Shown: positions 1 through 64,000 of the stretch, piece after piece
How positions within the stretch are numbered: position 1 is the first letter of the stretch
Layout of the letters: each line of letters opens with the position of its first letter
NCBI RefSeq assembly: GCF_000768065.1
Contig: NZ_JRKM01000001.1
Coordinates: forward strand, 3,578,001 to 3,642,000
DNA from: Aquabacterium sp. NJ1
Lineage (GTDB): Bacteria > Pseudomonadota > Gammaproteobacteria > Burkholderiales > Burkholderiaceae_C
Reading direction: 5' to 3'
Length of the DNA stretch: 64,000 bases
The notes under the pieces: generated by a model
Databases searched by the model: none
Seen by the model: the letters and a program-made list of their open reading frames with translations, nothing else
Told to the model about the DNA's origin: nothing
Made by a program: the position numbers and the translations under genes

Positions 1-1
1 G

Positions 2-700
2 GATGCCTTTCGCTTCCTGCACGTGTCCACCGACGAGGTATACGGCTCGCTGGGCGAGAACGACCCCGCCTTTTCCGAGACGACGGCCTACGCACCCAAC
101 AGCCCTTATTCAGCCAGCAAGGCTGGCAGCGACCACCTGGTGCGCGCCTACCACCACACCTACGGCTTCCCTACGCTGACCACCAACTGCAGCAACAACT
201 ACGGGCCTTATCACTTCCCTGAGAAGCTGATCCCCTTGATGATCCTCAACGCGCTGGAGGGCAAGCCCCTGCCGGTGTACGGCGACGGGCTCAACATCCG
301 TGACTGGCTGTACGTGCGTGACCACTGCGAGGCCATTTGCCAGGTGCTGGACAAGGGCACCTTGGGCGAGACCTACAACGTGGGTGGCATCAACGAGATC
401 CGCAACATCGACGTGGTGACCACGATCTGCCGCAAGCTCGACGAGCTGCGCCCGCGCGCCGATGGCAGCAAGTACGAGAGCCTGATCACCTACGTGAAGG
501 ACCGCCCCGGCCACGATCGCCGCTATGCGATCGACCCGACCAAGATCCAGCGCGACATCGGCTGGCGCCCGGCCGAGACCTTTGAGTCCGGCATCAACAA
601 GACCGTGCGCTGGTACCTGGAGAACACCGCCTGGATCGACACGGTGCGTTCGGGCGCCTACCGCGACTGGATTGCCCAGAACTACGCGGAGCGCGCATGA
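2..700 (+). CDS. rfbB: dTDP-glucose 4,6-dehydratase, 5'-truncated by window edge
   Basis: This is the C-terminal two thirds of an extended short-chain dehydrogenase that converts dTDP-glucose to dTDP-4-keto-6-deoxyglucose, the first committed step of dTDP-L-rhamnose synthesis in the cytoplasm. The reading frame is open from base 2, so the start and the NAD-binding Rossmann motif lie left of the window. Visible family signatures are the catalytic STDEVYG segment near the left edge and the YSASK tyrosine-lysine pair shortly after. They are followed by the [13 protein letters not shown] and RDWLYVRDH segments typical of RmlB. Its stop overlaps the rfbD start by ATGA, so translation is probably coupled. 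Function is secure because rfbD, rfbA and rfbC follow directly. Confidence 0.96.
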
Positions 701-1611
701 AGATTCTGCTGTTGGGCAAGGGCGGGCAGGTTGGCTGGGAACTGCAGAGAGCGCTGTCCACCCTGGGCCAGCTGGATGCCTTCGATTCTGATTCGCCAGG
801 CCCCGTCAACGCGCCCGATCTGCGTGCCGACTTCCGTGACCCCGACAAGGTCGCGGCACTGGTACGCCACATTCGGCCCGATGTGATCGTCAATGCCGCG
901 GCCCACACGGCTGTGGACAAGGCCGAGAGCGAGCCTGAGCTGGCTCGCCTGATCAACGCGACCACCCCCGCGGCGATCGCGGCCGAGGCGGCCAAACTCA
1001 ATGCGCTGTTGGTGCACTACAGCACCGACTACGTGTTCGATGGCAGCGGCCAGCAGGCCCGCAACGAGCACAGCCCCGTGGCGCCCCTGAGCGTGTATGG
1101 CCAGACCAAGCTGGAAGGCGAGTTGGCCATCCAGTCCAGCACCTGCCGCCACCTGATCTTCCGCACCAGCTGGGTGTACGCAGCGCGCGGTGGCAACTTC
1201 GCACGCACCATGCTGCGTCTGGCCGCCGAGCGCGAGCAGTTGAACGTCATCGACGACCAGATCGGTGCCCCCACGGGCGCGGACCTGCTGGCCGATGTGA
1301 CCGCGCACGCGATCCGCTTGGTGTGGCGCCAGCCCGAGCTGGCCGGTCTCTACCACCTGGTGGCGGCTGGTGAAACCAGCTGGCACGAGTACGCGCGCTT
1401 TGTCATTGAATGGGCGCGTGCCCGCGGGCAGACCATCCGTGTGGCACCCGACGCCATCCTGCCCATTCCCACGAGTGCCTACCCCACGCCGGCGCGCCGG
1501 CCGCTCAATTCCAGGCTGGACACCAACAAGGTCCAGCAGGCCTTCGGCGTGAACCTGCCGCACTGGCAGCAGGGCGTCGAGCGCATGCTCAACGAAATCA
1601 TCGGAGGATGA
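697..1611 (+). CDS. rfbD: dTDP-4-dehydrorhamnose reductase
   Basis: RmlD-family reductase (304 aa) that performs the last step of dTDP-L-rhamnose synthesis, reducing dTDP-4-keto-L-rhamnose with NAD(P)H. The N-terminus carries the dinucleotide-binding sequence [12 protein letters not shown]. The STDYVFDG segment and the YGQTK catalytic tyrosine-lysine pair sit in the middle, and the C-terminal RPLNSRLDT segment is characteristic of RmlD. Length matches the family (about 300 aa). The ATG overlaps the rfbB stop, and rfbA follows four bases after its stop. It is an ordinary member of the four-gene rhamnose operon, which supplies the rhamnose donor to the glycosyltransferases of the locus. Confidence 0.97.
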
Positions 1612-1615
1612 CCCC

Positions 1616-2515
1616 ATGACCGCTTCCACTGGCCAGACCCGCAAAGGCATCATCCTGGCGGGCGGCTCCGGCACCCGCCTGCATCCGGCCACGCTGGCCA
1701 TCAGCAAGCAGTTGCTGCCCGTGTACGACAAGCCCATGGTGTACTACCCGCTGAGCACCTTGATGCTGGCGGGCATCCGCGACATCCTGCTCATCAGCAC
1801 GCCGCAAGACACGCCGCGCTTTCAGGCGCTGCTGGGCGATGGCAGCCAGTGGGGCCTGAACCTGAGCTACTGCGTGCAGCCCAGCCCGGATGGCCTGGCT
1901 CAGGCCTTCATCCTGGGGCGTGACTTCGTGGGCAACAACCCCAGCGCCCTGGTATTGGGGGACAACATCTATTACGGCCACGACCTGCAGCGCCTGCTCA
2001 ACAGCGCCGCTGAACGCCCCAGCGGTGCCAGCGTGTTCGCCTACCACGTGCATGACCCGGAACGCTATGGCGTGGTCGAGTTCAATGCGCAGCACCAGGC
2101 CTTGAGCATCGAAGAAAAGCCCAAGGTGCCCAAGAGCAACTACGCCGTCACCGGCCTGTACTTCTACGACAAGAAGGTGTGCGACATCGCTGCCGACATC
2201 AAGCCCAGCCCGCGTGGCGAGCTGGAGATCACCGATGTCAATGGTCGCTATCTGGAGATGGGGCAACTCAATGTCGAGATCATGGGCCGTGGCTACGCCT
2301 GGCTGGACACCGGCACGCACGACAGCTTGCTTGAAGCCGGCCAGTTCATCTCGACCCTTGAAAAGCGCCAGGGCCTGAAGGTGGCCTGCCCCGAAGAGAT
2401 TGCCTTCCGTTTCGGCTGGATCTCCAAGGAGCAGGTCAGCAAGCTGGCCCAGCCCATGCTGAAGAACGGCTACGGGCAGTACCTGCTCAAGGTCATCAAC
2501 GACACCATCTACTGA
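1616..2515 (+). CDS. rfbA: glucose-1-phosphate thymidylyltransferase
   Basis: RmlA-type nucleotidyltransferase (299 aa) that condenses glucose-1-phosphate with dTTP to dTDP-glucose, entering the rhamnose pathway. The nucleotide-binding loop GGSGTRLHP lies at residues 16-24. The sugar-phosphate segments [11 protein letters not shown] and [20 protein letters not shown] are typical of the short RmlA type, and length agrees with the E. coli enzyme. A GGAGG ribosome-binding site overlapping the rfbD stop supports the ATG at 1616. The gene lies within the rfbBDAC operon; the order B-D-A-C is common in proteobacteria. Confidence 0.97.
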
Positions 2516-2529
2516 TTGATTCGCACGGC

Positions 2530-3093
2530 ATGAAGCTCATCCCCACCCGTATCCCCGACGTCGTCATCATCGAGCCCGCCGTGTTCGGTGATGACCGCGG
2601 CTGGTTCATGGAAAGCTTCAACCAGGAGCGCTTCAACAACGAGCTGGCCAAGCTGGGTCTGCCGGCTGCGCGCCCCTTTGTGCAGGACAACCATTCCTGC
2701 AGCAAGGCGGGCGTGTTGCGCGGCCTGCACTACCAGTTGCCGCCGCATGCGCAGGGCAAGCTGGTGCGTGTGGTGCAGGGCGCCGCGTTCGACGTGGCGG
2801 TGGACATCCGCCGTGACTCGCCCACCTTTGGCCAGTGGGTCGGCGTGGAGCTGAACGCCGACAACAAGCGCCAGCTGTGGATTCCGGAAGGCTTTGCCCA
2901 CGGTTTCCTGGCCCTGCAGGACGAGACCCATTTCCTCTACAAGACAACCGCTCTCTACGCCAAGGACAGCGAACGCAGCGTGCTGTGGAGCGATCCGGCC
3001 ATCGGCATCGACTGGCCTGTTGGGCAGATGGCACTGCGATTGACCCCGAAGGACGAGCAGGCACCTGTTTTGAGGGGTGCGGATCTGTTTTGA
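2530..3093 (+). CDS. rfbC: dTDP-4-dehydrorhamnose 3,5-epimerase
   Basis: RmlC cupin epimerase (187 aa) that converts dTDP-4-keto-6-deoxyglucose to dTDP-4-keto-L-rhamnose. Signatures are the substrate-binding FVQDNHSCS segment, the VLRGLHYQ segment with the catalytic-base histidine, and PEGFAHGF. The 187 aa length is normal. It closes the rhamnose operon, starting 14 bases after rfbA. The following membrane-protein gene begins 18 bases downstream, so the transcript probably continues. Confidence 0.97.
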   Translation: MKLIPTRIPDVVIIEPAVFGDDRGWFMESFNQERFNNELAKLGLPAARPFVQDNHSCSKAGVLRGLHYQLPPHAQGKLVRVVQGAAFDVAVDIRRDSPTFGQWVGVELNADNKRQLWIPEGFAHGFLALQDETHFLYKTTALYAKDSERSVLWSDPAIGIDWPVGQMALRLTPKDEQAPVLRGADLF

Positions 3094-3111
3094 GGGTTAC
3101 AGGGGGGCTGG

Positions 3112-4137
3112 GTGTCATTAACGAGCGCAGATAATCGCCGGATGACCCAGAACGCTTCACCTGATGCGATGGCGAGTCAGGTACCGGCCTGGCGTCGCGC
3201 ATTGATTTATGGCTTGCTGGCCCTGTTCGCGGGCTGGTGCGCGCTTGCCTTTCGGCGTGACATCGCCCAGATCGACCTGACGCCCCTGAAGTCTGGCTGG
3301 ATGGCCGTGGTGGCCGCTGGCGCCTTGTCACTGTGGAACTACGTGCTGCGCGTGGTGCGCTGGCGCCTGTATCTCAAGCAACTGGGCCATGTGCTGCCCT
3401 GGCGCTTTGTGTCCTTGACCTTCATGTCCGGCTTCGCTTTCACCCTGTCACCAGGCAAGGTGGGCGAGGTCGTGCGTGGGCGCTATTACCTGCCTCATGG
3501 GATCTCGTTGGCGTCGGTCACGGGTGCTTTCTTTGTCGAGCGCCTGCTGGATCTGCTGGCCATGATCGTGCTGGCCAGCGCGGTGCTGGCCGAACTCCAT
3601 CAATATCAATTCTTCCTGTGGGCGGCCCTGGCGCTGGTGGGCGGCCTGCTGGCCGGCGTGGCGCTGGTGCCCTGGCAGGATGTGTCTGCGCGCCTGGCCA
3701 GGCAGCCTCACGGCGCGCTGCTCAAGCTGGTCCAGAAGGTGGCGAACATGCTGGCCAGCGCCCGCCAGTTCCTGTCGCCGGGCGTTTTGCTGATGGGCCT
3801 GGCACTGGGCCTGGCGGCCTGGGCGGCCGAAGCCATCGGCCTCAAGCTGGTGGCCGATGTGGTGGTGCCCGATCTGATGTCCATTCCTGCCGCGATGGGG
3901 GTCTACTCGATCGCCATCATCGTGGGCGCCTTGTCCTTCCTGCCCGGTGGCCTGGGCAGCACCGAAACCGTGATGGCCGCTTTGCTCGTCACCCATGGCT
4001 ACAGCACGCCACAAGCCATCTTGCTGACGCTGGTGTGCCGCCTGCTCACGCTGTGGCTGGCCGTGCTGATCGGCTGGGTGTGCGTGTGGTTGCTGCGTGA
4101 TGAAAACAACAAAGCTGTGCAAGCCCGATATGTCTAA
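3112..4137 (+). CDS. lysylphosphatidylglycerol synthase TM-domain (UPF0104) membrane protein
   Basis: Integral membrane protein of 341 aa with about seven to eight hydrophobic segments. It matches the UPF0104/LPG_synthase_TM family, the membrane (flippase) half of MprF-like proteins. Family signatures are the LSPGKVGEVVRGRYY segment near residue 115 and the LSFLPGGLGSTE segment near residue 280. There is no cytosolic aminoacyltransferase domain, so it should not aminoacylate lipids. Free-standing members are often found beside polysaccharide or lipid-carrier genes and are thought to move lipids. I infer translocation of a lipid-linked intermediate, perhaps of the adjacent arabinose module. 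The start is either GTG 3112, preceded by a G-rich ribosome-binding site, or ATG 3142. The 3' end overlaps the next gene's start. Confidence 0.85.
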   Translation: MSLTSADNRRMTQNASPDAMASQVPAWRRALIYGLLALFAGWCALAFRRDIAQIDLTPLKSGWMAVVAAGALSLWNYVLRVVRWRLYLKQLGHVLPWRFVSLTFMSGFAFTLSPGKVGEVVRGRYYLPHGISLASVTGAFFVERLLDLLAMIVLASAVLAELHQYQFFLWAALALVGGLLAGVALVPWQDVSARLARQPHGALLKLVQKVANMLASARQFLSPGVLLMGLALGLAAWAAEAIGLKLVADVVVPDLMSIPAAMGVYSIAIIVGALSFLPGGLGSTETVMAALLVTHGYSTPQAILLTLVCRLLTLWLAVLIGWVCVWLLRDENNKAVQARYV

Positions 4138-5554
4138 GAATGTTCCTTTGTGTGTGGACCTGGACGGCACGCTGATCCACAGCGACCTGTTGCTCGAGTC
4201 CTTCCTGCTGCTGATCAAGCGCAATCCGCTGTACCTGCTGCTCATCCCGTTCTGGCTGCTGCAGGGCAAGGCCAGGCTCAAGCAGCACATCGCCAGCCGC
4301 GTGCAACTCGATGGCGCCGCGCTGCCTTACACCAAGCCCTTTGTGGACTGGCTGCGCGCGCAGAAAGCCCAGGGCCGCCAGATCTGGTTGTGCACCGCGT
4401 CTGATGCGCGCATGGCGCAGGCCGTGGCCGACCACGTGGGCCTGTTCGATGGCGTGATGGCAAGCGACGGCCAGACCAATCTCGCCGGCCCCAACAAGGC
4501 TGCACAACTGGTCGCGAAGTTCGGTGACAAGGGCTTTGACTACTGCGGCAACCACCGCGTTGACCAGGCCATCTGGCGCCACTCGCGCGCTGCGGTGGTG
4601 GTCAATGCCAGCGAGTCGTTGATCGCGTCGGCCCGTGCCATTACCACCGTGGACGCCACCTTCGCACCCATGCGCGGCAGCGGCCTGAAGGTGGTGCTCA
4701 AGGCCTTGCGCGTGCACCAGTGGGCCAAGAACGCGCTGATCTTCGTGCCGGTGGCGGCGGCCCATCAACTGGGTGAGGCCACCGTGCTGCTGCACAGCCT
4801 GATGGCGTTCATGGCATTCAGCCTGTGCGCCTCGTCGGTGTACCTGCTCAATGACATGCTGGACCTGGCCGCCGATCGCCAGCACCACAGCAAGTGCAAG
4901 CGGCCCTTTGCTTCGGGGCAGTTGAGCCTGTTGTTCGGCCTGCTGGCCGCCCCGGTGCTGCTGGTCGTGGCGCTGGCCTTGTCCTTGTTCCTGCCGGTCA
5001 AGTTCCTGCTGGTGCTGGGCGCGTATTACGCGGTCACGCTGGCGTACTCCTTCGGCCTCAAGAAGCTGGTGATGATCGACGTGCTGACCCTGGCCGGGCT
5101 GTACACCGTGCGCATCGTGGCCGGTGCCGCGGCCACCAGCATCCCGCTGTCCTTCTGGTTGTTGATGTTCGCCGTGTTCATCTTCCTGAGCCTGGCCATC
5201 GTCAAGCGCTATGCCGAGCTGCATGTCATGAAGCAGCAGGGCAAGCTCAAGGCGCAGGGGCGTGGTTACCAGGTGGAAGACCTGGCGCTGTTGCAAAGCC
5301 TGGGCGGCGCATCGGGCTACCTGAGCGTGCTGGTGCTGGCCCTGTACCTGAACTCGCCCGATGTCAGCGTGATGTATCACCATCCCAAGATGGTGTGGGC
5401 CCTGGTGCCCATCATGCTGTACTGGGTCAGCCGCATCTGGATGCAGACGCACCGCGGGCAGATGCACGACGACCCGCTGGTCTTCGCCCTCAAGGACCGC
5501 ATCAGCCTGCTCACGGGCCTGGCTGCGGCGGTAGCACTCTGGTTGGCCGTGTGA
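4130..5554 (+). CDS. HAD phosphatase-UbiA prenyltransferase fusion (decaprenyl-phosphate phosphoribosyltransferase-like)
   Basis: Two-domain protein (474 aa). Residues 1-175 form a HAD-family phosphatase-like domain with the nucleophile motif D10-L-D12-G-T, the motif II threonine in LCTASD (89) and a motif III lysine (123). Residues 185-474 form a polytopic UbiA-type transferase with the Mg-diphosphate motif N241-D242-x2-D245-x3-D249-R and the later segment KRYAELHVMKQQG. Both UbiA segments closely resemble mycobacterial Rv3806c, which transfers 5-phosphoribose from PRPP to polyprenyl phosphate. The fused HAD domain could remove the 5-phosphate, a step done by a separate protein in mycobacteria (inference). 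DprE1- and DprE2-like genes follow. ATG 4130 is chosen because it starts just before the HAD fold; GTG 4097 is an in-frame alternative. Confidence 0.88.
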   Translation: MSKNVPLCVDLDGTLIHSDLLLESFLLLIKRNPLYLLLIPFWLLQGKARLKQHIASRVQLDGAALPYTKPFVDWLRAQKAQGRQIWLCTASDARMAQAVADHVGLFDGVMASDGQTNLAGPNKAAQLVAKFGDKGFDYCGNHRVDQAIWRHSRAAVVVNASESLIASARAITTVDATFAPMRGSGLKVVLKALRVHQWAKNALIFVPVAAAHQLGEATVLLHSLMAFMAFSLCASSVYLLNDMLDLAADRQHHSKCKRPFASGQLSLLFGLLAAPVLLVVALALSLFLPVKFLLVLGAYYAVTLAYSFGLKKLVMIDVLTLAGLYTVRIVAGAAATSIPLSFWLLMFAVFIFLSLAIVKRYAELHVMKQQGKLKAQGRGYQVEDLALLQSLGGASGYLSVLVLALYLNSPDVSVMYHHPKMVWALVPIMLYWVSRIWMQTHRGQMHDDPLVFALKDRISLLTGLAAAVALWLAV

Positions 5555-5564
5555 CCGATCCGGC

Positions 5565-6905
5565 ATGAGCAGCCAGGTGTTCACCTCATGGGGGCGTGTG
5601 CTGCGTGAAGCGCACGAAGTGGTGGGGCTGCCCAGCCGCCATCAGCCCTTGAGCCTGCCCGCATCGGGTGCCAGCGTGCTGCCTTTTGGCAATGGCCGCA
5701 GTTATGGTGACAGCAACCTCAACCCCGGTGGTGCGCTGCTGCAAGGCGGGCAACTGGATCGCTTCATCGCCTTTGATCCGGTCACGGGCCTGCTGCGTTG
5801 TGAAGGCGGCGTGCTGCTGTCGTCCATCCTCAAGCTGGTGGTGCCGCAGGGCTGGTTCCTGCCGGTGACGCCGGGCACGCAGTTCGTCACGGTGGGCGGC
5901 GCCATTGCCAATGATGTGCATGGCAAGAACCACCATGCCACGGGTTCTTTCGGTAACCATGTGACGCAGCTGGAGCTGCTGCGCTCGGATGGCTCTCGGC
6001 GCCTGTGCTCGCTTGAGCAGAACGCCGACTGGTTTGCGGCCACCATTGGCGGCCTGGGCCTGACGGGCCTGATCACCTGGGCCGAGGTCCAGCTGCGGCG
6101 CGTGGCCAATCCATATCTGGACACCGAGTCCATCCGCTTCCATTCGCTCGAAGAATTCTTCGAACTCAGCCAGGCCTCCGAGCGCGATTACGAATACACG
6201 GTGTCGTGGATCGATTGCGCCTTCTCGGGCAAGCGCCTGGGCCGGGGGCTGTTCAACCGGGGCAACCATGCGCCTGCCGTGCTGGATGTGGATGCGGTGC
6301 CCAAGGGTCTGCCCGCCGGCATTGCCACGCCCAGCCGGCGCGTGCCCATCACGCCACCTGTTTCCCTGATCAACACGCTGTCGCTCAAGTCCTTCAACAC
6401 GCTGTACTTCAACAAGCAGCGTCAGGACGTGGTGCGCAGCCTGCAGCATTACCGGCCCTTCTTCTACCCGCTCGATGCTTTGCTGGAGTGGAACCGCATC
6501 TACGGCCCCAAAGGCTTCTACCAGTACCAGTGCGTGGTGCCGCCCGAGCGTGCCTTGTCAGCCACACGTGCCTTGCTGGAGGCCATCGCCGCCAGCGGCA
6601 TGGGCTCCTTCCTGGCAGTGCTCAAGCAGTTTGGAACGCCGGCCTCACGCGGCATGTTGTCTTTCCCCGAGCCGGGCACCACGCTGGCGCTGGACTTCCC
6701 CAACCAGGGGCCGAAGCTGCATGCCTTGTTCGCGCAACTTGATCGCATCGTGCTGGATGCCGGCGGGCGCCTGTACCCCGCCAAGGATGGCCGCATGAGC
6801 GCGGCGGTCTTCAAGGCCGGCTACCCTCGCTGGACCGAATTCACTTCGTATGTCGACCCGCGCTTTGACTCCGGTTTCTGGCGTCGGGTCATGGAGAACT
6901 CATGA
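5565..6905 (+). CDS. DprE1-like FAD-dependent decaprenylphosphoryl-ribose oxidase
   Basis: FAD-linked oxidase of the vanillyl-alcohol-oxidase fold (446 aa), similar along its length to mycobacterial DprE1. DprE1 oxidises the 2'-OH of polyprenyl-phosphoryl-beta-D-ribose as the first half of its epimerisation to D-arabinose. FAD-binding segments are FGNGRSYGD (41-49), PGTQFVTVGGAIANDVHGKN (103-122) and the SFGNHV stretch to 133. The C-terminal part carries FYQYQCVVP (318-326) and LYPAKDGR (403-410), matching the active-site Tyr/Lys segment of DprE1. The DprE1 cysteine hit by benzothiazinones appears to be alanine here (A375 in LALDFP); this rests on alignment by eye. It starts 10 bases after the UbiA fusion and overlaps the SDR gene by four bases, as expected for partners of one two-step epimerase. 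Confidence 0.88.
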   Translation: MSSQVFTSWGRVLREAHEVVGLPSRHQPLSLPASGASVLPFGNGRSYGDSNLNPGGALLQGGQLDRFIAFDPVTGLLRCEGGVLLSSILKLVVPQGWFLPVTPGTQFVTVGGAIANDVHGKNHHATGSFGNHVTQLELLRSDGSRRLCSLEQNADWFAATIGGLGLTGLITWAEVQLRRVANPYLDTESIRFHSLEEFFELSQASERDYEYTVSWIDCAFSGKRLGRGLFNRGNHAPAVLDVDAVPKGLPAGIATPSRRVPITPPVSLINTLSLKSFNTLYFNKQRQDVVRSLQHYRPFFYPLDALLEWNRIYGPKGFYQYQCVVPPERALSATRALLEAIAASGMGSFLAVLKQFGTPASRGMLSFPEPGTTLALDFPNQGPKLHALFAQLDRIVLDAGGRLYPAKDGRMSAAVFKAGYPRWTEFTSYVDPRFDSGFWRRVMENS

Positions 6906-7639
6906 GAAAAATCCTCATCGTCGGCGCCACCTCGGCCATGGCGGAAGCCTGCGCACGCGCCTGGGCCCAACGCGGCGACGCACTGTTTCTGGCTGCACGC
7001 AATGCGCCGCAACTGCAATCGATTGCCGATGACCTCAAGGCCCGCGGCGCCCAGCGCGTGGGCAGCAAGGTGTTCGATGCCAACCAGTTCGACCAGCATG
7101 CCGCCTTGCTGGCCGATGCCACGCGCTTCATGGACGGGCTCGACACCGTGCTGATCGCGCACGGCACGCTGTCGGATCAGGAACGTGCCCAGACCGACGT
7201 GCCCTACGCGCTGGGCGAGATCACCACCAATGGCACCTCGGTGGTGTCCTTGATGTCGATTGCGGGTGAGCAACTGGCGCAGCAAGGGCGTGGGGCTATA
7301 GCTGTGATCTCGTCGGTGGCGGGTGACCGTGGCCGCCAGAGCAACTACGTCTATGGCAGCGCCAAGGCCCTGGTGAGTGCGTTTGCATCCGGCTTGCGCC
7401 AGCGCCTGGCCAAGAAGGGGGTGCACGTCATCACCGTCAAACCCGGTTTCGTGGACACGCCTATGACGGCGCACCTGAAGAAGGGCGCGCTGTGGGTCAA
7501 GCCGGAACAGGTGGCCCGTGACATCACGCGCGCCATCGACAAGGGCGGCAACATCGTCTACACGCCGGGTTTCTGGCGCTGGATCATGTTGATCATCAAG
7601 CACATCCCCGAGTTCGTTTTCATCAAAATTTCACTGTGA
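6902..7639 (+). CDS. DprE2-like short-chain dehydrogenase (decaprenylphosphoryl-2-keto-ribose reductase)
   Basis: Classical SDR (245 aa) with the cofactor loop ILIVGATSAMAEA at the N-terminus and the catalytic Ser...YxxxK pattern in ISSVAGDRGRQSN and YVYGSAKA. The C-terminus (KPGFVDTPMTAHLKKG and IMLIIKHIPEFVF) resembles mycobacterial DprE2, which reduces the 2-keto intermediate to polyprenyl-phosphoryl-D-arabinofuranose. ATG overlaps the oxidase stop. With the two genes before it, it completes a recognisable lipid-linked D-arabinose module. No obvious arabinosyltransferase that would use the product is seen in the window. A generic SDR annotation would be the cautious alternative. Confidence 0.87.
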   Translation: MRKILIVGATSAMAEACARAWAQRGDALFLAARNAPQLQSIADDLKARGAQRVGSKVFDANQFDQHAALLADATRFMDGLDTVLIAHGTLSDQERAQTDVPYALGEITTNGTSVVSLMSIAGEQLAQQGRGAIAVISSVAGDRGRQSNYVYGSAKALVSAFASGLRQRLAKKGVHVITVKPGFVDTPMTAHLKKGALWVKPEQVARDITRAIDKGGNIVYTPGFWRWIMLIIKHIPEFVFIKISL

Positions 7640-7651
7640 AGTGATGCGTTC

Positions 7652-7671
7652 GGCCGCTGACACAAGCGGCC
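7652..7671 (+). terminator. GC-rich hairpin after the arabinose-module operon (weak terminator candidate)
   Basis: Inverted repeat GGCCGCT (7652-7658) / AGCGGCC (7665-7671) with a six-base loop, 12 bases after the SDR stop. It is followed by a second short hairpin, CCCCT/AGGGG, at 7680-7695. There is no T-run, so an intrinsic terminator is not convincing. It could mark a factor-dependent end or an attenuated boundary before set A. The rest of the 150 bp gap shows no clear promoter boxes. Confidence 0.3.
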
Positions 7672-7789
7672 TGCATGGCCCCCTGATGCGAGGGGCATGA
7701 GCCGATTGGCTCTGACTACGTATTGTCATACTCGCTGCCTACACTCCGCCGCAACAAGCGCAACGCTCGTTTTTGTCGGAGTAGACACA

Positions 7790-9214
7790 GTGACCTTTTC
7801 GCAGATTTTTGCCGTCTTGCGTGCACGCTGGATGGTGGCGCTGGCGGCGTTTGCGCTGGTGTTCGGCGCGGTGGCCATCATCACCTTGCTGATGCCCAAG
7901 TCGTACACGGCCAATGCTTCCGTGATCCTGGACGTCAAGAACGCCGACCCCATCGCGGGCATGGTCTCGCCCTCGATCGCCTCGCCAGCTTACCTGATGA
8001 CTCAGGTGGACGTGATCATGTCCAACCGCGTGGCCATGAAGGTGGTGCGCACGCTTCGCCTCAATGAGAACCCGGACATGCGGGCCAAGTGGATGGAGTC
8101 CACCAAAGGCACCGGCAGCTTCGAGGGCTGGCTGGCCAATGTGCTGCGCAGCAACCTGGAAGCCCGCCCCTCGCGTGGCTCCAACGTCATCTATGTGAGT
8201 TACCAGGCGGCCGACCCTGGTTTTGCCTCCGCCATTGCCAACGCCTTTGTGCAGGCTTATCTGGACACCACCCTGGAACTGCGCACCAGCCCGGCCAAAC
8301 AGTCCAAAGACTTCTTCGAAGCGAACATCCGCACGCTGCGTGCAGCGCTGGAAAAGGCCCAGTCTCGGCTGTCGGCCTACCAGCAGAGCCAGGGCATCCT
8401 GGTGACCGATGCGCGCATAGACGTGGAGACCGCGCGCCTCAATGAACTGTCGTCGCAGCTGGTGATAATGCAGTCCGCCGCGGCTGATTCAGGCAGCCGC
8501 CAGGCCGCAGCCAATGCGCAAGGCGACCGTTCGCCCGATGTGATGGCCAGCCCGCTGGTGGCTTCGCTCAAGGCGGATCTGGTTCGCCAGCAGACCTCGC
8601 TGGAGCAACTCACCACACGCCTGGGTGAAGAACACCCGCAGGTGGTGGAGCTGAAAACCGGCATCGCCGAAACCGCACGCAAGCTGGACGCAGAGATCAA
8701 GCGCGTGACTTCGAGCGTGGGCGTGGGCAATGCGGTCAATGTGTCGCGCATGAACCAGGTGCGCGCCGCCCTGGACGAGCAGCGCGCCAAGGTCATGCGC
8801 ATGAAGGCCGTGCGCGACGAGGCGGCCATCATGGAGCGTGATGTGGACAACGCCCAGCGCGCCTATGACGGTGTGCTGGCCCGCATGAACAACAGCAATC
8901 TGGAAAGCCAGGCCAACCAGGCCAACGTCAGTGCGCTGGAAAACGCGACGCCGCCCTCCTTGCCGTCCAGCCCGCGGATCTTCCTGAACCTGGCGATGGG
9001 GCTCATGGGCGCTGCCGCAGTGGCGCTGGCGCTGGTCTTGTTGATCGAACGCCTCGATCGTCGCCTGCGTACCGTGGGTGAGGTCGAGCAGCTGCTGCAG
9101 CACGGCGTGATCGGCGCCATTCCCTCCTTCAAGAAGCGCAGGCCCAGTGCGGACGTGTCACAGCGCTTCCAGCTGGAGAGCGCACCTCTTCCTGCACTGC
9201 CCAACAAGGCTTGA
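7790..9214 (+). CDS. GumC/EpsF-type chain-length co-polymerase, set A
   Basis: Wzz/GumC-family inner-membrane protein (474 aa) that controls polymer length in Wzx/Wzy pathways and partners a cytoplasmic kinase. It has an N-terminal cytoplasmic stub, a membrane span at about residues 16-36, a long coiled-coil-rich periplasmic domain and a proline-rich segment. A second span follows (about 405-430), then a short tail without kinase motifs. The GTG at 7790, with CGGAG eight bases upstream, is preferred because it gives MTFSQIF, aligning with MTFKQFM and MTFEHLF in the two paralogs at 45706-47133 and 61621-63075. It is followed directly by the kinase, exosortase and EpsI genes. Confidence 0.92.
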   Translation: MTFSQIFAVLRARWMVALAAFALVFGAVAIITLLMPKSYTANASVILDVKNADPIAGMVSPSIASPAYLMTQVDVIMSNRVAMKVVRTLRLNENPDMRAKWMESTKGTGSFEGWLANVLRSNLEARPSRGSNVIYVSYQAADPGFASAIANAFVQAYLDTTLELRTSPAKQSKDFFEANIRTLRAALEKAQSRLSAYQQSQGILVTDARIDVETARLNELSSQLVIMQSAAADSGSRQAAANAQGDRSPDVMASPLVASLKADLVRQQTSLEQLTTRLGEEHPQVVELKTGIAETARKLDAEIKRVTSSVGVGNAVNVSRMNQVRAALDEQRAKVMRMKAVRDEAAIMERDVDNAQRAYDGVLARMNNSNLESQANQANVSALENATPPSLPSSPRIFLNLAMGLMGAAAVALALVLLIERLDRRLRTVGEVEQLLQHGVIGAIPSFKKRRPSADVSQRFQLESAPLPALPNKA

Positions 9215-9221
9215 GCTTGCC

Positions 9222-10100
9222 ATGAGTTATCAGCACAACACGGCACAGGCCGCTGGCATGAATGAGTCGCCCGCATCGCTGGGTGACATCCTGACGCGGA
9301 CAAAAGGCCTGAGCGCCGAGCAGGTGGAGCGCGCGCTGGACTATCAACGCGAACACGGCGTGCGCTTTGGTGAAGCCGCGGTGGCCTTGGGCTTCGCCAA
9401 GCCGGACGACGTGATCTGGGCTTTGTCCCAGCAGTTTCACTACCCCTACTTGCCGACCGAGCATCGCCATTTCAATGAAGAGCTCGTGGTGGCCAACGAC
9501 CCCTTCTGCGAAGAAGTGGAGGCTTTCCGCGATCTGCGCTCTCAGCTGGTGCTGGGCGTGCTGGCCGAGTCGGATACGCGCCGTGCATTGGCCATCACCA
9601 GTGCGGACTCGGGCGACGGCAAGACCTTCGTGTCGGCCAACCTGGCCGTGGCCTTCAGCCAGTTGCCGGGCCGCACCTTGCTGATCGATGCCAACCTGAG
9701 GCAGCCTCGTCTGCACAAGGTGTTCGGCGTGGAGGCCGGTACAGGCCTGACCGCCCTGCTGGCGGGGCGAGCCGAAGCCAATGTGATCAAGCCCGCCGCG
9801 CACCTGCCCAACTTGTACCTGATGCCCGCAGGCGTCATCGCGCCCAACCCGACAGAGCTGTTGCAACGCGCCGCCTTCAGCCTGCTGCTGCGCGAGTTGC
9901 TGAGCAAGTTCGACCATGTGCTGGTTGACACCCCGCCGCATGCAGCGGGTTCGGATGCGCGCATCATCTCCGTGCATTGTGGTGCAGCCTTGCTGGTGGG
10001 CCGTCGCCATGCCACGCGCATGCCCGGCATGCAGAGCCTGGTCAAGCTGCTCAACAAGAGCCAGGTCAAGGTGGCCGGCATCCTGGTCAACGAGTTCTGA
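9222..10100 (+). CDS. EpsG-type chain-length determinant kinase/ATPase, set A
   Basis: Cytoplasmic partner of the preceding co-polymerase (292 aa). Residues 18-76 form a small helical domain resembling the MshEN/GspE N-terminal fold (SLGDIL...LSAEQVERALDYQ). Residues 120-292 are a P-loop domain of the bacterial tyrosine kinase/ParA type, with Walker A SADSGDGKT (127-135), Walker A' LLIDANLR (153-160) and Walker B HVLVDTPP. The Walker A' has Asn where the two paralogs have Asp. There is no C-terminal tyrosine cluster; the protein ends in VNEF. ATG 9222, seven bases after the upstream stop, is preferred over upstream in-frame starts that would overlap gumC. EpsG proteins of exosortase-linked EPS clusters have this architecture. 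Confidence 0.9.
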   Translation: MSYQHNTAQAAGMNESPASLGDILTRTKGLSAEQVERALDYQREHGVRFGEAAVALGFAKPDDVIWALSQQFHYPYLPTEHRHFNEELVVANDPFCEEVEAFRDLRSQLVLGVLAESDTRRALAITSADSGDGKTFVSANLAVAFSQLPGRTLLIDANLRQPRLHKVFGVEAGTGLTALLAGRAEANVIKPAAHLPNLYLMPAGVIAPNPTELLQRAAFSLLLRELLSKFDHVLVDTPPHAAGSDARIISVHCGAALLVGRRHATRMPGMQSLVKLLNKSQVKVAGILVNEF

Positions 10101-10107
10101 GGTGCGC

Positions 10108-11016
10108 ATGGCGAGTTCCTTGAATCAGCCGGCCATGGCGGCACCCGCCGCATCCTGGTTGCCCATCTCGGGTGACGTGGCCTGGCTGTCGCTGGGCCTT
10201 TTTGCGATGTTCGTGCCCACCTTGTTCGAACTGTTTCAGAACAACGATGCCGGCTTGTGGAACAAGGGTGAGCACAGCCATGGCCCCATCATGCTGACGC
10301 TGGCCATGTGGTTGCTGGTGACACGTTGGCGCACCTTCGTCGAGCAGTCCAGCTCGCCGCTGAAAGGCCACTGGCTGGCCTGGCCCTGTTATGTCATCGG
10401 CGCCGCGCTGTATGTGTCCGGCCGCGCGTTGGGCATCATCTACTTCGAGGTGGGCGCCTTCATCCCCATGCTGGCGGGCCTGGTGTTGATGTCGGGTGGG
10501 CTGCCCTTGTTGAACCAGCTCAAGTTCCCGGTCTTCTTCTGCATCTTCATGGTGCCCTTGCCGGGCTTTCTGCTGGACCCCATCAGCCACTTCATCAAGC
10601 TGCGCATTTCCATCTCGGTCTCCGAGTTGCTGTGGGCATTCGGTTATCCCATCTCGCACACGGGCGTGGTGCTCAACATCGGGCCCTATCAATTGCTGGT
10701 GGCCGACGCGTGTGCAGGCATGCGCACCTTGTTCATGCTCGAAGCCATGGGCATCTTCTACCTCAACGTGATCAAGCACAGCTCATGGCTGCGCAATCTG
10801 GGCCTGGCCATGTTGATCGTGCCCATCTCCTTCACGGCCAACATGATCCGGGTGATCGTACTGACGCTGATCACCTACCACCTGGGTGATGAAGCAGGGC
10901 AGGGCTTTCTGCACGGCTTTGCCGGCATCGTGCTGTTTGCCAGCGCCATGCTGCTGTTGATGGGCATTGACCGCATGCTGCGCTGGCTGTCGACCCGAAC
11001 AGGGGCCAGCACATGA
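10108..11016 (+). CDS. exosortase (probable B-type), set A
   Basis: Polytopic membrane transpeptidase-like protein (302 aa, about eight spans) of the exosortase/EpsH family, which cleaves and probably anchors proteins with C-terminal sorting tails. The proposed catalytic triad is present: C202 in VADACAGM, R248 in ANMIRV, H269 in GQGFLHGFAG. The N-terminal EHSHGPIMLTLAMWL and central PLPGFLLDPIS segments are also family signatures. It starts seven bases after the kinase gene and overlaps the EpsI-like gene by ATGA. The type B assignment rests on the pairing with a separate EpsI and on similarity to its two paralogs here, and is less sure than the family. No sorting-tail substrate is encoded in the window. 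Confidence 0.93.
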   Translation: MASSLNQPAMAAPAASWLPISGDVAWLSLGLFAMFVPTLFELFQNNDAGLWNKGEHSHGPIMLTLAMWLLVTRWRTFVEQSSSPLKGHWLAWPCYVIGAALYVSGRALGIIYFEVGAFIPMLAGLVLMSGGLPLLNQLKFPVFFCIFMVPLPGFLLDPISHFIKLRISISVSELLWAFGYPISHTGVVLNIGPYQLLVADACAGMRTLFMLEAMGIFYLNVIKHSSWLRNLGLAMLIVPISFTANMIRVIVLTLITYHLGDEAGQGFLHGFAGIVLFASAMLLLMGIDRMLRWLSTRTGAST

Positions 11017-11729
11017 GCGCCCGATACCTCTTGCCGAGGCGCCTGAGCCTGGTGGCCATCGGGTTGACGCTGTCCATCATGCTGGGGTCCGTGGCGCTCG
11101 CCGAGATCTTCAAGCCCAACAAGTTCTGGGCGGAACACCTGGGTGAGCCGCACTACGCGCAGATCGTCCCCAGGGCATTTGGCGACTGGGTCGAGCTGCC
11201 CACCGCCGGCCGTGTGGTGGTGGACCCGGTGCAGGCAGAAAACCTGGCGCGCATCTACACCGAGACGCTGGCCCGCACCTACGTGAACAAACGCACTGGG
11301 CGCGTGTTGATGCTGTCGATCGCTTATGGGCGGGATCAGTCCACCGACACGCAGTTGCACACGCCGGAGCAGTGCTACCCCTCACAGGGGTTTCGCGTCA
11401 TTGAAGAGACGGATGAAGCGCTGCATTCGCCCTACGGCGATCTCAAGGCTGTGCGCATGGTCACGCGCCTGGGCGAGCGCCCTGAGCCCTTGACCTTCTT
11501 CATCCGCGTGGGGGACAGTGTCGTGCGTGGCTCCAGGGAGCGCAACCTCGCCCGCCTGCGCATGGCCGTGCAGGGCTACCTCGTGGACGGCATGCTGCTG
11601 CGGGTCTCCGAGATCTCCTTCCACAACGAGCAGTCCTTTGCCTTGCAAACGCAATTCATCGATGATCTGCTGCGCGCGGTCAGGCCGGATGACCGCAGCA
11701 AGCTCATCGGCACCGTGGCGTCGCGTTGA
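11013..11729 (+). CDS. epsI: EpsI family exosortase-associated protein, set A
   Basis: Exported protein (238 aa) with one N-terminal hydrophobic segment (residues 10-30), probably a membrane anchor placing the rest in the periplasm. The body matches the EpsI family: RTYVNKRTGRVLMLSIAYG, then TPEQCYPSQGF with the conserved cysteine. The same [EQ]xCYxxQGF pattern recurs in both paralogs in the window. The molecular role is unknown, but EpsI is encoded beside, or fused to, exosortases in EPS loci. Its ATG overlaps the exosortase stop, so the two are translationally coupled. Confidence 0.9.
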   Translation: MSARYLLPRRLSLVAIGLTLSIMLGSVALAEIFKPNKFWAEHLGEPHYAQIVPRAFGDWVELPTAGRVVVDPVQAENLARIYTETLARTYVNKRTGRVLMLSIAYGRDQSTDTQLHTPEQCYPSQGFRVIEETDEALHSPYGDLKAVRMVTRLGERPEPLTFFIRVGDSVVRGSRERNLARLRMAVQGYLVDGMLLRVSEISFHNEQSFALQTQFIDDLLRAVRPDDRSKLIGTVASR

Positions 11730-11748
11730 GATCGGGCAAGGGGACGAG

Positions 11749-12906
11749 ATGAAAGTGGCACTGTCGACCATCGGCACCTTTCACAGCTTCGATCTGGCGC
11801 GCGAGTTGCACCGGGATGGCCTGCTGAGCCGCATCTACACCGGCTACCCGCGCTTCAAGCTCAAGGGTGAAGGCCTGCCGGCAGAGCGCATTCGCTGCTT
11901 TCCTTGGGTTCATGGGGCTTACATGGCCTTCCCCCAGAGGGACCGACTGGGCCAGACGCTGGTGCGTCAATGGGAGTACCTGGCCAGGGCCACGCTGGAC
12001 CGTTATGTGGCCAGCAGCCTGCGGGATTGTGATGTCTTTGTCGGCTTGTCGAGCTCCGCCTTGTTGAGCGGCCGAAAGGTACGTCAACGAGGCGGGCGCT
12101 ATGTGTGTGACCGCGGCTCCTCGCACATCCGCGAGCAGGATGCCTTGCTGCGCGAAGAGCATGAGCGCTGGGGCGTGGCTTACGCCGGCATCGATCCTCG
12201 CATCATCGCGCGTGAAGAAGCCGAGTATGCAGAAGCCGACTGCATCACTGTGCCCTCCAGTTTCAACGTGCGCTCCTTCATCCAGCATGGCGTGGATGAA
12301 GGCAAGCTGCGGCGTCTGCCCTATGGCGTCAACCTGGCCCGTTTCCACCCCACGCAGCAACCGGATCCGCAGCGCTTCGACGTGCTGTTTGCCGGCGGCA
12401 TGAGCCTGCGCAAAGGCGTACCGTATCTGTTGCAGGCCTATCAACAACTGGTTCACCCTCGCAAGTCGCTGACCTTTGCAGGCGCACCTTCGGCCAATCT
12501 GATCGCGCTGATGCGGCAACGGGGCTTGTGGCCGGAAGATGCCGTGGTGCTGGGCCACGTGCCTCAGGCCCAGCTGAAGGATCTCATGAGCCGAAGCCAT
12601 GTGATGGTGCTGCCCAGCATTGAAGAGGGGCTGGCCCTGGTGCAGGCCCAGGCCATGGCATGCGGCTGCCCGGTCATCGGTACCGTCAACACCGGCGCCG
12701 AGGACTTGTTTGTGGACGGTGAGCACGGCTACATCGTGCCCATCCGCCAGGCGCTGACCCTGGCGGAGCGCCTGCAGTTTCTGGCCGATCACCCGCAGGC
12801 CCGTCAGGCCATGAGCGACAAGGCGCTGGCCCATGTGCAAGGCTCTGGCGGCTGGCGAGACTATGGCGACCAGGCCAAGCGCATCTACAAGGAACTGGTC
12901 TCTTGA
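11749..12906 (+). CDS. family 4 glycosyltransferase
   Basis: GT-B glycosyltransferase of 385 aa. The C-terminal half has the GT4 layout: FAGGMSLRKGVPYLLQA (about 218), a nucleotide-binding region, and VLPSIEEGLALVQAQAMACG (about 285-305) containing the E-x7-E element. The N-terminal half shows the acceptor-side Rossmann strand MKVALSTIGTFHSFDLAREL. It should add one sugar to the lipid-linked repeat unit at the inner face of the membrane; sugar specificity cannot be read. ATG 11749 has GGGGACGAG just upstream; longer in-frame starts would overlap epsI. Its 3' end overlaps the next gene by four bases. Confidence 0.88.
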   Translation: MKVALSTIGTFHSFDLARELHRDGLLSRIYTGYPRFKLKGEGLPAERIRCFPWVHGAYMAFPQRDRLGQTLVRQWEYLARATLDRYVASSLRDCDVFVGLSSSALLSGRKVRQRGGRYVCDRGSSHIREQDALLREEHERWGVAYAGIDPRIIAREEAEYAEADCITVPSSFNVRSFIQHGVDEGKLRRLPYGVNLARFHPTQQPDPQRFDVLFAGGMSLRKGVPYLLQAYQQLVHPRKSLTFAGAPSANLIALMRQRGLWPEDAVVLGHVPQAQLKDLMSRSHVMVLPSIEEGLALVQAQAMACGCPVIGTVNTGAEDLFVDGEHGYIVPIRQALTLAERLQFLADHPQARQAMSDKALAHVQGSGGWRDYGDQAKRIYKELVS

Positions 12907-13928
12907 GTTCGCTCCGCATCCTGTACTTGGGAACGCAAAGTGGCACCTGCCTGGACCGTGCCCGTGCTTACCGTCGTCTGGGCCACCACGTGGAGCATGT
13001 GGACCCTCGTCGGCTCTTGCCTGCAACGGCCTGGACAGACCGCGTGACCTGGCGGCTGGGCGGGCACCTGCTGGCCCCCTGGCTCAAGCCCAGGCTGCAA
13101 GGCCTGCTGTCTGACTTGCCTCGATTCGATCTGTGCCATGTGGACTGTGGCGAGTGGGTGACGCCCGATGTGGTGGCCATGCTTCGTCAACGATCGGATG
13201 CCGTGATCAGCTACTGCATTGACGACCCGACCGGGCCCCGCGATGGGCGGCGCTTCAAGGCCTACCGCCAGGCGGCTTCGGCTTACGACCTGCTGGTGGT
13301 CATGCGGCAGGCCAATGTGCTTGAGGCCAACGCCTTGGGCGCGCGCCGTGTCCTGCGGGTGTTCATGTCGGCGGACGAGGTGTCGCATGCCCCCCGCCCG
13401 CTGGACGAAACAGACCGTACCAGATGGTGCAGCGACGTGCTCTTTCTGGGCTCGTGGATGCCCGAGCGCGGTCCCTTCCTCAAGGGGCTGATCGAGCGCG
13501 GTGTGCCCTTGAGCATCCGCGGCGCCCATTGGCACAAAGCCCCGGAATGGCCGCTGCTCCAGCCCTTCTGGAAAGGCGGTGCCATTGGGGGCGACGACTA
13601 TGCCCGTGCCATTCAATGTGCCAAGGTGAACCTGGGCCTGCTGTCCAAAGGCAACCGGGACTTGCACACCACGCGCTCCATGGAGGTGCCCGCGGTAGGG
13701 GGCGTGCTGTGCGCGGAGCGAACCAGCGAGCACGAGGCCTTGTACACGAGCGGCCATGAGGCAGCCTTCTGGAGCTCGGTTGACGAATGCGCCCGCCAGT
13801 GCCACGAGCTTTTGGGCAATGAGGCACGCAGGCAGGCGATGGCCCAGGCCGCCCGACAAAGGCTGCGCCGCAACGGCAACCTCAATGAACAAGTGCTGCA
13901 GCGTATTCTGGACGAGGCCGCATCATGA
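12903..13928 (+). CDS. CgeB-like glycosyltransferase
   Basis: Protein of 341 aa whose C-terminal part resembles the Glyco_trans_1_2/CgeB group. It shows NLGLLSKGNRDLHTTRSMEV, then PAVGGVLCAERTSEHEALY, where the family has a conserved proline-glycine-rich loop followed by an acidic stretch. The N-terminal half has a Rossmann-like start (LRILYLGTQSGTCLDRARAY). CgeB-type proteins are GT-B enzymes of poorly defined specificity. The start is TTG 12903, overlapping the previous stop as TTGA, and no better ATG exists near the fold start. It is overlapped in turn by the next gene (ATGA), so it belongs to the set A operon. I infer it adds a repeat-unit sugar. Confidence 0.75.
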   Translation: MSSLRILYLGTQSGTCLDRARAYRRLGHHVEHVDPRRLLPATAWTDRVTWRLGGHLLAPWLKPRLQGLLSDLPRFDLCHVDCGEWVTPDVVAMLRQRSDAVISYCIDDPTGPRDGRRFKAYRQAASAYDLLVVMRQANVLEANALGARRVLRVFMSADEVSHAPRPLDETDRTRWCSDVLFLGSWMPERGPFLKGLIERGVPLSIRGAHWHKAPEWPLLQPFWKGGAIGGDDYARAIQCAKVNLGLLSKGNRDLHTTRSMEVPAVGGVLCAERTSEHEALYTSGHEAAFWSSVDECARQCHELLGNEARRQAMAQAARQRLRRNGNLNEQVLQRILDEAAS

Positions 13929-15598
13929 GCGAAACCGTGCCGAAGACCAGGCCCATGTCCTCTCTGGTCTATGCCCTGATCTGGGCCATCGCCCTCTTGG
14001 GTGGCGCCGTGCAGATCTATCTGGATGCCGGCTATGACAACGTGTTGTCGGTAGCCTGCGTGGTGTCGGCCACGCTGATCTGCCTCGGCTACCTGCGTCG
14101 ATCCGGGTGCATGCACGACGCGCCTGTTTCTTCGTTTGCAATCCTGGGCTTTCTGATCACGACCCTGCTGGGCGCGCTGCTGGCCAAGACCCTGGAGGGC
14201 GCACCCATCAGCGCCGATCTCAAGACACCCGTGATGACCTTCGGGGTCCTGTCGGGCGCCTTGCTGGGCATCATGGCGCTGCACTGGCTCTACCGGCATC
14301 TGCAATCCATCGTGAACTGGCGCAATGCGGTCGCCTCACATGTGCTGGCACCGGCCGGCTTGTACCGCGCACCGCCGCCTGGCCAGCTGTGGGCCATGGC
14401 CCTGTTCGGGCTCTATGCCTTGCTGATCAGCCGTGGCGTGGCATTCGGTGACGTGAGTGGCAAGTTCATTTCCGGCTTCACCTACCTGGCCTGGTTGCCT
14501 TTCCTCGTGCCCATCTTCAAGGCCCGCGGTGAGCCGGCCTATCAGAACCTGGGGCTTTACTGGGTCTACCTTGGTGTGTATGCCACCGTGCTGGCCTTGG
14601 CTGGCCTGGCGCTCAATGCCCGCGTGATCATTTTCAGCGGAGTCATGGTCGTCATGCTGTTGGCGCTGTTCGAAACCTTGCGCGGGCGTTTCCAGGTGGG
14701 GCGCTGGACGTGGTTGAAGGCGATCGTGGCCCTGTGCCTGGTCGGTGGTGGCGTTTCCGTGGGGGACGACCTGGCCACGGCCATGGTCATCGTGCGCCAG
14801 AAGACCGAAACGCTCTCGCCCAAGCAGAAGATCAAGGAGACCTACGAGACCTTCATGGACCGCAACGCGATCGCCTTGTACCGTGACCAGAAGGAAGCCG
14901 AACGGCTGGCCGTCACCTACGACGAAATCTATGTGCGCAACGCCATCCTGGCCCGCTTCACCGAGACCAAGTTCCACGACAACGCACTGAACTGCGCAAC
15001 TCACTACAGCGAGTCTGATCGGGCTGATCTGGCGCAGGCCACGCTGGACAAGGTCTACACGATTCTGCCCACCCCGTTGATGAAGGTGATCGACCCCAAG
15101 CTCGACAAGGACAAGCTGGCATTTTCCTTCGGGGACTACCTCTGCAACATCAAGGACGGGGTGACGCTGGGCGGCTACCGGACGGGCTCCATCTTTGCGC
15201 ACGCCTACGCTTTGTTCGACGATGTGGCCTGGCTGGTGCTGGCGGGCATGTTCCTGCTGAAGTTCTTCACGCTGGACCTCTACTGCGCCAGGCGCGAGGA
15301 CGGCGTCTACATCGTGTCTCCCGTGCTGATGCTGACCATCTGGTTCAACTTCATCAGCTCGTATGCCGGTGATTCGCTGGTGCAGTATCTGGACTCGCTC
15401 ACGCGCATGGTGGTGCAGCAGATCAGCCTGTATCTCCTGCTGTGCTTCCTGCTGCACCACTTCGTGGCCTTGTGGGCCCCTGTTCCTGTTTCGGATCACG
15501 TGGTCACACGGCGATCACCCGCTGCTTGGCGCAAGGTGATGCAGCAAGGTCTGGCGCGTGTCAAGGCGTTCAGGCGGCCACTCTGGGGGCGTTCGTGA
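13925..15598 (+). CDS. polytopic membrane protein, Wzy polymerase candidate of set A
   Basis: Membrane protein of 557 aa with about ten predicted spans. The first block covers residues 10-285. A hydrophilic, charged insertion of about 130 residues (290-425, rich in Lys/Glu/Asp) follows, then a final block at 430-520. Topology, size and position between glycosyltransferases and the flippase suit an O-antigen-polymerase-like (Wzy) enzyme that joins repeat units in the periplasm. I see no sequence motif that proves it; Wzy proteins are poorly conserved. The large loop is longer than in the two other Wzy candidates here (39211-40485 and 58403-59689). ATG overlaps the previous stop; its stop overlaps the flippase GTG. 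Confidence 0.6.
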   Translation: MSETVPKTRPMSSLVYALIWAIALLGGAVQIYLDAGYDNVLSVACVVSATLICLGYLRRSGCMHDAPVSSFAILGFLITTLLGALLAKTLEGAPISADLKTPVMTFGVLSGALLGIMALHWLYRHLQSIVNWRNAVASHVLAPAGLYRAPPPGQLWAMALFGLYALLISRGVAFGDVSGKFISGFTYLAWLPFLVPIFKARGEPAYQNLGLYWVYLGVYATVLALAGLALNARVIIFSGVMVVMLLALFETLRGRFQVGRWTWLKAIVALCLVGGGVSVGDDLATAMVIVRQKTETLSPKQKIKETYETFMDRNAIALYRDQKEAERLAVTYDEIYVRNAILARFTETKFHDNALNCATHYSESDRADLAQATLDKVYTILPTPLMKVIDPKLDKDKLAFSFGDYLCNIKDGVTLGGYRTGSIFAHAYALFDDVAWLVLAGMFLLKFFTLDLYCARREDGVYIVSPVLMLTIWFNFISSYAGDSLVQYLDSLTRMVVQQISLYLLLCFLLHHFVALWAPVPVSDHVVTRRSPAAWRKVMQQGLARVKAFRRPLWGRS

Positions 15599-17091
15599 GC
15601 GCCACGCCCGCACCATGGCAGCGCCTGCTTTCCGGTTCGACGGCAGCGGTAGCCCGCGTGGGTGTGGTCTTCCTCATGCAGGTGGGCCTGGTGCCGCTCT
15701 ACCTCAAGCACTGGAGCGCCACCCAGTTCGGCTACTGGATGTTCCTGCAGTCGGCCATCGTCATCATCACCGTGCCGGATGCCGGGTTGCAAGCCTTTGT
15801 GGAGGTGGCTTATATCCGTCAAAGTGGTCGTTCATCGCGCAGGCTGGGCATGTTCCTGTCGATGGGGGCGAGCACGGGCCTGATGCTGTCGCTGTGCCAG
15901 ATGTTGATCTGCGCCGGCTTGCACTACAGCGGCGCCTTGCACTGGCTGCTGCACCCGCCCGCAGCCGAGTCCCAATGGGTGGACCAGGTGGGCAGCGCGC
16001 TGGTGGTGACCGCCTTGTCGTGGCCGCTGGCGAGCTCGGTGGCTGGCTCGATGGGCCGGGCCAGTGTGGTGCAGGGTTCGGTCGCGCCGCAGATCTGGTG
16101 GTCCATCCTCACGCTCTTGAGTGGCAGCGCGGCCTCGGCCTGGTGTGCCAGCCAGGGGGGCGATTTGCTGCAGGCGGCCCAGGCCAGTGCGGCCGCCTCG
16201 GCCATCTCCGGGCTCAGCTGCATCCTGTACTTCCGGGCTCGGTTTGCGCGCCAGGGTGTGCGGCTGAGGTTGTTGCCGCGCCTGGTGCGCCTGGCGGTGG
16301 TCAAGCAGGCCGCGGGCTTGATGCTCAAGCTCCTGTTCGAAACCGTTCGCCAGCACAGCCTCAGGCTGATTGCGCCGCAGGTGGTGACGGTCGCCTCCAT
16401 GGCCAGCCTGTCTGTGCACCGCACGCTGGTGGGCGCCATGCAGCAGGCTTTTGGGGTGATCTCCGCGCCGCTGCTGCCCGAGTATGTGCGGGCGCAAGGC
16501 CACGTGGGCTTCTCGGCAGAGTCGGCCCGCTTGATGCGGCTGCAGTGGCGCTTCTTCACCGGGGTGGTCTTGCCAGGCGGGCTGCTGCTGTTCATCGTGG
16601 GGCCTCGCCTGTTCGAGGTCTGGACCCACGGCAAGATCGTGTTCGACAGCCTGGTGTTCTCCATCCTGTTGCTGGCGGTGGCCTCGTTTGCCTTGTTTGC
16701 CCCGTTCACGCAGTACCTGCAGGCGGCCAACAAGGTCCGCGAACAGGCCTTTGTGGCCGGCTTCGTGCTGGTCGCCAGCGTGTTGCTGGTGCTGGGCCTG
16801 GGCTGGGCCTTTGATGCCCGTGGCCTGGCTGCGGCCTTCTTGCTGATCGAGCTTTTGCAGGGCGGCCTGTGCCTGCGCCTGTGCTGGCAATGTTGTCGCG
16901 GCCCCTTGTTCGCGGCCGTGCTGCGCCAGTTCGGCCTGATCGGCGTGGTGTCGGCCCTGATGCTGGTCTTGCCCAATGCCTTGCCTGAGCCTGCCCGCCA
17001 GGTGGTGTGCCTCGTCGGTGCGTTGGCTGCCGTGCTCCTGTCTTTCCAGTCTCAGCTTCGTTCATTCGGTTTATGGCCTGCCAGTTATTGA
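15595..17091 (+). CDS. Wzx-type polysaccharide flippase, set A
   Basis: MOP-superfamily membrane transporter of 498 aa with about 12-14 hydrophobic segments, expected to flip the undecaprenyl-linked repeat unit to the periplasm. The N-terminal region (VARVGVVFLMQVGLVPLYLK and then FGYWMFLQSA) is typical of Wzx/RfbX proteins. GTG 15595 overlaps the stop of the polymerase candidate (GTGA); upstream in-frame starts would lie deep within that gene. It shows little evident similarity to the other two flippases in the window (42831-44060, 55699-57144), as expected if each serves a different repeat unit. The 3' end overlaps the following gene by 19 bases. Confidence 0.82.
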   Translation: MSATPAPWQRLLSGSTAAVARVGVVFLMQVGLVPLYLKHWSATQFGYWMFLQSAIVIITVPDAGLQAFVEVAYIRQSGRSSRRLGMFLSMGASTGLMLSLCQMLICAGLHYSGALHWLLHPPAAESQWVDQVGSALVVTALSWPLASSVAGSMGRASVVQGSVAPQIWWSILTLLSGSAASAWCASQGGDLLQAAQASAAASAISGLSCILYFRARFARQGVRLRLLPRLVRLAVVKQAAGLMLKLLFETVRQHSLRLIAPQVVTVASMASLSVHRTLVGAMQQAFGVISAPLLPEYVRAQGHVGFSAESARLMRLQWRFFTGVVLPGGLLLFIVGPRLFEVWTHGKIVFDSLVFSILLLAVASFALFAPFTQYLQAANKVREQAFVAGFVLVASVLLVLGLGWAFDARGLAAAFLLIELLQGGLCLRLCWQCCRGPLFAAVLRQFGLIGVVSALMLVLPNALPEPARQVVCLVGALAAVLLSFQSQLRSFGLWPASY

Positions 17092-17867
17092 TTTCCGGTT
17101 GGTTCGCCGCCGCCAAGCCACGTGATTACTTGACGTTTGGTGACGATGAAATCCGCAGCGAGGGCTTTCGGCCCTTGTGGTGGAAGTCGGTGGACACCTT
17201 CATCAAACCAGATCACGTGCTGGTCGTGGACTCGGCGGCACCCCTCAAGGTCGATGAAAAGGCGCTGACCCGCACGGATGTGCGTACCCTTGAGTTGCTG
17301 ATCAACCCCGGGCACTCGCAGAACACCGTGCATCATTACTGTGGCTTCATGGCGGGCTTCATCATGGGCCTGGAGTACGCCTTGTACTCAGGGGTGGATT
17401 ACTGCCTCTACCTGGAGCAGGATGCGCTGACGTATGGCGAAGACCTGATCGCACGCATCGAGCAGCGCCTGGTCAAGACGCCCATCCTGTTTGGTGGCCA
17501 GCGCGGCGAGTTCGTCGAGCAGTCCATGATGGTGCTGGACCGCCGCGCCATACGTGGCTTTCTTCAGCAGATGCACGCCATCAGCCGCTCGGACAAGCTG
17601 GTGGCCCCCGAGCTCAAGTGCATGATCGCGGCCACCTCCATGGGGCGTTGGCCTGTGGGGCCCTTGATGTCCTACGAGCAGCATCGCCTGGTGCGGCGCT
17701 TTTTCGAGAAGCTGGGCGTGGCCTTTGCCCGCAGCAGCAAGCAGTATGGCCACGTGCCGTTTGGCTACGGCCGCGAACGCCCCATCAACTTCAAGGATGC
17801 GTGCTTCTACTTCCAGCACGGCACAGCCCAGGAGCTGCGTCAGTATCGGGCGCTGACCGGGTTCTGA
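17073..17867 (+). CDS. uncharacterised GT-A-like protein at the end of the set A operon
   Basis: Soluble protein of 264 aa that I cannot assign firmly. It starts with a short beta-like stretch (MACQLLISGWFAAAKPRDYL). It contains ADSAAP/VVDSAA-like and YCLYLEQDALTYGEDL segments, the latter reminiscent of the metal-binding DxD region of GT-A glycosyltransferases. A C-terminal part rich in basic and aromatic residues includes GHVPFGYGRERPINF. ATG 17073 is preferred; it overlaps the flippase end and skips a hydrophobic extension that is really the flippase frame. Being last in the set A transcript suggests a role in repeat-unit assembly or decoration. A polysaccharide-modifying transferase is the best guess. 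Confidence 0.6.
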   Translation: MACQLLISGWFAAAKPRDYLTFGDDEIRSEGFRPLWWKSVDTFIKPDHVLVVDSAAPLKVDEKALTRTDVRTLELLINPGHSQNTVHHYCGFMAGFIMGLEYALYSGVDYCLYLEQDALTYGEDLIARIEQRLVKTPILFGGQRGEFVEQSMMVLDRRAIRGFLQQMHAISRSDKLVAPELKCMIAATSMGRWPVGPLMSYEQHRLVRRFFEKLGVAFARSSKQYGHVPFGYGRERPINFKDACFYFQHGTAQELRQYRALTGF

Positions 17868-17885
17868 GCCAACCCAGGCCGCGCT

Positions 17886-19049
17886 TCACTTGACCATGAT
17901 GGCCTGGTAGATCTCGTGATAACGATCGGTCGCGCGCTGCGTGGTGAACTGGCTGGCCCAGGCGATCCGCCGTTCAACCTGCTCAGCGCGCTGCGCTGCC
18001 GGCTCGCACAGGATGCCGTCGAGCACCGCGGCACCGGTTTGAGCCCAGGCCTGCATGTCGTCTTCAGGGTTCAGCATGGGCAGGTAGTAGGCGAGCGGGC
18101 CGGCAACCTCGTTCATCGGGGCGTCATCGGTGGTGATCACGGGGCACCCGCAGGCGTGGGCCTCGACCAGCGGCCAGCCGAAGCCCTCGGCCAGGCTGGG
18201 GAACACGAAGGCCGCGGCCACGGAGTAGGCCGCCTCCAGGGTGGCATTTTCCAAGCCCTGGAAGAACAGGACCTGGCCTTGTGGTGGCACATCCTTCAGC
18301 GCGGCCTGCACGTCGGCATTGCGGTGGCTGCTGCTGACCATCCACAGTGGCAGCGGGTGCGCATGGCCGCGCGCGTAAGCGCTGTACAGATGTACGATGC
18401 CCGCCGAGTTCTTGTACCAGGATGGGCCGCCCACATGCAGGATCATGCCGTGCTCGGTGATGGGCAGGCCTGCCGACTTCAGCCGTGCATAGGCTTCAGC
18501 CTGGCTCAAGCGCCTGTACGGGTGGCTGAGCCCGTTGTGCACGACCGCGCTGGTCTGTGGCTGAGCCTGGCCATAGGTGATCAGGTCATCGGCTGTTCGC
18601 CTGGAGACGCTGATGAAATGCCGCGCTTGTTTGAAGCCCCAACGGATATAGCGCTGGTAGAGCCGGCCTGATGCCCCCGTCGGGTTCTGCGGGATCAAGC
18701 CCAGCGCAGAGCGCAAGGCCAGCAGATCGTGCGCATGGACGACATGCGGGCGATGCTTGACCAATGGCACCCACGGCCCCAAAGCCTGGTCACAGAACAC
18801 GAACAAGGTGTCCTTGCCCTGTGCGAGCAGGCGCAGCCGCACCTCCAGCGGGAACAGCACGTATTGGTCGATGTAGCCCGCCCATTTGGCCAGGCGCGTG
18901 CCATCGAAGAAGCGGTAGACCCAGGGGCGGGGCGCCCAGTAGCGCACATCCAAACCCTTGCCTTGCATGGCCTGGCCGATCATGCGCGCAAAGCGCGGCA
19001 TGCTCTCTGACTTCATGAACGAAGGGTGGCAAAACAGAACCAGCTTCAT
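17886..19049 (-). CDS. family 4 glycosyltransferase
   Basis: GT4 enzyme of 387 aa transcribed leftward, convergent with set A (18 bp between stops). The acceptor domain includes VVHAHDLLALRSALG and FISVSRRTADDLITYG. The donor domain includes ILHVGGPSWYKN (about 205) and FVFPSLAEGFGWPLVEAHACG (about 290) with the GT4 E-x7-E pattern. The ATG overlaps the stop of the GT2 gene upstream (ATGA), so both are on one mRNA with the acetyltransferase. Donor and acceptor cannot be read from sequence. Members with this arrangement often act as mannosyl- or rhamnosyltransferases. Confidence 0.88.
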   Translation of the reverse strand: MKLVLFCHPSFMKSESMPRFARMIGQAMQGKGLDVRYWAPRPWVYRFFDGTRLAKWAGYIDQYVLFPLEVRLRLLAQGKDTLFVFCDQALGPWVPLVKHRPHVVHAHDLLALRSALGLIPQNPTGASGRLYQRYIRWGFKQARHFISVSRRTADDLITYGQAQPQTSAVVHNGLSHPYRRLSQAEAYARLKSAGLPITEHGMILHVGGPSWYKNSAGIVHLYSAYARGHAHPLPLWMVSSSHRNADVQAALKDVPPQGQVLFFQGLENATLEAAYSVAAAFVFPSLAEGFGWPLVEAHACGCPVITTDDAPMNEVAGPLAYYLPMLNPEDDMQAWAQTGAAVLDGILCEPAAQRAEQVERRIAWASQFTTQRATDRYHEIYQAIMVK

Positions 19050-19918
19050 CGTTGGCCACCTTGCTGCAAGCGGGATTGCATCTCGGTCACCTTCAACACG
19101 ATCATGTACTCATAGATGGCGCGCAGCGTGGCAAACACCAGGCCCGCCCGGCCATCCATGAAACCGCGCTTGCCGATGTACAGCCCCAGAAACATGATCG
19201 CTGGCCGAAGTGGCAGCCGGTAGTACAGGCTCTTTTGATGCTGGCGTCGCTCGGTCACGTCTCGCGAGAACAGGGCTTTGCGCCATTCGAACGTGCCTGC
19301 CTGGTCTGGTGTGTTCGCAATCTGCCGCGCCTCCAGGTCGCTGTAGCCGTTGTGCTTGGCAAACCAGTGGGCGATGCCTTTGCTGAAGGGATGGTGATCA
19401 AAGTAGCTGCTCAGGTCTTCGATCTCGCCATCGACCACGAGGACAGGGTTGATCAAGCGTTCATAGTGCACCTGGCGGGGCCTGACCAGGCGAATGTGCA
19501 TGGGGGAGGGCGTCACATGCTTGAGCCAGGTGCCCAGGAAGTAGTCTCTGCGACAGAAGCGAAAGGCGGCACGGCCTGGGGCCTGGTTCAGGCGGGCGCT
19601 GATGGTGTCGAGCAGATGCGGGGTGATGCGCTCATCGGCATCAAGCAGCAGCACCCAATCGTGTTTGAACTGGATTTCACGCAGGCCCCAGTTGCGATGG
19701 GCCGCCTCGTCGCCCCCGAACGGGGCGGTGGAGTGGGGGTAGGTGCGCTGGCTGATCGACGCACCGTGTGCGCGGGCGATGGCCAGCGTGTCATCGGTGC
19801 TGCCGGAGTCGTACACATGCACGTCGTCGCTCCAGGCCACGCTTTGCAGGCAGCCCGGCAGATCCTGTTGTTCATTCTTGGTCAGGATCAGCACTGATAT
19901 GCGCAGTTGCTTATTCAT
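19046..19918 (-). CDS. family 2 glycosyltransferase (WaaE/KdtX-like)
   Basis: GT-A, family 2 enzyme of 290 aa. The N-terminal core has ISVLILTKNEQQDLPGCLQS, DSGSTDDT and the metal-binding LLLDADERIT at about 92-101. The C-terminal segment GLYIGKRGFMDGRAGLVF is typical of the WaaE/KdtX-like subgroup, many of which add glucose or heptose to glycolipids. It starts eight bases inside the 3' end of the acetyltransferase gene and overlaps the following GT4 gene, giving a tight three-gene unit. It probably adds a sugar to the same acceptor that the neighbouring enzymes modify. Confidence 0.87.
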   Translation of the reverse strand: MNKQLRISVLILTKNEQQDLPGCLQSVAWSDDVHVYDSGSTDDTLAIARAHGASISQRTYPHSTAPFGGDEAAHRNWGLREIQFKHDWVLLLDADERITPHLLDTISARLNQAPGRAAFRFCRRDYFLGTWLKHVTPSPMHIRLVRPRQVHYERLINPVLVVDGEIEDLSSYFDHHPFSKGIAHWFAKHNGYSDLEARQIANTPDQAGTFEWRKALFSRDVTERRQHQKSLYYRLPLRPAIMFLGLYIGKRGFMDGRAGLVFATLRAIYEYMIVLKVTEMQSRLQQGGQR

Positions 19919-20471
19919 CGCAGATCACCCTTGACTTGATGCGCACGGCCGGGTTGCCTGCGTACACGCCCCATGCGCCTTCCCTTGGGGTGCGCGTCAT
20001 CACGGCGCGTGCCCCCACCACACAGCCAGTTGGCACGGTTACGCCGGGCCCGATGAAGGCCTCGGTACAGATCCAGGCCCGTGCACCAATGTGGATGGGC
20101 GCCGCGCGCAACTGGAAATTGGGCGCGTTGTAGTCGTGTGTGCCACCGCACAGGTGGGCCCCTTGCGAGATGACGGCGTTGTCACCAATGGTCATCCGAG
20201 CCATGTTGTAGAAGTTCACCCCTTCGCCCACGCCAATGTGCGAGCCGGCCTCGAGCTGCCACGGCGCCCAGACGCGTGCCGAAGCATGGATGTGGAAGTG
20301 CGCCCCGATGCGGGCACCGAAGAGCCTGAGCAGCCCCACGCGCCAGGCGTGCAGCGGGCGCGGCGAAGGCCGGAAAAGTGTGAGCCACACCAGCCCCCAC
20401 AGGCCACGCGCCAGGCGGTTGCGCAATGAAAAGGAAGGACCGATACGCGAGTCCACGCCTTCGAGGATCAC
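19911..20471 (-). CDS. WcaF-like colanic-acid-type acetyltransferase (left-handed beta-helix)
   Basis: O-acetyltransferase of the hexapeptide-repeat family (186 aa), resembling WcaF of colanic acid synthesis. After an N-terminal SFSLRNRLARGLWGLVW segment, hexapeptide turns run from about residue 55 to the end (IGAHFHIHASARVWAPW...ITIG-type repeats). They include the catalytic-histidine region GGTHDYNAPNF and the trimer-forming end VYAGNPAVRIK. I chose GTG 20471 because it gives the usual start (ILEGVDSRIGPSFS) and has GGAG nine bases upstream. ATG 20582 would add 37 residues not seen in relatives. First gene of a leftward unit; expected to acetylate a repeat-unit sugar with acetyl-CoA. Confidence 0.85.
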   Translation of the reverse strand: MILEGVDSRIGPSFSLRNRLARGLWGLVWLTLFRPSPRPLHAWRVGLLRLFGARIGAHFHIHASARVWAPWQLEAGSHIGVGEGVNFYNMARMTIGDNAVISQGAHLCGGTHDYNAPNFQLRAAPIHIGARAWICTEAFIGPGVTVPTGCVVGARAVMTRTPREGAWGVYAGNPAVRIKSRVICDE

Positions 20472-20663
20472 AACGAGAAGCTCCACACAGTCAGGCAGCG
20501 CGCCATTGTGCGCACCCGAGATAACAAGCCCACCCGTTGGCCATGAGCCGATCGGATCATGGCAAGGTGTGCGCGCAACCATGGGGGCCGATCGGACTAG
20601 GGGTTGCTACTTCTTGGCGTTACACGCTTGCGGAACCATCCGGGCTCATTCGAGGAAGCCCTG
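20472..20663. promoter_or_regulatory. divergent intergenic region between acetyltransferase and WcaI-like GT
   Basis: These 192 bp separate two divergently transcribed genes and must hold the promoters of both, which is inference from gene direction. I could not find convincing -35/-10 pairs by eye. The only clear signal is the ribosome-binding site CGAGGAAG at 20651-20658, ahead of the ATG at 20664. Confidence 0.35.
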
Positions 20664-21917
20664 ATGAAAATCCTGATCTACAGCGCCAACTATGCGCCCG
20701 AGCCAACGGGCATCGGCAAGTATTCCGGCGAGATGGCGGAGTGGTTGGCATCCAAGGGGCATGAGGTGCGTGTGGTGGCGGCTCCGCCGTACTACCCGAA
20801 CTGGAAGGTGGCCGAGGGTTACCAGTGGCCACCTTATCGTCGTGAATGGCTCAATGGCGTGGACGTGTGGCGCGCGCCCCTGTGGGTGCCCTCACAACCG
20901 GGTGGTGTCAAGCGTGTGCTGCACCTGTTGAGCTTTGCGCTCACCTCCGCGCCCGTGATGCTGCGTCAGGCTCTGTGGAGCCCCGATGTGGTTTTGACCG
21001 TGGCGCCCGCCATGGCCTGCGCCCCCGTGGGCTGGCTGACAGCGCGGCTGTGTGGCGCGACAGCCTGGCTGCACGTCCAGGACTTCGAGGTCGATGTGGC
21101 CTTCCAGATGAACCTGCTCAAGGGGCGCAAGCTCAAGGCGTTGGCCTTGTGGCTGGAGCGTGGCCTGCTGCGTCGCTTTGACAAGGTCTCGTCCATTTCA
21201 TCCAGGATGGTGGAGAAGCTGCGCTTCAAAGGCCTGGACACCGATGCCATCGAGCTGTTTCCCAACTGGGTCGACACCGCTGGCGTCAACCCCTTGCAGC
21301 GCCCCAGCAGCTTCCGCGCTGAACTCGGCATTCGTGATGAGCAGACCGTCGCGCTGTTCTCCGGCACATGGGGCAGCAAGCAGAACCTGCTGTCCATCCC
21401 GGCTGCGGCTCGTCTGCTCCAGCACCGCGAGGACATCGTCTTCGTGATCTGTGGCGAAGGCGTCATGCGCACGGAGCTGGAAGCGGCCTGCGCTGGCCTG
21501 GGCAATGTGCAGCTGCTGCCCCTGCAGCCCAAAGAACGCCTGTGTGAGCTGCTGGGCATGGCCGATGTGCACCTGCTGACCCAGAGCGCCGAGGCTGAGG
21601 ATCTGGTCCTGCCCTCCAAGCTGACCGGCATGCTGTCCAGTGGCCGGCCTGTGGTGGCCACCTGCCGCACCGGCACCGAGCTGGGGCAGGTGGTGTCGCA
21701 CTGCGGCGTCGTGGTGGCGCCGGACTGCGTGCCCTCGCTGGCAGCCGCGGTGGTGAGCCTGACCGATGACCCCGAACGTCGTCGCGAGTTGGGCGGCTTC
21801 GCACGTGCCTACGCGGAAACCAGTTTTGCGAAAGAGCCCATCCTGGCGCGCTGGTTGAATGCGGCTGTTCGCCCCCGCATGCCCGCCACGGTCTTGCCGG
21901 AGCAAGAGGCCAACTGA
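20664..21917 (+). CDS. WcaI-like family 4 glycosyltransferase
   Basis: GT4 enzyme of 417 aa resembling the WcaI group of colanic acid synthesis. Signatures are the start KILIYSANYAPEPTGIGKYS, the early PPYYPNW segment, WLHVQDFEVDVAF (about 140), FPNWVDT (about 210), FSGTWGSKQNLLSI (about 240) and the C-terminal SKLTGMLSSGRPVVAT. WcaI adds fucose in colanic acid. GDP-fucose genes exist in this window (48073-50150), so a fucosyltransferase role is plausible, though the subgroup also contains other specificities. The strong ribosome-binding site GAGGAAG fixes ATG 20664. It is a single-gene unit, convergent with the DUF1501 gene. Confidence 0.87.
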   Translation: MKILIYSANYAPEPTGIGKYSGEMAEWLASKGHEVRVVAAPPYYPNWKVAEGYQWPPYRREWLNGVDVWRAPLWVPSQPGGVKRVLHLLSFALTSAPVMLRQALWSPDVVLTVAPAMACAPVGWLTARLCGATAWLHVQDFEVDVAFQMNLLKGRKLKALALWLERGLLRRFDKVSSISSRMVEKLRFKGLDTDAIELFPNWVDTAGVNPLQRPSSFRAELGIRDEQTVALFSGTWGSKQNLLSIPAAARLLQHREDIVFVICGEGVMRTELEAACAGLGNVQLLPLQPKERLCELLGMADVHLLTQSAEAEDLVLPSKLTGMLSSGRPVVATCRTGTELGQVVSHCGVVVAPDCVPSLAAAVVSLTDDPERRRELGGFARAYAETSFAKEPILARWLNAAVRPRMPATVLPEQEAN

Positions 21918-21950
21918 ACACTTGCGCGATGCCGTCAGGCCCGCACGCGA

Positions 21951-23495
21951 TCAGGCCTTCAGCAGATTGGGTATCTTGTCGGCTGCGAAATTCGGCAGCC
22001 TTGGGAAGACCTCCACCAGCTGTGAGGTGCTGAGGCCAAACCACCGGCCCAGCGTCGCACCATATTGCTCGATGGCCAGGCTGGGCAGCAAGATGCCGTT
22101 CTGGACCTGGTCGGGCGAGTTGTCGAAGTCGTAGCTGCTGGCGCTGCGCGTGCCATACACCGGTATGTCACCACCGACCATGCCGCCTCGTACGGCACCG
22201 CCCATCACGAAGTGGTGGCCACCCCAGCCGTGGTCGGTGCCGTCACCATTGCTGGTGAAGCTGCGGCCAAAGTCTGAGGCGGTGAACGTGGTGACCTGGT
22301 CGCTCATGCCCATGGCCGTGATGACACCGTCAAAGTAGGCCATGGCATGGTTGAGTTGCGCCATCAGACCGGCGTGGCTCTGGTTCTGGCCATTGTGTGT
22401 GTCGAAGCCCCACAGGTTGACGAAGAAGACTTGCCGCTTGAGCCCCAATGCCTTTTGCGCACCGATGCAGCGGGCCACGATCTGCAACTGCTTGGCCAGG
22501 GTGTTCTGGCCAACCATGCCTCTGATGTCCGTGTAGTTCAGCAAGTCAGCAGGGCCAAACGGTCTGGCGCCCGCGCTGGGCAGGGCTGCAGTCAGCAGCT
22601 TTTCCGCGTCCATGCTGCGCGCAGCCACCGCAGCCAGGTCCTGCTCCATCACATGGCTGCTGCGGCCACCCCGTACCACACGCGCCATGGCGTCAGCCAG
22701 TGCCGGCACGTTGTACAAGCGATTCTGGCCCGCCGCATCCACGGTGGTGCCCATGCTCACGGCCCCGTCGAGCGCCACCTGGTATTGGCGCACATTCTGG
22801 CCTGACAGCCACACCGCATTGCCCCAGGCCGACACGGCCGTGAACATGCTGTTGTCGGTGGCGGCCATCATGTCGGCCATGCGCCCACCCCAGCCCATGG
22901 TGGCCCCTTCTGGGCGCAAGGCTTGCCAGGTCGACTGCTGATCGTTGTGCGAATACAGCTTGCTCGGGATGGCTTTGCTGCCCGCCTTGTACTGTTCACG
23001 TGTCAAGGGCTCCAGCAGCGGGCCCACGTTGGCCACGATGGCCAGCTTGCGTTGCTGGTTGAACAGGCCTTGCAGATAAGGCAGCAAGGGGTGCAGCGCC
23101 AGGCTGCGGCCCTGCAGGCTCATGGCGGGTGTCAGGGGCAACACGCCGCCCAGGCGCCTGGGTGTGCCCGCCGCGGCGCTGAGGTCTGGTGCCGCATCCT
23201 TCAGCAAGGCGATCGAATCAGGTTGCTGGATGCGCGCGGCCCCATAGCGGCTCCACGAGCTGGCATCGGTGGCCAATACGGTGTTGAATGCATCGTTGCC
23301 GCCTTGCAGGAAGATGCACACCAGCGCCTTGTAGTCGGTGGCCGTTTGGGCCGCTGCGGAGCTGGCCGCGGCCAGGTTCAAGGCCAGGGGGGCGCCAGCG
23401 CCCAGTGGTGCCAGGGCCGCCATTTGCTTGAGGAACAGGCGTCGGGTGCCGGGGCTGATGGATGTAGGCATGTTCGGGCTCACGTTCAGGCTCAC
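21951..23495 (-). CDS. DUF1501 family twin-arginine secreted protein
   Basis: Protein of 514 aa in the DUF1501 (sulfatase-like fold) family. The N-terminus is a Tat signal: TRRLFLKQM followed by a hydrophobic alanine-rich stretch and an AxA-type site near AAAQTA, so it is exported folded. Family segments include VCIFLQGGNDAFNTVL (about 57-72), GFDTHNGQ and TASDFGRSF, and GTDHGWGGHHFVMGG with clustered histidines suggestive of metal binding. DUF1501 genes nearly always sit beside DUF1800, as here. Their function is unknown. The start is GTG 23495 overlapping the DUF1800 stop; ATG 23471 is the alternative. Position within an EPS locus suggests a periplasmic polymer-related role (inference). Confidence 0.88.
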   Translation of the reverse strand: MSLNVSPNMPTSISPGTRRLFLKQMAALAPLGAGAPLALNLAAASSAAAQTATDYKALVCIFLQGGNDAFNTVLATDASSWSRYGAARIQQPDSIALLKDAAPDLSAAAGTPRRLGGVLPLTPAMSLQGRSLALHPLLPYLQGLFNQQRKLAIVANVGPLLEPLTREQYKAGSKAIPSKLYSHNDQQSTWQALRPEGATMGWGGRMADMMAATDNSMFTAVSAWGNAVWLSGQNVRQYQVALDGAVSMGTTVDAAGQNRLYNVPALADAMARVVRGGRSSHVMEQDLAAVAARSMDAEKLLTAALPSAGARPFGPADLLNYTDIRGMVGQNTLAKQLQIVARCIGAQKALGLKRQVFFVNLWGFDTHNGQNQSHAGLMAQLNHAMAYFDGVITAMGMSDQVTTFTASDFGRSFTSNGDGTDHGWGGHHFVMGGAVRGGMVGGDIPVYGTRSASSYDFDNSPDQVQNGILLPSLAIEQYGATLGRWFGLSTSQLVEVFPRLPNFAADKIPNLLKA

Positions 23496-25306
23496 TTCTG
23501 CACCTGGAATTCGGGGGACACGGCGGTCAACAGCACGGCACCGCGCACGCGGGTCAAGGCTGTGGACCGGATCTGCTCGGCCGTGGTGGCGCCTGGCACC
23601 CTGAAGTCCACGGCCGACACGGCCTTGACGATCTCGGCCTTCAGTGCATCGGGCATGGCCCCGTACATCAGCCGTTCACTCAACTGGTTCACCAGCGCGG
23701 TGGGCTGATCGCTCAACTTCAGCCATGCATCGTTGGGGTCCAGGTTGAAGTTGAACTGCACATCGCCTCGCGTGCCATTGCCAAAGCCGTAGGCACCCAG
23801 ACCGGCAAACATGATGTTGCTCATGAAGGTGGCGTAGCCGGCCACGCTGGTTTCGTGCACCAGTTGCATCTCGGGCGCCACCAGGCCGGCATGGGCCGTT
23901 GCCGAGTTCGATGGCACAAAGCCGGGCCGGAAGAAGTTGAACACCGATGGCGAGCGCATCGGGGCCTGGTTCAGGGCTGTGGCTGGCTCTTGCGTGGGCG
24001 AGACAAGGTAGTAGCCCGTATCCGAATGCACGCCCACACCACGCAAGACGGCCGACAACTTCAGAATGGGTTCGCGCACCTTGCCAAAGGTCGTGCTGCT
24101 CAATGCGGCTGCGGTGTTGCGCGCCTCCGGGTCCAGCAAGACAGCACGCACCATCTCGCGCATGCTGCCACCCGACTGATTGAAGGCCGCAGCCACGCGC
24201 TGTACATAAGCCTTGCTGGGGTTGCTGGTCACCAGGCGCTGGATCAGCTGTCGCCCGATGAACGGCCCCACATTGGGGTGCCTGGCCAGCGTGTTCAAGG
24301 CCACGTTCAAATCGCTTTCCGGTGAAGGGAAGAAGGTGCTGGCTTCAATCGTCACGCCCAGAAAGCGCTTCTCGCTGCTGGAGTGGTAGCGGCTGTAGGG
24401 GCGCATGTTGTTGACGAACTGCCTGCCCGTGGCCGAGCCATCACTGCGACCTTCGCCCCAAAGGAAGCAACCTTCTGAAGGCCAGTTGGGGCAGTCCCAG
24501 CTCCAGCCAGTGAACACCTTGGCCAGCCCCGCGATGTCATCGGCGCTGTAGGTTTCGATGGGCTGGCCATTGCTGCCCAGCTTGAAGCTGCCATCCGGTT
24601 GAAGCTCATACAGCCCGATCGAGAACAGCTGCATGATCTCGCGCGCAAAGTTCTCGTCGGGTACGCGGCCGGTCGTCGGGTCTTCCTTCTGATTGCGCAG
24701 GTGCGACAGGTAGCAGCCCATCACCGGGTGCAGCGTCACCGATTCCAGCAGGCTGCGGTAGCTGCCAAAAGCCTGGCGCCCCAGCATGTCCAGATAGGAG
24801 GCCACCCCACGGGGATTGTCGGCGCCGCAGGAGTCGGCCCAGGACACGACGAAGATCTCCGACAAGGCAAAAGCCAGGCGTTGCCGCAACTGGTCCGGGC
24901 CGGCCAGGGCATGCGCCCAGAAGCTGTGAACAAGCTCGTCAGCGCCTGCGCCGTGGCCAGGGTTGGCCTTGTTCAAGGCCGTATTGCGCATCTCCCAATA
25001 GGCCTGGTGAGACAGCGTGGGCGCAGGGGCCTCGAATTGCTCTTTGAGCCAGGCCTCATAGCCAATCGCCATGAGGTGGTCGATGTCAGCCTCGGTCGGG
25101 CCGAACGTGGCCTGCGTCAGAAAGCGTGCGGCTTCCTGCCTGCTGCCCGGCGTGACCGTGCTTGGTACGCCGGCAACCATCATCCACTGCGACGGTGTGC
25201 TGTTGCCCGCGGCCGTCTCACTTGAGCCCGAGGCGCTGGCATCACGCCCACCACCACATGCCGCCAGGCTCAAACCCAGCAGGCCAATTATCAATATCCG
25301 TCGCAT
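23492..25306 (-). CDS. DUF1800 family lipoprotein
   Basis: Protein of 604 aa with a lipoprotein signal peptide (IIGLLGLSLAAC, lipobox LAAC with Cys at 17), so it should be membrane-anchored in the periplasm. The mature part is a DUF1800 domain: RFLTQATFGPTEADIDHL (about 65-82), then RLAFALSEIFVVSW. The PDENFAREIMQLFSIGLYEL segment is a hallmark of the family, and HPNVGPFIGRQLIQRLVTSN follows. DUF1800 and DUF1501 proteins are encoded as pairs in many bacteria; no activity is established that I know of. ATG 25306; the stop overlaps the DUF1501 start. A 148 bp gap separates it from the nucleotidylyltransferase upstream and contains an inverted repeat GGTCA/TGACC at 25378-25391 of unknown meaning. 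Confidence 0.88.
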   Translation of the reverse strand: MRRILIIGLLGLSLAACGGGRDASASGSSETAAGNSTPSQWMMVAGVPSTVTPGSRQEAARFLTQATFGPTEADIDHLMAIGYEAWLKEQFEAPAPTLSHQAYWEMRNTALNKANPGHGAGADELVHSFWAHALAGPDQLRQRLAFALSEIFVVSWADSCGADNPRGVASYLDMLGRQAFGSYRSLLESVTLHPVMGCYLSHLRNQKEDPTTGRVPDENFAREIMQLFSIGLYELQPDGSFKLGSNGQPIETYSADDIAGLAKVFTGWSWDCPNWPSEGCFLWGEGRSDGSATGRQFVNNMRPYSRYHSSSEKRFLGVTIEASTFFPSPESDLNVALNTLARHPNVGPFIGRQLIQRLVTSNPSKAYVQRVAAAFNQSGGSMREMVRAVLLDPEARNTAAALSSTTFGKVREPILKLSAVLRGVGVHSDTGYYLVSPTQEPATALNQAPMRSPSVFNFFRPGFVPSNSATAHAGLVAPEMQLVHETSVAGYATFMSNIMFAGLGAYGFGNGTRGDVQFNFNLDPNDAWLKLSDQPTALVNQLSERLMYGAMPDALKAEIVKAVSAVDFRVPGATTAEQIRSTALTRVRGAVLLTAVSPEFQVQK

Positions 25307-25454
25307 TCCGCAGCCCCGTCAACATTCATTGCCGGACGCATCTTCGGCCAAATCAGTCAACGGGCACTGCGGAAAAGGTCATGCTTGACCAGCCACTTGC
25401 CTCCGGTTACCGAAGACACGGCTTTGCCATGATCCGAACGGACTATGGTGCGGT

Positions 25455-26558
25455 TCAGGCGCGTGCATCACCCCAACGCACGGCCTTGGTTTCTTCACCC
25501 TGGTAGGTGGTCTGGCCATGACGGTCCACCACATACAAAGGCGAGGCGATCACCTCAAAGAACTCATTGCCGGCATTCAAGCGCGTGTAATCAAACAGCA
25601 CGCTGCGCACGAGCTTGCTGCCTGAGCGCAAACGGCAACCGCGGCCCAACCATGCGGGCCCTTCGATCTGGGCGCCGGCCTCGATGCACGAGCCCGAGCC
25701 GATGTACACCGGGCCCTTGATGTCGACCTTGTCCCAGTCCACATGGGTGTTGAGGCCCACCCACACGCCCGGGCGCACTTCCTTGCCGGGCATGCGCATG
25801 TCGGCGATCTCGCCGGCCAGCACGCGTTGCAGCACCGTCCAGTAATCGCTCACGCGGCCGATGTCGATCCAGTGGAAGGGGCGGCTTTGCGCATAGAACG
25901 GCAGACCCTGGTCCACCAGCATGGGGAACAACTCGCTGCCGATGTCGAACTCCTTGCCGTGCGGCACCAGCTCCAGCACGGCGGGCTCGAAGATGTAGAT
26001 GCCGGTGCTGGCCAAGGTCGAGCGGGCTTCATCAGGCGAAGGCTTTTCCTGGAAGGATCGCACCTTGCCGTCTTCATCGGCCACGACGATGCCGTAGTTC
26101 TTGACCTGGTCGCGCGGCACCTCCAGCGTCACCACGCTGGCCATGGCCTTCTTGGCGTGGTGTTCGGCCAAGGCGGCCGTGATGTCCAGGTCCACGATCG
26201 CATCGCCGCAGATCACCAGCGTGGTCTCGTCAAAGAAGCCGCTGAAATCCTGGATATGGCGCATGCCGCCGGCCGAGCCCAATGGCTTGGGCACGATCTC
26301 GCCGTGTTCGCGCACGCCCTCATACGAGTAGCCGATCTCCACGCCCCAGCGCTGGCCGTCGCCAAAGTAGTTTTCGATCTTCCAGTGGTGATGGGCCACG
26401 TTGATCATGATCTCGCGCACGTTGTGGCGCGCCAGATGCTCGATCAGGTACTCCAGGACCGGCTTGCCCAGAATGGGCACCATCGGTTTGGGCATGCCCT
26501 TGGTCAGGGGCCTCACACGGGTACCTTGGCCGGCGGCCAGAATCATGGCTTTTGTCAT
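25455..26558 (-). CDS. sugar-1-phosphate nucleotidylyltransferase (mannose-1-P guanylyltransferase-like)
   Basis: Nucleotidylyltransferase of 367 aa: residues 1-240 form the Rossmann-like catalytic domain and residues 255-345 a left-handed beta-helix. The catalytic loop is ILAAGQGTRVRPLTKGMPKP (6-25). GDAIVDLD (about 115) holds the metal-binding aspartate region, and FQEKPS (about 168) is the sugar-binding loop. Fused GT-A plus beta-helix layout is usual for mannose-1-phosphate guanylyltransferase-like proteins, but glucose-1-phosphate and other substrates occur. If it makes GDP-mannose it would feed gmd at 49020. It is divergent from the copper oxidase gene. Substrate call is inference. Confidence 0.8.
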   Translation of the reverse strand: MTKAMILAAGQGTRVRPLTKGMPKPMVPILGKPVLEYLIEHLARHNVREIMINVAHHHWKIENYFGDGQRWGVEIGYSYEGVREHGEIVPKPLGSAGGMRHIQDFSGFFDETTLVICGDAIVDLDITAALAEHHAKKAMASVVTLEVPRDQVKNYGIVVADEDGKVRSFQEKPSPDEARSTLASTGIYIFEPAVLELVPHGKEFDIGSELFPMLVDQGLPFYAQSRPFHWIDIGRVSDYWTVLQRVLAGEIADMRMPGKEVRPGVWVGLNTHVDWDKVDIKGPVYIGSGSCIEAGAQIEGPAWLGRGCRLRSGSKLVRSVLFDYTRLNAGNEFFEVIASPLYVVDRHGQTTYQGEETKAVRWGDARA

Positions 26559-26745
26559 TTGCTACTTGCTGAACAACGAGGGCGAAAACGAGATTAGGCA
26601 TTGGGCACCCCTGATGTGTCACGCCCATGGCACACCCCTGAATGAAGGGAGATGGTACAAACTGTTGCTGATGTTGATCAAACACTTCGGGCGTTAACCT
26701 GTTGTGATGTGACGTGATGTGATGAGATTGATCAGGGGGGCATGG
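26559..26745. promoter_or_regulatory. divergent intergenic region, nucleotidylyltransferase / copper oxidase
   Basis: This 187 bp region between divergent genes is comparatively AT-rich and must hold two promoters (inferred from orientation). A run of short GTGATG/GTGATGT repeats at about 26704-26724 precedes the oxidase. The G-rich element at 26735-26740 is placed as a ribosome-binding site for ATG 26746. No convincing -35/-10 pair was found. Confidence 0.35.
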
Positions 26746-28281
26746 ATGGCGGCGAACTGGATCAAGGGGCTTTTTAAAGCCTCTGTGGGGGTAACCATAC
26801 TAGGGGGGCTGGTGTTCGGGGGCTGGTGGCAGTGGCGCAACCAGGCGGTTTCACCGGCGGAGTTTCATCTTCGGGGCAAGTTCGGGCCCGTGACCCCCTG
26901 GCCCATCATCCCGATCCAGGTTTCCGTCCTCTCCGATGGGCGTGTGCTGGCTTTCGGCACCGACCGCCAAGGTCGGCAAGGGGCCAGCGAAGTATTTGAC
27001 GTCTGGAACCCTGCCAAGGGCATGGGCCCCGATGCGCACCTGGTCCTGCCCAACGGCACGGGTACCGACATCTTCTGCAGTGGCCAGATCATCATCCCGT
27101 CCTCCGGGCAGGTGCTGCTGGTCGGTGGTGACCGGACCGTGAACGGCGAGCGCAACTGGTCTTCGCCCGACATCAATTTCTACGACATCAAAGCGGGTTC
27201 GATCAAATCGGCTGGCCGCACCATGGAGCGCCCCCGCTGGTACCCCACCGTGATGACCCTGGCCAACGGCGAGGTGCTCATTCTGGGCGGGCGGCTGGAT
27301 CCCCAGCATTACGCCCCCATTCCTGAAATCTACAACCCCCAGACAGGCTGGCGGACGCTGCCTGGCGCCGACAAGGATGCGTTGTTTGGCTCCCAGAACT
27401 GGAATTACCCACGCGCCTGGCAAACCCCGCGTGGTGATATTTTCTCGCTCAACCGCCTGGGGGATATCTACAGCGTGAAGCTGGATGGGGAGGGCAGTTT
27501 CACCAAACTGCCGCAAAAGATATTCCGCGGGCATTCCTATTTGCCTTCCCTCATGTATGCGCCGGGCAAGATCCTGTCCATCCGCCTGGGTGGCCTCACC
27601 TACAAGATCGATATCAACCAGGCCGAACCCGTCATCCAGCGGGCCGCCTGGTCAGGCCTGGCCCGCTTCAATGCCACGGCCACTGTGCTGCCAGACGGCA
27701 GGGTTTACATCAGCGGCGGTAGCTTGTACAATAATGATGCCAGTTCCGGCTTGTTGTCCAATCGCCTGTCGGAGATATGGGATCCCGCTACCGACAAATG
27801 GTCGCCCGGTGCTGTGGCAGCCAAAGCGCGCCTTTATCACTCCGTGGCCCTGCTGATGCAGGATGGCACGGTGCTGACGGGCGCGGGTGGTGCTGGCGCC
27901 AAAAATGCCGACAACAACCTCGACGCCGAAATCTACTACCCGCCCTATCTGTTCAAGGCGGATGGCAGTGGGCAGTTTGCGCCGCGCCCGGCCATCACTG
28001 CCGTGCCGGATTTCATTTCCTGGGCTAAGGCGTTTCAGGTCAAGACCAGCGCACCTGTTGGCCGCTTCACGCTGGTCAAAATGGGTTCTGCCACCCATGC
28101 CCAGGTATATGACCAACGTTTTATCGAACTGAGTTTCAAACCAAATGGCGATACCTATGAAGTATCTGCCCCCATTAACCCATTTGTGGCTCCTCCTGGT
28201 TACTACTTCCTGTTTGCCATGGACCTGCATGGCGTACCGTCCGTTGCAAAAATCATTCGCCTGGACACCGCGGCGTCATGA
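26746..28281 (+). CDS. galactose oxidase-like copper radical oxidase, membrane-anchored
   Basis: Protein of 511 aa with an uncleaved-looking N-terminal membrane segment (residues 12-28), then a seven-bladed kelch-type propeller and a C-terminal DUF1929 domain, the galactose/glyoxal oxidase architecture. All copper and cofactor residues can be placed: C111 in GTDIFCSG and Y166 in RPRWYPT (the Cys-Tyr crosslink pair), Y364-H365 in ARLYHS, and H451 in GSATHAQVYDQR. Such enzymes oxidise primary alcohols or aldehydes with O2, releasing H2O2; GlxA of Streptomyces acts on a surface glycan made with CslA. Here it likely oxidises an EPS sugar in the periplasm (inference). ATG 26746 follows an AGGGGGG element; an ATG at 26722 is also in frame. 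Confidence 0.88.
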   Translation: MAANWIKGLFKASVGVTILGGLVFGGWWQWRNQAVSPAEFHLRGKFGPVTPWPIIPIQVSVLSDGRVLAFGTDRQGRQGASEVFDVWNPAKGMGPDAHLVLPNGTGTDIFCSGQIIIPSSGQVLLVGGDRTVNGERNWSSPDINFYDIKAGSIKSAGRTMERPRWYPTVMTLANGEVLILGGRLDPQHYAPIPEIYNPQTGWRTLPGADKDALFGSQNWNYPRAWQTPRGDIFSLNRLGDIYSVKLDGEGSFTKLPQKIFRGHSYLPSLMYAPGKILSIRLGGLTYKIDINQAEPVIQRAAWSGLARFNATATVLPDGRVYISGGSLYNNDASSGLLSNRLSEIWDPATDKWSPGAVAAKARLYHSVALLMQDGTVLTGAGGAGAKNADNNLDAEIYYPPYLFKADGSGQFAPRPAITAVPDFISWAKAFQVKTSAPVGRFTLVKMGSATHAQVYDQRFIELSFKPNGDTYEVSAPINPFVAPPGYYFLFAMDLHGVPSVAKIIRLDTAAS

Positions 28282-28420
28282 TTTCGTCACGCAAATGAAG
28301 GGCGAACCCATTCTTAGGGGGGGAGGGATGGCGACATTTTTGCCTCGATGTGCGTACACTGGACGGCTTGGCAGGCTTGAAGTCTAGGCGTGCCTGTGCG
28401 GGCCACTGGACGAGGAGTTG

Positions 28421-29521
28421 ATGGCTGAGGCTCTCGGGCAAATTGTGATCAATGGTCGCTTCCTGCAGCGTCCCGTCACCGGGGTTGAACGCTTCGCGGC
28501 AGAGACCTTGACTGCGCTCGACCATCTGTTGAGTGCGGGTGCCTTGCCTCGCCTGTCGCTGGTGCTGGCCGTGCCCGCAGGTACCCAGCCCGCGATCTCG
28601 TTTCGCAACATCCCGGTTCAGCATGTCGGGCGCCATCAGGGCCACCTTTGGGAGCAGCTGGATCTGCCGCTCTTCTGTGGCAAGCGGCGCCTGATCAACC
28701 TGTGCAACACCGCCCCCATCTTCAAAAGAAACCAGCTGGTGGTGATCCACGACGCGGCGGTCTTCTCGGTGCCCCAGGCCTTCAGCGCCAGCTTCCGCCT
28801 GGCTTACAAAGCCATCCATGCCGGCCTGTCGCTCGTGGGCGCGCGCATCCTCACGGTGTCCGAGTTTTCCCGTCGGGATCTGGCGCAGCACCTGCCCTTG
28901 CGCGCCGAGCGCATCGCCGTGCTGCCCGAAAGCGCCGAGCATGTGCTCCGGCACACGCCTGATCGCGCCCTGCTCGAACGCACCGGCCTGGCCAAGCGCC
29001 CCTATGTGCTGGCGGTCAGCAGCATGGCCGCGCACAAGAATTTCAGCCTGGTGCTGGACGCCTTGACCCGGCTTGACAACCCGCCGTTCGACATCGCCAT
29101 TGCGGGAGGCGGCAACGCCAAGGTCTTTGGGCATGGTGGTGAGCTCAGCTCTGACCGCGTCAAATGGCTGGGGTACGTGTCTGACGCCGAGTTGCGCGCC
29201 TTGTACGAAGGCGCCATGTGCTTCGTCTTCCCCTCCATCTACGAAGGCTTCGGCATCCCCCCGCTGGAGGCCATGCAGTGCGGCTGCCCCGTGCTGGCCG
29301 CCCGTGCCGCCTCCATTCCCGAGGTCTGTGGGGATGCGGCCATCTACTTTGACCCTCAGGACGCGGCTGCACTGGCCCAGTTGTTGCTCAAAGTGGCGGA
29401 TGATGTATCGCTGCGCAACACGCTCAGGCAAAAGGGGCTCGCCCGTGCCCAGCAATTCACCTGGCAGCGCGTTGCCCAGGAACTGGCCCATCACGGTTTG
29501 CTCAAGGGGGTGCCTGCATGA
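28421..29521 (+). CDS. family 4 glycosyltransferase
   Basis: GT4 enzyme of 366 aa. The N-terminal domain starts with IVINGRFLQRPVTGVERFAA, typical of mannosyl/rhamnosyl GT4 enzymes, and has VVIHDAAVFSVPQAFS and ILTVSEFSRRDLA. The C-terminal domain has VLAVSSMAAHKNFSLVLDAL (about 193) and FVFPSIYEGFGIPPLEAMQCG (about 270-290) with the E-x7-E pair. ATG 28421 follows GAGGAG closely. The stop overlaps the next GT gene by ATGA. A 139 bp gap upstream contains a weak TACACT box at 28355-28360 but no proven promoter. Confidence 0.88.
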   Translation: MAEALGQIVINGRFLQRPVTGVERFAAETLTALDHLLSAGALPRLSLVLAVPAGTQPAISFRNIPVQHVGRHQGHLWEQLDLPLFCGKRRLINLCNTAPIFKRNQLVVIHDAAVFSVPQAFSASFRLAYKAIHAGLSLVGARILTVSEFSRRDLAQHLPLRAERIAVLPESAEHVLRHTPDRALLERTGLAKRPYVLAVSSMAAHKNFSLVLDALTRLDNPPFDIAIAGGGNAKVFGHGGELSSDRVKWLGYVSDAELRALYEGAMCFVFPSIYEGFGIPPLEAMQCGCPVLAARAASIPEVCGDAAIYFDPQDAAALAQLLLKVADDVSLRNTLRQKGLARAQQFTWQRVAQELAHHGLLKGVPA

Positions 29522-30651
29522 TGCACCTCCCGCCTAACTCCGTGCAGGTGCTGCACTGTGCCGAGACCATCAAGGGCGGCATTGCAAGCTACCTGCGTGA
29601 ATTGCTCGTCTGCCAGGCCCGTGATTTCGGGGCCAGTGCCGTGGCCGTGGTCATCCCCGCCTCCCAGGCCAATGAATTGCCGGTTCCGCCGGGCGTGATC
29701 GTGGTCACCTATCCGGACAAGGCCGGCCGTGCGGTCAATGCCATGCAACTGGGCCTGGTGGTGGCGCGTTTCGTGCGCCGGCATCAACCCAAAGTGGTGC
29801 ACGCCCATTCCACCTTTGCGGGCGCCATCGTGCGGCCGCTGCTGGCCATGATGGGCCTGTCCAGCCGCGTCATCTACTGCCCCCATGGCTGGGCCTGGGA
29901 CCGCAGCATGGGCCCCATGGCCCGCAAGATCACGCAATGGGTGGAGCGCGAGCTTGCTCAGCTTTGCAACAAGGTCGTGTGCATCTCTGAACACGAATGC
30001 AAGTCTGCGCAAGAAGCAGGGCTCGAGCCCGCGCAACTGCACGTGGTCCTCAACGGCGTGGCCGAAAAGGCGCCTACGCCCCGGGGCAACGTGCCTGCCT
30101 GGCCACCAGGGCGCAAGCGCCTCCTGTTTGTCGGGCGCTTCGATCAGCAAAAGGGGGCCGACCTGTTCTGCGCCGCCTTGCGCGAACTGGGCGACGAGGC
30201 CTTTGGCGTGCTGGCGGGCGGTTCGGTGCTGTATGACACCCACGGCCTGGCCCTGCCCGACAACGCCGAATCGGTCGGCTGGATCAACGCGGCGCGCCTG
30301 GAGGCCCTGTTCAAAACCGCCGATGTGCTGGTGATGCCTTCGCGCTGGGAAGGCTTCGGCCTGACCGCTGCAGAGGCCATGCGGGCGGGCGTGCCGGTGC
30401 TGGCGGCCCGTGTCGGTGGTTTGCCCGAAGTCGTGGCCGACGGCGAAACCGGCCTCCTGTTCGAGCCGGGGGATGTCTCGGGCATCGTGAACGCCGTGAG
30501 GCAGCACAGCCCTGAAGAATGGCGCGCCATGGGCCGGGCTGGCCGAGCCCGCTTTGAAAAGTTGTTCACCATGGAGCGTGTCCACGCCCAGTTGTGTGAG
30601 CTGTATGAGTTCAGCACGGAACGTGTGCCCACGGTGACCTGCGTGCGTTAA
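29518..30651 (+). CDS. family 4 glycosyltransferase
   Basis: GT4 enzyme of 377 aa. The N-terminus reads VLHCAETIKGGIASYLREL, with VVHAHSTFAGAIVRPLLAMM and the acceptor-side IYCPHGWAWDR. The donor-binding half has RLLFVGRFDQQKGADLFCAA (about 200) and VMPSRWEGFGLTAAEAMRAG (about 270) ending in the GT4 E-x7-E motif. It overlaps the previous GT gene and precedes ugd by 12 bases. The unit therefore couples two transferases with supply of UDP-uronic acids, which makes a uronosyltransferase role possible but unproven. Confidence 0.88.
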   Translation: MMHLPPNSVQVLHCAETIKGGIASYLRELLVCQARDFGASAVAVVIPASQANELPVPPGVIVVTYPDKAGRAVNAMQLGLVVARFVRRHQPKVVHAHSTFAGAIVRPLLAMMGLSSRVIYCPHGWAWDRSMGPMARKITQWVERELAQLCNKVVCISEHECKSAQEAGLEPAQLHVVLNGVAEKAPTPRGNVPAWPPGRKRLLFVGRFDQQKGADLFCAALRELGDEAFGVLAGGSVLYDTHGLALPDNAESVGWINAARLEALFKTADVLVMPSRWEGFGLTAAEAMRAGVPVLAARVGGLPEVVADGETGLLFEPGDVSGIVNAVRQHSPEEWRAMGRAGRARFEKLFTMERVHAQLCELYEFSTERVPTVTCVR

Positions 30652-30663
30652 ATCGGAGTTTTC

Positions 30664-31992
30664 ATGAAAGTTTCAGTGGTTGGCACAGGCTATGTGGGCC
30701 TGGTGACGGGTGCATGTCTGGCCGAGATGGGCAACGACGTGCTGTGTCTGGACGTGGACCCCAACAAGATCCGCATCCTCGAAGAAGGCGGCATCCCCAT
30801 CCACGAGCCGGGCCTGGACAAGGTCGTCGAGCGCAACGTCAAGGCCGGTCGCCTGTCGTTCACCACCGACATCGCGCGCGCCGTGGCGCACGGCACCATC
30901 CAGTTCATCGCCGTGGGCACCCCGCCGGATGAAGACGGCTCGGCCGACCTGCAGTACGTGCTGGCCGCGGCCCGCAACATCGGCCGCCTGATGACGGACT
31001 ACAAGGTCATCGTCGACAAGTCCACCGTGCCCGTGGGCACCGCCGACAAGGTGCGCGCCGCTGTGGCCGACGAGCTGGCCAAGCGCGGCAGCGATGTGAA
31101 GTACGCCGTGGTCTCCAACCCCGAGTTCCTGAAAGAAGGCGCCGCGGTGGACGACTTCATGCGCCCGGACCGCATCGTGGTGGGTGCCGACGACGAGCAG
31201 GCCATCCTCTTGATGCGTGCCCTGTACGCCCCCTTCCAGCGCAACCACGAACGCCTGATCGTCATGGACGTGCGCAGCGCCGAGCTCACCAAGTACGCCG
31301 CCAACGCCATGCTGGCCACGCGCATCAGCTTCATGAACGAGCTGGCGCTGCTGGCCGAGAAGATGGGCGCCGACATCGAGCAGGTGCGTCTGGGCATCGG
31401 CTCGGACCAGCGCATCGGCACGCACTTTTTGTATGCCGGCTGCGGCTACGGTGGCAGCTGCTTCCCCAAGGACGTGAAGGCGCTGATCAAGACGGCCAGT
31501 GGCGCCGACCAGGAGCTGCTGGTGCTCAAGGCCGTGGAAGACGCCAACGAGCGCCAGAAGACGGTGCTGGTGAGCAAGGTGGTCAAGCGCTTCGGGGCTG
31601 ATCTCAAGGGCAAGCACTTTGCCCTGTGGGGCCTGGCCTTCAAGCCCAACACCGACGACATGCGCGAAGCCACCAGCCGTGTGGTGCTGGCCGAGCTGTT
31701 CGAGCGCGGCGCCACCGTCACGGCCTACGACCCCGTGGCCATGGAAGAGGCCCGGCGCATCTTCGGCGACGAGCCGCGCCTGAAATATGCCGACAGCCCC
31801 AACGCCGCGCTGCAAGGCGCGGACGCGCTGATCATCGTCACCGAGTGGAAGGAGTTCCGCAGCCCGGACTTCGACAAGATTAAGGCCAGCCTCAAGACGC
31901 CGGTGATCTTCGATGGTCGCAACCTGTACGAGCCCTCGCTGGTCAAGCAGGCCGGGCTGAACTACGAAAGCATCGGGCGTCAAACGGCATGA
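30664..31992 (+). CDS. ugd: UDP-glucose 6-dehydrogenase
   Basis: Enzyme of 442 aa that oxidises UDP-glucose twice with NAD+ to UDP-glucuronate. The NAD-binding start is [20 protein letters not shown]. The catalytic region contains the [19 protein letters not shown] segment and the nucleophile cysteine in [11 protein letters not shown] (about residue 263). The C-terminal UDP-binding domain has [11 protein letters not shown]. Length is normal for bacterial Ugd. CGGAG lies at a good distance before the ATG. Its stop overlaps the epimerase start, forming a two-step route to UDP-glucuronate and then UDP-galacturonate. Confidence 0.97.
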
Positions 31993-33008
31993 AGATCCTG
32001 GTGACAGGTGCAGCCGGTTTCATCGGCATGCACACCACGCTCAAGCTGCTCAAGCGCGGCGACGAGGTCGTGGGCATTGACAACATGAACGACTACTACG
32101 ACCCGCAGCTCAAGCGGGATCGTCTGGCCGAGATCGACCGCCAACCGCATTCGGGGCGTTTCCGCTTCATCCAGATGGATGTGGCAGACACGTCCTCCAT
32201 GAACGCCTTGTTCAAGCAAGAGCGCTTCGACCGTGTCATCCACCTGGCTGCACAAGCCGGGGTGCGCTATTCGCTGCAGAACCCGCATGCCTACGCGCAG
32301 TCCAACCTGGTGGGCTTCGTCAACGTGCTGGAAGGCTGCCGGCACAACCAGGTGCAGCATCTGGTGTATGCCAGCAGCTCCAGCGTGTACGGTGGCAACG
32401 TCAAGATGCCGTTTGCCGAGAGTGACCCGGTGGACCACCCCGTCAGCCTGTACGCGGCCACCAAAAAGGCCAACGAGCTGATGGCGCACACCTACAGCCA
32501 CCTGTATGGCCTGCCCACCACTGGCTTGCGCTTCTTCACGGTGTACGGCCCTTGGGGCCGGCCCGACATGGCGCCCATGCTGTTCACCAAGGCCATCCTG
32601 GCGGACGAAGCCATCAAGGTGTTCAACCACGGCCAGATGAAGCGCGACTTCACCTACATCGACGACATCGTCGCCGGCGTGGTCGCCACCGTGGACCGCA
32701 TCCCCGAGCCCGATGCCGGCTTCGACCGCCAGCAGCCGAACTCCGCCTCATCCTGGGCGCCTTACCGCGTGTTCAACATCGGCCACAGCGAGCCGGTTGA
32801 GCTGCTCACCTTCATCCAGGCCATCGAACAGGCCCTGGGCAAGGAAGCCGTCAAGGACATGCAACCCATGCAGCCCGGTGATGTGGTGGCCACCTATGCC
32901 GACACCTCGCGCCTGGAGGCCTGGACGGGCGTGCACCCCAGCGTGCCGATCGAAGAGGGCGTTCAACACTTTGTGGATTGGTACAAAGCTTACTTCCACA
33001 AGGCTTGA
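31989..33008 (+). CDS. UDP-glucuronate 4-epimerase-like NAD-dependent epimerase
   Basis: Extended SDR of 339 aa, GalE superfamily, closest by motifs to UDP-glucuronate 4-epimerases (CapI/LpsL type). It has the NAD-binding [20 protein letters not shown] and [16 protein letters not shown], characteristic of this subgroup. The catalytic SSSVYGG and YAATKKANE (YxxxK) and the [20 protein letters not shown] segment also fit. It would interconvert UDP-GlcA and UDP-GalA. Translational coupling to ugd (ATGA) supports this. A GC-rich hairpin with a T-rich tail 116 bp downstream may end the transcript. Confidence 0.92.
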
Positions 33009-33123
33009 AAGGCACCGAAATGGCGTGGGCCGACAAATTGACGCCTTTCCCGCCTGATATTTGCACGGATGTACCTGGCTTGATGCTGCTGATAAGCTCG
33101 AAATAAGCCGAATGCGATCAGGT

Positions 33124-33144
33124 GCGCGCATTGCGCGCTTTCTT
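33124..33144 (+). terminator. candidate intrinsic terminator after ugd-epimerase operon
   Basis: GCGCGC (33124-33129), a three-base loop ATT, GCGCGC (33133-33138), then TTTCTTC. The stem is short but all G-C and is followed by a T-rich tail. It lies 116 bp after the epimerase stop and 47 bp before the TTG start of the acyltransferase gene, where a transcript break would be expected. Confidence 0.45.
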
Positions 33145-33190
33145 CATGTACACAAGGTGTCACTGTGAAAGGTGACTTGAAGGTGATCTA

Positions 33191-34207
33191 TTGCGAGTAG
33201 CCAGCCTGGATGTGGCAAGAGGTATCGGGATTTTTCTTTTGGTGCTTGGCCACAATAATCTCCTGAAGGAAAACGCACCCAAGCTGTTTGCCGCCGTATC
33301 AACCTTTCGAGTGCCTCTTTTCTTCTTGTTGTCTGGCGCATTCTTGCCAGAGTCAATCAGCAGATCCTTTATCGGTTTGAGATTCGGTATATTTATAAGG
33401 CCATTCCTGGTTGGTGTATTGCTGGCCCTGCCTCTGCAATTGATGGATTTGTCCCATCCTGTCAATGACTGGTTTCCGGTTGATGTTTTTTGGGCAACGG
33501 GTAATTCCATAATGAATGCCCCTTTGTGGTTTCTTTCAAGCATGATCGTCGCCATGTGCATCATGCATGTGATCGATGAGTTGGGCCTGGCAGATAAGCA
33601 CGTCTTGTATTTGGGGTTTGCACTTTTTGTGTCGGGCATGTGGCTGCTGTCCATGCCGGAGGTCGTCGGCCATCTGCCTAAGGATAAATTAGGGCGAATC
33701 TGGGGCTTGCCCTGGAGCCTGGATCTTGGCCCGATATCGGCTGGGCTGATGATTTCAGGGCGCGGCTTGGCTGATTTGCTCAAAAAACCCTGGCAAGGGG
33801 CGAGACTGGAGGGAGCCTTGCTGATCTTGTTCGGCACCATATTCATGCTGGCATTCACCACCGGGGCCCCGGCCTTGGATCTGAATAACCGTATCGCGGT
33901 GAATATGGTGGCGTTGCTGCTCTGCACGCTCAGTGGCATAGGCATGATGATCAGCCTTTCCAGGTGCCTGACTCGCCTGGATGGGGCCTGGATCGCCGTG
34001 GTGCAGCGTTTTGGTGCTGCTTCCCTGGTCGTGCTGATCTGTCATTGGCCATTGCAGCAGGTCTTCATCCGCGTCTTGAAGCGGCTTGGCCATAACGCTG
34101 AGGCTGATCTGTTGATCTCGATTCTGACTTGCGTCCTGATCTATTTCTTTGCAGAACGTGTGCTTGTATCAAGGCCGGTGCTGCGGAAAATGTTCATGGG
34201 GCGTTGA
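33191..34207 (+). CDS. acyltransferase 3 family membrane protein, copy 1
   Basis: Polytopic membrane protein of 338 aa with about ten spans, of the acyltransferase-3 (OafA/WcaH-like, PF01757) family, which moves acyl groups, often acetyl, onto extracellular polysaccharides. Signatures are SLDVARGIGIFLLVLGHNNL at the N-terminus with the conserved His (H22), VPLFFLLSGAFLP, and the late ICHWPLQQVF segment. The start is TTG 33191 after AAGGTG; its paralog at 36788 also starts with TTG at the same residue, which supports both calls. Base composition is lower in GC than in the flanks. Roughly half of residues match the paralog by eye. Confidence 0.85.
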   Translation: MRVASLDVARGIGIFLLVLGHNNLLKENAPKLFAAVSTFRVPLFFLLSGAFLPESISRSFIGLRFGIFIRPFLVGVLLALPLQLMDLSHPVNDWFPVDVFWATGNSIMNAPLWFLSSMIVAMCIMHVIDELGLADKHVLYLGFALFVSGMWLLSMPEVVGHLPKDKLGRIWGLPWSLDLGPISAGLMISGRGLADLLKKPWQGARLEGALLILFGTIFMLAFTTGAPALDLNNRIAVNMVALLLCTLSGIGMMISLSRCLTRLDGAWIAVVQRFGAASLVVLICHWPLQQVFIRVLKRLGHNAEADLLISILTCVLIYFFAERVLVSRPVLRKMFMGR

Positions 34208-34554
34208 TCAGGGGGTATTTACCCTGCTTGGGTATCGAGCGGTCACCCATCATGTCAGCGCAGGAACAATTCTCAGGCAGCAAGGTTTGATGACATTTTG
34301 TTGAAAACTGGTGCGCACCAATAATGAACATGGCCATTAACGGCCTTGTGAATTGACTGAACTAGGCAAAAACCCAGTGCATTTAATGCCAACCTGTACC
34401 CTATAATTGCCGGCCGCCCAGAGGGTCGGGCGTGCAACAGTTTGTGACTTAACCGTGCGGCGTGAAGTCGTCACGGGGTAAAAGACAGCTAATCGGTAAG
34501 CTTCGGGCCATTCGTGTCGATAGCCCGTCAGTGAGACCGTTCAGGGTTGGTGAA
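34208..34554. other. 347 bp intergenic region with structured leader of the GH-like lipoprotein gene
   Basis: No gene is seen in this AT-richer stretch. It contains an imperfect palindrome right after the upstream stop (CAGGG...CCCTG, 34210-34227) without a clear T-run. There is a good -10-like TATAAT at 34402-34407, and two small hairpins in the presumed leader: CGTGA/TCACG at 34461-34475 and CGGGC/GCCCG at 34504-34527. A GTG at 34462 is in frame with the lipoprotein, but using it would place 31 charged residues before the signal peptide, so I read this as leader RNA. No known riboswitch class was recognised. Confidence 0.4.
34402..34407 (+). promoter_or_regulatory. candidate -10 box of the GH-like lipoprotein gene
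   Basis: Perfect TATAAT hexamer in an otherwise GC-rich context, about 147 bases before ATG 34555. A matching -35 is weak: TGCATT at 34378-34383 with an 18-base spacer. If real, it predicts a leader of about 140 nt. Confidence 0.3.
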
Positions 34555-36657
34555 ATGAAACATCGCGTCAAGTTTGGTTCCTTGTTTGCGCACAGCCTGC
34601 TGAGCATGGCGATCGCCGCAGGCATTGCAACGCTCGAAGGTTGCGGCGGTGGCGGTGGCCCAGCTGCCAGCACCGATGCGGCTGGCACAGTGAACCCCAA
34701 CGGCGCCCCGACACTCGCGGAAGGCGCGCAGGGCACAACAGGCACGGATTCCGGTGGCAGTGCCCCCACTGGTGGCATCACCGGCGGTGCATCGGGCTCG
34801 ACAACAGAGACCGTTGCGTCGACACCTGGATGGGTGGCCCCTTCCAGCGTTTCCCTGATCGATACATCCAGCATCAGCAACTTCAACTTCACCAGCCAGA
34901 ACCCTGCCATTGCATCTCCTGGTGGTATCGAGAAGCTCACCTACACGGATCAGAGCACGGCGATTGCGCTGAACTTCGACTTTGGTTGCGGCGTGAGCCT
35001 GATCACCTTGAAGACGCAGGACTGCCGAAATGTCGTCAGCGTCTACAGCCGGCTCAAGCAACCCATCGCGACAACAAACGACGCATCCATCTTCTTGACG
35101 CTGCGCAACGTAGACGGGTACGGTGAATTCGCGCTGCGTGTGAAAGACTCAACCGGCCAGTCCATCCAGTACCCGATCCGCTTGCGCACGCTGGAGCGTT
35201 ATCAGTATTCTGACTGGACGACTGTTCGTGTCTTTCTCAAGAACCCCGCACTGTATTGGGGTGGGGCTGCAAATGGCGTCATTACAGGCAGTCTCGTGGA
35301 GGTCTCTGTCGTCGCAGCGCCGCGCAACAGCGATTCCGCAACCACGGGGTTGAACTACCCTAAGGGCCAGTTGGAAATCAAAGACATCCGACTGAGCTCG
35401 CCGGTCACAACCACGTACACGCTCCAGACCAATGCACCATTGGCGGCCGGGGCCTTCTACCCCAATACGTCTGGCCGTATGGCGGTGGCACACGGCAGCT
35501 TTGATCTCAACCTGATGCAAAAGGCCAAGCGTGCAGGCTTCAGCGTCATTCGGCGTGACTTGCTCTGGGAGAATGTTGAAACCAACGGCCAATACTCCTT
35601 TGTGCCTTTTGATACCGGCACAAGCAATCTGACATCCTTGGGCATGAAGGTGCTGTGGATCTTGGACTATGGCCACCCGGATCACGGCGGCGACGTGCCG
35701 GTTAGCCTGAGTGACAAGGCGGCTTACGTCAAATTCGTGCAAGAGGCTGCGAAGTTCGGGAAGACTCGGCCTGTCATGGGGTACGAGATCTGGAACGAGC
35801 CTGATACGCCTGGCGCCTGGCCCAGCCAGAATCCGCTTGAATACGCCGATTTGCTATCGCGTGCCGTAACGGGCCTGCGTCAGGTGGAGGCCAGCTTGCC
35901 AATCTTCAGCGCAGGTGTTGGCATCAGCGATCCCGCCTACCTTTTCAAGTTGAGCCAGACGGGCGCTCTGAGCGGGGTGACCTACATTGGTACCCATCCC
36001 TATCGCAAGGACACCATCACCGTCGCCAGCCCATACCGCCGCAACGAGTCGACGCCGGAGTCTTACGCTGCAGATCACCTCGTGGCGCGTCAGTATCTGG
36101 CCCAAAACGGTGTATCTCAACCTCTGGCCAACACGGAGTGGGGCTATAGCTCCTACGAGTACCTTGACCGCGCGGTGTACGGCAATGGAACGAGCGCGGC
36201 TGCATGGCAGCGACAAGGTATCCTGACTTTGCGCATGGTGCTTGCCCAGCTGGCTGTGAACGAACCCTTGATCACGGTTTACCGTTTGATCGACAAGGGG
36301 ATAAATGCGACTGATAAGGAAATGAACTTTGGCTTGCTTGATGCAAACCAGGTTGAAAAGCCAGCTTACAAGGCGCTCGTGCAGCTCAACACCTTGACAG
36401 GCAGTAAAACGTTCAAGGGCTACCTGACGGACGTGCCCAACGGGCTCCATGTGCTTCGTTGGGATGGTTCAGGGGCCGCCAGGGTCTTCTGTGCTTGGTC
36501 GGAGAATGACGCCGATGCCGTGGATGTTGTGATTCCTGCTGGCTATAAGGCTGTCACCGCCTTCGATGGCACGGCACTCACGCCTCACGCGGGCGCTGGC
36601 GGCGCGCTGGTCGTCACCGTTCGCGAGAGTTCAGGCCCCATCTTCATCTCGCTCTGA
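34555..36657 (+). CDS. secreted glycoside hydrolase-like lipoprotein (GH39/PslG-like catalytic domain)
   Basis: Exported protein of 700 aa. Residues 1-30 look like a lipoprotein signal ending in LEGC (C30), followed by a Gly/Ser/Thr-rich linker (31-95) and an N-terminal beta-rich domain (about 100-290). A TIM-barrel-like domain (about 295-650) resembles clan A glycosidases such as GH39. The likely acid/base is E415 in YEIWNEPDTPG and the likely nucleophile E528 in NTEWGYSS, a usual clan A spacing. EPS loci often encode such a glycosidase (for example PslG of the Psl system) that trims polymer in the periplasm. ATG 34555 has AGGG upstream and directly starts the signal peptide. It sits between the two acyltransferase paralogs and ends at a strong terminator. 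Confidence 0.75.
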   Translation: MKHRVKFGSLFAHSLLSMAIAAGIATLEGCGGGGGPAASTDAAGTVNPNGAPTLAEGAQGTTGTDSGGSAPTGGITGGASGSTTETVASTPGWVAPSSVSLIDTSSISNFNFTSQNPAIASPGGIEKLTYTDQSTAIALNFDFGCGVSLITLKTQDCRNVVSVYSRLKQPIATTNDASIFLTLRNVDGYGEFALRVKDSTGQSIQYPIRLRTLERYQYSDWTTVRVFLKNPALYWGGAANGVITGSLVEVSVVAAPRNSDSATTGLNYPKGQLEIKDIRLSSPVTTTYTLQTNAPLAAGAFYPNTSGRMAVAHGSFDLNLMQKAKRAGFSVIRRDLLWENVETNGQYSFVPFDTGTSNLTSLGMKVLWILDYGHPDHGGDVPVSLSDKAAYVKFVQEAAKFGKTRPVMGYEIWNEPDTPGAWPSQNPLEYADLLSRAVTGLRQVEASLPIFSAGVGISDPAYLFKLSQTGALSGVTYIGTHPYRKDTITVASPYRRNESTPESYAADHLVARQYLAQNGVSQPLANTEWGYSSYEYLDRAVYGNGTSAAAWQRQGILTLRMVLAQLAVNEPLITVYRLIDKGINATDKEMNFGLLDANQVEKPAYKALVQLNTLTGSKTFKGYLTDVPNGLHVLRWDGSGAARVFCAWSENDADAVDVVIPAGYKAVTAFDGTALTPHAGAGGALVVTVRESSGPIFISL

Positions 36658-36710
36658 CCGTTACCCTTCCTGGTGCGCGTGGCTCGTACCAGGCTGTAGT
36701 AAGCTCTCAA

Positions 36711-36737
36711 AAAAGGCACGCAATCTGCGTGCCTTTT
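36711..36737. terminator. strong, possibly bidirectional intrinsic terminator
   Basis: A perfect 8-bp stem GGCACGCA (36715-36722) / TGCGTGCC (36726-36733), loop ATC, flanked by an A-run on the left and TTTT on the right. It lies 54 bp after the GH-like lipoprotein stop and ends that transcript, leaving the second acyltransferase to a separate promoter. Confidence 0.85.
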
Positions 36738-36787
36738 CTCATGTCTGATTGGGGCCGCGGTGTTTCAGCGGCAGCGAAGGTGCTGTT

Positions 36788-37807
36788 TTGAGAGTCATCA
36801 GCCTGGATGTTGCAAAAGGGATTGGAATTTTCCTGGTGGTGCTAAAGCACAACTCTCTTCTAAAAGAGCATGCACCGATCTTTTTTGATGCCATTTCGAC
36901 TTTCAACGTACCACTCTTTTTCCTGCTTTCGGGAGCCTTTTTGCCCCAGCGCGTTACGGCTGCTTTCGCATGGCATCGGCTTCAAATTCTTTCTCGCCCG
37001 TTCGCTGTCGGCGTTTTGTTGGCTTTGCCCTTGCAACTGATCGATCTTTCCCACCCAGTTAATGACTGGTTTCCTCTTGGGGTTTTTTGGGCCACGGGTA
37101 ATTCAGTGATGAATGCGCCTCTGTGGTTTCTCACGAGTTTGACTGCGGCTGTATTCTTTTTAAGTCTTACCGAGAAGTTGAGCCTGACAGGTACACGTGG
37201 TGCATTGGTTGGAGGTGCACTCTTTCTTTTTGGTTTATGGTTGATGTCAATACCAGAAATCAGGAATGATTTGCCAAAAGACCAATTAGGTAGATTTTGG
37301 GGCTTGCCATGGAGCGTGGACATCGTTTTGATTCCATTGGGGCTCATGATGTCCGGGCGGGCTCTTGGTCGATTCTTGCAAACGCCCTTAAATACGCCTT
37401 TAATGGATTTGGCGTTATTGGCTAGCTTTTTGGGGTTGTTTTTGTGGGGTTTCAGCGCTGGGCGGCCCGCTTTGGATCTGAATAACCGCATGGCGGTTCA
37501 TGTCTGGCCCCTGCTTGGCTGCGCTTTGAGTGGCATGGGGATGGTGTTGAGTCTATCGCGCTGCATCACGTACCTCAAGGGGGCGTGGATCGCTTCGTTA
37601 CAAAAACTCGGTGCCAACTCCCTGATTGTATTGATATGCCATTGGCCCCTGCAGCAGGTTTTCATTCGAATATTTAAGCGGTTTGAGCACAATACCTTGA
37701 CTGAGTTGATGATATCGGTGCTTGCTTGTGTTTTAACTTACCTTTTTGCAATGCACATTGTCGCTCCGAGACCCTTGCTGCGGAAGTGGTTTACTGGGCG
37801 AGCATGA
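36788..37807 (+). CDS. acyltransferase 3 family membrane protein, copy 2
   Basis: Membrane acyltransferase of 339 aa, paralogous along its full length to the protein at 33191-34207. Shared segments include SLDVAKGIGIFLVVLKHNSL, LPLQLIDLSHPVNDWFPLGV, FWATGNS and ICHWPLQQVFIR. The family histidine is kept (H22). It starts with TTG, after AAGGTG, as its paralog does. Codon use is clearly AT-richer than the core of the locus. It is convergent with the next GH-like gene (34 bp). It probably O-acylates an EPS sugar at the membrane; two copies could serve two polymers or two positions. Confidence 0.85.
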   Translation: MRVISLDVAKGIGIFLVVLKHNSLLKEHAPIFFDAISTFNVPLFFLLSGAFLPQRVTAAFAWHRLQILSRPFAVGVLLALPLQLIDLSHPVNDWFPLGVFWATGNSVMNAPLWFLTSLTAAVFFLSLTEKLSLTGTRGALVGGALFLFGLWLMSIPEIRNDLPKDQLGRFWGLPWSVDIVLIPLGLMMSGRALGRFLQTPLNTPLMDLALLASFLGLFLWGFSAGRPALDLNNRMAVHVWPLLGCALSGMGMVLSLSRCITYLKGAWIASLQKLGANSLIVLICHWPLQQVFIRIFKRFEHNTLTELMISVLACVLTYLFAMHIVAPRPLLRKWFTGRA

Positions 37808-37841
37808 AATAATTTCTGCGTCAAGGTGAATGGTGAGCGGT

Positions 37842-39161
37842 TCAAAAGTCAATTTTTGCTGATTTCGGTAGCGTAATCAGCGTAGGGCTGTATCCTTGCA
37901 AATAATGAATATCTTTTGCTGATTGCAGGAGTTGACTTTTATTAATTTGTCTGAAGCAACCTGTATCGACTCTTTTGAATTCGAGATTTGATCCTCTGAT
38001 GCTCAGTTCATTGGTTGTTTCTCCCAGCATGGTTCTGGAAGACCAAGATGCAAGTAGTTGATCACCGTTTGCCAGCCTATACAAAAGGATGCGACTACTC
38101 CCTTGGTTTTTGGATTTTATGAGATTGGCGTCTTTTAATAATTTTCCAACCGAGCGCAAAACGCAACTTACAGGCTTTTCTTGACCATCGGCATTAAGAA
38201 AGCCGAAGTTGTCTTCTCTCTCCGATTTATCGCGCCCCCTGTCCTGGAACTCGTAGAACCAGATGCCCTTGACATAGTCAAATTGGAAGGCCTCAAGCAC
38301 AAAAATCAGCGCCTGAGTGGCTGCGTCGTCCAAGTCAACGCCCCACTTGCCTTCGTTGTTTGGCCATCCAATTTCGGTGATGTATATGGGAATTCGGCGA
38401 TTGGGCTCAGCTTCTTTGATGATTTGTTGAGCCATTTCAAGCCTGTAAACCATCTCTTTCGCCCCACCCCTATAAATGGGTAGCGAGTGGTTGTATATAT
38501 GTACGGAGAGCGCATCAATTTGGTTAAGCAAGCCTGCAGAGATGGCTTTGCGGAGCCATGGCCAATTCGGAATGTCGTCGCCGATTGCGCCGCCGATGAT
38601 TTCAGCTTGCGGATTGACCTTCTTGATTGCCTTGGACGTCTGCTCCACCAGCTTTACATAATCGACTGGGTCGCCGTTGCGTTCCCGGGGTTTTTTCCCA
38701 CCTCCGATATTCCACTCATTCCAGACTTCAAATTTGTTGACTCGCCCCTTTGTCGCTTGTGCGATCCACTCTGAATACTTGCCGAACGCCGTTCGCCCTG
38801 CATCGGTAAAAGGTTGAGAACCATTGTCGTAGAAGCGATTTCCATAATCAAGAATTATGAGTGGTTCAATTCCAGACTTCTGCGCTTCGTTAATTAGTTG
38901 CAAAGTGTTGAGCGCGCGTTTGCTGGGTTTGAATGTGCCGGGCGCTGTTTCGATATCCCCCCAGTAAATTTCATCTCGAAACGTCTGGAATGGGGAGTTG
39001 GTGATCCATTCTAGGAATAGTTGCTCATTTGATCTGGCTTGACCAAAATGTGTTCCGATGCCGAGCACTGGCGTAGCATGACAGCTGACGCTAAGAAGTG
39101 AGGCTAGGGCAATAATTATCTTGAGAACATTAACCGGTGAACCGTCGTGTTTCCGAATCAT
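37842..39161 (-). CDS. secreted glycoside hydrolase-like protein (clan A/GH39-like)
   Basis: Exported protein of 439 aa with an N-terminal signal peptide (hydrophobic VLKIIIALASLLSVS, probable cleavage after CHA). The barrel-like body contains GIGTHFGQ, FRDEIYWGDIE (about 61-71), KFEVWNEWNIGG with N148-E149 as likely acid/base, and YITEIGWPNNEG with E263 as likely nucleophile. This is the same active-site pattern as the larger lipoprotein at 34555-36657, but the linker and N-terminal beta domain are missing. It is AT-rich. ATG 39161 has GGAG ten bases upstream and is preferred over ATG 39182. Last gene of the set B transcript, it probably cuts the polymer in the periplasm. Confidence 0.72.
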   Translation of the reverse strand: MIRKHDGSPVNVLKIIIALASLLSVSCHATPVLGIGTHFGQARSNEQLFLEWITNSPFQTFRDEIYWGDIETAPGTFKPSKRALNTLQLINEAQKSGIEPLIILDYGNRFYDNGSQPFTDAGRTAFGKYSEWIAQATKGRVNKFEVWNEWNIGGGKKPRERNGDPVDYVKLVEQTSKAIKKVNPQAEIIGGAIGDDIPNWPWLRKAISAGLLNQIDALSVHIYNHSLPIYRGGAKEMVYRLEMAQQIIKEAEPNRRIPIYITEIGWPNNEGKWGVDLDDAATQALIFVLEAFQFDYVKGIWFYEFQDRGRDKSEREDNFGFLNADGQEKPVSCVLRSVGKLLKDANLIKSKNQGSSRILLYRLANGDQLLASWSSRTMLGETTNELSIRGSNLEFKRVDTGCFRQINKSQLLQSAKDIHYLQGYSPTLITLPKSAKIDF

Positions 39162-39210
39162 GATTTCGAATCTCCAGGACATAAGTTCGTCGCAAGACTG
39201 GCAGTAAAGT

Positions 39211-40485
39211 TTAGCTTGCTGCGGGTGCGTGCAGGTTATCCGAGCGCTTTGTAAATGCGGCGCCGATTATAAGACCCAAGAAAAAGGTGAAAAATGGGTT
39301 CTCAATGATGTTGGTTGTTAATCCGTAAATATTCCAGTATATGAGCCATGCAAGTATGCAGTGCCATGCGTATGATGAAATGTTCTGGGCATTTCTCTTC
39401 AATCTGATCAGGATGAGGTAGATGTATATCAAAGCGAACAGGCCGAAGTTTGCAAACAGATAAACCATGGTGTTGTCTGCTGCATTGTAAATGGAGCCTT
39501 CGCCAAAGTATTGTGGGAATCCGATTCCACCGACTCCGCGACCAAGTAAATAGTTTCCACCTGTCGTGATGTTGGCAAAAGCCCGGGGCCACATCCAGTT
39601 AATACGTTCACCGAATGACGAAAACAGAACCCAGAGGTTCCCCGTGAGTTCTGCTTTGAAGCCGTACGCAGATAAGATTGCTGGAATACCAAGAGATACT
39701 GCAGGAAGAAGGAAAAAGGGCCAACTGATTTTATTTTGCTTTTTGATGTCGGTAAAAAATAATGCAAAGAAGGCGATGAAAATCATTGCCAGTAATGAGC
39801 CTTTGCTGGTGGTAAGTATGATGATGCCCGTTGCTGTGATGATCAAGGCAAATCGTTTGATGATTCCAGTACTTGGAAGAAATAAAAGCGGAATACAGGT
39901 GACTGCGGCAATGGTGGATGCATCATAAGAGGCTCTGGCAAATCCAGACAAGCGTCGAATGCCTCCGGTTGTCCACTCCACGCTGACGGCTGTATCTCCT
40001 CTCGCAGAGTCAAAAACTTCACCTGTCCAAGGCATGTCGACAAACCAGTTGATGCCAACTCCTACCGCTGTAACAACGAACGCGATGGCAGCCCAGTATG
40101 CTGTAGCTTTGGGGTGCCGTGAATAGGTTTCATAGCTTGCTACCCCCAGTAGCATGGTAAGGTAAAGTTTGAATCCGACAATGGGTTGAACCAGCGAGCC
40201 TAATGCCAAGATGCCATAGAAGACATGAATCAGAATAACGAACCCAACGAATGTGCTCGCATTCAGTTGTTTGCCCTTAATCCAATGCCAGAACGCGGCA
40301 AGTGTAATTGCAAGTGCGCCTGCATCTCGTAAATATATGACCGGGCTGATGTGTAGTTTACTTAAACCAAATCGCAAAGGCGAGTCTATTACGTAGGTGA
40401 ACAGCAAGACCATAACGGCACAACCGACTGCGTTGCCTAACAGGAATGGTTCAGACTTTTGTGAATTGGTAAACGTGTCGGTCAT
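39211..40485 (-). CDS. O-antigen polymerase-like (Wzy) protein, set B
   Basis: Polytopic membrane protein of 424 aa with about 11 hydrophobic segments and a periplasmic loop around residues 275-335. TTSKGSLLAMIFIAFFAL and LLGRGVGGIGFPQYFG resemble the central serine/arginine-containing regions of Wzy_C/WaaL-type proteins. It would polymerise the flipped repeat units. The gene is notably AT-rich compared with its neighbours, common for Wzy genes exchanged between strains. It follows the GT4 gene by 19 bases and precedes the glycosidase by about 50 bases in the same transcript. Confidence 0.78.
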   Translation of the reverse strand: MTDTFTNSQKSEPFLLGNAVGCAVMVLLFTYVIDSPLRFGLSKLHISPVIYLRDAGALAITLAAFWHWIKGKQLNASTFVGFVILIHVFYGILALGSLVQPIVGFKLYLTMLLGVASYETYSRHPKATAYWAAIAFVVTAVGVGINWFVDMPWTGEVFDSARGDTAVSVEWTTGGIRRLSGFARASYDASTIAAVTCIPLLFLPSTGIIKRFALIITATGIIILTTSKGSLLAMIFIAFFALFFTDIKKQNKISWPFFLLPAVSLGIPAILSAYGFKAELTGNLWVLFSSFGERINWMWPRAFANITTGGNYLLGRGVGGIGFPQYFGEGSIYNAADNTMVYLFANFGLFALIYIYLILIRLKRNAQNISSYAWHCILAWLIYWNIYGLTTNIIENPFFTFFLGLIIGAAFTKRSDNLHAPAAS

Positions 40486-40504
40486 ATGGCGAGTCGACTC
40501 CGGG

Positions 40505-41689
40505 TTATTTGGTGTTGACGCTGCTCAAGTAGACTTGCTCATATCTCAAATATACGTTTCTGGGGTGGAAATTTTCGGCGTATTTTGAGCACGCGGGGCT
40601 TAGTCTCTCAGAGAGGGTGGGGTCATTTAATGCTTTGAGCATTTGGGCGCGCAGGGCGGTTGGGTCCAGCGGGGCGGTGTACAGCAACCCTGTTTTTCCA
40701 TTCGTGAGAACTTCCGGGGTGCCGCCGGCACTTGATCCAATAACCGGTACGCCATGAGCATAGCTCTCAAACAAAACCCTGGCCAGAGGTTCATCCCAAA
40801 CCGATGGAACAATCGTCCAATTGACCCGATCATAAAGTTCGTGCGGCTGAACCCTTCCTGTAAAAGAAATGGGTAAACCCTCCGCTTTGGATTTTAGTTG
40901 CGCAACATATTCGGGTTCACCATCGCCGGCGATCAAAACTTCAAAGGGATAAGGTGACTCAATCTGTCTGACTGCGTCGATAAGTATTTCTATGCCCTTG
41001 GATGGGGCAATCCGCCCAAGGAATCCGAACGTGATGCGATCCCTCGTTCTGTGATCTTCTACCTGAGATGGCTGATATGCGTTATAAATGACATCTCGAT
41101 GTGCATTTCTGAAATAGCCCGCTTCCACATGCTTGTTCAAAATATATTGACTGTTTCCGATGACATGTTTGATGTGTCGACTCGTGGCCAGGCGGGGGGC
41201 AGCCATGATGCTGCAACTCATGCAGCGGCTTTTGCAAGGTAAACCGTTTTTGAACATGGCCGTGTTAGGGCACATCAGATAATAGTCACGCAGCGTGTGT
41301 ACAACGGAGATATTTCTTTCATGGATGGCACTCCACGCTGCGACAGAAAAACCTCCCAGGTTGTTTGTGTGCACAACATCGGGCCTGATCTCATCCAATA
41401 GCCTGCCGATATCACGTGCAGCCAATGGGTTGTAGCTGTCTGCGCCATGCCATATCATTTTTTGCCAACCGGGCCGTTGCCCTGCGTCTGGGGGAAAGTA
41501 GAGATTGGCCGTTGGGAGTCGTTCGATGCGAACCCCATTGAGCTCGGTGGTTTCGCGTTCTCTACCGAGGCAAATAACCGTTGCCTGATGGCCGTGTTTG
41601 ACCAGGGTTTCCGCCAGAAAGCGCACGGACTTTTCCGCGCCACCCACTTCATGGGGCGCATAGAAGCTGTTGATGTAGGCGATCTTCAT
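40505..41689 (-). CDS. family 4 glycosyltransferase
   Basis: GT4 enzyme of 394 aa. The N-terminal domain starts MKIAYINSFYAPHEVGGAEK and contains VVHTNNLGGFSVAAWSAIHE and VVHTLRDYYLMCPNT. A cysteine-rich insert (SRCMSCSIMA) is common in one GT4 subgroup. The C-terminal donor half has FGFLGRIAPSKGIEILIDAV (about 218) and VPSVWDEPLARVLFESYAHG with the E-x7-E motif. ATG 41689 overlaps the upstream GT gene stop. It belongs to set B and is AT-richer than the GT before it. Confidence 0.87.
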   Translation of the reverse strand: MKIAYINSFYAPHEVGGAEKSVRFLAETLVKHGHQATVICLGRERETTELNGVRIERLPTANLYFPPDAGQRPGWQKMIWHGADSYNPLAARDIGRLLDEIRPDVVHTNNLGGFSVAAWSAIHERNISVVHTLRDYYLMCPNTAMFKNGLPCKSRCMSCSIMAAPRLATSRHIKHVIGNSQYILNKHVEAGYFRNAHRDVIYNAYQPSQVEDHRTRDRITFGFLGRIAPSKGIEILIDAVRQIESPYPFEVLIAGDGEPEYVAQLKSKAEGLPISFTGRVQPHELYDRVNWTIVPSVWDEPLARVLFESYAHGVPVIGSSAGGTPEVLTNGKTGLLYTAPLDPTALRAQMLKALNDPTLSERLSPACSKYAENFHPRNVYLRYEQVYLSSVNTK

Positions 41690-42828
41690 GCCTGGCCTGC
41701 CTTGCCCGGGTAGCTCTGGGCGGCGCAGCGGTCCCAGGTGAAAGTACGTGCGTGCGCGATGCACGGTGCCTTCAGCGTGCCGGTGCCAGCTTGTTGCAGT
41801 GCCGTCTGGAACGCTTCAGTCAGTTCGGCATCGGTGGCGCAGACCCAACCCGTCTGGCCGTTAGCGACAACCTCGGGCAGGGCCTGCAATCGGGTCACCA
41901 CGGCGGGCAGGCCTTGGGCAGCCGCTTCCAGCAGGACCAGGCCGAAGCCTTCCACGCGTTCGGGCACATCTTCGCCGGTCAAGGCAAACACATGGGCCAG
42001 TGCATAAGCGGCCTTCAACTCGCCATCAGGCAAACGCCCCGTGAGCGTGAGCCTGAGCTGGCCTGCCTGCGCTGCGGCCTGGAGGCGCGCGCCATAACCT
42101 TCTTCCACCTCTTTGCCGACGCACACGTAGTGCACGCGGCGCTTGAGTTCGTCAGGCAGGCGGGCCAGCGCGCCGATGGCGCGAAGCTGGCCCTTGCGCG
42201 AATCCAGCCGGGCGACCGTTAGCACGATGAGCTGGTCGGGCTGCAGGCCGGCTCGCGCGCTCAGGGCTTGTTGATCTGCCGCCGAGGCGGTCTCGAACCA
42301 GCTGTCGTCCACACCCAATTGCGTGACGACCGAGCGTGGTGCGAGCTTGGGAAAGTGCGTCTGCAGCAGGCTTTGGGTGAAGCGGCTGTTGCACACATAG
42401 CGGTCAAAGCTGGCCAGTGCGCTGGATGCACGCGCCAGGCGTGCGCGGATCGAGCGCTTGATCAGCAGGATGTCCGTGCCATGCAGCGTGGCCAGACGCT
42501 GGCTACCCGGTGTGGGCACGCCGCGCAGGGCCACGATGGCGGGCCAGTCGGCCGCGTGCACCACGTCATAAGGGCGTGTGGCCTGGGCCAGCACTTGTTT
42601 GATCTGGGCGCGCAAAGCCTTGAGTTCCCTGAAGTGGAACACGTCGCCTTTGAAGCGGATCACCTTCACGCCGGGCTGATCCACGCAAGCTTGCGGCTGT
42701 TTGTGGTCCGGCGCCAGCACCGTGACCTGATGCCCGGCGCGCACGGCGGCTTCAGCCAGGCTCGCGCAGTATCGCCCCACGCCACCAGGGTAGGGCGGGT
42801 ATTCGTGGGTCAGCATCAGGATGTTCAT
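41686..42828 (-). CDS. family 4 glycosyltransferase
   Basis: GT4 enzyme of 380 aa. The N-terminus MNILMLTHEYPPYPGGVGRY is a classic GT4 opening, with VVHAADWPAIVALRG (about 88) and YVCNSRFTQSLLQTHF. Donor-side motifs are VLTVARLDSRKGQLRAIGAL (about 205) and ERVEGFGLVLLEAAAQGLPA (about 290), matching the E-x7-E loop. ATG 42828 is chosen; a TTG six bases earlier overlaps the flippase stop. GC content returns to the high level of the core locus. Together with the next gene it supplies two transferase steps for the set B repeat unit. Confidence 0.88.
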   Translation of the reverse strand: MNILMLTHEYPPYPGGVGRYCASLAEAAVRAGHQVTVLAPDHKQPQACVDQPGVKVIRFKGDVFHFRELKALRAQIKQVLAQATRPYDVVHAADWPAIVALRGVPTPGSQRLATLHGTDILLIKRSIRARLARASSALASFDRYVCNSRFTQSLLQTHFPKLAPRSVVTQLGVDDSWFETASAADQQALSARAGLQPDQLIVLTVARLDSRKGQLRAIGALARLPDELKRRVHYVCVGKEVEEGYGARLQAAAQAGQLRLTLTGRLPDGELKAAYALAHVFALTGEDVPERVEGFGLVLLEAAAQGLPAVVTRLQALPEVVANGQTGWVCATDAELTEAFQTALQQAGTGTLKAPCIAHARTFTWDRCAAQSYPGKAGQA

Positions 42829-42830
42829 GT

Positions 42831-44060
42831 TCAAGGTTGGCGCAGCAGTTTGGTCACGGCCAGGATCACCAGCACAGCCAGCAGGCTTTCAGAAACGAGG
42901 CAGACGATGGCGGCGCCGTGCCAGCCATGCGAGGGAATCAGCCACAGGCCCAGCCCGGCATAGATGGCCAGCACGAGGAACTGGATCTGCGTGCGCACAC
43001 GCTGGTAGCCGGCGCCCGTGAGCGCATCAGACAGCACATAGTGCACGGCCTGGATGGCCGGCAACGGCGCCAGCCAGCGCAGCACCTCGGCGGTGTCGGC
43101 ATAACTCGGGCCGAGTATCCAGGGCACCAATGGCGCGCACACGTACATGCCCAGGCCCACCACCATGCCATAGGGCACCGAGAAGCGGATCAGCTTCTTG
43201 CTCAAGGCATACGAGTGCTGCACACCCGCCTGGCCCGACTTGAAAAAACGCGATGCGGTCACGTCCAGCAAGGAGCGCACCGGGATGAAGGCCATGACCA
43301 CCAGGCGGTAGGCCGTGGTGTACACACCCAGCTCGGCGCTGGGCGCGGTGCGGCCCAGGAAGACCTTGTCCAGATCGGTGTAAGCGGCTTTGGCCGAGGT
43401 GCCCAGCGCAAAGTAGGTGGCATCACGCCACTGGCTTTGCAGAGCTGCCAGCGACAGGCGCAGCCCGCCAGCCAGGCGCGCCGCAGCCGGCACGTGGACC
43501 AGGGTCAGCAGCAGCAGCAGCGTGGCGCTGATCATGGCCCAGTTCAGTGCTTGAGGCCGGTCGCTCACGAGCAGGCCGCCAATGGCCAGCACGCGGCAAA
43601 GGCTGACGGACACGTTGATGAGGCTCAGGCGCTTGATCTGGTCCATGGCCTGAAAGAGCTGGCCTGCCACGAGGCAGCACCGTACCAGCACCAGTTCTGA
43701 CAAGCCCACCACCATCGCCAGGGGCAGGTTGCCTTTGGGCCCGTACACCGCCTGCACAGCCAGCATGATGGCCATGACCAGGGTCAGGCCCAGCGCGACG
43801 GTGACGGCCAGGCAGTTGCCCAGCTGAACGGGCGCAGCCCGGTGCTCACGCGACACCGTCATCAGCATCACGTTGCCATAACCGAGCCCGGCCAGTGGCA
43901 CCACGATGGCCACCATGGCGTTCACCGAGGCAAAGGCGCCGTACTCGGCAGCGCCCAGGGTGCGCGCCAGCAAGATGAACTGGACGGCCTGAAGCACGAC
44001 GGCGGCCATGTTGCCGCCGAGCATGAGAAAGGTTTTCTTGAACAGACTACCCGCAGCCAT
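42831..44060 (-). CDS. Wzx-type polysaccharide flippase, set B
   Basis: MOP-family membrane protein of 409 aa with about 12 spans. The start FKKTFLMLGGNMAAVVLQAV followed by LLARTLGAAEYGAFASVNA is diagnostic of Wzx/RfbX-like exporters. It should flip the lipid-linked set B repeat unit. It follows the EpsI gene by 32 bases and precedes the GT genes in the same direction. It is shorter than the other two flippases and evidently not a recent copy of either. Confidence 0.85.
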   Translation of the reverse strand: MAAGSLFKKTFLMLGGNMAAVVLQAVQFILLARTLGAAEYGAFASVNAMVAIVVPLAGLGYGNVMLMTVSREHRAAPVQLGNCLAVTVALGLTLVMAIMLAVQAVYGPKGNLPLAMVVGLSELVLVRCCLVAGQLFQAMDQIKRLSLINVSVSLCRVLAIGGLLVSDRPQALNWAMISATLLLLLTLVHVPAAARLAGGLRLSLAALQSQWRDATYFALGTSAKAAYTDLDKVFLGRTAPSAELGVYTTAYRLVVMAFIPVRSLLDVTASRFFKSGQAGVQHSYALSKKLIRFSVPYGMVVGLGMYVCAPLVPWILGPSYADTAEVLRWLAPLPAIQAVHYVLSDALTGAGYQRVRTQIQFLVLAIYAGLGLWLIPSHGWHGAAIVCLVSESLLAVLVILAVTKLLRQP

Positions 44061-44092
44061 GGAACCTGCTCTTGCCCGATTCGCGCGCGAAC

Positions 44093-44818
44093 TCAGCGCG
44101 CCAGCAGGTCACGCGTGGCCGGCGTCACACTGCGGACCAGGTCTGCAGCGAACTGCTCCTGTCGTTGGAAGGCGCGCTCCAGTTGGCTGGGTTCAGCCGA
44201 GACGGGCACCTTTTGGGAGACACGCATGAGCAAGCCGTCCGTGACCCTGCCTGCCAGGCCTTCCCGCAGGATGTGCATGCGCGTCTTGAAGGCGCTGTCG
44301 CTGTAGATGCTGCCGATGCGGATCCAGTAGCTCACCACCTCCATGGAGCCGTTGCGATCCAGCGCGATCATGCGCTTGCCGATGATGGGCTGCTGGGTCG
44401 TGATGCTGTTGATGTTGAAGGTGTGGTCAATCAGTTGCTTGACCGCATACCCTTGGGCCGGGTAGCACAGCTCGGGGCGGTGGATCTTGACCTCCTGGCG
44501 CTGGTGCTTGCCCCAGGCTACAGCCACGCCGATCTGGTGGCCCTGGTCGTCCGCGTAAGTGCGCAGCACCGATTGGTCGTAGGGCTGGTTGATGTCCGGC
44601 TCGTTGCCTTGCGTGATCGACACCTGTGTGAGCGGCGAGGCCAGTGCAGACCAGTTGCCGATCTGGTTGGGGATGCTGGTTTCAAGCTGAGGCTCGTCAC
44701 CCCGTTCGTGCAGGGTGGGGTGTGCCAGCCGGGCTGCAACGGCAGCAGCGAACAGCAAGGATGCGAGCACCCAGGTTCGTGTCTGCAAGCGCCAGGGGCC
44801 GGACAGCATCGTGGTCAT
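44093..44818 (-). CDS. epsI: EpsI family exosortase-associated protein, set B
   Basis: Exported protein of 241 aa with one hydrophobic N-terminal segment (about 15-32). EpsI signatures are the NQIGNWSALA segment, QIGVAVAWGKHQRQEVKIHR, and PELCYPAQGYAV with the conserved cysteine. It is the partner of the set B exosortase, but lies three genes downstream of it, after the co-polymerase and kinase genes, whereas in sets A and C EpsI follows the exosortase directly. ATG 44818 overlaps the kinase stop (ATGA). Confidence 0.88.
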   Translation of the reverse strand: MTTMLSGPWRLQTRTWVLASLLFAAAVAARLAHPTLHERGDEPQLETSIPNQIGNWSALASPLTQVSITQGNEPDINQPYDQSVLRTYADDQGHQIGVAVAWGKHQRQEVKIHRPELCYPAQGYAVKQLIDHTFNINSITTQQPIIGKRMIALDRNGSMEVVSYWIRIGSIYSDSAFKTRMHILREGLAGRVTDGLLMRVSQKVPVSAEPSQLERAFQRQEQFAADLVRSVTPATRDLLAR

Positions 44819-45690
44819 TGGGCAAATTCGTTGAGGACGGTGCCGGCAAAAGCCGGGCAGGCCTTCTTGAGTTGCATGACCAACGTTTTCAGCGAATCGG
44901 CCTCGGTCACGCCCTTGCGCGCGACGGCCACCGCAGCACCGCACTTGGCTGCAATGACTCGGGCGTCCGCGCCGTGCACGGCAGCAGGCGTGTCGACGAT
45001 CACATAGTCGAACTTCATGATGACCTCCGACAGCAACATGTCAAAGGCGCTGCGTTGAACCAGTTCCAGCGGATTGGGGGGAACCACGCCGACAGGCAGC
45101 ACGTACAGGCTGGGCAGGGCGTCAATGGGGCGGATGACGTTGGTTTCCGAGCGGCCCGACAGGATGCCGCTCAGGCCCGATGTGCCAGAGCCGATGTTGA
45201 ACAGTTCGTGCAGTCGCGGCGTGCGCATGTCAGCGTCAATCAGCAGGGTGCGCCCATCGAGCTGGCTGAAGGCCGCGGCCAGGTTGGCGGCAAAAAAGGT
45301 TTTGCCGTCACCGCTGTCCGGGCTGCAGACTGCCAATGCCAGCGGCGCGTTCTTGGCGCCGTAGGGGCCTGATAGCAGTGAGCTGCGGATGTCCCGAAAG
45401 AACTCGGCAGCCGAGTCAAAAGGCGAGGTGGCCACCACCAGCTCGGCGCTGATGTTGTTGCGGCCATCTGCGGCATACGGGTAGTGGAACTGTTGGGACA
45501 GGGCCCACAGCACATCTTCGCGCTTGACATAGCCCAGCTCAACAGCGGCTTCGCCGAACTTCAGGCCTTTGGAGCGTTGCAGGGCAACGACCGCATCCAC
45601 CTGCGCGGGCGACAGCTTGTGGGCATCGGCAATGATGTTGCCAATGCTTTTTTCCCCACCAACTTCGTTTTTAGCGTTTTTCATGGCCAT
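44815..45690 (-). CDS. EpsG-type chain-length determinant kinase/ATPase, set B
   Basis: Cytoplasmic protein of 291 aa, paralogous to those at 9222 and 60674. The N-terminal 80 residues form the MshEN-like helical domain (SIGNIIADAHKLSPAQVDA and then LWALSQQFHYPY). The P-loop domain has Walker A SPDSGDGKT, Walker A' LLIDADMR with both aspartates, and Walker B YVIVDTPA. There is no tyrosine-rich tail. It pairs with the co-polymerase encoded 15 bases upstream and probably gates polymerisation by ATP-dependent or phosphorylation-like switching, as in Wzc systems (family knowledge). Confidence 0.9.
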   Translation of the reverse strand: MAMKNAKNEVGGEKSIGNIIADAHKLSPAQVDAVVALQRSKGLKFGEAAVELGYVKREDVLWALSQQFHYPYAADGRNNISAELVVATSPFDSAAEFFRDIRSSLLSGPYGAKNAPLALAVCSPDSGDGKTFFAANLAAAFSQLDGRTLLIDADMRTPRLHELFNIGSGTSGLSGILSGRSETNVIRPIDALPSLYVLPVGVVPPNPLELVQRSAFDMLLSEVIMKFDYVIVDTPAAVHGADARVIAAKCGAAVAVARKGVTEADSLKTLVMQLKKACPAFAGTVLNEFAQ

Positions 45691-45705
45691 GGGCGTGTAG
45701 ATGAA

Positions 45706-47133
45706 TCAGGCCTTTTTGGGGGCGGTCAGTTCGGGGAGGGATCGCTTGGTCAGGCGAGGCGCGCTCTTGACCGGCAGCAAAGCCCCTTTCTTTGCTTCCA
45801 AAGCAATGGGCATGGTGCCCAGGAGCGGCATGCCAATGAGTTCTTCAAAATCTTCTTCAGACCGGAGCTTGCGATTGCGTGCTTCCTTGAGAATCGCAAG
45901 TGCCACCCCAAGCATTGCACCCAGGAAAATCGATGCAATGGTGTTCAAGAAAATCTTTGGAAACGATGCATTGGATGGTGGGGTAGGCGTTTGAAGCAAG
46001 GAGACGGTTGTCTGGTTGCTCTGGCTTTCCAGTGACATCTGCATCAAGCGTGCTTGCATCGTTTCGTAGGTGCGCTGTGCATTTTCTACATCACGCATCA
46101 ACACCGATGCTTCATCCCGCTGTGCCTTCAGTTTCAGCAGCTTCTCTCGTTGCGCCTGCAGCGCCGCTTGAGTTTGCGCGGCACGTGTCATGTTGACCGT
46201 GTTGTTGATACCAAGGCTTCCCGTGACTCGTGCAATTTCGCTGTCGATCCTTACGCGCAACTCGCCAATATTGGCTTGCAATGCCTGGACTTGTGGGTGC
46301 GCCGGACCGAACTGAGCATTGAGCTCCTTCAGTCGCGCTTCTTGCCGGGAGAGGTCTGCTTTGAGCGCAGCTATAACAGGGTTGTTCAGGGCTTCTGTGC
46401 TGTTGGCCCCCGCATTGCTCTTGCGGCTGGCGGACTCTGCCGCCATGGTCTGGAGGGACACCAATTGTGTTGACAGGTCCGCCAGACGTGCGTTCTCAAC
46501 GTCCAACCTTTCGTCGGTTACCAGGAGCCCATTGGCTTTCTGGTATTCCGAAAGGCGTGTTTGCGCTGTTTCGAGCTTTTCGCGAGCAGCCTTTGTTTGT
46601 TCTTCGAATATGCCGCTGAAACGCTTGGCCGGCTCTGTTCGCAACTCTACCGTCGTGTCCATATATGCCTTGATAAAGGCATTGGTCATGGCGGCAGCAA
46701 ACTGCGGATCGGTCGCCGTATAGCTGACATTGATGATGCTGGCTTCCTTGGCAGGAGTGACGTCAAGTTTGCGTACGAGAACATCCGCCAGCCATGTATC
46801 AAAGACGCCCTGGCCATCGGTATCATCCTCCCACTGTTGCCGCAAGGCAGGCACCTGATCCAGCTTCAGCGCTTTGATCACACGCAGTACAACACGTTCA
46901 CTTTTGATGATGTTGGCCTGCGTGGCCAGGTATCCGCCGGCGATGGCGCCAGGCACGAGCGAACCGTTGATCGGGTCTGGGGTTTTGAAGTCAATGACCA
47001 CTGCCCCGGTTGACGTGTATCTTTTGGGCAGGACGAGGCTGACACCGACAATGACCGTGACCGTGGTCAGTGCAGTGGCAATCACCAGGACCTTGCGGGC
47101 CCTGATGATCGACATGAATTGCTTGAACGTCAT
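45706..47133 (-). CDS. GumC/EpsF-type chain-length co-polymerase, set B
   Basis: Wzz/GumC-type inner-membrane protein of 475 aa. N-terminal MTFKQFMSIIRARK precedes a membrane span (about 17-36). A long periplasmic coiled-coil region (about 150-370) and a Pro-rich TPTPPSNASFP segment lead to the second span (about 405-425). The Lys-rich tail has no kinase motifs. The ATG overlaps the exosortase stop by four bases. It aligns over its length with the proteins at 7790 and 61621, so one ancestral cassette has been multiplied or separately acquired. Confidence 0.92.
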   Translation of the reverse strand: MTFKQFMSIIRARKVLVIATALTTVTVIVGVSLVLPKRYTSTGAVVIDFKTPDPINGSLVPGAIAGGYLATQANIIKSERVVLRVIKALKLDQVPALRQQWEDDTDGQGVFDTWLADVLVRKLDVTPAKEASIINVSYTATDPQFAAAMTNAFIKAYMDTTVELRTEPAKRFSGIFEEQTKAAREKLETAQTRLSEYQKANGLLVTDERLDVENARLADLSTQLVSLQTMAAESASRKSNAGANSTEALNNPVIAALKADLSRQEARLKELNAQFGPAHPQVQALQANIGELRVRIDSEIARVTGSLGINNTVNMTRAAQTQAALQAQREKLLKLKAQRDEASVLMRDVENAQRTYETMQARLMQMSLESQSNQTTVSLLQTPTPPSNASFPKIFLNTIASIFLGAMLGVALAILKEARNRKLRSEEDFEELIGMPLLGTMPIALEAKKGALLPVKSAPRLTKRSLPELTAPKKA

Positions 47134-48059
47134 ATGTGCGCTGTAGTGTGTGGTGGGCGAGCCGTTGAGGGTTCAGCCTTGTCGCGGATGAAAAACCCCA
47201 GCACCGTATCGGTGCCAATGGTCAATGCAGTGGCCAGCATGAACAGCAAGATGCCAGCAAAGCTGTGCACGAATCCCTGCCCGACCTCGTCGCCGAAATA
47301 GTAGGTGATGAGCACCAGCGCGATCACGCGGGTCACGTTGGAAACAAAGGAAATGGGCAATATCAGCATGGCCAGCACGATCTTGCGCAGCCGGGAGGTG
47401 TGCTCGATGACGCTCAAATAAAACACACCGATGGCTTCCAGCGCAAAAATCGAGTTCAGGCCGGCACAGGCATCGGCCACCAGCAGCTGATAGGGCCCGA
47501 TCGTCAGTGTGACGCCTGAGCGGCCGATGGGGTAGTGCAGTGTGTAAAGAATCGCTTCTGCCACGTACGACACCGCGGCTTTCAGCGGCGCGGTCACCTG
47601 GTCCACGATGGAGCCCGGGATGGGGATGATGAACAGGATGAAAAAGATGGGAAACCACATGGTGCGCCAGCCAGCCCAGCCCTTGTAGAGCAGGGTGAGC
47701 CCGGTGAGCACCAGCATCTGCGAGCCCACGTCCATGAACAGGATGTCTTGCGAGCGGCCCACAACGTAGAAAAGCAAGCCGGCGGCGAGCAGCAGGCTGC
47801 CACTGATTGGGGCCGGCCGGGTTGCCAGGCCCACGAAGGCCGGCAGGCGTTGCCAGATCAGCCACAGTGTCAGCGCCAGCATCACGGGGCCGTGCCCCTG
47901 GCCGACGATTTTCCAGATGGAGGTGTCCAGCGTCATGTACGTGGGCAGGTACATGGCGAACAGGCCGGCGGCAATGGCCAGCAACTCGGCGCGTGAGGGC
48001 GACTCGGTGCTGGCCGGGTTCAAGGTGAGGGTGGGTGCTGCCGACTGGGTTGGGGACAT
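47130..48059 (-). CDS. exosortase (probable B-type), set B
   Basis: Exosortase-family membrane protein of 309 aa with about eight spans. Catalytic triad: C198 in VADACAGLNS, R244 in SNVTRVIAL, H265 in GQGFVHSFAG. Other family segments are GQGHGPVMLALTLWLIW, PIPGSIVDQVTAPLK and GRSGVTLTIGPYQLL. It is closer in sequence to the set C exosortase (51779) than to set A. It sits first of the co-polymerase/kinase/EpsI row in this orientation, directly after fcl. Its protein substrates are not in the window. Confidence 0.93.
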   Translation of the reverse strand: MSPTQSAAPTLTLNPASTESPSRAELLAIAAGLFAMYLPTYMTLDTSIWKIVGQGHGPVMLALTLWLIWQRLPAFVGLATRPAPISGSLLLAAGLLFYVVGRSQDILFMDVGSQMLVLTGLTLLYKGWAGWRTMWFPIFFILFIIPIPGSIVDQVTAPLKAAVSYVAEAILYTLHYPIGRSGVTLTIGPYQLLVADACAGLNSIFALEAIGVFYLSVIEHTSRLRKIVLAMLILPISFVSNVTRVIALVLITYYFGDEVGQGFVHSFAGILLFMLATALTIGTDTVLGFFIRDKAEPSTARPPHTTAHI

Positions 48060-48072
48060 ACTGGTGGCGAGT

Positions 48073-49023
48073 TTAAGCCGCCTTGTTCAGATAGTCCTGA
48101 TAAGCAAGCCTGATGCCGTCCCTCAAGTTGGTGCTGGCCCTCCAACCCAGGGAGGTCAGCCGGGAGACATCCATCAATTTGCGGGGTGTGCCGTCCGGTT
48201 TGCTGGCGTCAAACGTCAAGTTGCCCTTGAAGCCGACGATGTCCACCACCGTTTCGGCCAGTTCGCGGATGGTCACGTCCGTGCCGGTGCCGATGTTGAC
48301 CAGCGGCCCGCAGTATCCCTGTTCCATCAGGAAGACGCAGGCGTCGGCCAGGTCGTCCGCGTACAGGAATTCGCGCATGGGCGTGCCGGTGCCCCACACC
48401 ACCAGGGCGGTGTCACCCCGTTGCTTGGCTTCGTGGGCCTTGCGGATCAGGGCCGGCAGCACGTGGCTGTTGTTGAGGTCGTAGTTGTCGTTGGGGCCGT
48501 ACAGATTGGTGGGCATCACGCTGATGTACTGGCGGCCGTACTGGGCGTTGTACGCGTCGCACATCTTGATGCCCGCGATCTTGGCGATCGCGTAGGGCTC
48601 GTTGGTGGGTTCCAGCAGGCCGGTGAGCAGCGCGTCTTCGTGCATGGGCTGGGGTGCCATCTTGGGGTAGATGCAGCTGGAGCCCAGGAACATCAGCTGC
48701 TGCACACCGGCTTGGTGGGCGCCGTGGATCAGGTTGGCTTCGATCATCAGGTTCTGATAGATGAAGTCGGCCCGGTACACATTGTTGGCCTGGATGCCGC
48801 CCACTTTGGCTGCCGCGATGTAGAGGTAATCGGGCTTTTCAGCTTGCAGGAATTCGTGCACGGCGCGCTGGTCGAGCAGGTCGAGTTCACTGCGGCTGCG
48901 CGTGATCACGCGGGTGTAGCCAGCCGCCTGCAGGCGCCGCACGATGGCGGAACCCACCATGCCGCGGTGCCCGGCCACGAAGATTTTCGCGTTCTTGTCC
49001 ATGTCGGTGCTTGCCTGGCTCAC
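48073..49023 (-). CDS. fcl: GDP-L-fucose synthase
   Basis: NAD(P)-dependent epimerase-reductase of 316 aa that turns GDP-4-keto-6-deoxymannose into GDP-L-fucose. Motifs are [27 protein letters not shown] with the catalytic serine/cysteine region, and [16 protein letters not shown] with the catalytic YxxxK. Length is normal. GTG 49023 overlaps the gmd stop (GTGA); ATG 49002 is the other reasonable start. Together with gmd it supplies fucose to the EPS. Confidence 0.96.
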
Positions 49024-50150
49024 TCGTGGTGGTCGTAGGCCTGGAAACCAGCCAGCTTGACCAGGCTGTCGCGCTTGGCCGCCGAGTAGTCGCTCAGCAC
49101 CATTTCCTTGACCAGCTCGCCCAGCGAGATCTTGGGCGTCCAGCCCAGCTTCTGCTTGGCCTTGGTGGGGTCACCCAGCAGGGTTTCGACTTCGGTGGGG
49201 CGGTAGTAGCGCGGGTCGACCTTGACGATCACGTCACCCACCTTGCACTTGGCCAGCATCTCACCGTTGACGGGCTCGACCTTGATCACCTTGGCCACTT
49301 CGGCCTCGCCTTCGCCCTCGAACGCCAGCGTGATCCCCAGCTCCTTGGCCGAGAACTCCACGAACTGGCGCACGCTGTACTGCACGCCCGTGGCGATCAC
49401 GAAGTCCTCGGCGTGGTCCTGCTGCAGCATCAGCCACTGCATTTCCACGTAGTCCTTGGCGTGGCCCCAGTCGCGCAGCGCGCTCATGTTGCCCAGGTAC
49501 AGGCAGTCCTGCAGGCCCAGCGCGATGCGGCTGATGGCACGCGTGATCTTGCGGGTCACGAAGGTTTCGCCGCGCACCGGGCTTTCGTGGTTGAACAGCA
49601 CGCCGTTGCAGGCGTACATGCCATAGGCCTCGCGGTAGTTCACCGTGATCCAGTAGGCGTACAGCTTGGCCACCGCATACGGGCTGCGGGGGTAGAAGGG
49701 CGTGGTTTCCTTCTGGGGGATCTCTTGCACCAGGCCGTACAGTTCGGAGGTGGAGGCCTGGTAGAAGCGGGTTTTCTTCTCCAGCCCCAGGATGCGGATG
49801 GCCTCGAGCAGGCGCAGCGCGCCGATGCCGTCGGCGTTGGCGGTGTACTCGGGCTCTTCGAAGCTCACGCCCACGTGGCTTTGCGCGGCCAGGTTGTAGA
49901 TCTCGTCGGGCTGGACCTTCTGGACGATGCGCACCAGGCTGGTCGAATCCGTCAGGTCGCCGTAGTGCAGCACGAAATTGCGGTTGCTGACGTGCGGGTC
50001 CTGGTACAGGTGGTCGATGCGGTCGGTATTGAACAGGCTGGAGCGACGCTTGATGCCGTGGACCTCATAGCCCTTTTTCAGCAGAAATTCGGCCAGATAG
50101 GACCCGTCTTGGCCCGTGACACCGGTGATCAGGGCGACTTTTTTGCTCAT
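49020..50150 (-). CDS. gmd: GDP-mannose 4,6-dehydratase
   Basis: Extended SDR of 376 aa that dehydrates GDP-mannose to GDP-4-keto-6-deoxy-D-mannose. Signatures are [38 protein letters not shown], the QASTSELYG active-site region and [10 protein letters not shown] (YxxxK). ATG 50150 is preceded by CGGAG at a good distance; longer in-frame starts lack the fold. It is the first gene of the leftward set B transcript, so the whole set (GDP-fucose, exosortase, co-polymerase, flippase, GTs, Wzy) may be one operon. GDP-mannose could come from the nucleotidylyltransferase at 25455. Confidence 0.96.
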
Positions 50151-50479
50151 ATGCGTAACTCCGAAAAGCAGAGGCTCCTCTGCATGCGGGAAAGGAAAGG
50201 GGGTCAGCAATGTAAACAGATTTTCATGACGACACATCAAGTGCGCGGTCGCTGGCCTGACTTGACGATGGGGCCTGTGTGACGGGCCGATTCTCATTCT
50301 TTACTGAGGTCATCGCACAGGAAGTGTTGCGAAAAATCTAATTATGGCAATTGCTGGGCTCCGTGGTAGCGCCTGGGGGTACCAGGTCCGGGCGGTCAAT
50401 TGGTTTGTGCAAGAATCCGGCGCGCAGCGGTCAGGGGTGGCGGCGCATCATTGATCGAGAGTCTGATGTGGAGAGCATT
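50151..50479. promoter_or_regulatory. 329 bp divergent regulatory region between sets B and C
   Basis: No gene is seen. By orientation it must carry the promoters of gmd (leftward) and the GT4 gene (rightward). It contains a nearly perfect inverted repeat GCAGAGG/CCTCTGC at 50168-50183 in the gmd leader, a TTGACG hexamer at 50262-50267 without a matching -10, and an AT-rich stretch at about 50333-50352. The CGGAG element close to ATG 50150 and the GGAG at 50470-50473 are the ribosome-binding sites of the flanking genes. Confidence 0.4.
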
Positions 50480-51595
50480 TTGAGAATCGGTGTGGATTTC
50501 CATGCTTTCGACGGCAAGTTTCAGGGGTCGCGCAGCCATCTGATCGGCTTGTATCGGGCCATGATCGAGCTGTCGCCCGATATCGAGTTTGTGTTTTTCG
50601 TGCATGACATCGAGGGCTTGCGACGCACATTGGGTTTCGATCGGCCGAACGTGTCCATGGTGCACATGGGGCACGCCAACCCCTTGGTGCGCCTGGGCTG
50701 GCAACTGCCCAGGCTGCGCAGGCGGCATCGCATCGACATCCTCCATACCCAGTACATCGTGCCGCTGTGGGGGGCTCGCGGCAATGCCGTGACCATCCAC
50801 GATGTTCTGTTCGAGGACTATCCGCAGTTCTTTACGCCCGTCTTCGTGTGGCGCTCGAAGCTGCTGTTCAGGCGTTCGGCACGGACGGCGGACATCGTCA
50901 TGACCGTCAGCGAATACTCCCGCGGCGAAATCGCAGCGAAATATGGCGTACCGGCCTCGCGCATTGGCTTGCTGCTCAACGCGGTCGACCAGCAGGTTTT
51001 CCATCCAGACGAAGGGAGCGATGCGGCGGTGCTCGCACGTCGTGGCTTGGCTGACGGGCGTTATTTGCTGACCGTTGGTCGCATTGAGCCCCGCAAGGAT
51101 CACGCGACCCTCATGCGAGCTTATGCGCAACTCGGCGAGGACGCGCTGCCGCTGGTCATCGTAGGGCAGCGCGATTTTGGTTATGGCGCCTTCGATGCTG
51201 CACTGGCGGCCCTGCCATCTCGCGAGAAAGTGCACGTGCTGAGCGACGTGGACGACCAGGAGTTGCCGGCACTGCTGCGCCATGCGCACACCTTTGTCTA
51301 TCCGTCCCTCGCAGAAGGCTTCGGGATGCCACCGCTGGAAGCCATGGCCAGTGGCGTGCCAGTGATCGTTGCTAACTCCACGGCCCTGCCCGAGGTGGTG
51401 GGAAGCGCCGGCTTGTTGTTCTCACCCGGCGACGCAAATGAACTCGCGGCCTGTCTGCGCAAACTGCTGGAGGATGCCGAGTTGCGGGCCCAACTGGTGG
51501 GCAAGGGTTTGGCTCGCGCGCGCACGTTCTCCTGGCAGGAGTCGGCGCGGGTTCTGAGGGCGGCATTTCTGCGTTGGTACCAGGCATCACAGTAG
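50480..51595 (+). CDS. family 4 glycosyltransferase
   Basis: GT4 enzyme of 371 aa. Motifs are RIGVDFHAFDGKFQGSRSHL at the N-terminus, AVTIHDVLFEDYPQFFTP, and IVMTVSEYSRGEIAAKYGVP. The donor half has YLLTVGRIEPRKDHATLMRA (about 190) and FVYPSLAEGFGMPPLEAMAS (about 270), with the E-x7-E motif. TTG 50480 is preferred because GGAG lies six bases upstream and the protein then starts at the first beta strand. An upstream GTG at 50468 is also possible. Opens the rightward half of set C; a 183 bp gap follows before the exosortase. Confidence 0.87.
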   Translation: MRIGVDFHAFDGKFQGSRSHLIGLYRAMIELSPDIEFVFFVHDIEGLRRTLGFDRPNVSMVHMGHANPLVRLGWQLPRLRRRHRIDILHTQYIVPLWGARGNAVTIHDVLFEDYPQFFTPVFVWRSKLLFRRSARTADIVMTVSEYSRGEIAAKYGVPASRIGLLLNAVDQQVFHPDEGSDAAVLARRGLADGRYLLTVGRIEPRKDHATLMRAYAQLGEDALPLVIVGQRDFGYGAFDAALAALPSREKVHVLSDVDDQELPALLRHAHTFVYPSLAEGFGMPPLEAMASGVPVIVANSTALPEVVGSAGLLFSPGDANELAACLRKLLEDAELRAQLVGKGLARARTFSWQESARVLRAAFLRWYQASQ

Positions 51596-51778
51596 GTGAG
51601 CTGCTTACATCCATCTGGTTGACGTCAGCCAGTTTGCTGTTCAACCAATTACGCCGTGGGTTCGCCTTTAGGGTATGTGCTCATGGCTGGAGTTGCCGGT
51701 TTGCGGAACTAAAGTGTTTTGGCTGGCACTATCTCAGGCTGGGCGCACCTGCCCGGCCAACCGTATCTTTTGTCACTC

Positions 51779-52654
51779 ATGGCTGCACTGAATAACGAAC
51801 CCTTGCCGGATTGGACCCGCTGGTCCATCGGATTGCTACTGGTTGGCCTGCTGGTCTGCTATGCGCCAACCTACTACACCTTCGCCCATACCGTATGGCT
51901 GAAGGACGAAGCAGGCCATGGCCCGATGATCTTGGCTTTGTCTCTGTGGCTGATGTGGCGTGACCGCCAGAAATTTCTTGACTTGCGCTCTCAGCCCAAC
52001 CCTGTCTTCGGGCTGCTGGTGCTGCTGTCGGCCGCGCTGATGTACGTGGTGGGGCGTTCGCAGGGCATCGATGCGCTTGAGGCGTTTTCGAACATCATGG
52101 CCATCATGGCCTGTCTGTTGTTGGTGAAGGGGTGGGCGGGCGTGCGTCTGTTCTGGTTCCCGTTGTTTTTCCTGATCTTCGTGATCCCGTTGCCTGGCGT
52201 GGTGGCGCAGGCGCTGACCCTGCCGTTGAAGGCCGCTGTGTCCTATTGCGCGGAGGCCATCCTCTATGCCGCAGGCTATCCCATCGGTCGTTCGGGCGTC
52301 ACCCTTGTGGTGGGGCCTTACAAACTACTGGTTGCCGATGCCTGCTCTGGCCTGAATTCCATCTTCACGCTCGAATCACTGAGCTTGTTCTACATGAAGT
52401 TGATGGATTACACGTCGGCACGACGCAATACGATCCTGGCCATCATGATTTTGCCCATTTCGTTTGTTTCCAATACGGTGCGTGTCATGGTGCTGGTGCT
52501 GGTGACCTATCACCTGGGCGATGAAGTGGGGCAGGGATTCGTGCACAACCTCGCGGGACTGGTTCTTTTCTCCGTTGCTTTGATGTTGACCTACGGGTTG
52601 GATCGTATTTTGGCGGTTTTCTATGACAAGCATGAGCAATCCTCCCATCATTGA
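51779..52654 (+). CDS. exosortase (probable B-type), set C
   Basis: Exosortase-family membrane protein of 291 aa, about eight spans. Catalytic triad: C189 in VADACSGLNS, R235 in SNTVRVMVL, H256 in GQGFVHNLAG. EAGHGPMILALSLWLMWRD and GRSGVTLVVGPYKLLVADAC are further family segments and resemble the set B exosortase strongly. ATG 51779 is chosen as the first start near the fold. The stop lies inside the EpsI gene (32-base overlap). The co-polymerase and kinase of this set are not adjacent but 7-10 kb away on the other strand. Confidence 0.92.
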   Translation: MAALNNEPLPDWTRWSIGLLLVGLLVCYAPTYYTFAHTVWLKDEAGHGPMILALSLWLMWRDRQKFLDLRSQPNPVFGLLVLLSAALMYVVGRSQGIDALEAFSNIMAIMACLLLVKGWAGVRLFWFPLFFLIFVIPLPGVVAQALTLPLKAAVSYCAEAILYAAGYPIGRSGVTLVVGPYKLLVADACSGLNSIFTLESLSLFYMKLMDYTSARRNTILAIMILPISFVSNTVRVMVLVLVTYHLGDEVGQGFVHNLAGLVLFSVALMLTYGLDRILAVFYDKHEQSSHH

Positions 52655-53351
52655 AGTCCGCGCGCTCTCCGGCAAGCGCGCGCCGTTGTCTATCGTGCTC
52701 GCTTTCGTGCTGCTGCTGCTGAGCCCGGCTCTGGCCTATGTGATGACGCCCCGCACGCATCTGTCCGAGACCTTGCCGCCCATCGTTCTGGATAAGCAGG
52801 TTCCCAAGTCCATTGGGGACTGGCACGCCACCGACCCGATTGGGCAGGTACTGCCTGATCCCACGGTTCAGGAAGCGCTGAACCAGCTGTACTCGCAGGT
52901 GCTCTCGCGCACCTATGTCAACAGCAAAGGGCAGCAAATCATGTTGACCATCGCCTACGGCAGCGATCAGAACTCTGAGGCAACCGCCGCGCATCGCCCT
53001 GAATTTTGCTATCGAGCCCAGGGGTTTGAAGTTCAGGACGTTGGCGTGTCGAAGCTGAACATGCAGGGGCATGCACTCACTGTGCGCCACTTGGTTGGTA
53101 TTGCGGGCAGTCGCGTGGAGCCCATCAGCTATTGGGTGACGCTGGCCGATAAGGCAACTTTGCCAGGGCTGGGGCGCAAGCTATCCCAGATGTACTATGG
53201 GCTGCATGGCACCGTTGCCGATGGCATGCTGGTTCGCGTCTCGTCGATCAATGCTGATCGTGCGGATGCCTTCGCCCTGCAGGCTGCGTTCCTGAAAGAG
53301 ATGGAAGCAGCTATCGCGCCGTCCTTCCGGGCGCGTTATTTCGGGGGCTGA
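52623..53351 (+). CDS. epsI: EpsI family exosortase-associated protein, set C
   Basis: Exported protein of 242 aa with one N-terminal hydrophobic span (about 23-41). EpsI signatures are VPKSIGDWHATDPIG, RTYVNSKGQQIMLTIAYGSD, and RPEFCYRAQGFEV with the conserved cysteine. Partner of the overlapping exosortase. ATG 52623 or ATG 52632 may be the start. The next gene, a GH99-like protein, begins two bases after its stop, so the three are translated together. Confidence 0.9.
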   Translation: MTSMSNPPIIEVRALSGKRAPLSIVLAFVLLLLSPALAYVMTPRTHLSETLPPIVLDKQVPKSIGDWHATDPIGQVLPDPTVQEALNQLYSQVLSRTYVNSKGQQIMLTIAYGSDQNSEATAAHRPEFCYRAQGFEVQDVGVSKLNMQGHALTVRHLVGIAGSRVEPISYWVTLADKATLPGLGRKLSQMYYGLHGTVADGMLVRVSSINADRADAFALQAAFLKEMEAAIAPSFRARYFGG

Positions 53352-53353
53352 GC

Positions 53354-54481
53354 ATGCGATGGGCGGCGTGTCGTCAATGGGGTTGGCGTAGCCTGCTGGC
53401 TGCGCTGGCCATGCTGGCATGCCATGTCTCGGCCGGGGCTGCGACGCCCACCACGCCCTCTGCCGCTGCCAGCAATGCCTATTCACTGGGCGTTTATTAT
53501 TTTCCTGGCTGGACGGCCAACGCGCCTGGCCTGGAATTTAAGCGCAACCCTTGGGAGCCCATCAAGAAGTTCCCTGAACGCGAACCTCTGCTGGGTTGGT
53601 ACAGTGACTCGGACGACAAGGTGGTGGCCCGCCAGATTAAATGGATGAAGGACTACGGGCTGCGCTTTGTGGTATTTGACTCATACTGGAAAGATGCTTC
53701 GCCATTCCTGGATCACACATTAAAGGTTTTCAAGCGGGTCAAAAAAGTAGGCCAGATTGAATACGCCTTGCTATGGGCGAATCATTTTCGCTTTGAGGGC
53801 GGTGTTGATGGTTTTGATAAATTGATCAGATATTGGGTATCTGAACATTTTAAAGATCCTGATTATCTGAAAATTGATGGCAAACCGGTTTTGTTCGTGT
53901 TTTCTCTGGAGGAGTTCTCCGAGATGGCCAAGCAGATGAAGGTGGAGCCTGCCGCTCTCGTGCGCAAGATGGACAGGATGGCAAAGGATTCGGGTTTGCC
54001 CGGCATTTACTTGGTGGGGGCCACCCCCGGGCTCGCGCACTGGGTCCGAGCCGTGGCGCCCAATGCAGGGTTTTCTAGCTTGTCCGCCTACAACTATCAC
54101 ATAGGATATAGAGGGGATCCTGACACTGCAACACCTCATGCGAGTAGTTTCAATTCGTTGCGACGTGCATACAGGACAAATTGGAATTGGATCCTCGAAA
54201 ATAGCTCCTTGGACTACATTGTTCCAATTTCGTCCGGATGGGATGACCGGCCCTGGGGAGGGAAGTATCCGGAGTCAGAGCAGCCGCGGGCTGATCTGCA
54301 AACATTTGAAGAGCACCTGATGGAAGCAAAGGCTCTGATGGACGCTTACCCTGTCAAGACCAGGCGGATGGGCGTGATTTGTTGCTGGAATGAGTATGGT
54401 GAAGGTTCCTACATAGAGCCCACCAAGAAAGACGGCTTCGGCCAGTTGGAAAAGATTAAAAGAGTCTTTGGGGCGCCATGA
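53354..54481 (+). CDS. secreted GH99-like/WbsX-type protein
   Basis: Exported protein of 375 aa: a signal peptide (about residues 1-30, hydrophobic SLLAALAMLACHVSA, cleavage near AGA/ATP) followed by a domain like the glycosyltransferase-WbsX/GH99 group. Matching segments are GVYYFPGWTAN, GWYSDSDDKVVARQIKWMKD, VVFDSYWKD, and the C-terminal CWNEYGEGSYIEPTKKDGFG, a hallmark of the group. GH99 enzymes are endo-alpha-mannosidases; WbsX proteins are uncharacterised and usually cytoplasmic, so the signal peptide argues for a hydrolase-like periplasmic role. The 3' third is AT-richer than the flanks. Overlaps the next GT gene (ATGA). Confidence 0.75.
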   Translation: MRWAACRQWGWRSLLAALAMLACHVSAGAATPTTPSAAASNAYSLGVYYFPGWTANAPGLEFKRNPWEPIKKFPEREPLLGWYSDSDDKVVARQIKWMKDYGLRFVVFDSYWKDASPFLDHTLKVFKRVKKVGQIEYALLWANHFRFEGGVDGFDKLIRYWVSEHFKDPDYLKIDGKPVLFVFSLEEFSEMAKQMKVEPAALVRKMDRMAKDSGLPGIYLVGATPGLAHWVRAVAPNAGFSSLSAYNYHIGYRGDPDTATPHASSFNSLRRAYRTNWNWILENSSLDYIVPISSGWDDRPWGGKYPESEQPRADLQTFEEHLMEAKALMDAYPVKTRRMGVICCWNEYGEGSYIEPTKKDGFGQLEKIKRVFGAP

Positions 54482-55629
54482 AATCGATTAAGCCGACTTT
54501 GCGCATATTGGGAATCCGCGGGATTCCCGCCAATCATGGCGGGTTCGAGACCTTCGCTGAACAGTTGTCCCTGTACCTGCGCGACAGAGGCTGGCGCGTG
54601 GTGGTCTACTGCCAGGAGGATGGCGAAGGTGCGATGTTCGAAGACGAATGGCAAGGCATCGAGCGAGTGCGCATTCCGGTGCCGCAAGCCGGCGCGCTGG
54701 GCACAGTTGTGTTCGACTGGAAATCGATCGCTCACGCCTGTAAGTTCAAGGATCTGTGCCTTACGCTGGGCTACAACACTGCAGCTTTCTGCGCCCGCAT
54801 GAAGCTGCACGGCATTCCCAATGTCATCAACATGGATGGCATCGAGTGGTCTCGCGCGAAGTGGGGCAAGTTAGCCAAGACTTGGTTCTGGATGAATGAC
54901 TGGGCGGGTTGTTGGTTGGGTGACCAACTCGTGGCCGACCATCCAGAGATAAAGATGCACCTCAGCTCGCGCGCGCCGGCCGACAAAATCACCACCATCG
55001 CCTATGGTGCGCCTGAGGTTCTGCAAGCGCCCGAAGAGCCTTTGAAGGCGCTGAGTCTCCAACCCGGCAAATATGCGACGGTCATCGCACGCCCTGAGCC
55101 AGAGAACTCCATTCTCGAAATCGTCAAGGGTTTCTCCAAGCGGCAGCGTGGCATCAAGCTGGCTGTGCTGGGTAAGTACGAGCCGAAAAACCGTTACCAC
55201 AATGAGATCCAGGCTGCTGCTGGCGGGGAGGTTTCCTTTCTGGGTGCGATCTACGACAAGGCCGTGCTTCGCAGCCTGCGCTTTCACAGCGCTTTTTATG
55301 TGCACGGGCACCAAGTGGGTGGCACCAATCCATCGCTCGTTGAGGCGATGGGGGCCGGCAATGCCGTTGTCGCGCACGATAACAAGTTCAATCGCTGGGT
55401 GGTGGGCGAGGGCGCGCGGTTCTTCCGCTCCTCGGACGACCTGGATCAGGTGCTCACCAAGCTGCTGTCGAGCGATGGGGACCTGGAGAGAATGCGCGCG
55501 GCCAGTCGCGCCCGCTTCGAGTCCGATTTCACCTGGGAGCAGATTTTGGGCCAATATGAGTTGTTGTTGACTCGCTTCTTGCCCAAGCCTCATGTGATGT
55601 TGAAGGCGGTTGGGCGCACCACGCACTGA
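54478..55629 (+). CDS. DUF1972-containing glycosyltransferase (rhamnosyltransferase-like)
   Basis: Glycosyltransferase of 383 aa with an N-terminal DUF1972 domain. ILGIRGIPANHGGFETFAEQ is its hallmark, followed by YCQEDGEG, NMDGIEWSRAKWGKLAKTWF and VADHPEIKMHL. The C-terminal half is GT4-like (FLGAIYDKAVLRSLRFHSA and PSLVEAMGAGNAVVAHDN). Members are commonly annotated as rhamnosyltransferases, which would fit the dTDP-rhamnose genes at the left end, but specificity is unproven. It closes the rightward unit and is convergent with the flippase gene (69 bp between). Confidence 0.85.
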   Translation: MKSIKPTLRILGIRGIPANHGGFETFAEQLSLYLRDRGWRVVVYCQEDGEGAMFEDEWQGIERVRIPVPQAGALGTVVFDWKSIAHACKFKDLCLTLGYNTAAFCARMKLHGIPNVINMDGIEWSRAKWGKLAKTWFWMNDWAGCWLGDQLVADHPEIKMHLSSRAPADKITTIAYGAPEVLQAPEEPLKALSLQPGKYATVIARPEPENSILEIVKGFSKRQRGIKLAVLGKYEPKNRYHNEIQAAAGGEVSFLGAIYDKAVLRSLRFHSAFYVHGHQVGGTNPSLVEAMGAGNAVVAHDNKFNRWVVGEGARFFRSSDDLDQVLTKLLSSDGDLERMRAASRARFESDFTWEQILGQYELLLTRFLPKPHVMLKAVGRTTH

Positions 55630-55698
55630 CTCCGGTCACCTGGATGGGGGGCCCTTTTTGCTCGCTGATTTCGTCGTTGTGCGAGCGGCAAGTCTTGC

Positions 55699-57144
55699 TT
55701 ACGAGGCCACGACTGTTCGCCTGGTGCGCCAACGGTTTGCGCCCATCGACGCGGTCAGTGCCATCGCTGACAGTGAGGCGATCAGTGTTCCGTCTAGCCA
55801 GGGTTTGATGTCGCCGTGTACGAGCGCGCGGGCCTGCAGATAGGCCAGCCATCCCAGACCAAAGATGCCGATAGGCACCAGTGTTCTGAATGCCAGCTCC
55901 TGTGCCATGCTTGGTGCCAGCCTCTTGCTCATGTGCCGTGCCGTTGGTGCGACCACGATCAGGCCAGCCAGCGCATAGCCCAGCACGGCCTTTGTGTCGC
56001 CGAGAGCGGTGATGGGGCTCAGTGCTGCGGTCAGGATCAGACACAGGACTGCTCGGCCGATTGCCAGGCTGGATACGAAGAGGCTAGGCTCGAACACCTG
56101 AATCAGGATGGTGGCAAGGTAGAGGCTCGTGCGGACGATCAGGGCCAGGCACAGCCAGGACAACAGCTGATGCAGGGTGGCCCATTTGCTGCCCAGTACC
56201 AAGGGAATCATCTGGTAAGACGACATACCAAGGCCAAAGAACAGGGTCGTCGTGGTCATGCTGAGGATCGCGAGGTGGCGCTGGTACACGCCGAACAGCG
56301 CGGCCTTGTCGTCGCGGTCATGAGAGAACAGGCCCCAGGCAGCATCCAGGCCGGGAGATGCCAGGAAGGTGAACAGCGTCTGGGCGATCTTGTTGGCGTA
56401 AGACAGGCTGCCCGCGACGGACAGACCCATGAGCTGGGCAACAACGAGCTCAAGCCCTTTGCTTTCGAGAAAGTCTGCTACTTTGGGTTGCCCGTTAACG
56501 ATCATCAGCCCGCGTAAGCCTCGCATCTGCGCCCAGGACAGGTTTAGCGCGATGTGGGTGTGTTGTCCTCGCAGAATGAAGTAGCTCAGGAGCTGGTAGG
56601 TCAGTGTGAGCGCTACCAGTGCATGTCCACCGCCGTGCAGTGCGGCGACGATGATGCCCACCGTGCCGCCCCCAAGGGTTGCCAGTGCTGTTCGCCGTGC
56701 CAGTGCTTTGTAGTCCATCGACTTGCGGTACAGGCCCATTGGCACTGCATTGATGGCAATCAGGAGGGGGCACGGCGCGAGTTCGAAGGCATACCAAGCC
56801 ATGGACAGATCGCTCGGTTGCACGGTTGCTCGAAGGAAAAGGCCCAGCAGCAGGGTGCCCACCATGCAGAACATGCCCAGCGCCAGCGCAATGCATTTCA
56901 ATGAGCCCATTTGCTCTGGCTTGTCGTCGGGCAACTGGATGACGGCCTGCGCCACGGTTTGCTCAACGAACATCTCGGCCAGCACCACGAAGGTCGAGGC
57001 CACGGCATAGCTGCCGAATTCGTGCGGATCAAGCAGGTAGCCCAGTGCCATGTAAACCAGCGCCGACGCTCCTTTGCCCACCCAGGCCTGTGCGTAGGCC
57101 CAGGTGATGGCTGCGCGCGAGTTGACTGTCTTTTTCTTCTGCAC
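55699..57144 (-). CDS. Wzx-type polysaccharide flippase, set C
   Basis: MOP-family exporter of 481 aa with about 14 spans. ITWAYAQAWVGKGASALVYM and YLLDPHEFGSYAVASTFVVL at the N-terminus, with the LMGLSVAGSLSYANKIAQTL region in the middle, match the WzxC/polysaccharide synthase C-type subgroup. It should flip the set C repeat unit. The start is GTG 57144, with no strong ribosome-binding site. It is the last gene of the leftward set C unit, 21 bases after the GT4 gene. Confidence 0.85.
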   Translation of the reverse strand: MQKKKTVNSRAAITWAYAQAWVGKGASALVYMALGYLLDPHEFGSYAVASTFVVLAEMFVEQTVAQAVIQLPDDKPEQMGSLKCIALALGMFCMVGTLLLGLFLRATVQPSDLSMAWYAFELAPCPLLIAINAVPMGLYRKSMDYKALARRTALATLGGGTVGIIVAALHGGGHALVALTLTYQLLSYFILRGQHTHIALNLSWAQMRGLRGLMIVNGQPKVADFLESKGLELVVAQLMGLSVAGSLSYANKIAQTLFTFLASPGLDAAWGLFSHDRDDKAALFGVYQRHLAILSMTTTTLFFGLGMSSYQMIPLVLGSKWATLHQLLSWLCLALIVRTSLYLATILIQVFEPSLFVSSLAIGRAVLCLILTAALSPITALGDTKAVLGYALAGLIVVAPTARHMSKRLAPSMAQELAFRTLVPIGIFGLGWLAYLQARALVHGDIKPWLDGTLIASLSAMALTASMGANRWRTRRTVVAS

Positions 57145-57165
57145 GATGCGCGAGAGTTGAGTGCG

Positions 57166-58419
57166 TCAGCGGGGGGCGCCGACTGCGTCCATGGCCTGCT
57201 TGACTCTGGCTAGCCAGGCGGATCCATCCAACTGTGCTTTGGCTGCCTCGTAGGCCTGGGTCTGCAAGTGGCTGGCCAGCGCGGGAGTCGAGCTAAGGCG
57301 AGCCAGTTGATTTGCGAAGTCCCTCGCTGATTGCGCCAGCAGCAGCTGTTGACCGTTGTCCACATCAAGCCCTTCTGCCCCGATTGCCGTTGTGACCACA
57401 GCCTTGCCGTGGGCCAGTGCTTCGGCTACCTTGATCTTCACGCCACCGCCACTGAGCAGGGGAGCGATGATGACGTGGCATTGCCCGTAGAAGTCATCCA
57501 GGGATTCGACGAAGCCGAGAAAGCGCACATTGGCAGGGGCGGCAGCCACCAGGTCCGCCGGGGGGTGGCGTCCGGCCACGACGAACTCGATGGGTAGGGA
57601 TGCGGTTGCCGGTACGATCTCTTTTAGCAGGAAGTGCAGGGCTTCGACATTGGGCGCATGGCCGAAGGAGCCCAAGAAGCCAACTCGCAGGTTTGGATTA
57701 CCGAAAGCGTTGTCGTCATGACGTGCGGGCGCTCGAGAAGGTGTGCCAGGAATATCCAGCGGCAAACCCATCACGCGGGGGGATAGTTGCGGCGCATACA
57801 GGCTCAAGCCGAACCTGTCTTGGCTGCTCAAGGTCCATACCTGGCTGGCTCGTGCGTAGTGCTTGCGTTCGTACTTGATCCAACTCAACCATTGCAGCAA
57901 GGCATACAGGCGGGATAGGGGCCCATGGGTGGAGCTCAGGCGGCGGAACCACGAGACAGAGTAGGCGTCCTGCACATCCATGATGGTGTGAGGGGTAGCT
58001 TGCCCCGCTGGCAGACTCGATGGATCCGGCAGGTACTGAGCCATTTGCGGGAACTGGAAGATGACCGCTGTGGGCTGTAAGGTGCGCAAGGCCCTGTCAA
58101 GTGCATCGCGCATAGCCTGGCTGTCGAAATAGTGGGGGTGCTCGGGTCTCAGTAGGACAGATGACAGCTTGGCCTGAAGCACTTTCAGCTTGTTGATGCG
58201 CAGCTGCACCGATTCGAAATGGGCCAGGCTAAGCTGGAGTTCTGCACAAGCCTTGCGGTCCACCTCGCTGTCGTTGGAGAAGCACACCATGCCAACATCG
58301 AAGTCGAGTTGCAGCAAGCGAAGGGCCTTGCTGCAGACAGTGGCACCGCCCTGGCCGGAATTGGCCGCATATGGAAACGGCGCGACGATGAGCAGCCGGT
58401 TGTCAGCGCGGGGACTCAT
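57166..58419 (-). CDS. family 4-like glycosyltransferase
   Basis: GT-B enzyme of 417 aa. The start DNRLLIVAPFPYAANSGQGG opens the acceptor domain; IMDVQDAYSVSWFRRL follows. The donor half has LRVGFLGSFGHAPNVEALHF (about 240) and a C-terminal IIAPLLSGGGVKIKVAEALA stretch with the donor-binding glutamate seen in GT4-type enzymes. ATG 58419 overlaps the polymerase gene stop (17 bases); longer starts would overlap more. Sugar specificity unknown. Confidence 0.85.
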   Translation of the reverse strand: MSPRADNRLLIVAPFPYAANSGQGGATVCSKALRLLQLDFDVGMVCFSNDSEVDRKACAELQLSLAHFESVQLRINKLKVLQAKLSSVLLRPEHPHYFDSQAMRDALDRALRTLQPTAVIFQFPQMAQYLPDPSSLPAGQATPHTIMDVQDAYSVSWFRRLSSTHGPLSRLYALLQWLSWIKYERKHYARASQVWTLSSQDRFGLSLYAPQLSPRVMGLPLDIPGTPSRAPARHDDNAFGNPNLRVGFLGSFGHAPNVEALHFLLKEIVPATASLPIEFVVAGRHPPADLVAAAPANVRFLGFVESLDDFYGQCHVIIAPLLSGGGVKIKVAEALAHGKAVVTTAIGAEGLDVDNGQQLLLAQSARDFANQLARLSSTPALASHLQTQAYEAAKAQLDGSAWLARVKQAMDAVGAPR

Positions 58420-59689
58420 GGCTAGCGCCCTGGTAGCTGACAAGGCCGCATGCGGCGAAGATGTAGGTGAACAGGATGAGGGAATCAGCGCCAAAGAAAT
58501 AGGGCAGGAATTGTGAGCAGACAAAAAAGCCCAGAAATGGAGCGCGCTGTGAGCGGTGCTTGTAGAAGTGGCTCAGCGTGAGCCCCCAGCCGAGCAGGAA
58601 GGCCGCCCCAATGAAAAACCCCATGTCGTAGATCACACCAAGGATGGTGTTTTCCACGTGGTTGATCGACAGCGTAAAGAACACGGCGTTGGGGCCGACA
58701 GTGCCCTTTGGGAAGCCGTGCAAATAGTATTCGGGCAGCCTGTCCCAGGCCTCTTTGAACGTCTTGATGTGGCCTTGCATGGAGGGATCGTCGCCAGACA
58801 AGTTAAGCGCGAGCCAGCGCAGGACGTTGTCCGCGATGTCGGGGTTGATGGCCACGATGGTGACCACTCCGGCAACCAGGATCACCGTGCCGCCGATTCC
58901 CAATTGCCACAGTGTCTTGCTGGGAATGCGGATCGAACCGGAGAAGTAGAGCGTGAGCAAGCCCACGATGTACAGCAAGACGCTGCTTCGTGAGAAGGTA
59001 AGCAGCAGTGCCAGGAATGTCAGGCCTGTGGCGTAGGGGAGGAGCTTCTTGAGCGTGTTGCTGGTTATCGCTTGGTTGGATGTGCCAATGAGCAAGGTGT
59101 TGAGCACGAGGTTCAGCGACAGCATCAGGCCCAGGCTGTTGGGGCTGGTTGCAGGCAGGCCCATACGCATCCATACGCCACCGGAGATGTACCAGGAGTC
59201 GGCCAGTAGCACCGCGTCGTCGACGCCGACAATCAGCTTGCTGGCGATGACGCTATCAGCAAGCATCACGCCGTACAGCACGATGGCAACCACCACCGTG
59301 ATGGTATTTAGCCAGACCGCGCCATCAATGAACAAGGCCTTGTCGCGTGGCGAGGCATTGTGCAGGGCACCTGCCAGCGCCATCATGAAGAACACGGGCA
59401 GGGCGTAGAAGCGCGAGTAGTACAGGCCAGGCATGTACTGGTCTTCGACTGCGGACACGCCGATGTAGACGAAGATGGTGACGAACAGCAGGAGCACGCC
59501 CCACAGCAACCGCGAGGCACGCAGCGGGTTGGCGCGCACGATGCCCCAGATCCCGAGTGTGATGAGCAGCAGATCCCGTAACGTGGAGGTGTAGTTGGAC
59601 AGCCCCGCCAACATGAACAGCGTCTTGTTGAAGGGGCTGTAAACCGTCAGGCAGACGACCAGGAAGACCAGTATCGAGAAGGGGCTCAT
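58403..59689 (-). CDS. O-antigen polymerase-like (Wzy) protein, set C
   Basis: Polytopic membrane protein of 428 aa with about ten spans and a periplasmic loop at about residues 300-350. FLALLLTFSRSSVLLYIVGL is a typical central helix of Wzy_C-type polymerases, and the whole protein is strongly hydrophobic. It would link set C repeat units. ATG 59689 overlaps the GT2 stop (ATGA). It is similar in size to the set B polymerase (39211) and lacks the large charged loop of the set A candidate (13925). Confidence 0.78.
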   Translation of the reverse strand: MSPFSILVFLVVCLTVYSPFNKTLFMLAGLSNYTSTLRDLLLITLGIWGIVRANPLRASRLLWGVLLLFVTIFVYIGVSAVEDQYMPGLYYSRFYALPVFFMMALAGALHNASPRDKALFIDGAVWLNTITVVVAIVLYGVMLADSVIASKLIVGVDDAVLLADSWYISGGVWMRMGLPATSPNSLGLMLSLNLVLNTLLIGTSNQAITSNTLKKLLPYATGLTFLALLLTFSRSSVLLYIVGLLTLYFSGSIRIPSKTLWQLGIGGTVILVAGVVTIVAINPDIADNVLRWLALNLSGDDPSMQGHIKTFKEAWDRLPEYYLHGFPKGTVGPNAVFFTLSINHVENTILGVIYDMGFFIGAAFLLGWGLTLSHFYKHRSQRAPFLGFFVCSQFLPYFFGADSLILFTYIFAACGLVSYQGASHESPR

Positions 59690-60684
59690 GGCAGTTGGGG
59701 CTGTTGTCCGCTGAAGGCGCAGCGAAGCAGCGATTTTCCGGATTGGAGGAAGGCAGTCCCTTTTTCCTTCAGTACTGCACCTCGGTCCGCGGGCAGGCGG
59801 CGAAGGATGGCCATGGCGGAGAACACAGCCGCGCGCAGTATGAAGGTGCAACCCAGCGCACCAGCCATCAGCCGACTACGCAGCGCGCCGAAATGTTTGT
59901 TGACGTAGATGACGTAGGAGCGCGCAGTCCGTTGCAGCGCGTTTGGGCCGATCCAGACCTTGCCTGCACCCTCATAGTGGGTGATGCTAGATGCCCGCGT
60001 AAAGCACACCGACTGGCCGGCCAGGCGCAGGTTCCGGCAGTAATCAACATCCTCACAGTACATGAAGAAGCTCTCGTCCATCCCGCCGATCTGTCGCCAC
60101 AGGTGCGTCCAGGTCATCAATGCGGCGCCGGATACCCAATCCACTCTACGGTGGTCCGTGTCATAAAAGGCAGGATCGGTTTCCAGGCGGCGGAAGATCT
60201 TGGGCAACCAAGCCCATTTCTCTACACCGAACCAGGAGCAGGCGATGCGGAGTGCCGTGTGCTCATGCCCTGATGAGAACTGTAGGCGGCCGTCGCCGTA
60301 GTGGAGCCGACAGCCCACCGCGCCTACACCGGGGCGAAGCAGCTCGTCGACCATTGGGTCCAGTGAGCCCTCCACTCGGGTGTCATTGTTGAGCAGGAGC
60401 AGGATGTCGCCCTTGGCGGCCTTGGCGGCCAGGTTGTTGCCGCCTGTAAAGCCCGTGTTGATTGGGGATTCGATGTAGGTGATTCCAGACCATTCGCGCA
60501 GCAGCGCCTGGCTGCCGTCGCTGGACGCGTTGTCAACGACGATGATCTCGAAGTCGTGCTTTGAGAACGCGGTCTTGGAGACGGCATCCAAGCACTGATG
60601 TAAAAACTTGAGGCCGTTGTAATTGACGATCACAACGGAAATGAGGTGACGTCGCTCTTGTCTGGGGCGTACGTCAGAACTCAT
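59686..60684 (-). CDS. family 2 glycosyltransferase (rhamnosyltransferase-like)
   Basis: GT-A, family 2 enzyme of 332 aa. Motifs are ISVVIVNYNGLKFLHQCLDA, VVDNASSDGSQALL, and LLLLNNDTRVEGSLDPMVDE with the metal-binding NDT region. WVSGAALMTWTHLWRQIGG and FFMYCEDVDYCRNLRLAGQS are typical of the WbbL/RfbF-like group, which contains many rhamnosyltransferases. A hydrophobic stretch near residues 270-290 may attach it to the membrane. The ATG lies inside the kinase 3' end (11-base overlap). Confidence 0.88.
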   Translation of the reverse strand: MSSDVRPRQERRHLISVVIVNYNGLKFLHQCLDAVSKTAFSKHDFEIIVVDNASSDGSQALLREWSGITYIESPINTGFTGGNNLAAKAAKGDILLLLNNDTRVEGSLDPMVDELLRPGVGAVGCRLHYGDGRLQFSSGHEHTALRIACSWFGVEKWAWLPKIFRRLETDPAFYDTDHRRVDWVSGAALMTWTHLWRQIGGMDESFFMYCEDVDYCRNLRLAGQSVCFTRASSITHYEGAGKVWIGPNALQRTARSYVIYVNKHFGALRSRLMAGALGCTFILRAAVFSAMAILRRLPADRGAVLKEKGTAFLQSGKSLLRCAFSGQQPQLP

Positions 60685-61603
60685 TGATCACAGTGCCTAC
60701 GATCTTTGTCGACCCGATGCGGGCGATGTTGACCAGGTGCTGAACATCGTCCATGCGGCTGTGATTTTGCCGTGCGATCAGAATGGCAGCTCCGCACTTG
60801 GCGGCAATTACCGCACCGTCTGCGCCCAGTGACGCTGCTGGTGTATCGACGATGATATGGTCGAACTTCAGAGACAGCTCGCGGATCAGCAGGCCGAATG
60901 CGGGTCGCTCGACCAGTTCTTGTGGATTGGGCGGCGTAGTGCCCACGGGCAGCACGAACAGGCTGTGCAGTTGCTTGACGGGCTTGATGACATTGGAAGC
61001 GGCCCGGCCCGAGAGGATGGTCGACAGGCCCGAACTGGACTCCGCCAGATCGAACAGCTCGTGCTGGCGCGGTGTGCGCATGTCGGCGTCGATCAGCAGG
61101 GTGCGGCCCGACAGTTGCGAGAAGGCTGCGGCCAGGTTGGCGGCGAAGTAACTCTTGCCGTCGCCTGTATTGGGGCTGACCACCGCGATAGCGTGCTTGG
61201 AGCCGGCGGCCTCGCTGTTGAACATGCGCATGATCAGGTGGCTGCGCATACTGCGGAAGGCTTCCGCACGGGCCGAGAAGGGCTGCGTCGCCACCACCAC
61301 CTCGCTGGGCAGCGATTTGCTGGTGTCGTTGTCCTGGGAGTAGGGATAGTGGAACTGCTGAGCCAGCGCCCACATCACGTCGTCGTTGTTGGCCAAGCCC
61401 AGTGCTACGGCGGCTTCGCCGAAACGCACGCCATGCTCGCGCTGGTAGCCAAGTATCTGTTCGATTTGTTCGGGCGACAGGTTGTTGGCCTGGCTGATGA
61501 TCTCGCCGATGGAGCGTTGGTTGTCCGTCTGGGTGTCGGCGAACGACATGGTTGGCTCGCCGAGGGCAGACGCATGAAAAGTCTGTTTGGAACTGGGTTT
61601 CAT
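60674..61603 (-). CDS. EpsG-type chain-length determinant kinase/ATPase, set C
   Basis: Cytoplasmic protein of 309 aa, paralog of those at 9222 and 44815. An N-terminal extension of about 30 residues is followed by the MshEN-like domain (SIGEIISQANNLSPEQIEQI and YQREHGVRFGEAAVALG, nearly identical to set A over this stretch). The P-loop domain has Walker A SPNTGDGKS, Walker A' LLIDADMR and Walker B HIIVDTPA. There is no tyrosine cluster at the C-terminus. ATG 61603 gives a sensible N-terminus 17 bases after the co-polymerase stop; longer starts run into that gene. Confidence 0.9.
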   Translation of the reverse strand: MKPSSKQTFHASALGEPTMSFADTQTDNQRSIGEIISQANNLSPEQIEQILGYQREHGVRFGEAAVALGLANNDDVMWALAQQFHYPYSQDNDTSKSLPSEVVVATQPFSARAEAFRSMRSHLIMRMFNSEAAGSKHAIAVVSPNTGDGKSYFAANLAAAFSQLSGRTLLIDADMRTPRQHELFDLAESSSGLSTILSGRAASNVIKPVKQLHSLFVLPVGTTPPNPQELVERPAFGLLIRELSLKFDHIIVDTPAASLGADGAVIAAKCGAAILIARQNHSRMDDVQHLVNIARIGSTKIVGTVINEF

Positions 61604-61620
61604 GGCTTCAACGCTTCTTC

Positions 61621-63075
61621 TTATTTTTGTGAAACGAGGCCGCGCTCGTTCTTGATGGCAGCGGGAGACACCGAAGAGAAGTATTTGCCGAACGCAGAAC
61701 GCTCCAGACGCTTGTTGTCGTAGTTGCGCGAGTTGGGGCCGGGCATGGTGCCGAGAACGGGGATGTCTTGCAGGACGCGCAGATCGAGCACGCTGCGCAC
61801 GCGGCGGTCGCGCATTTCCACGCCCAAACAACCCAGGACGGCGAACAGGGTGGCGGGGAAGAAGGCGATCAACATGTTGAGTAGCAAGCGCGGCGAGGAA
61901 TGCTCGCTGGGCTCGGTGGCTGGGCTCAGCAGGTAGATGTTGCTCTGGCTGCTGTTGCTTTCCAGATTGACCTGGCTCAGGCGCGATTGCAGGGCGTCGT
62001 AGATGCGCTGCGCGCTGGTGACTTCCTGCTCCAGTACGGCCAGTTCTGTGCGTTGTTCTTTGAGTTTGAGCAGCTTGGTGCGTTGTTCGTCGAAGGCGGC
62101 CTGCACAACGGCCTCACGGCTTTGTGAGATGTCGTTGTTGATGGCGACGCTGTTTTGCACGCGGGCTATTTCATTGCGCATGCGGGCTTCCAGCTCGTGG
62201 ATGCTCGCCCTGGTTTCCCTCACCTGAGGGTAGTTGTCACCATAGGTGGACTCCAACTCGTGCAGTTTGCTTTGTAGACGGGAGATGTCGGACTTCAGTC
62301 CAGCGACCACGGGGTTGTTCAGCACATCGGATAGGTTGTCGCCTTTGTGCTTGGCCGCTTGGTCGCGGCTGGATGATTCCGCCAGCTGGGCGCGGGCCAG
62401 CACCAATTGGGCTCCGAGTTCGGTCAGCTTGGAGGTTTCGACGTCCATGCGCTCGTCAGTGACAACGATGCCCCGGGCCTTCTGGGCCTCAGCCAGCTTC
62501 TGCTGGGCCTTTTCAAGTTTTTCGCGTGCGATGCGCGAGCGCTCTTCGAAAAAGTCGGCGTAGCTGCGGGCCGGATCGATCTTCATCTGGATGACCGAGT
62601 CGATGTAGGACTTGGCATAGGCATTGGCCAGGGCTGCGGAGAACTTGGGATCAGCGCCCTTGTAGGTGATCTCAAGCACATTGGAGTCGCGGGACGGCTT
62701 GACGATGAGGCCCTTGCCAATGCGTTCGCCCAGCCAGGCTTCATAGTCGCCCTTGCTCTCGGTCTCATCGACCCACTTATCCCGCATGGCTTTGCTTTCC
62801 ATCAGGTGTAGGGAGCGAATCACGCGTTGCGCAACATTCGCGCTTTGAATGATGTCGGCCTGAGTGACCAAGTAGCTGCTTTGCGTCGCGACACCGAGTT
62901 GAGACAGACCGGAGACAGGGTCCGGCTTGATGTCGGCCACGACGGTCGCAGTAGCCTTGTAGGTCTTGGGCAGCACGACGCTGACGATGAGCGTCAGCAG
63001 CATGGTCGAGGCAAAGATCAGACTTGCCAGCTTCTTCCTGGCTTTGAGAATGCGAAATAAGTGTTCAAAAGTCAT
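61621..63075 (-). CDS. GumC/EpsF-type chain-length co-polymerase, set C
   Basis: Wzz/GumC-type protein of 484 aa. MTFEHLFRILKARKKLASLI leads into the first membrane span (about 17-36). A long periplasmic coiled-coil region, a TEPSEHSSPR segment and a second span (about 400-420) follow. The tail is basic and without kinase motifs. It follows the EpsD gene by about 90 bases and precedes the kinase. In related clusters an EpsE outer-membrane export gene belongs between or near these; it is not in the window. Confidence 0.92.
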   Translation of the reverse strand: MTFEHLFRILKARKKLASLIFASTMLLTLIVSVVLPKTYKATATVVADIKPDPVSGLSQLGVATQSSYLVTQADIIQSANVAQRVIRSLHLMESKAMRDKWVDETESKGDYEAWLGERIGKGLIVKPSRDSNVLEITYKGADPKFSAALANAYAKSYIDSVIQMKIDPARSYADFFEERSRIAREKLEKAQQKLAEAQKARGIVVTDERMDVETSKLTELGAQLVLARAQLAESSSRDQAAKHKGDNLSDVLNNPVVAGLKSDISRLQSKLHELESTYGDNYPQVRETRASIHELEARMRNEIARVQNSVAINNDISQSREAVVQAAFDEQRTKLLKLKEQRTELAVLEQEVTSAQRIYDALQSRLSQVNLESNSSQSNIYLLSPATEPSEHSSPRLLLNMLIAFFPATLFAVLGCLGVEMRDRRVRSVLDLRVLQDIPVLGTMPGPNSRNYDNKRLERSAFGKYFSSVSPAAIKNERGLVSQK

Positions 63076-63162
63076 ACATCTTCTCTATGGCACCTCTGCT
63101 CTGCCTGCAGCATGAGGCCAGATTTCCTGGCCTCATGCTGTCAAATGCGGGTCAATCGTGCG

Positions 63163-64000
63163 TTATTTCAGGCCGGACAAGCCCTTGTTCAGGGCTGCGG
63201 CGTCCAGGCCACCGGAGGAGGCGGCTGGTTCTGTTGCGGCCGCGGCCGATGCGGCCTGCTCGCTGGCCTCAGGCGCGCTGGCTGCAGCTGCGGAGGCACC
63301 AGATGCCGGCTTCTCGGCAAACTTGCCGATGTATTCGATCTTGGCGGCAGCACGCAGGTTCTTCAGCTCCTTCTGGGCGAATTCGCGGCGGCGTTCGACC
63401 GTCAGGTATTGCTCGATAGCGGGCTTGGCCTGTTCGAAGGTGACGGGCTGGCTCTTGCTGGCCACGACCAGCACGGCCTTGAAGCCGTCCTTGGCGGTCA
63501 CGAACAGGGCTTCGCCGTCATTGACCTTGGCGAGCTGGTCCAGGATGCCCAGGGGCAGGCCTTCGGCAGCCTGGGTGGTTTGCTGGGCGCTGAACTTCAG
63601 GCCGCTGGCCTTGAGCACTTCCACAAACTCGTTGGGGTTCTTGGCGGCCTTCAGCTTCTCAATGGTGGCGGTGGTCTGCTCGGGCGTGGCGGGAACGGTG
63701 AATTCCTGCAGGGCGTAGACCTTGCGCTGGGAGAACAGGGCAGGCTTGGTGTCGAAGTACTTGCGCACTTCATCGGAGGTGGGGGTGCCAGCACCGGCTG
63801 CGGAGGCCTTCTCCAGGTAGGCGCGTGCCAGGATGCTGCGGCGGGTGGAGTCCAGCAGGGCAACCACTTGGGGGTCACGGTCGATCTTTTGCTCTTCGGC
63901 CTTGGCCACGGCCAGTTGCTGGTCGATCAGGCCTTCCAGGGCCTGGCGGCTGGCGGCTTCGGCCTGCTCGGGCTTGAGGCCTTGCTGACGCTCCAGCAGC
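63163..64000 (-). CDS. EpsD-family peptidyl-prolyl cis-trans isomerase, 5'-truncated by window edge
   Basis: C-terminal part (at least 279 aa) of a SurA/PpiC-like chaperone of the EpsD family. The frame stays open to base 64000, so the start, signal peptide and first helices are outside. Visible parts are an alpha-helical chaperone segment (EGLIDQQLAVAKAEEQK, crossing 63909), a parvulin-like region (YALQEFTVPATPEQTTATIE, LPLGILDQLAKVNDGEALFV) and an alanine/serine-rich tail ending in GLSGLK. EpsD proteins occur in exosortase-linked EPS clusters and probably help fold outer-membrane or periplasmic EPS proteins. It is upstream of gumC in the same direction. Confidence 0.85.
   Translation of the reverse strand, partial: LLERQQGLKPEQAEAASRQALEGLIDQQLAVAKAEEQKIDRDPQVVALLDSTRRSILARAYLEKASAAGAGTPTSDEVRKYFDTKPALFSQRKVYALQEFTVPATPEQTTATIEKLKAAKNPNEFVEVLKASGLKFSAQQTTQAAEGLPLGILDQLAKVNDGEALFVTAKDGFKAVLVVASKSQPVTFEQAKPAIEQYLTVERRREFAQKELKNLRAAAKIEYIGKFAEKPASGASAAAASAPEASEQAASAAAATEPAASSGGLDAAALNKGLSGLK

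Follow-up and report, generated by a model that had tools for sequence, protein, structure and literature searches.

Three exosortase-bearing polysaccharide modules in Aquabacterium sp. NJ1 probably share one starter and export hub

The DNA analyzed here is a 64,000-nt stretch of the Aquabacterium sp. NJ1 genome (NZ_JRKM01000001.1), referred to below as the window. It encodes three EpsF co-polymerases, three EpsG-like kinases, three exosortases of the XrtB kind and three EpsI proteins, which are accompanied by flippases and candidate polymerases in three sets (Table 1). Decaprenylphosphoryl-arabinose-like genes precede set 1; their DprE1-like and DprE2-like proteins score under the respective model cut-offs. 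Inverted copies of a ugd-bearing repeat (1,318 bp, 98.4 per cent) also flank set 1. The GC content is 0.47-0.53 across 36-42 kb of the window, a segment that contains the Wzy2 candidate.

Table 1. Features of the three sets and their neighbors, with positions in the window and model scores.
Feature	Position	Strand	Evidence
Decaprenylphosphoryl-arabinose-like genes (HAD-UbiA transferase, DprE1-like, DprE2-like), preceding set 1	4106..7639	+	
EpsF1, set 1 co-polymerase	7790..9214	+	TIGR03017 485.8 bits; ORF opens at 7697
EpsG1, tyrosine-kinase-like, N-terminal MshEN-type stretch	9222..10100	+	TIGR03029 276.5 bits (cut-off 313.8); NF053729 44.9 bits (cut-off 38)
XrtB1, exosortase B, set 1	10108..11016	+	TIGR03113 305.6 bits; C/R/H
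EpsI1	11013..11729	+	NF045609 227.6 bits
Wzy1 candidate, multi-spanning membrane protein	13925..15598	+	Position only, without family match
Wzx1, predicted MOP-type flippase	15595..17091	+	Fold only, low-confidence model
Wzy2 candidate, low-GC stretch	39211..40485	-	PF04932 29.4 bits (cut-off 31.7)
Wzx2	42831..44060	-	PF01943 60.2 bits
EpsI2	44093..44821	-	NF045609 189.1 bits (under cut-off 220)
EpsG2	44815..45690	-	TIGR03029 264.6 bits (under cut-off 313.8)
EpsF2	45706..47133	-	TIGR03017 520.5 bits
XrtB2, exosortase B, set 2	47130..48059	-	TIGR03113 330.5 bits
Fcl and Gmd (GDP-fucose), located between the divergent exosortases of sets 2 and 3	48073..50297	-	
XrtB3, exosortase B, set 3	51719..52654	+	TIGR03113 328 bits
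EpsI3	52623..53351	+	NF045609 256.3 bits
Wzx3	55699..57144	-	PF13440 112.7 bits
Wzy3 candidate	58403..59851	-	PF04932 19.9 bits (cut-off 31.7)
EpsG3	60674..61561	-	TIGR03029 283.3 bits (under cut-off 313.8)
EpsF3	61621..63075	-	TIGR03017 483.5 bits
EpsD-type peptidyl-prolyl isomerase beside set 3, only EpsD seen in window	63163..63909	-	TIGR02925 137.1 bits

All three EpsF proteins score above the curated cut-off of TIGR03017 (422.75 bits), and all three exosortases above that of TIGR03113 (275 bits). EpsI1 and EpsI3 lie above the cut-off of the type B EpsI model NF045609 (220 bits) and EpsI2 lies below it. The kinases fall under the TIGR03029 cut-off (313.8 bits) and exceed that of the broader TIGR01007 model, scores by which they are EpsG-like. 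Chance resemblance of the three sets is ruled out by the family scores. Alignment reveals an intact C/R/H triad in the three window exosortases and in a fourth XrtB encoded elsewhere in the genome, as well as in 108 of 109 aligned XrtB sequences from the genus, the remaining sequence having an X at the His position. The co-polymerases, kinases, EpsI proteins and triad-bearing exosortases of the initial annotation are therefore where it placed them, with the refinements that the kinases are EpsG-like and that EpsI2 is below its cut-off. The MshEN-type domain, which PMC5013675 links to EPS biosynthesis in Methylobacillus, is detected above the NF053729 cut-off (38 bits) in EpsG1 and below it in EpsG2 and EpsG3 (36.4 and 34.1 bits). 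At six positions that we selected ourselves from the printed motif (R/L/G/L/L/Q), EpsG1-3 match 2-4 of 6 per 24-residue half and so depart from the conserved pattern, with Ser replacing Arg in the first half of all three; in the wider motif they match 10-12 of 22 positions, and unrelated controls reach 11, hardly fewer.

Support for the flippases and polymerases varies between the sets. Wzx2 and Wzx3 are recognized by Pfam models, in agreement with the initial annotation, and Wzx1 has no NCBIfam or Pfam match. The predicted Wzx1 model is of low confidence (mean pLDDT 51), and its best structural matches are members of the MOP superfamily (MATE, MurJ, then WzxE; best E 1.6e-4), so this third flippase is proposed from its fold. 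Among the three proposed polymerases, the PF04932 match (cut-off 31.7 bits) is weak for Wzy2 and marginal for Wzy3, and profile and structure comparison gave neither a family match nor fold support for Wzy1, a candidate by position only that has six homologs among the loci compared. Pairwise identity is 21-25 per cent among Wzx1-3 and 21-24 per cent among the Wzy candidates.

The sets had been described as complete, which is wrong: each has EpsF, an EpsG-like kinase, XrtB and EpsI, but that they have no starter and exit of their own was overlooked. The genome encodes three PF02397 initiating transferases, four PF02563 export proteins and one EpsL-like protein, none of which lies inside the window, and both an EpsB-EpsL pair and a single EpsE are encoded far from it. 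On the EpsE model, one of the four export proteins reaches 325 bits (cut-off 262.65) and alone counts as a family member, the other three scoring 40.5 to 106. These are an XrtA-type protein that adjoins its own co-polymerase and kinase, a protein at 2.93 Mb, and an 864-aa protein at 3.74 Mb whose neighbor weakly matches the EpsF co-polymerase model (49 bits). XrtA-type EPS genes are located at 0.79 Mb of the genome, and the four exosortases found all score as XrtB.

This dispersal extends across the genus, where, of 92 EpsF genes, 2 have an export protein, 1 has EpsL and 5 have a PF02397 transferase at a distance of up to 20 kb (92 of 96 EpsF matches were used, four under 250 bits being omitted, as were two second-domain matches and one 21.5-bit match of the export proteins). 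Short contigs are common among these genomes, so EpsF neighbors can be missed. Wherever a genome has an EpsL match, the EpsL-like protein is single and neighbors a PF02397 transferase (40 of 40 genomes; 40 of 46 matches used, one per genome, with weak or partial ones omitted; G268 and G285 have none), and EpsL-like proteins score under the model cut-off throughout the 42 genus genomes (here 120 bits vs 275). Genome G254 has as many export proteins as EpsF, three each, and EpsE is among the former; of its two PF02397 transferases, one adjoins EpsL and the other belongs to the small kind. G275 contains three EpsF vs two export proteins in total.

Recent copying of the sets is excluded because their paralogs are only 28 to 54 per cent identical. 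Each set has orthologs across the genus and, in the trees, outgroup sequences sit between the sets, which refutes a recent duplication or an assembly artefact; we consider that reading, for which the repeated functions speak and nothing beyond, to have a negligible probability. Among the 42 genus genomes, 39 have an XrtB long enough for trees. Of these 39, XrtB and EpsF of set 1 occur in 19 and 20 genomes (both in 19), those of set 2 in 29 and 22 (both in 22), and those of set 3 in 31 and 31 (both in 27). The pairing is not strict, as XrtB2 occurs without EpsF2 in 7 genomes, XrtB3 without EpsF3 in 4, and EpsF3 without XrtB3 in 4. EpsF and its neighboring EpsG carry an identical set label in 71 of 71 labelled pairs. 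The tree comparison suggested by the initial annotation, which asked whether partners group together, thus comes out clearly for EpsF with EpsG and for XrtB with EpsF of set 1 (19 of 20 genomes with either) and more weakly for the other two sets, with 22 of 29 genomes in set 2 and 27 of 35 in set 3. Partial Mantel correlations between XrtB and EpsF, controlled for Gmd and Fcl, are 0.47, 0.59 and 0.42 within sets 1 to 3, and 0.38 for XrtB3 with EpsG3; across different sets they range from -0.07 to 0.39, the top value being near the within-set ones. Judged by these sequence comparisons, the three sets are old paralogs that are common across the genus, and the members of each have for the most part been inherited together.

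The rule that such clusters normally carry one of each component holds for XrtB, which is present in a single copy in 72 of the 76 further XrtB-positive genomes among 399 sampled from the order; that genomes of this genus usually have more than one set had escaped notice. Of 33 genomes with a completeness of 90 per cent or more, 12 carry all three XrtB; the sample had no upper bound on contamination, which is given as 9 per cent for G279 and G280. In the outgroups, EpsD-E-F-G-XrtB-EpsI are kept together in 8 of 8 loci with EpsF (10 hand-picked stretches from 8 genomes, two of them without EpsF). Two relatives provide detail on block exchange, with the proviso that a best match can be a paralog if the relative lacks the ortholog. 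Compared with G267, the flanks are kept (Gmd 88 per cent, EpsD 89 per cent), and the stretch from the glycosyltransferase at 50351 through EpsF3, including XrtB3 and EpsI3, is 20-63 per cent identical or absent. Compared with G259, the same stretch is 52-83 per cent identical and the differing part is set 2. On this comparison, the exosortase and EpsI are exchanged jointly with the polymer block.

A fourth XrtB-EpsI pair, also overlooked initially, lies with EpsD at about 4.24 Mb, outside the window (XrtB 278.3 bits, cut-off 275; EpsI 228.8 bits, NF045609 cut-off 220). A PEP-CTERM gene precedes EpsD-XrtB-EpsI in 23 of 23 genomes that have the fourth XrtB. This cargo (L067:13975-14499) is an FxDxF family PEP-CTERM protein (NF038126 77.3 bits; cut-off 50) whose tail by itself stays under the cut-offs of PF07589 and TIGR02595 (13.3 and 15.2 bits). 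Its tail reads PE-P/A-x-D vs PEP-S-T in the pool of other PEP-CTERM proteins, the D being present in 22 of 23 loci and in 0 of 43 pool tails read, which form a single class. PEP-CTERM proteins are encoded elsewhere in the genome and none within the window. In the genus, XrtB has a PEP-CTERM-like ORF no more than 2.6 kb away in 1 of 19 set 1, 5 of 32 set 2 and 4 of 31 set 3 loci, some of them poor matches. The question of whether each exosortase processes its own cargo or attends its own EPS pathway is narrowed because the 43 tails are of one class, the window has no PEP-CTERM gene and XrtB-EpsI is exchanged with the block, whereas the fourth XrtB has a linked cargo.

We favor a reading in which the window holds three exchangeable inner-membrane modules that probably yield three polymers through one shared hub. 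Since the modules have no starter and outer-membrane exit, a single hub encoded elsewhere is most likely. Each module comprises EpsF, an EpsG-like kinase, XrtB-EpsI, its own flippase, a polymerase candidate and glycosyltransferases. EpsB, an undecaprenyl-phosphate glucose phosphotransferase, would load the first sugar onto the carrier, the module glycosyltransferases would complete a module-specific repeat, the module Wzx would flip it, and the module Wzy with EpsF and EpsG would polymerize it, after which the chain would exit via EpsE and the EpsL-like protein, each of which is single. Each XrtB-EpsI pair travels with its module and would most likely process PEP-CTERM proteins at the site where the polymer emerges; the fourth XrtB, away from the modules, is tied to its own cargo protein. 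That each module builds its own polymer, as the initial annotation proposed, is probable from the unrelated Wzx and Wzy and the co-inheritance of the sets, the polymers being predicted from genes; for switching between polymers, its other suggestion, no evidence was found.

Several observations weigh against a shared hub, namely the three further export proteins, one or more of which could serve a set, the two further PF02397 transferases, the EpsL-like score below the cut-off, and the few EpsF genes near an export protein (2 of 92) or a transferase (5 of 92). The imperfect pairing of XrtB with EpsF in sets 2 and 3 and the highest cross-set Mantel value also weigh against the favored reading. 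The four export proteins and three transferases would suit three independent pathways, with a separate export protein and starter for every set, encoded elsewhere. We regard this as unlikely, as the EpsE family has a single member among the export proteins, the XrtA-type protein has its own co-polymerase and kinase, the 864-aa protein adjoins a weak co-polymerase match, and G275 has fewer export proteins than EpsF. Sets that act on one composite polymer, or are expressed one at a time, would accord with the sugar-nucleotide genes common to the block and with hub genes that are single and dispersed, and the inverted repeat around set 1 could permit inversion. However, the sets are present or absent separately, their Wzx and Wzy candidates are unrelated, and the orientation of set 1 relative to its neighbors is identical in G267 and G259, making this quite improbable.

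An equally doubtful proposal is that each XrtB cleaves its own PEP-CTERM class. The fourth XrtB, with its linked FxDxF gene and distinct tail, fits this description, and a PEP-CTERM match occurs in 74 of 74 XrtB-positive genomes of a family sample (among the best 32 scored candidates per genome, used as present or few only). For the window sets, however, nearby PEP-CTERM ORFs are rare, the pool tails form one class, and in the 33 genomes the number of cargo proteins tracks genome size (rho 0.71) and not the number of XrtB (rho 0.30, p 0.09).

The proposed shared-hub arrangement can be compared with characterized systems. We take Methylobacillus EpsH to be of the XrtB kind. The Methylobacillus-type eps (methanolan) cluster has EpsH as its exosortase with EpsI directly downstream, and disruption of epsH left methanolan production unaffected (PMC1569441). 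The Eps gene families and the position of EpsI are the same here, but the single locus described there contrasts with three sets from which EpsB-EpsL and EpsE have moved away. Myxococcus xanthus has three co-resident Wzx/Wzy pathways that make three polymers, EPS, SPS and BPS (PMC9601211). Three pathways are also predicted to co-reside in NJ1; unlike the window sets, each Myxococcus pathway is described with its own export protein and barrel, and the word 'exosortase' is absent from that paper (PMC9601211). In the XrtA/PEP-CTERM systems of Aquincola and Zoogloea, a PEP-CTERM protein and EPS genes are required for flocs, with an EpsB2 of the XrtA-associated kind, unlike the window sets (PMC9850573).

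We tentatively raise, as a possibility of low probability, a division of labor in which the fourth XrtB is specialized by cargo and the window XrtB by acceptor. Each window XrtB-EpsI pair would recognize the polymer of its own module, or the lipid-linked intermediate of that polymer, and join pool PEP-CTERM proteins to it. Sortases select a cell-wall nucleophile, and an acceptor-specific XrtB would be analogous to this choice. Acceptor specificity, if true, predicts a single pool signal and a single hub alongside several polymers, as well as several exosortases that swap with polymer genes, and would also fit methanolan synthesis surviving the loss of EpsH. In the first description of exosortases, their role after cleavage and the reason for their polysaccharide-gene neighborhood were left open (Haft 2006). 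The genus offers a natural experiment, in which several exosortases and exchangeable polymer modules are combined with one main cargo signal plus a variant signal tied to a single exosortase. The hub arrangement poses the question of how several polymers share one starter and one exit, and three modules with a putative hub could help to show what exosortases act on.

NCBIfam scans recovered three EpsF co-polymerases, three EpsG-like kinases, three B-type exosortases (XrtB) and three EpsI proteins where the initial annotation had placed them, and the Cys, Arg and His residues of the triad are indeed present in all three exosortases. Paralogs in the window are 38-51 (XrtB), 28-34 (EpsI), 39-42 (EpsF) and 48-54 (EpsG) per cent identical; between sets, identity among the Wzx and Wzy candidates is 21-25 per cent. 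The three proposed Wzy proteins fared unevenly: support is weak for one, marginal for another and absent for the third. Judged by fold alone in a low-confidence model, Wzx1 is a putative flippase. The description of the sets as complete did not hold, since the export protein, the EpsB-like starter and the EpsL-like protein (collectively, the hub) are all coded outside the window (Table). The genome encodes four Poly_export-domain proteins, none of them inside the window, and a single one belongs to the EpsE family (325 bits, cut-off 262.65); EpsE adjoins a GGDEF-EAL protein in all six genus EpsE loci read, this genome's included. The EpsB-like glucose phosphotransferase (TIGR03023, 500.8 bits) adjoins the EpsL-like protein (120 bits, cut-off 275). 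With starter and exit genes located elsewhere, the three sets are therefore inner-membrane modules and not complete pathways. Myxococcus xanthus also possesses three Wzx/Wzy pathways, but there every pathway is a dedicated one, equipped with a separate export protein and barrel (PMC9601211), whereas the window sets have no export protein of their own. XrtA-type genes elsewhere encode an export protein, co-polymerase, kinase, outer-membrane protein and ATPase; despite these genes, an exosortase search of the genome returned just four exosortases, each of which scores as XrtB.

Coordinates of features in and around the EPS modules, at the hub and at the fourth XrtB locus (L-numbers, fetched loci)
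Feature	Coordinates	Genome position
Decaprenylphosphoryl-arabinose-type genes (HAD-UbiA fusion, DprE1, DprE2), ahead of set 1	window 4106-7639	
Inverted repeat, first arm	window -5513..-4196 (locus L065)	
Inverted repeat, second arm	window 30662-31979	
DUF1501-DUF1800 pair	window 21951-25306	
Second DUF1501-DUF1800 pair (by eye)	L065 11872-15455	
EpsE with neighbouring GGDEF-EAL gene	L078 8957-12346	1.44 Mb
EpsB-like transferase and EpsL-like protein		4.15 Mb
FxDxF PEP-CTERM protein - EpsD - XrtB - EpsI, four-gene unit	L067 13975-17112	~4.24 Mb
XrtA-type genes	L077 9630-16391	~0.79 Mb
FxDxF PEP-CTERM protein, EpsD, XrtB, EpsI in G066, another genus of the family	L224 9398-11918	

At E 1e-60 or better, XrtB was matched in 77 of the 399 genomes sampled from the order; this genome, with four copies, is among them. 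The expectation that such clusters carry one of each is borne out for XrtB, which is single in 72 of the 76 other positive genomes; the exceptions are G344 with three and G324, G368 and G618 with two each. In the family sample (n=250), XrtB exceeded the cut-off in 74 genomes, and six of 70 XrtB-positive genomes outside the genus have more than one copy among the matches listed. Of the 42 genus genomes, 41 have an exosortase match, some to other exosortase kinds, and the trees place two or more XrtB in 35. The XrtB of all three window sets is found in 12 of 33 genus genomes that are at least 90 per cent complete, and a single block of 52-68 kb with three sets is also present in G254, G259 and G267.

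Genus trees of XrtB, EpsI, EpsF and EpsG each contain one clade per window set, and the fourth locus forms its own clade in the XrtB and EpsI trees. Family outgroup sequences fall between the set clades (single FastTree runs, several weak nodes), which argues that the sets either predate the genus or were acquired from different donors. Among 39 genus genomes, XrtB, EpsF and both were counted in 19, 20 and 19 (set 1), 29, 22 and 22 (set 2), and 31, 31 and 27 (set 3). For sets 1 and 2, an EpsF of the same label lies within 4 kb of XrtB in 31 of 34 cases; the set 3 XrtB is often nearer another set (same label in 1 of 10), because EpsF3 in the window stands ~9 kb away. With Gmd and Fcl distances removed, a control that eliminates relatedness only in part, the correlation of XrtB with EpsF distances is stronger inside a set (partial r 0.47, 0.59, 0.42) than between sets (0.28, 0.39, 0.28, 0.17, 0.23, -0.07).

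Relative to G267, identity is 69-98 per cent from rmlD to the epimerase at 31989, at most 47 per cent or absent from the acyltransferase to Wzy2, save the glycosyltransferase at 40505 (55), 63-96 per cent in set 2, and 20-63 per cent or absent from 50351 to EpsF3, with EpsD at 89. Relative to G259, identity is 52-83 per cent in set 3 and, in set 2, 20-57 per cent or absent. The polymer genes, EpsF, EpsG, XrtB and EpsI are thus replaced jointly. Wzy2 and its neighbours were replaced on their own, within a low-GC stretch (0.47-0.53 at 36-42 kb). Set 1 is flanked by a ugd-bearing inverted repeat (1,318 bp, 98.4 per cent identical), between whose arms a ~35 kb inversion could occur. The decaprenylphosphoryl-arabinose-type genes suggest arabinose in a surface polymer. 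Two DUF1501-DUF1800 gene pairs lie near the EPS block, and for the window pair the best match lies close to set 1 in five of the eight relatives examined.

The genome scan yielded 58 PEP-CTERM matches over cut-off, none of them in the window. The 43 of these whose tails were read all share a single signal class, in most cases VPEPSTYALMGLGL with an arginine-rich end after it. A 44th tail, from a match below cut-off, deviates (PEPADLALTFVGLAGVGYMVRRR). The deviating tail is the C-terminus of a 174-aa FxDxF-family protein (77.3 bits, cut-off 50), whose gene lies directly ahead of EpsD, XrtB and EpsI at the fourth locus. The triad of the fourth XrtB is intact, and no co-polymerase was seen at its locus. 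This four-gene order, EpsD included, recurs in 23 of 23 loci of the fourth-XrtB group (22 besides this genome), and the tails have D second after PE-P/A in 22 of them (in G265, in the farther of two PEP-CTERM ORFs) and E in G280. For sets 1, 2 and 3, the same scan placed PEP-CTERM-like ORFs, some of them matching poorly, no more than 2.6 kb from XrtB in 1/19, 5/32 and 4/31 loci. The fourth XrtB is an exosortase tied to one cargo with a variant tail. In several relatives (L074, L131, L176 and others) it is fused to EpsI in one ORF of ~550 aa. G066 has the same four genes, also with no co-polymerase at that locus; its XrtB clusters with the fourth XrtB, and its FxDxF protein has an ordinary tail. 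All 74 XrtB-positive family genomes have a PEP-CTERM match, nine of them just one or two, and cargo number tracks genome size (rho 0.71) more closely than XrtB number (rho 0.30).

Our analysis established that there are three modules, that the hub genes are single and dispersed, that module genes are co-inherited and exchanged as blocks, and that beside the main cargo signal there is a variant tied to the fourth XrtB. Based on general pathway knowledge, EpsB would act as starter, the glycosyltransferases, Wzx, Wzy, EpsF and EpsG of each module would produce a module-specific polymer, and this polymer would exit through EpsE and EpsL. Because the Wza proteins of the Escherichia coli capsule and colanic acid systems can replace one another, an exit common to several modules is plausible. 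The window XrtB may act where polymer emerges, by cleavage alone or by cleavage and protein-polymer joining. Methanolan production is reported to be unaffected by epsH disruption (PMC1569441), and the exosortase is therefore unlikely to gate polymer synthesis. An MshEN domain has already been published for Methylobacillus EPS synthesis (PMC5013675). Control of the window kinases by c-di-GMP is uncertain: the first half of the domain lacks the arginine in all three, and two of the three score below the model cut-off. In outgroups, EpsD-E-F-G-XrtB-EpsI forms one run in all eight loci with EpsF, whereas this genus splits the hub from the modules, an arrangement that is a variant form of the XrtB-EPS cluster.
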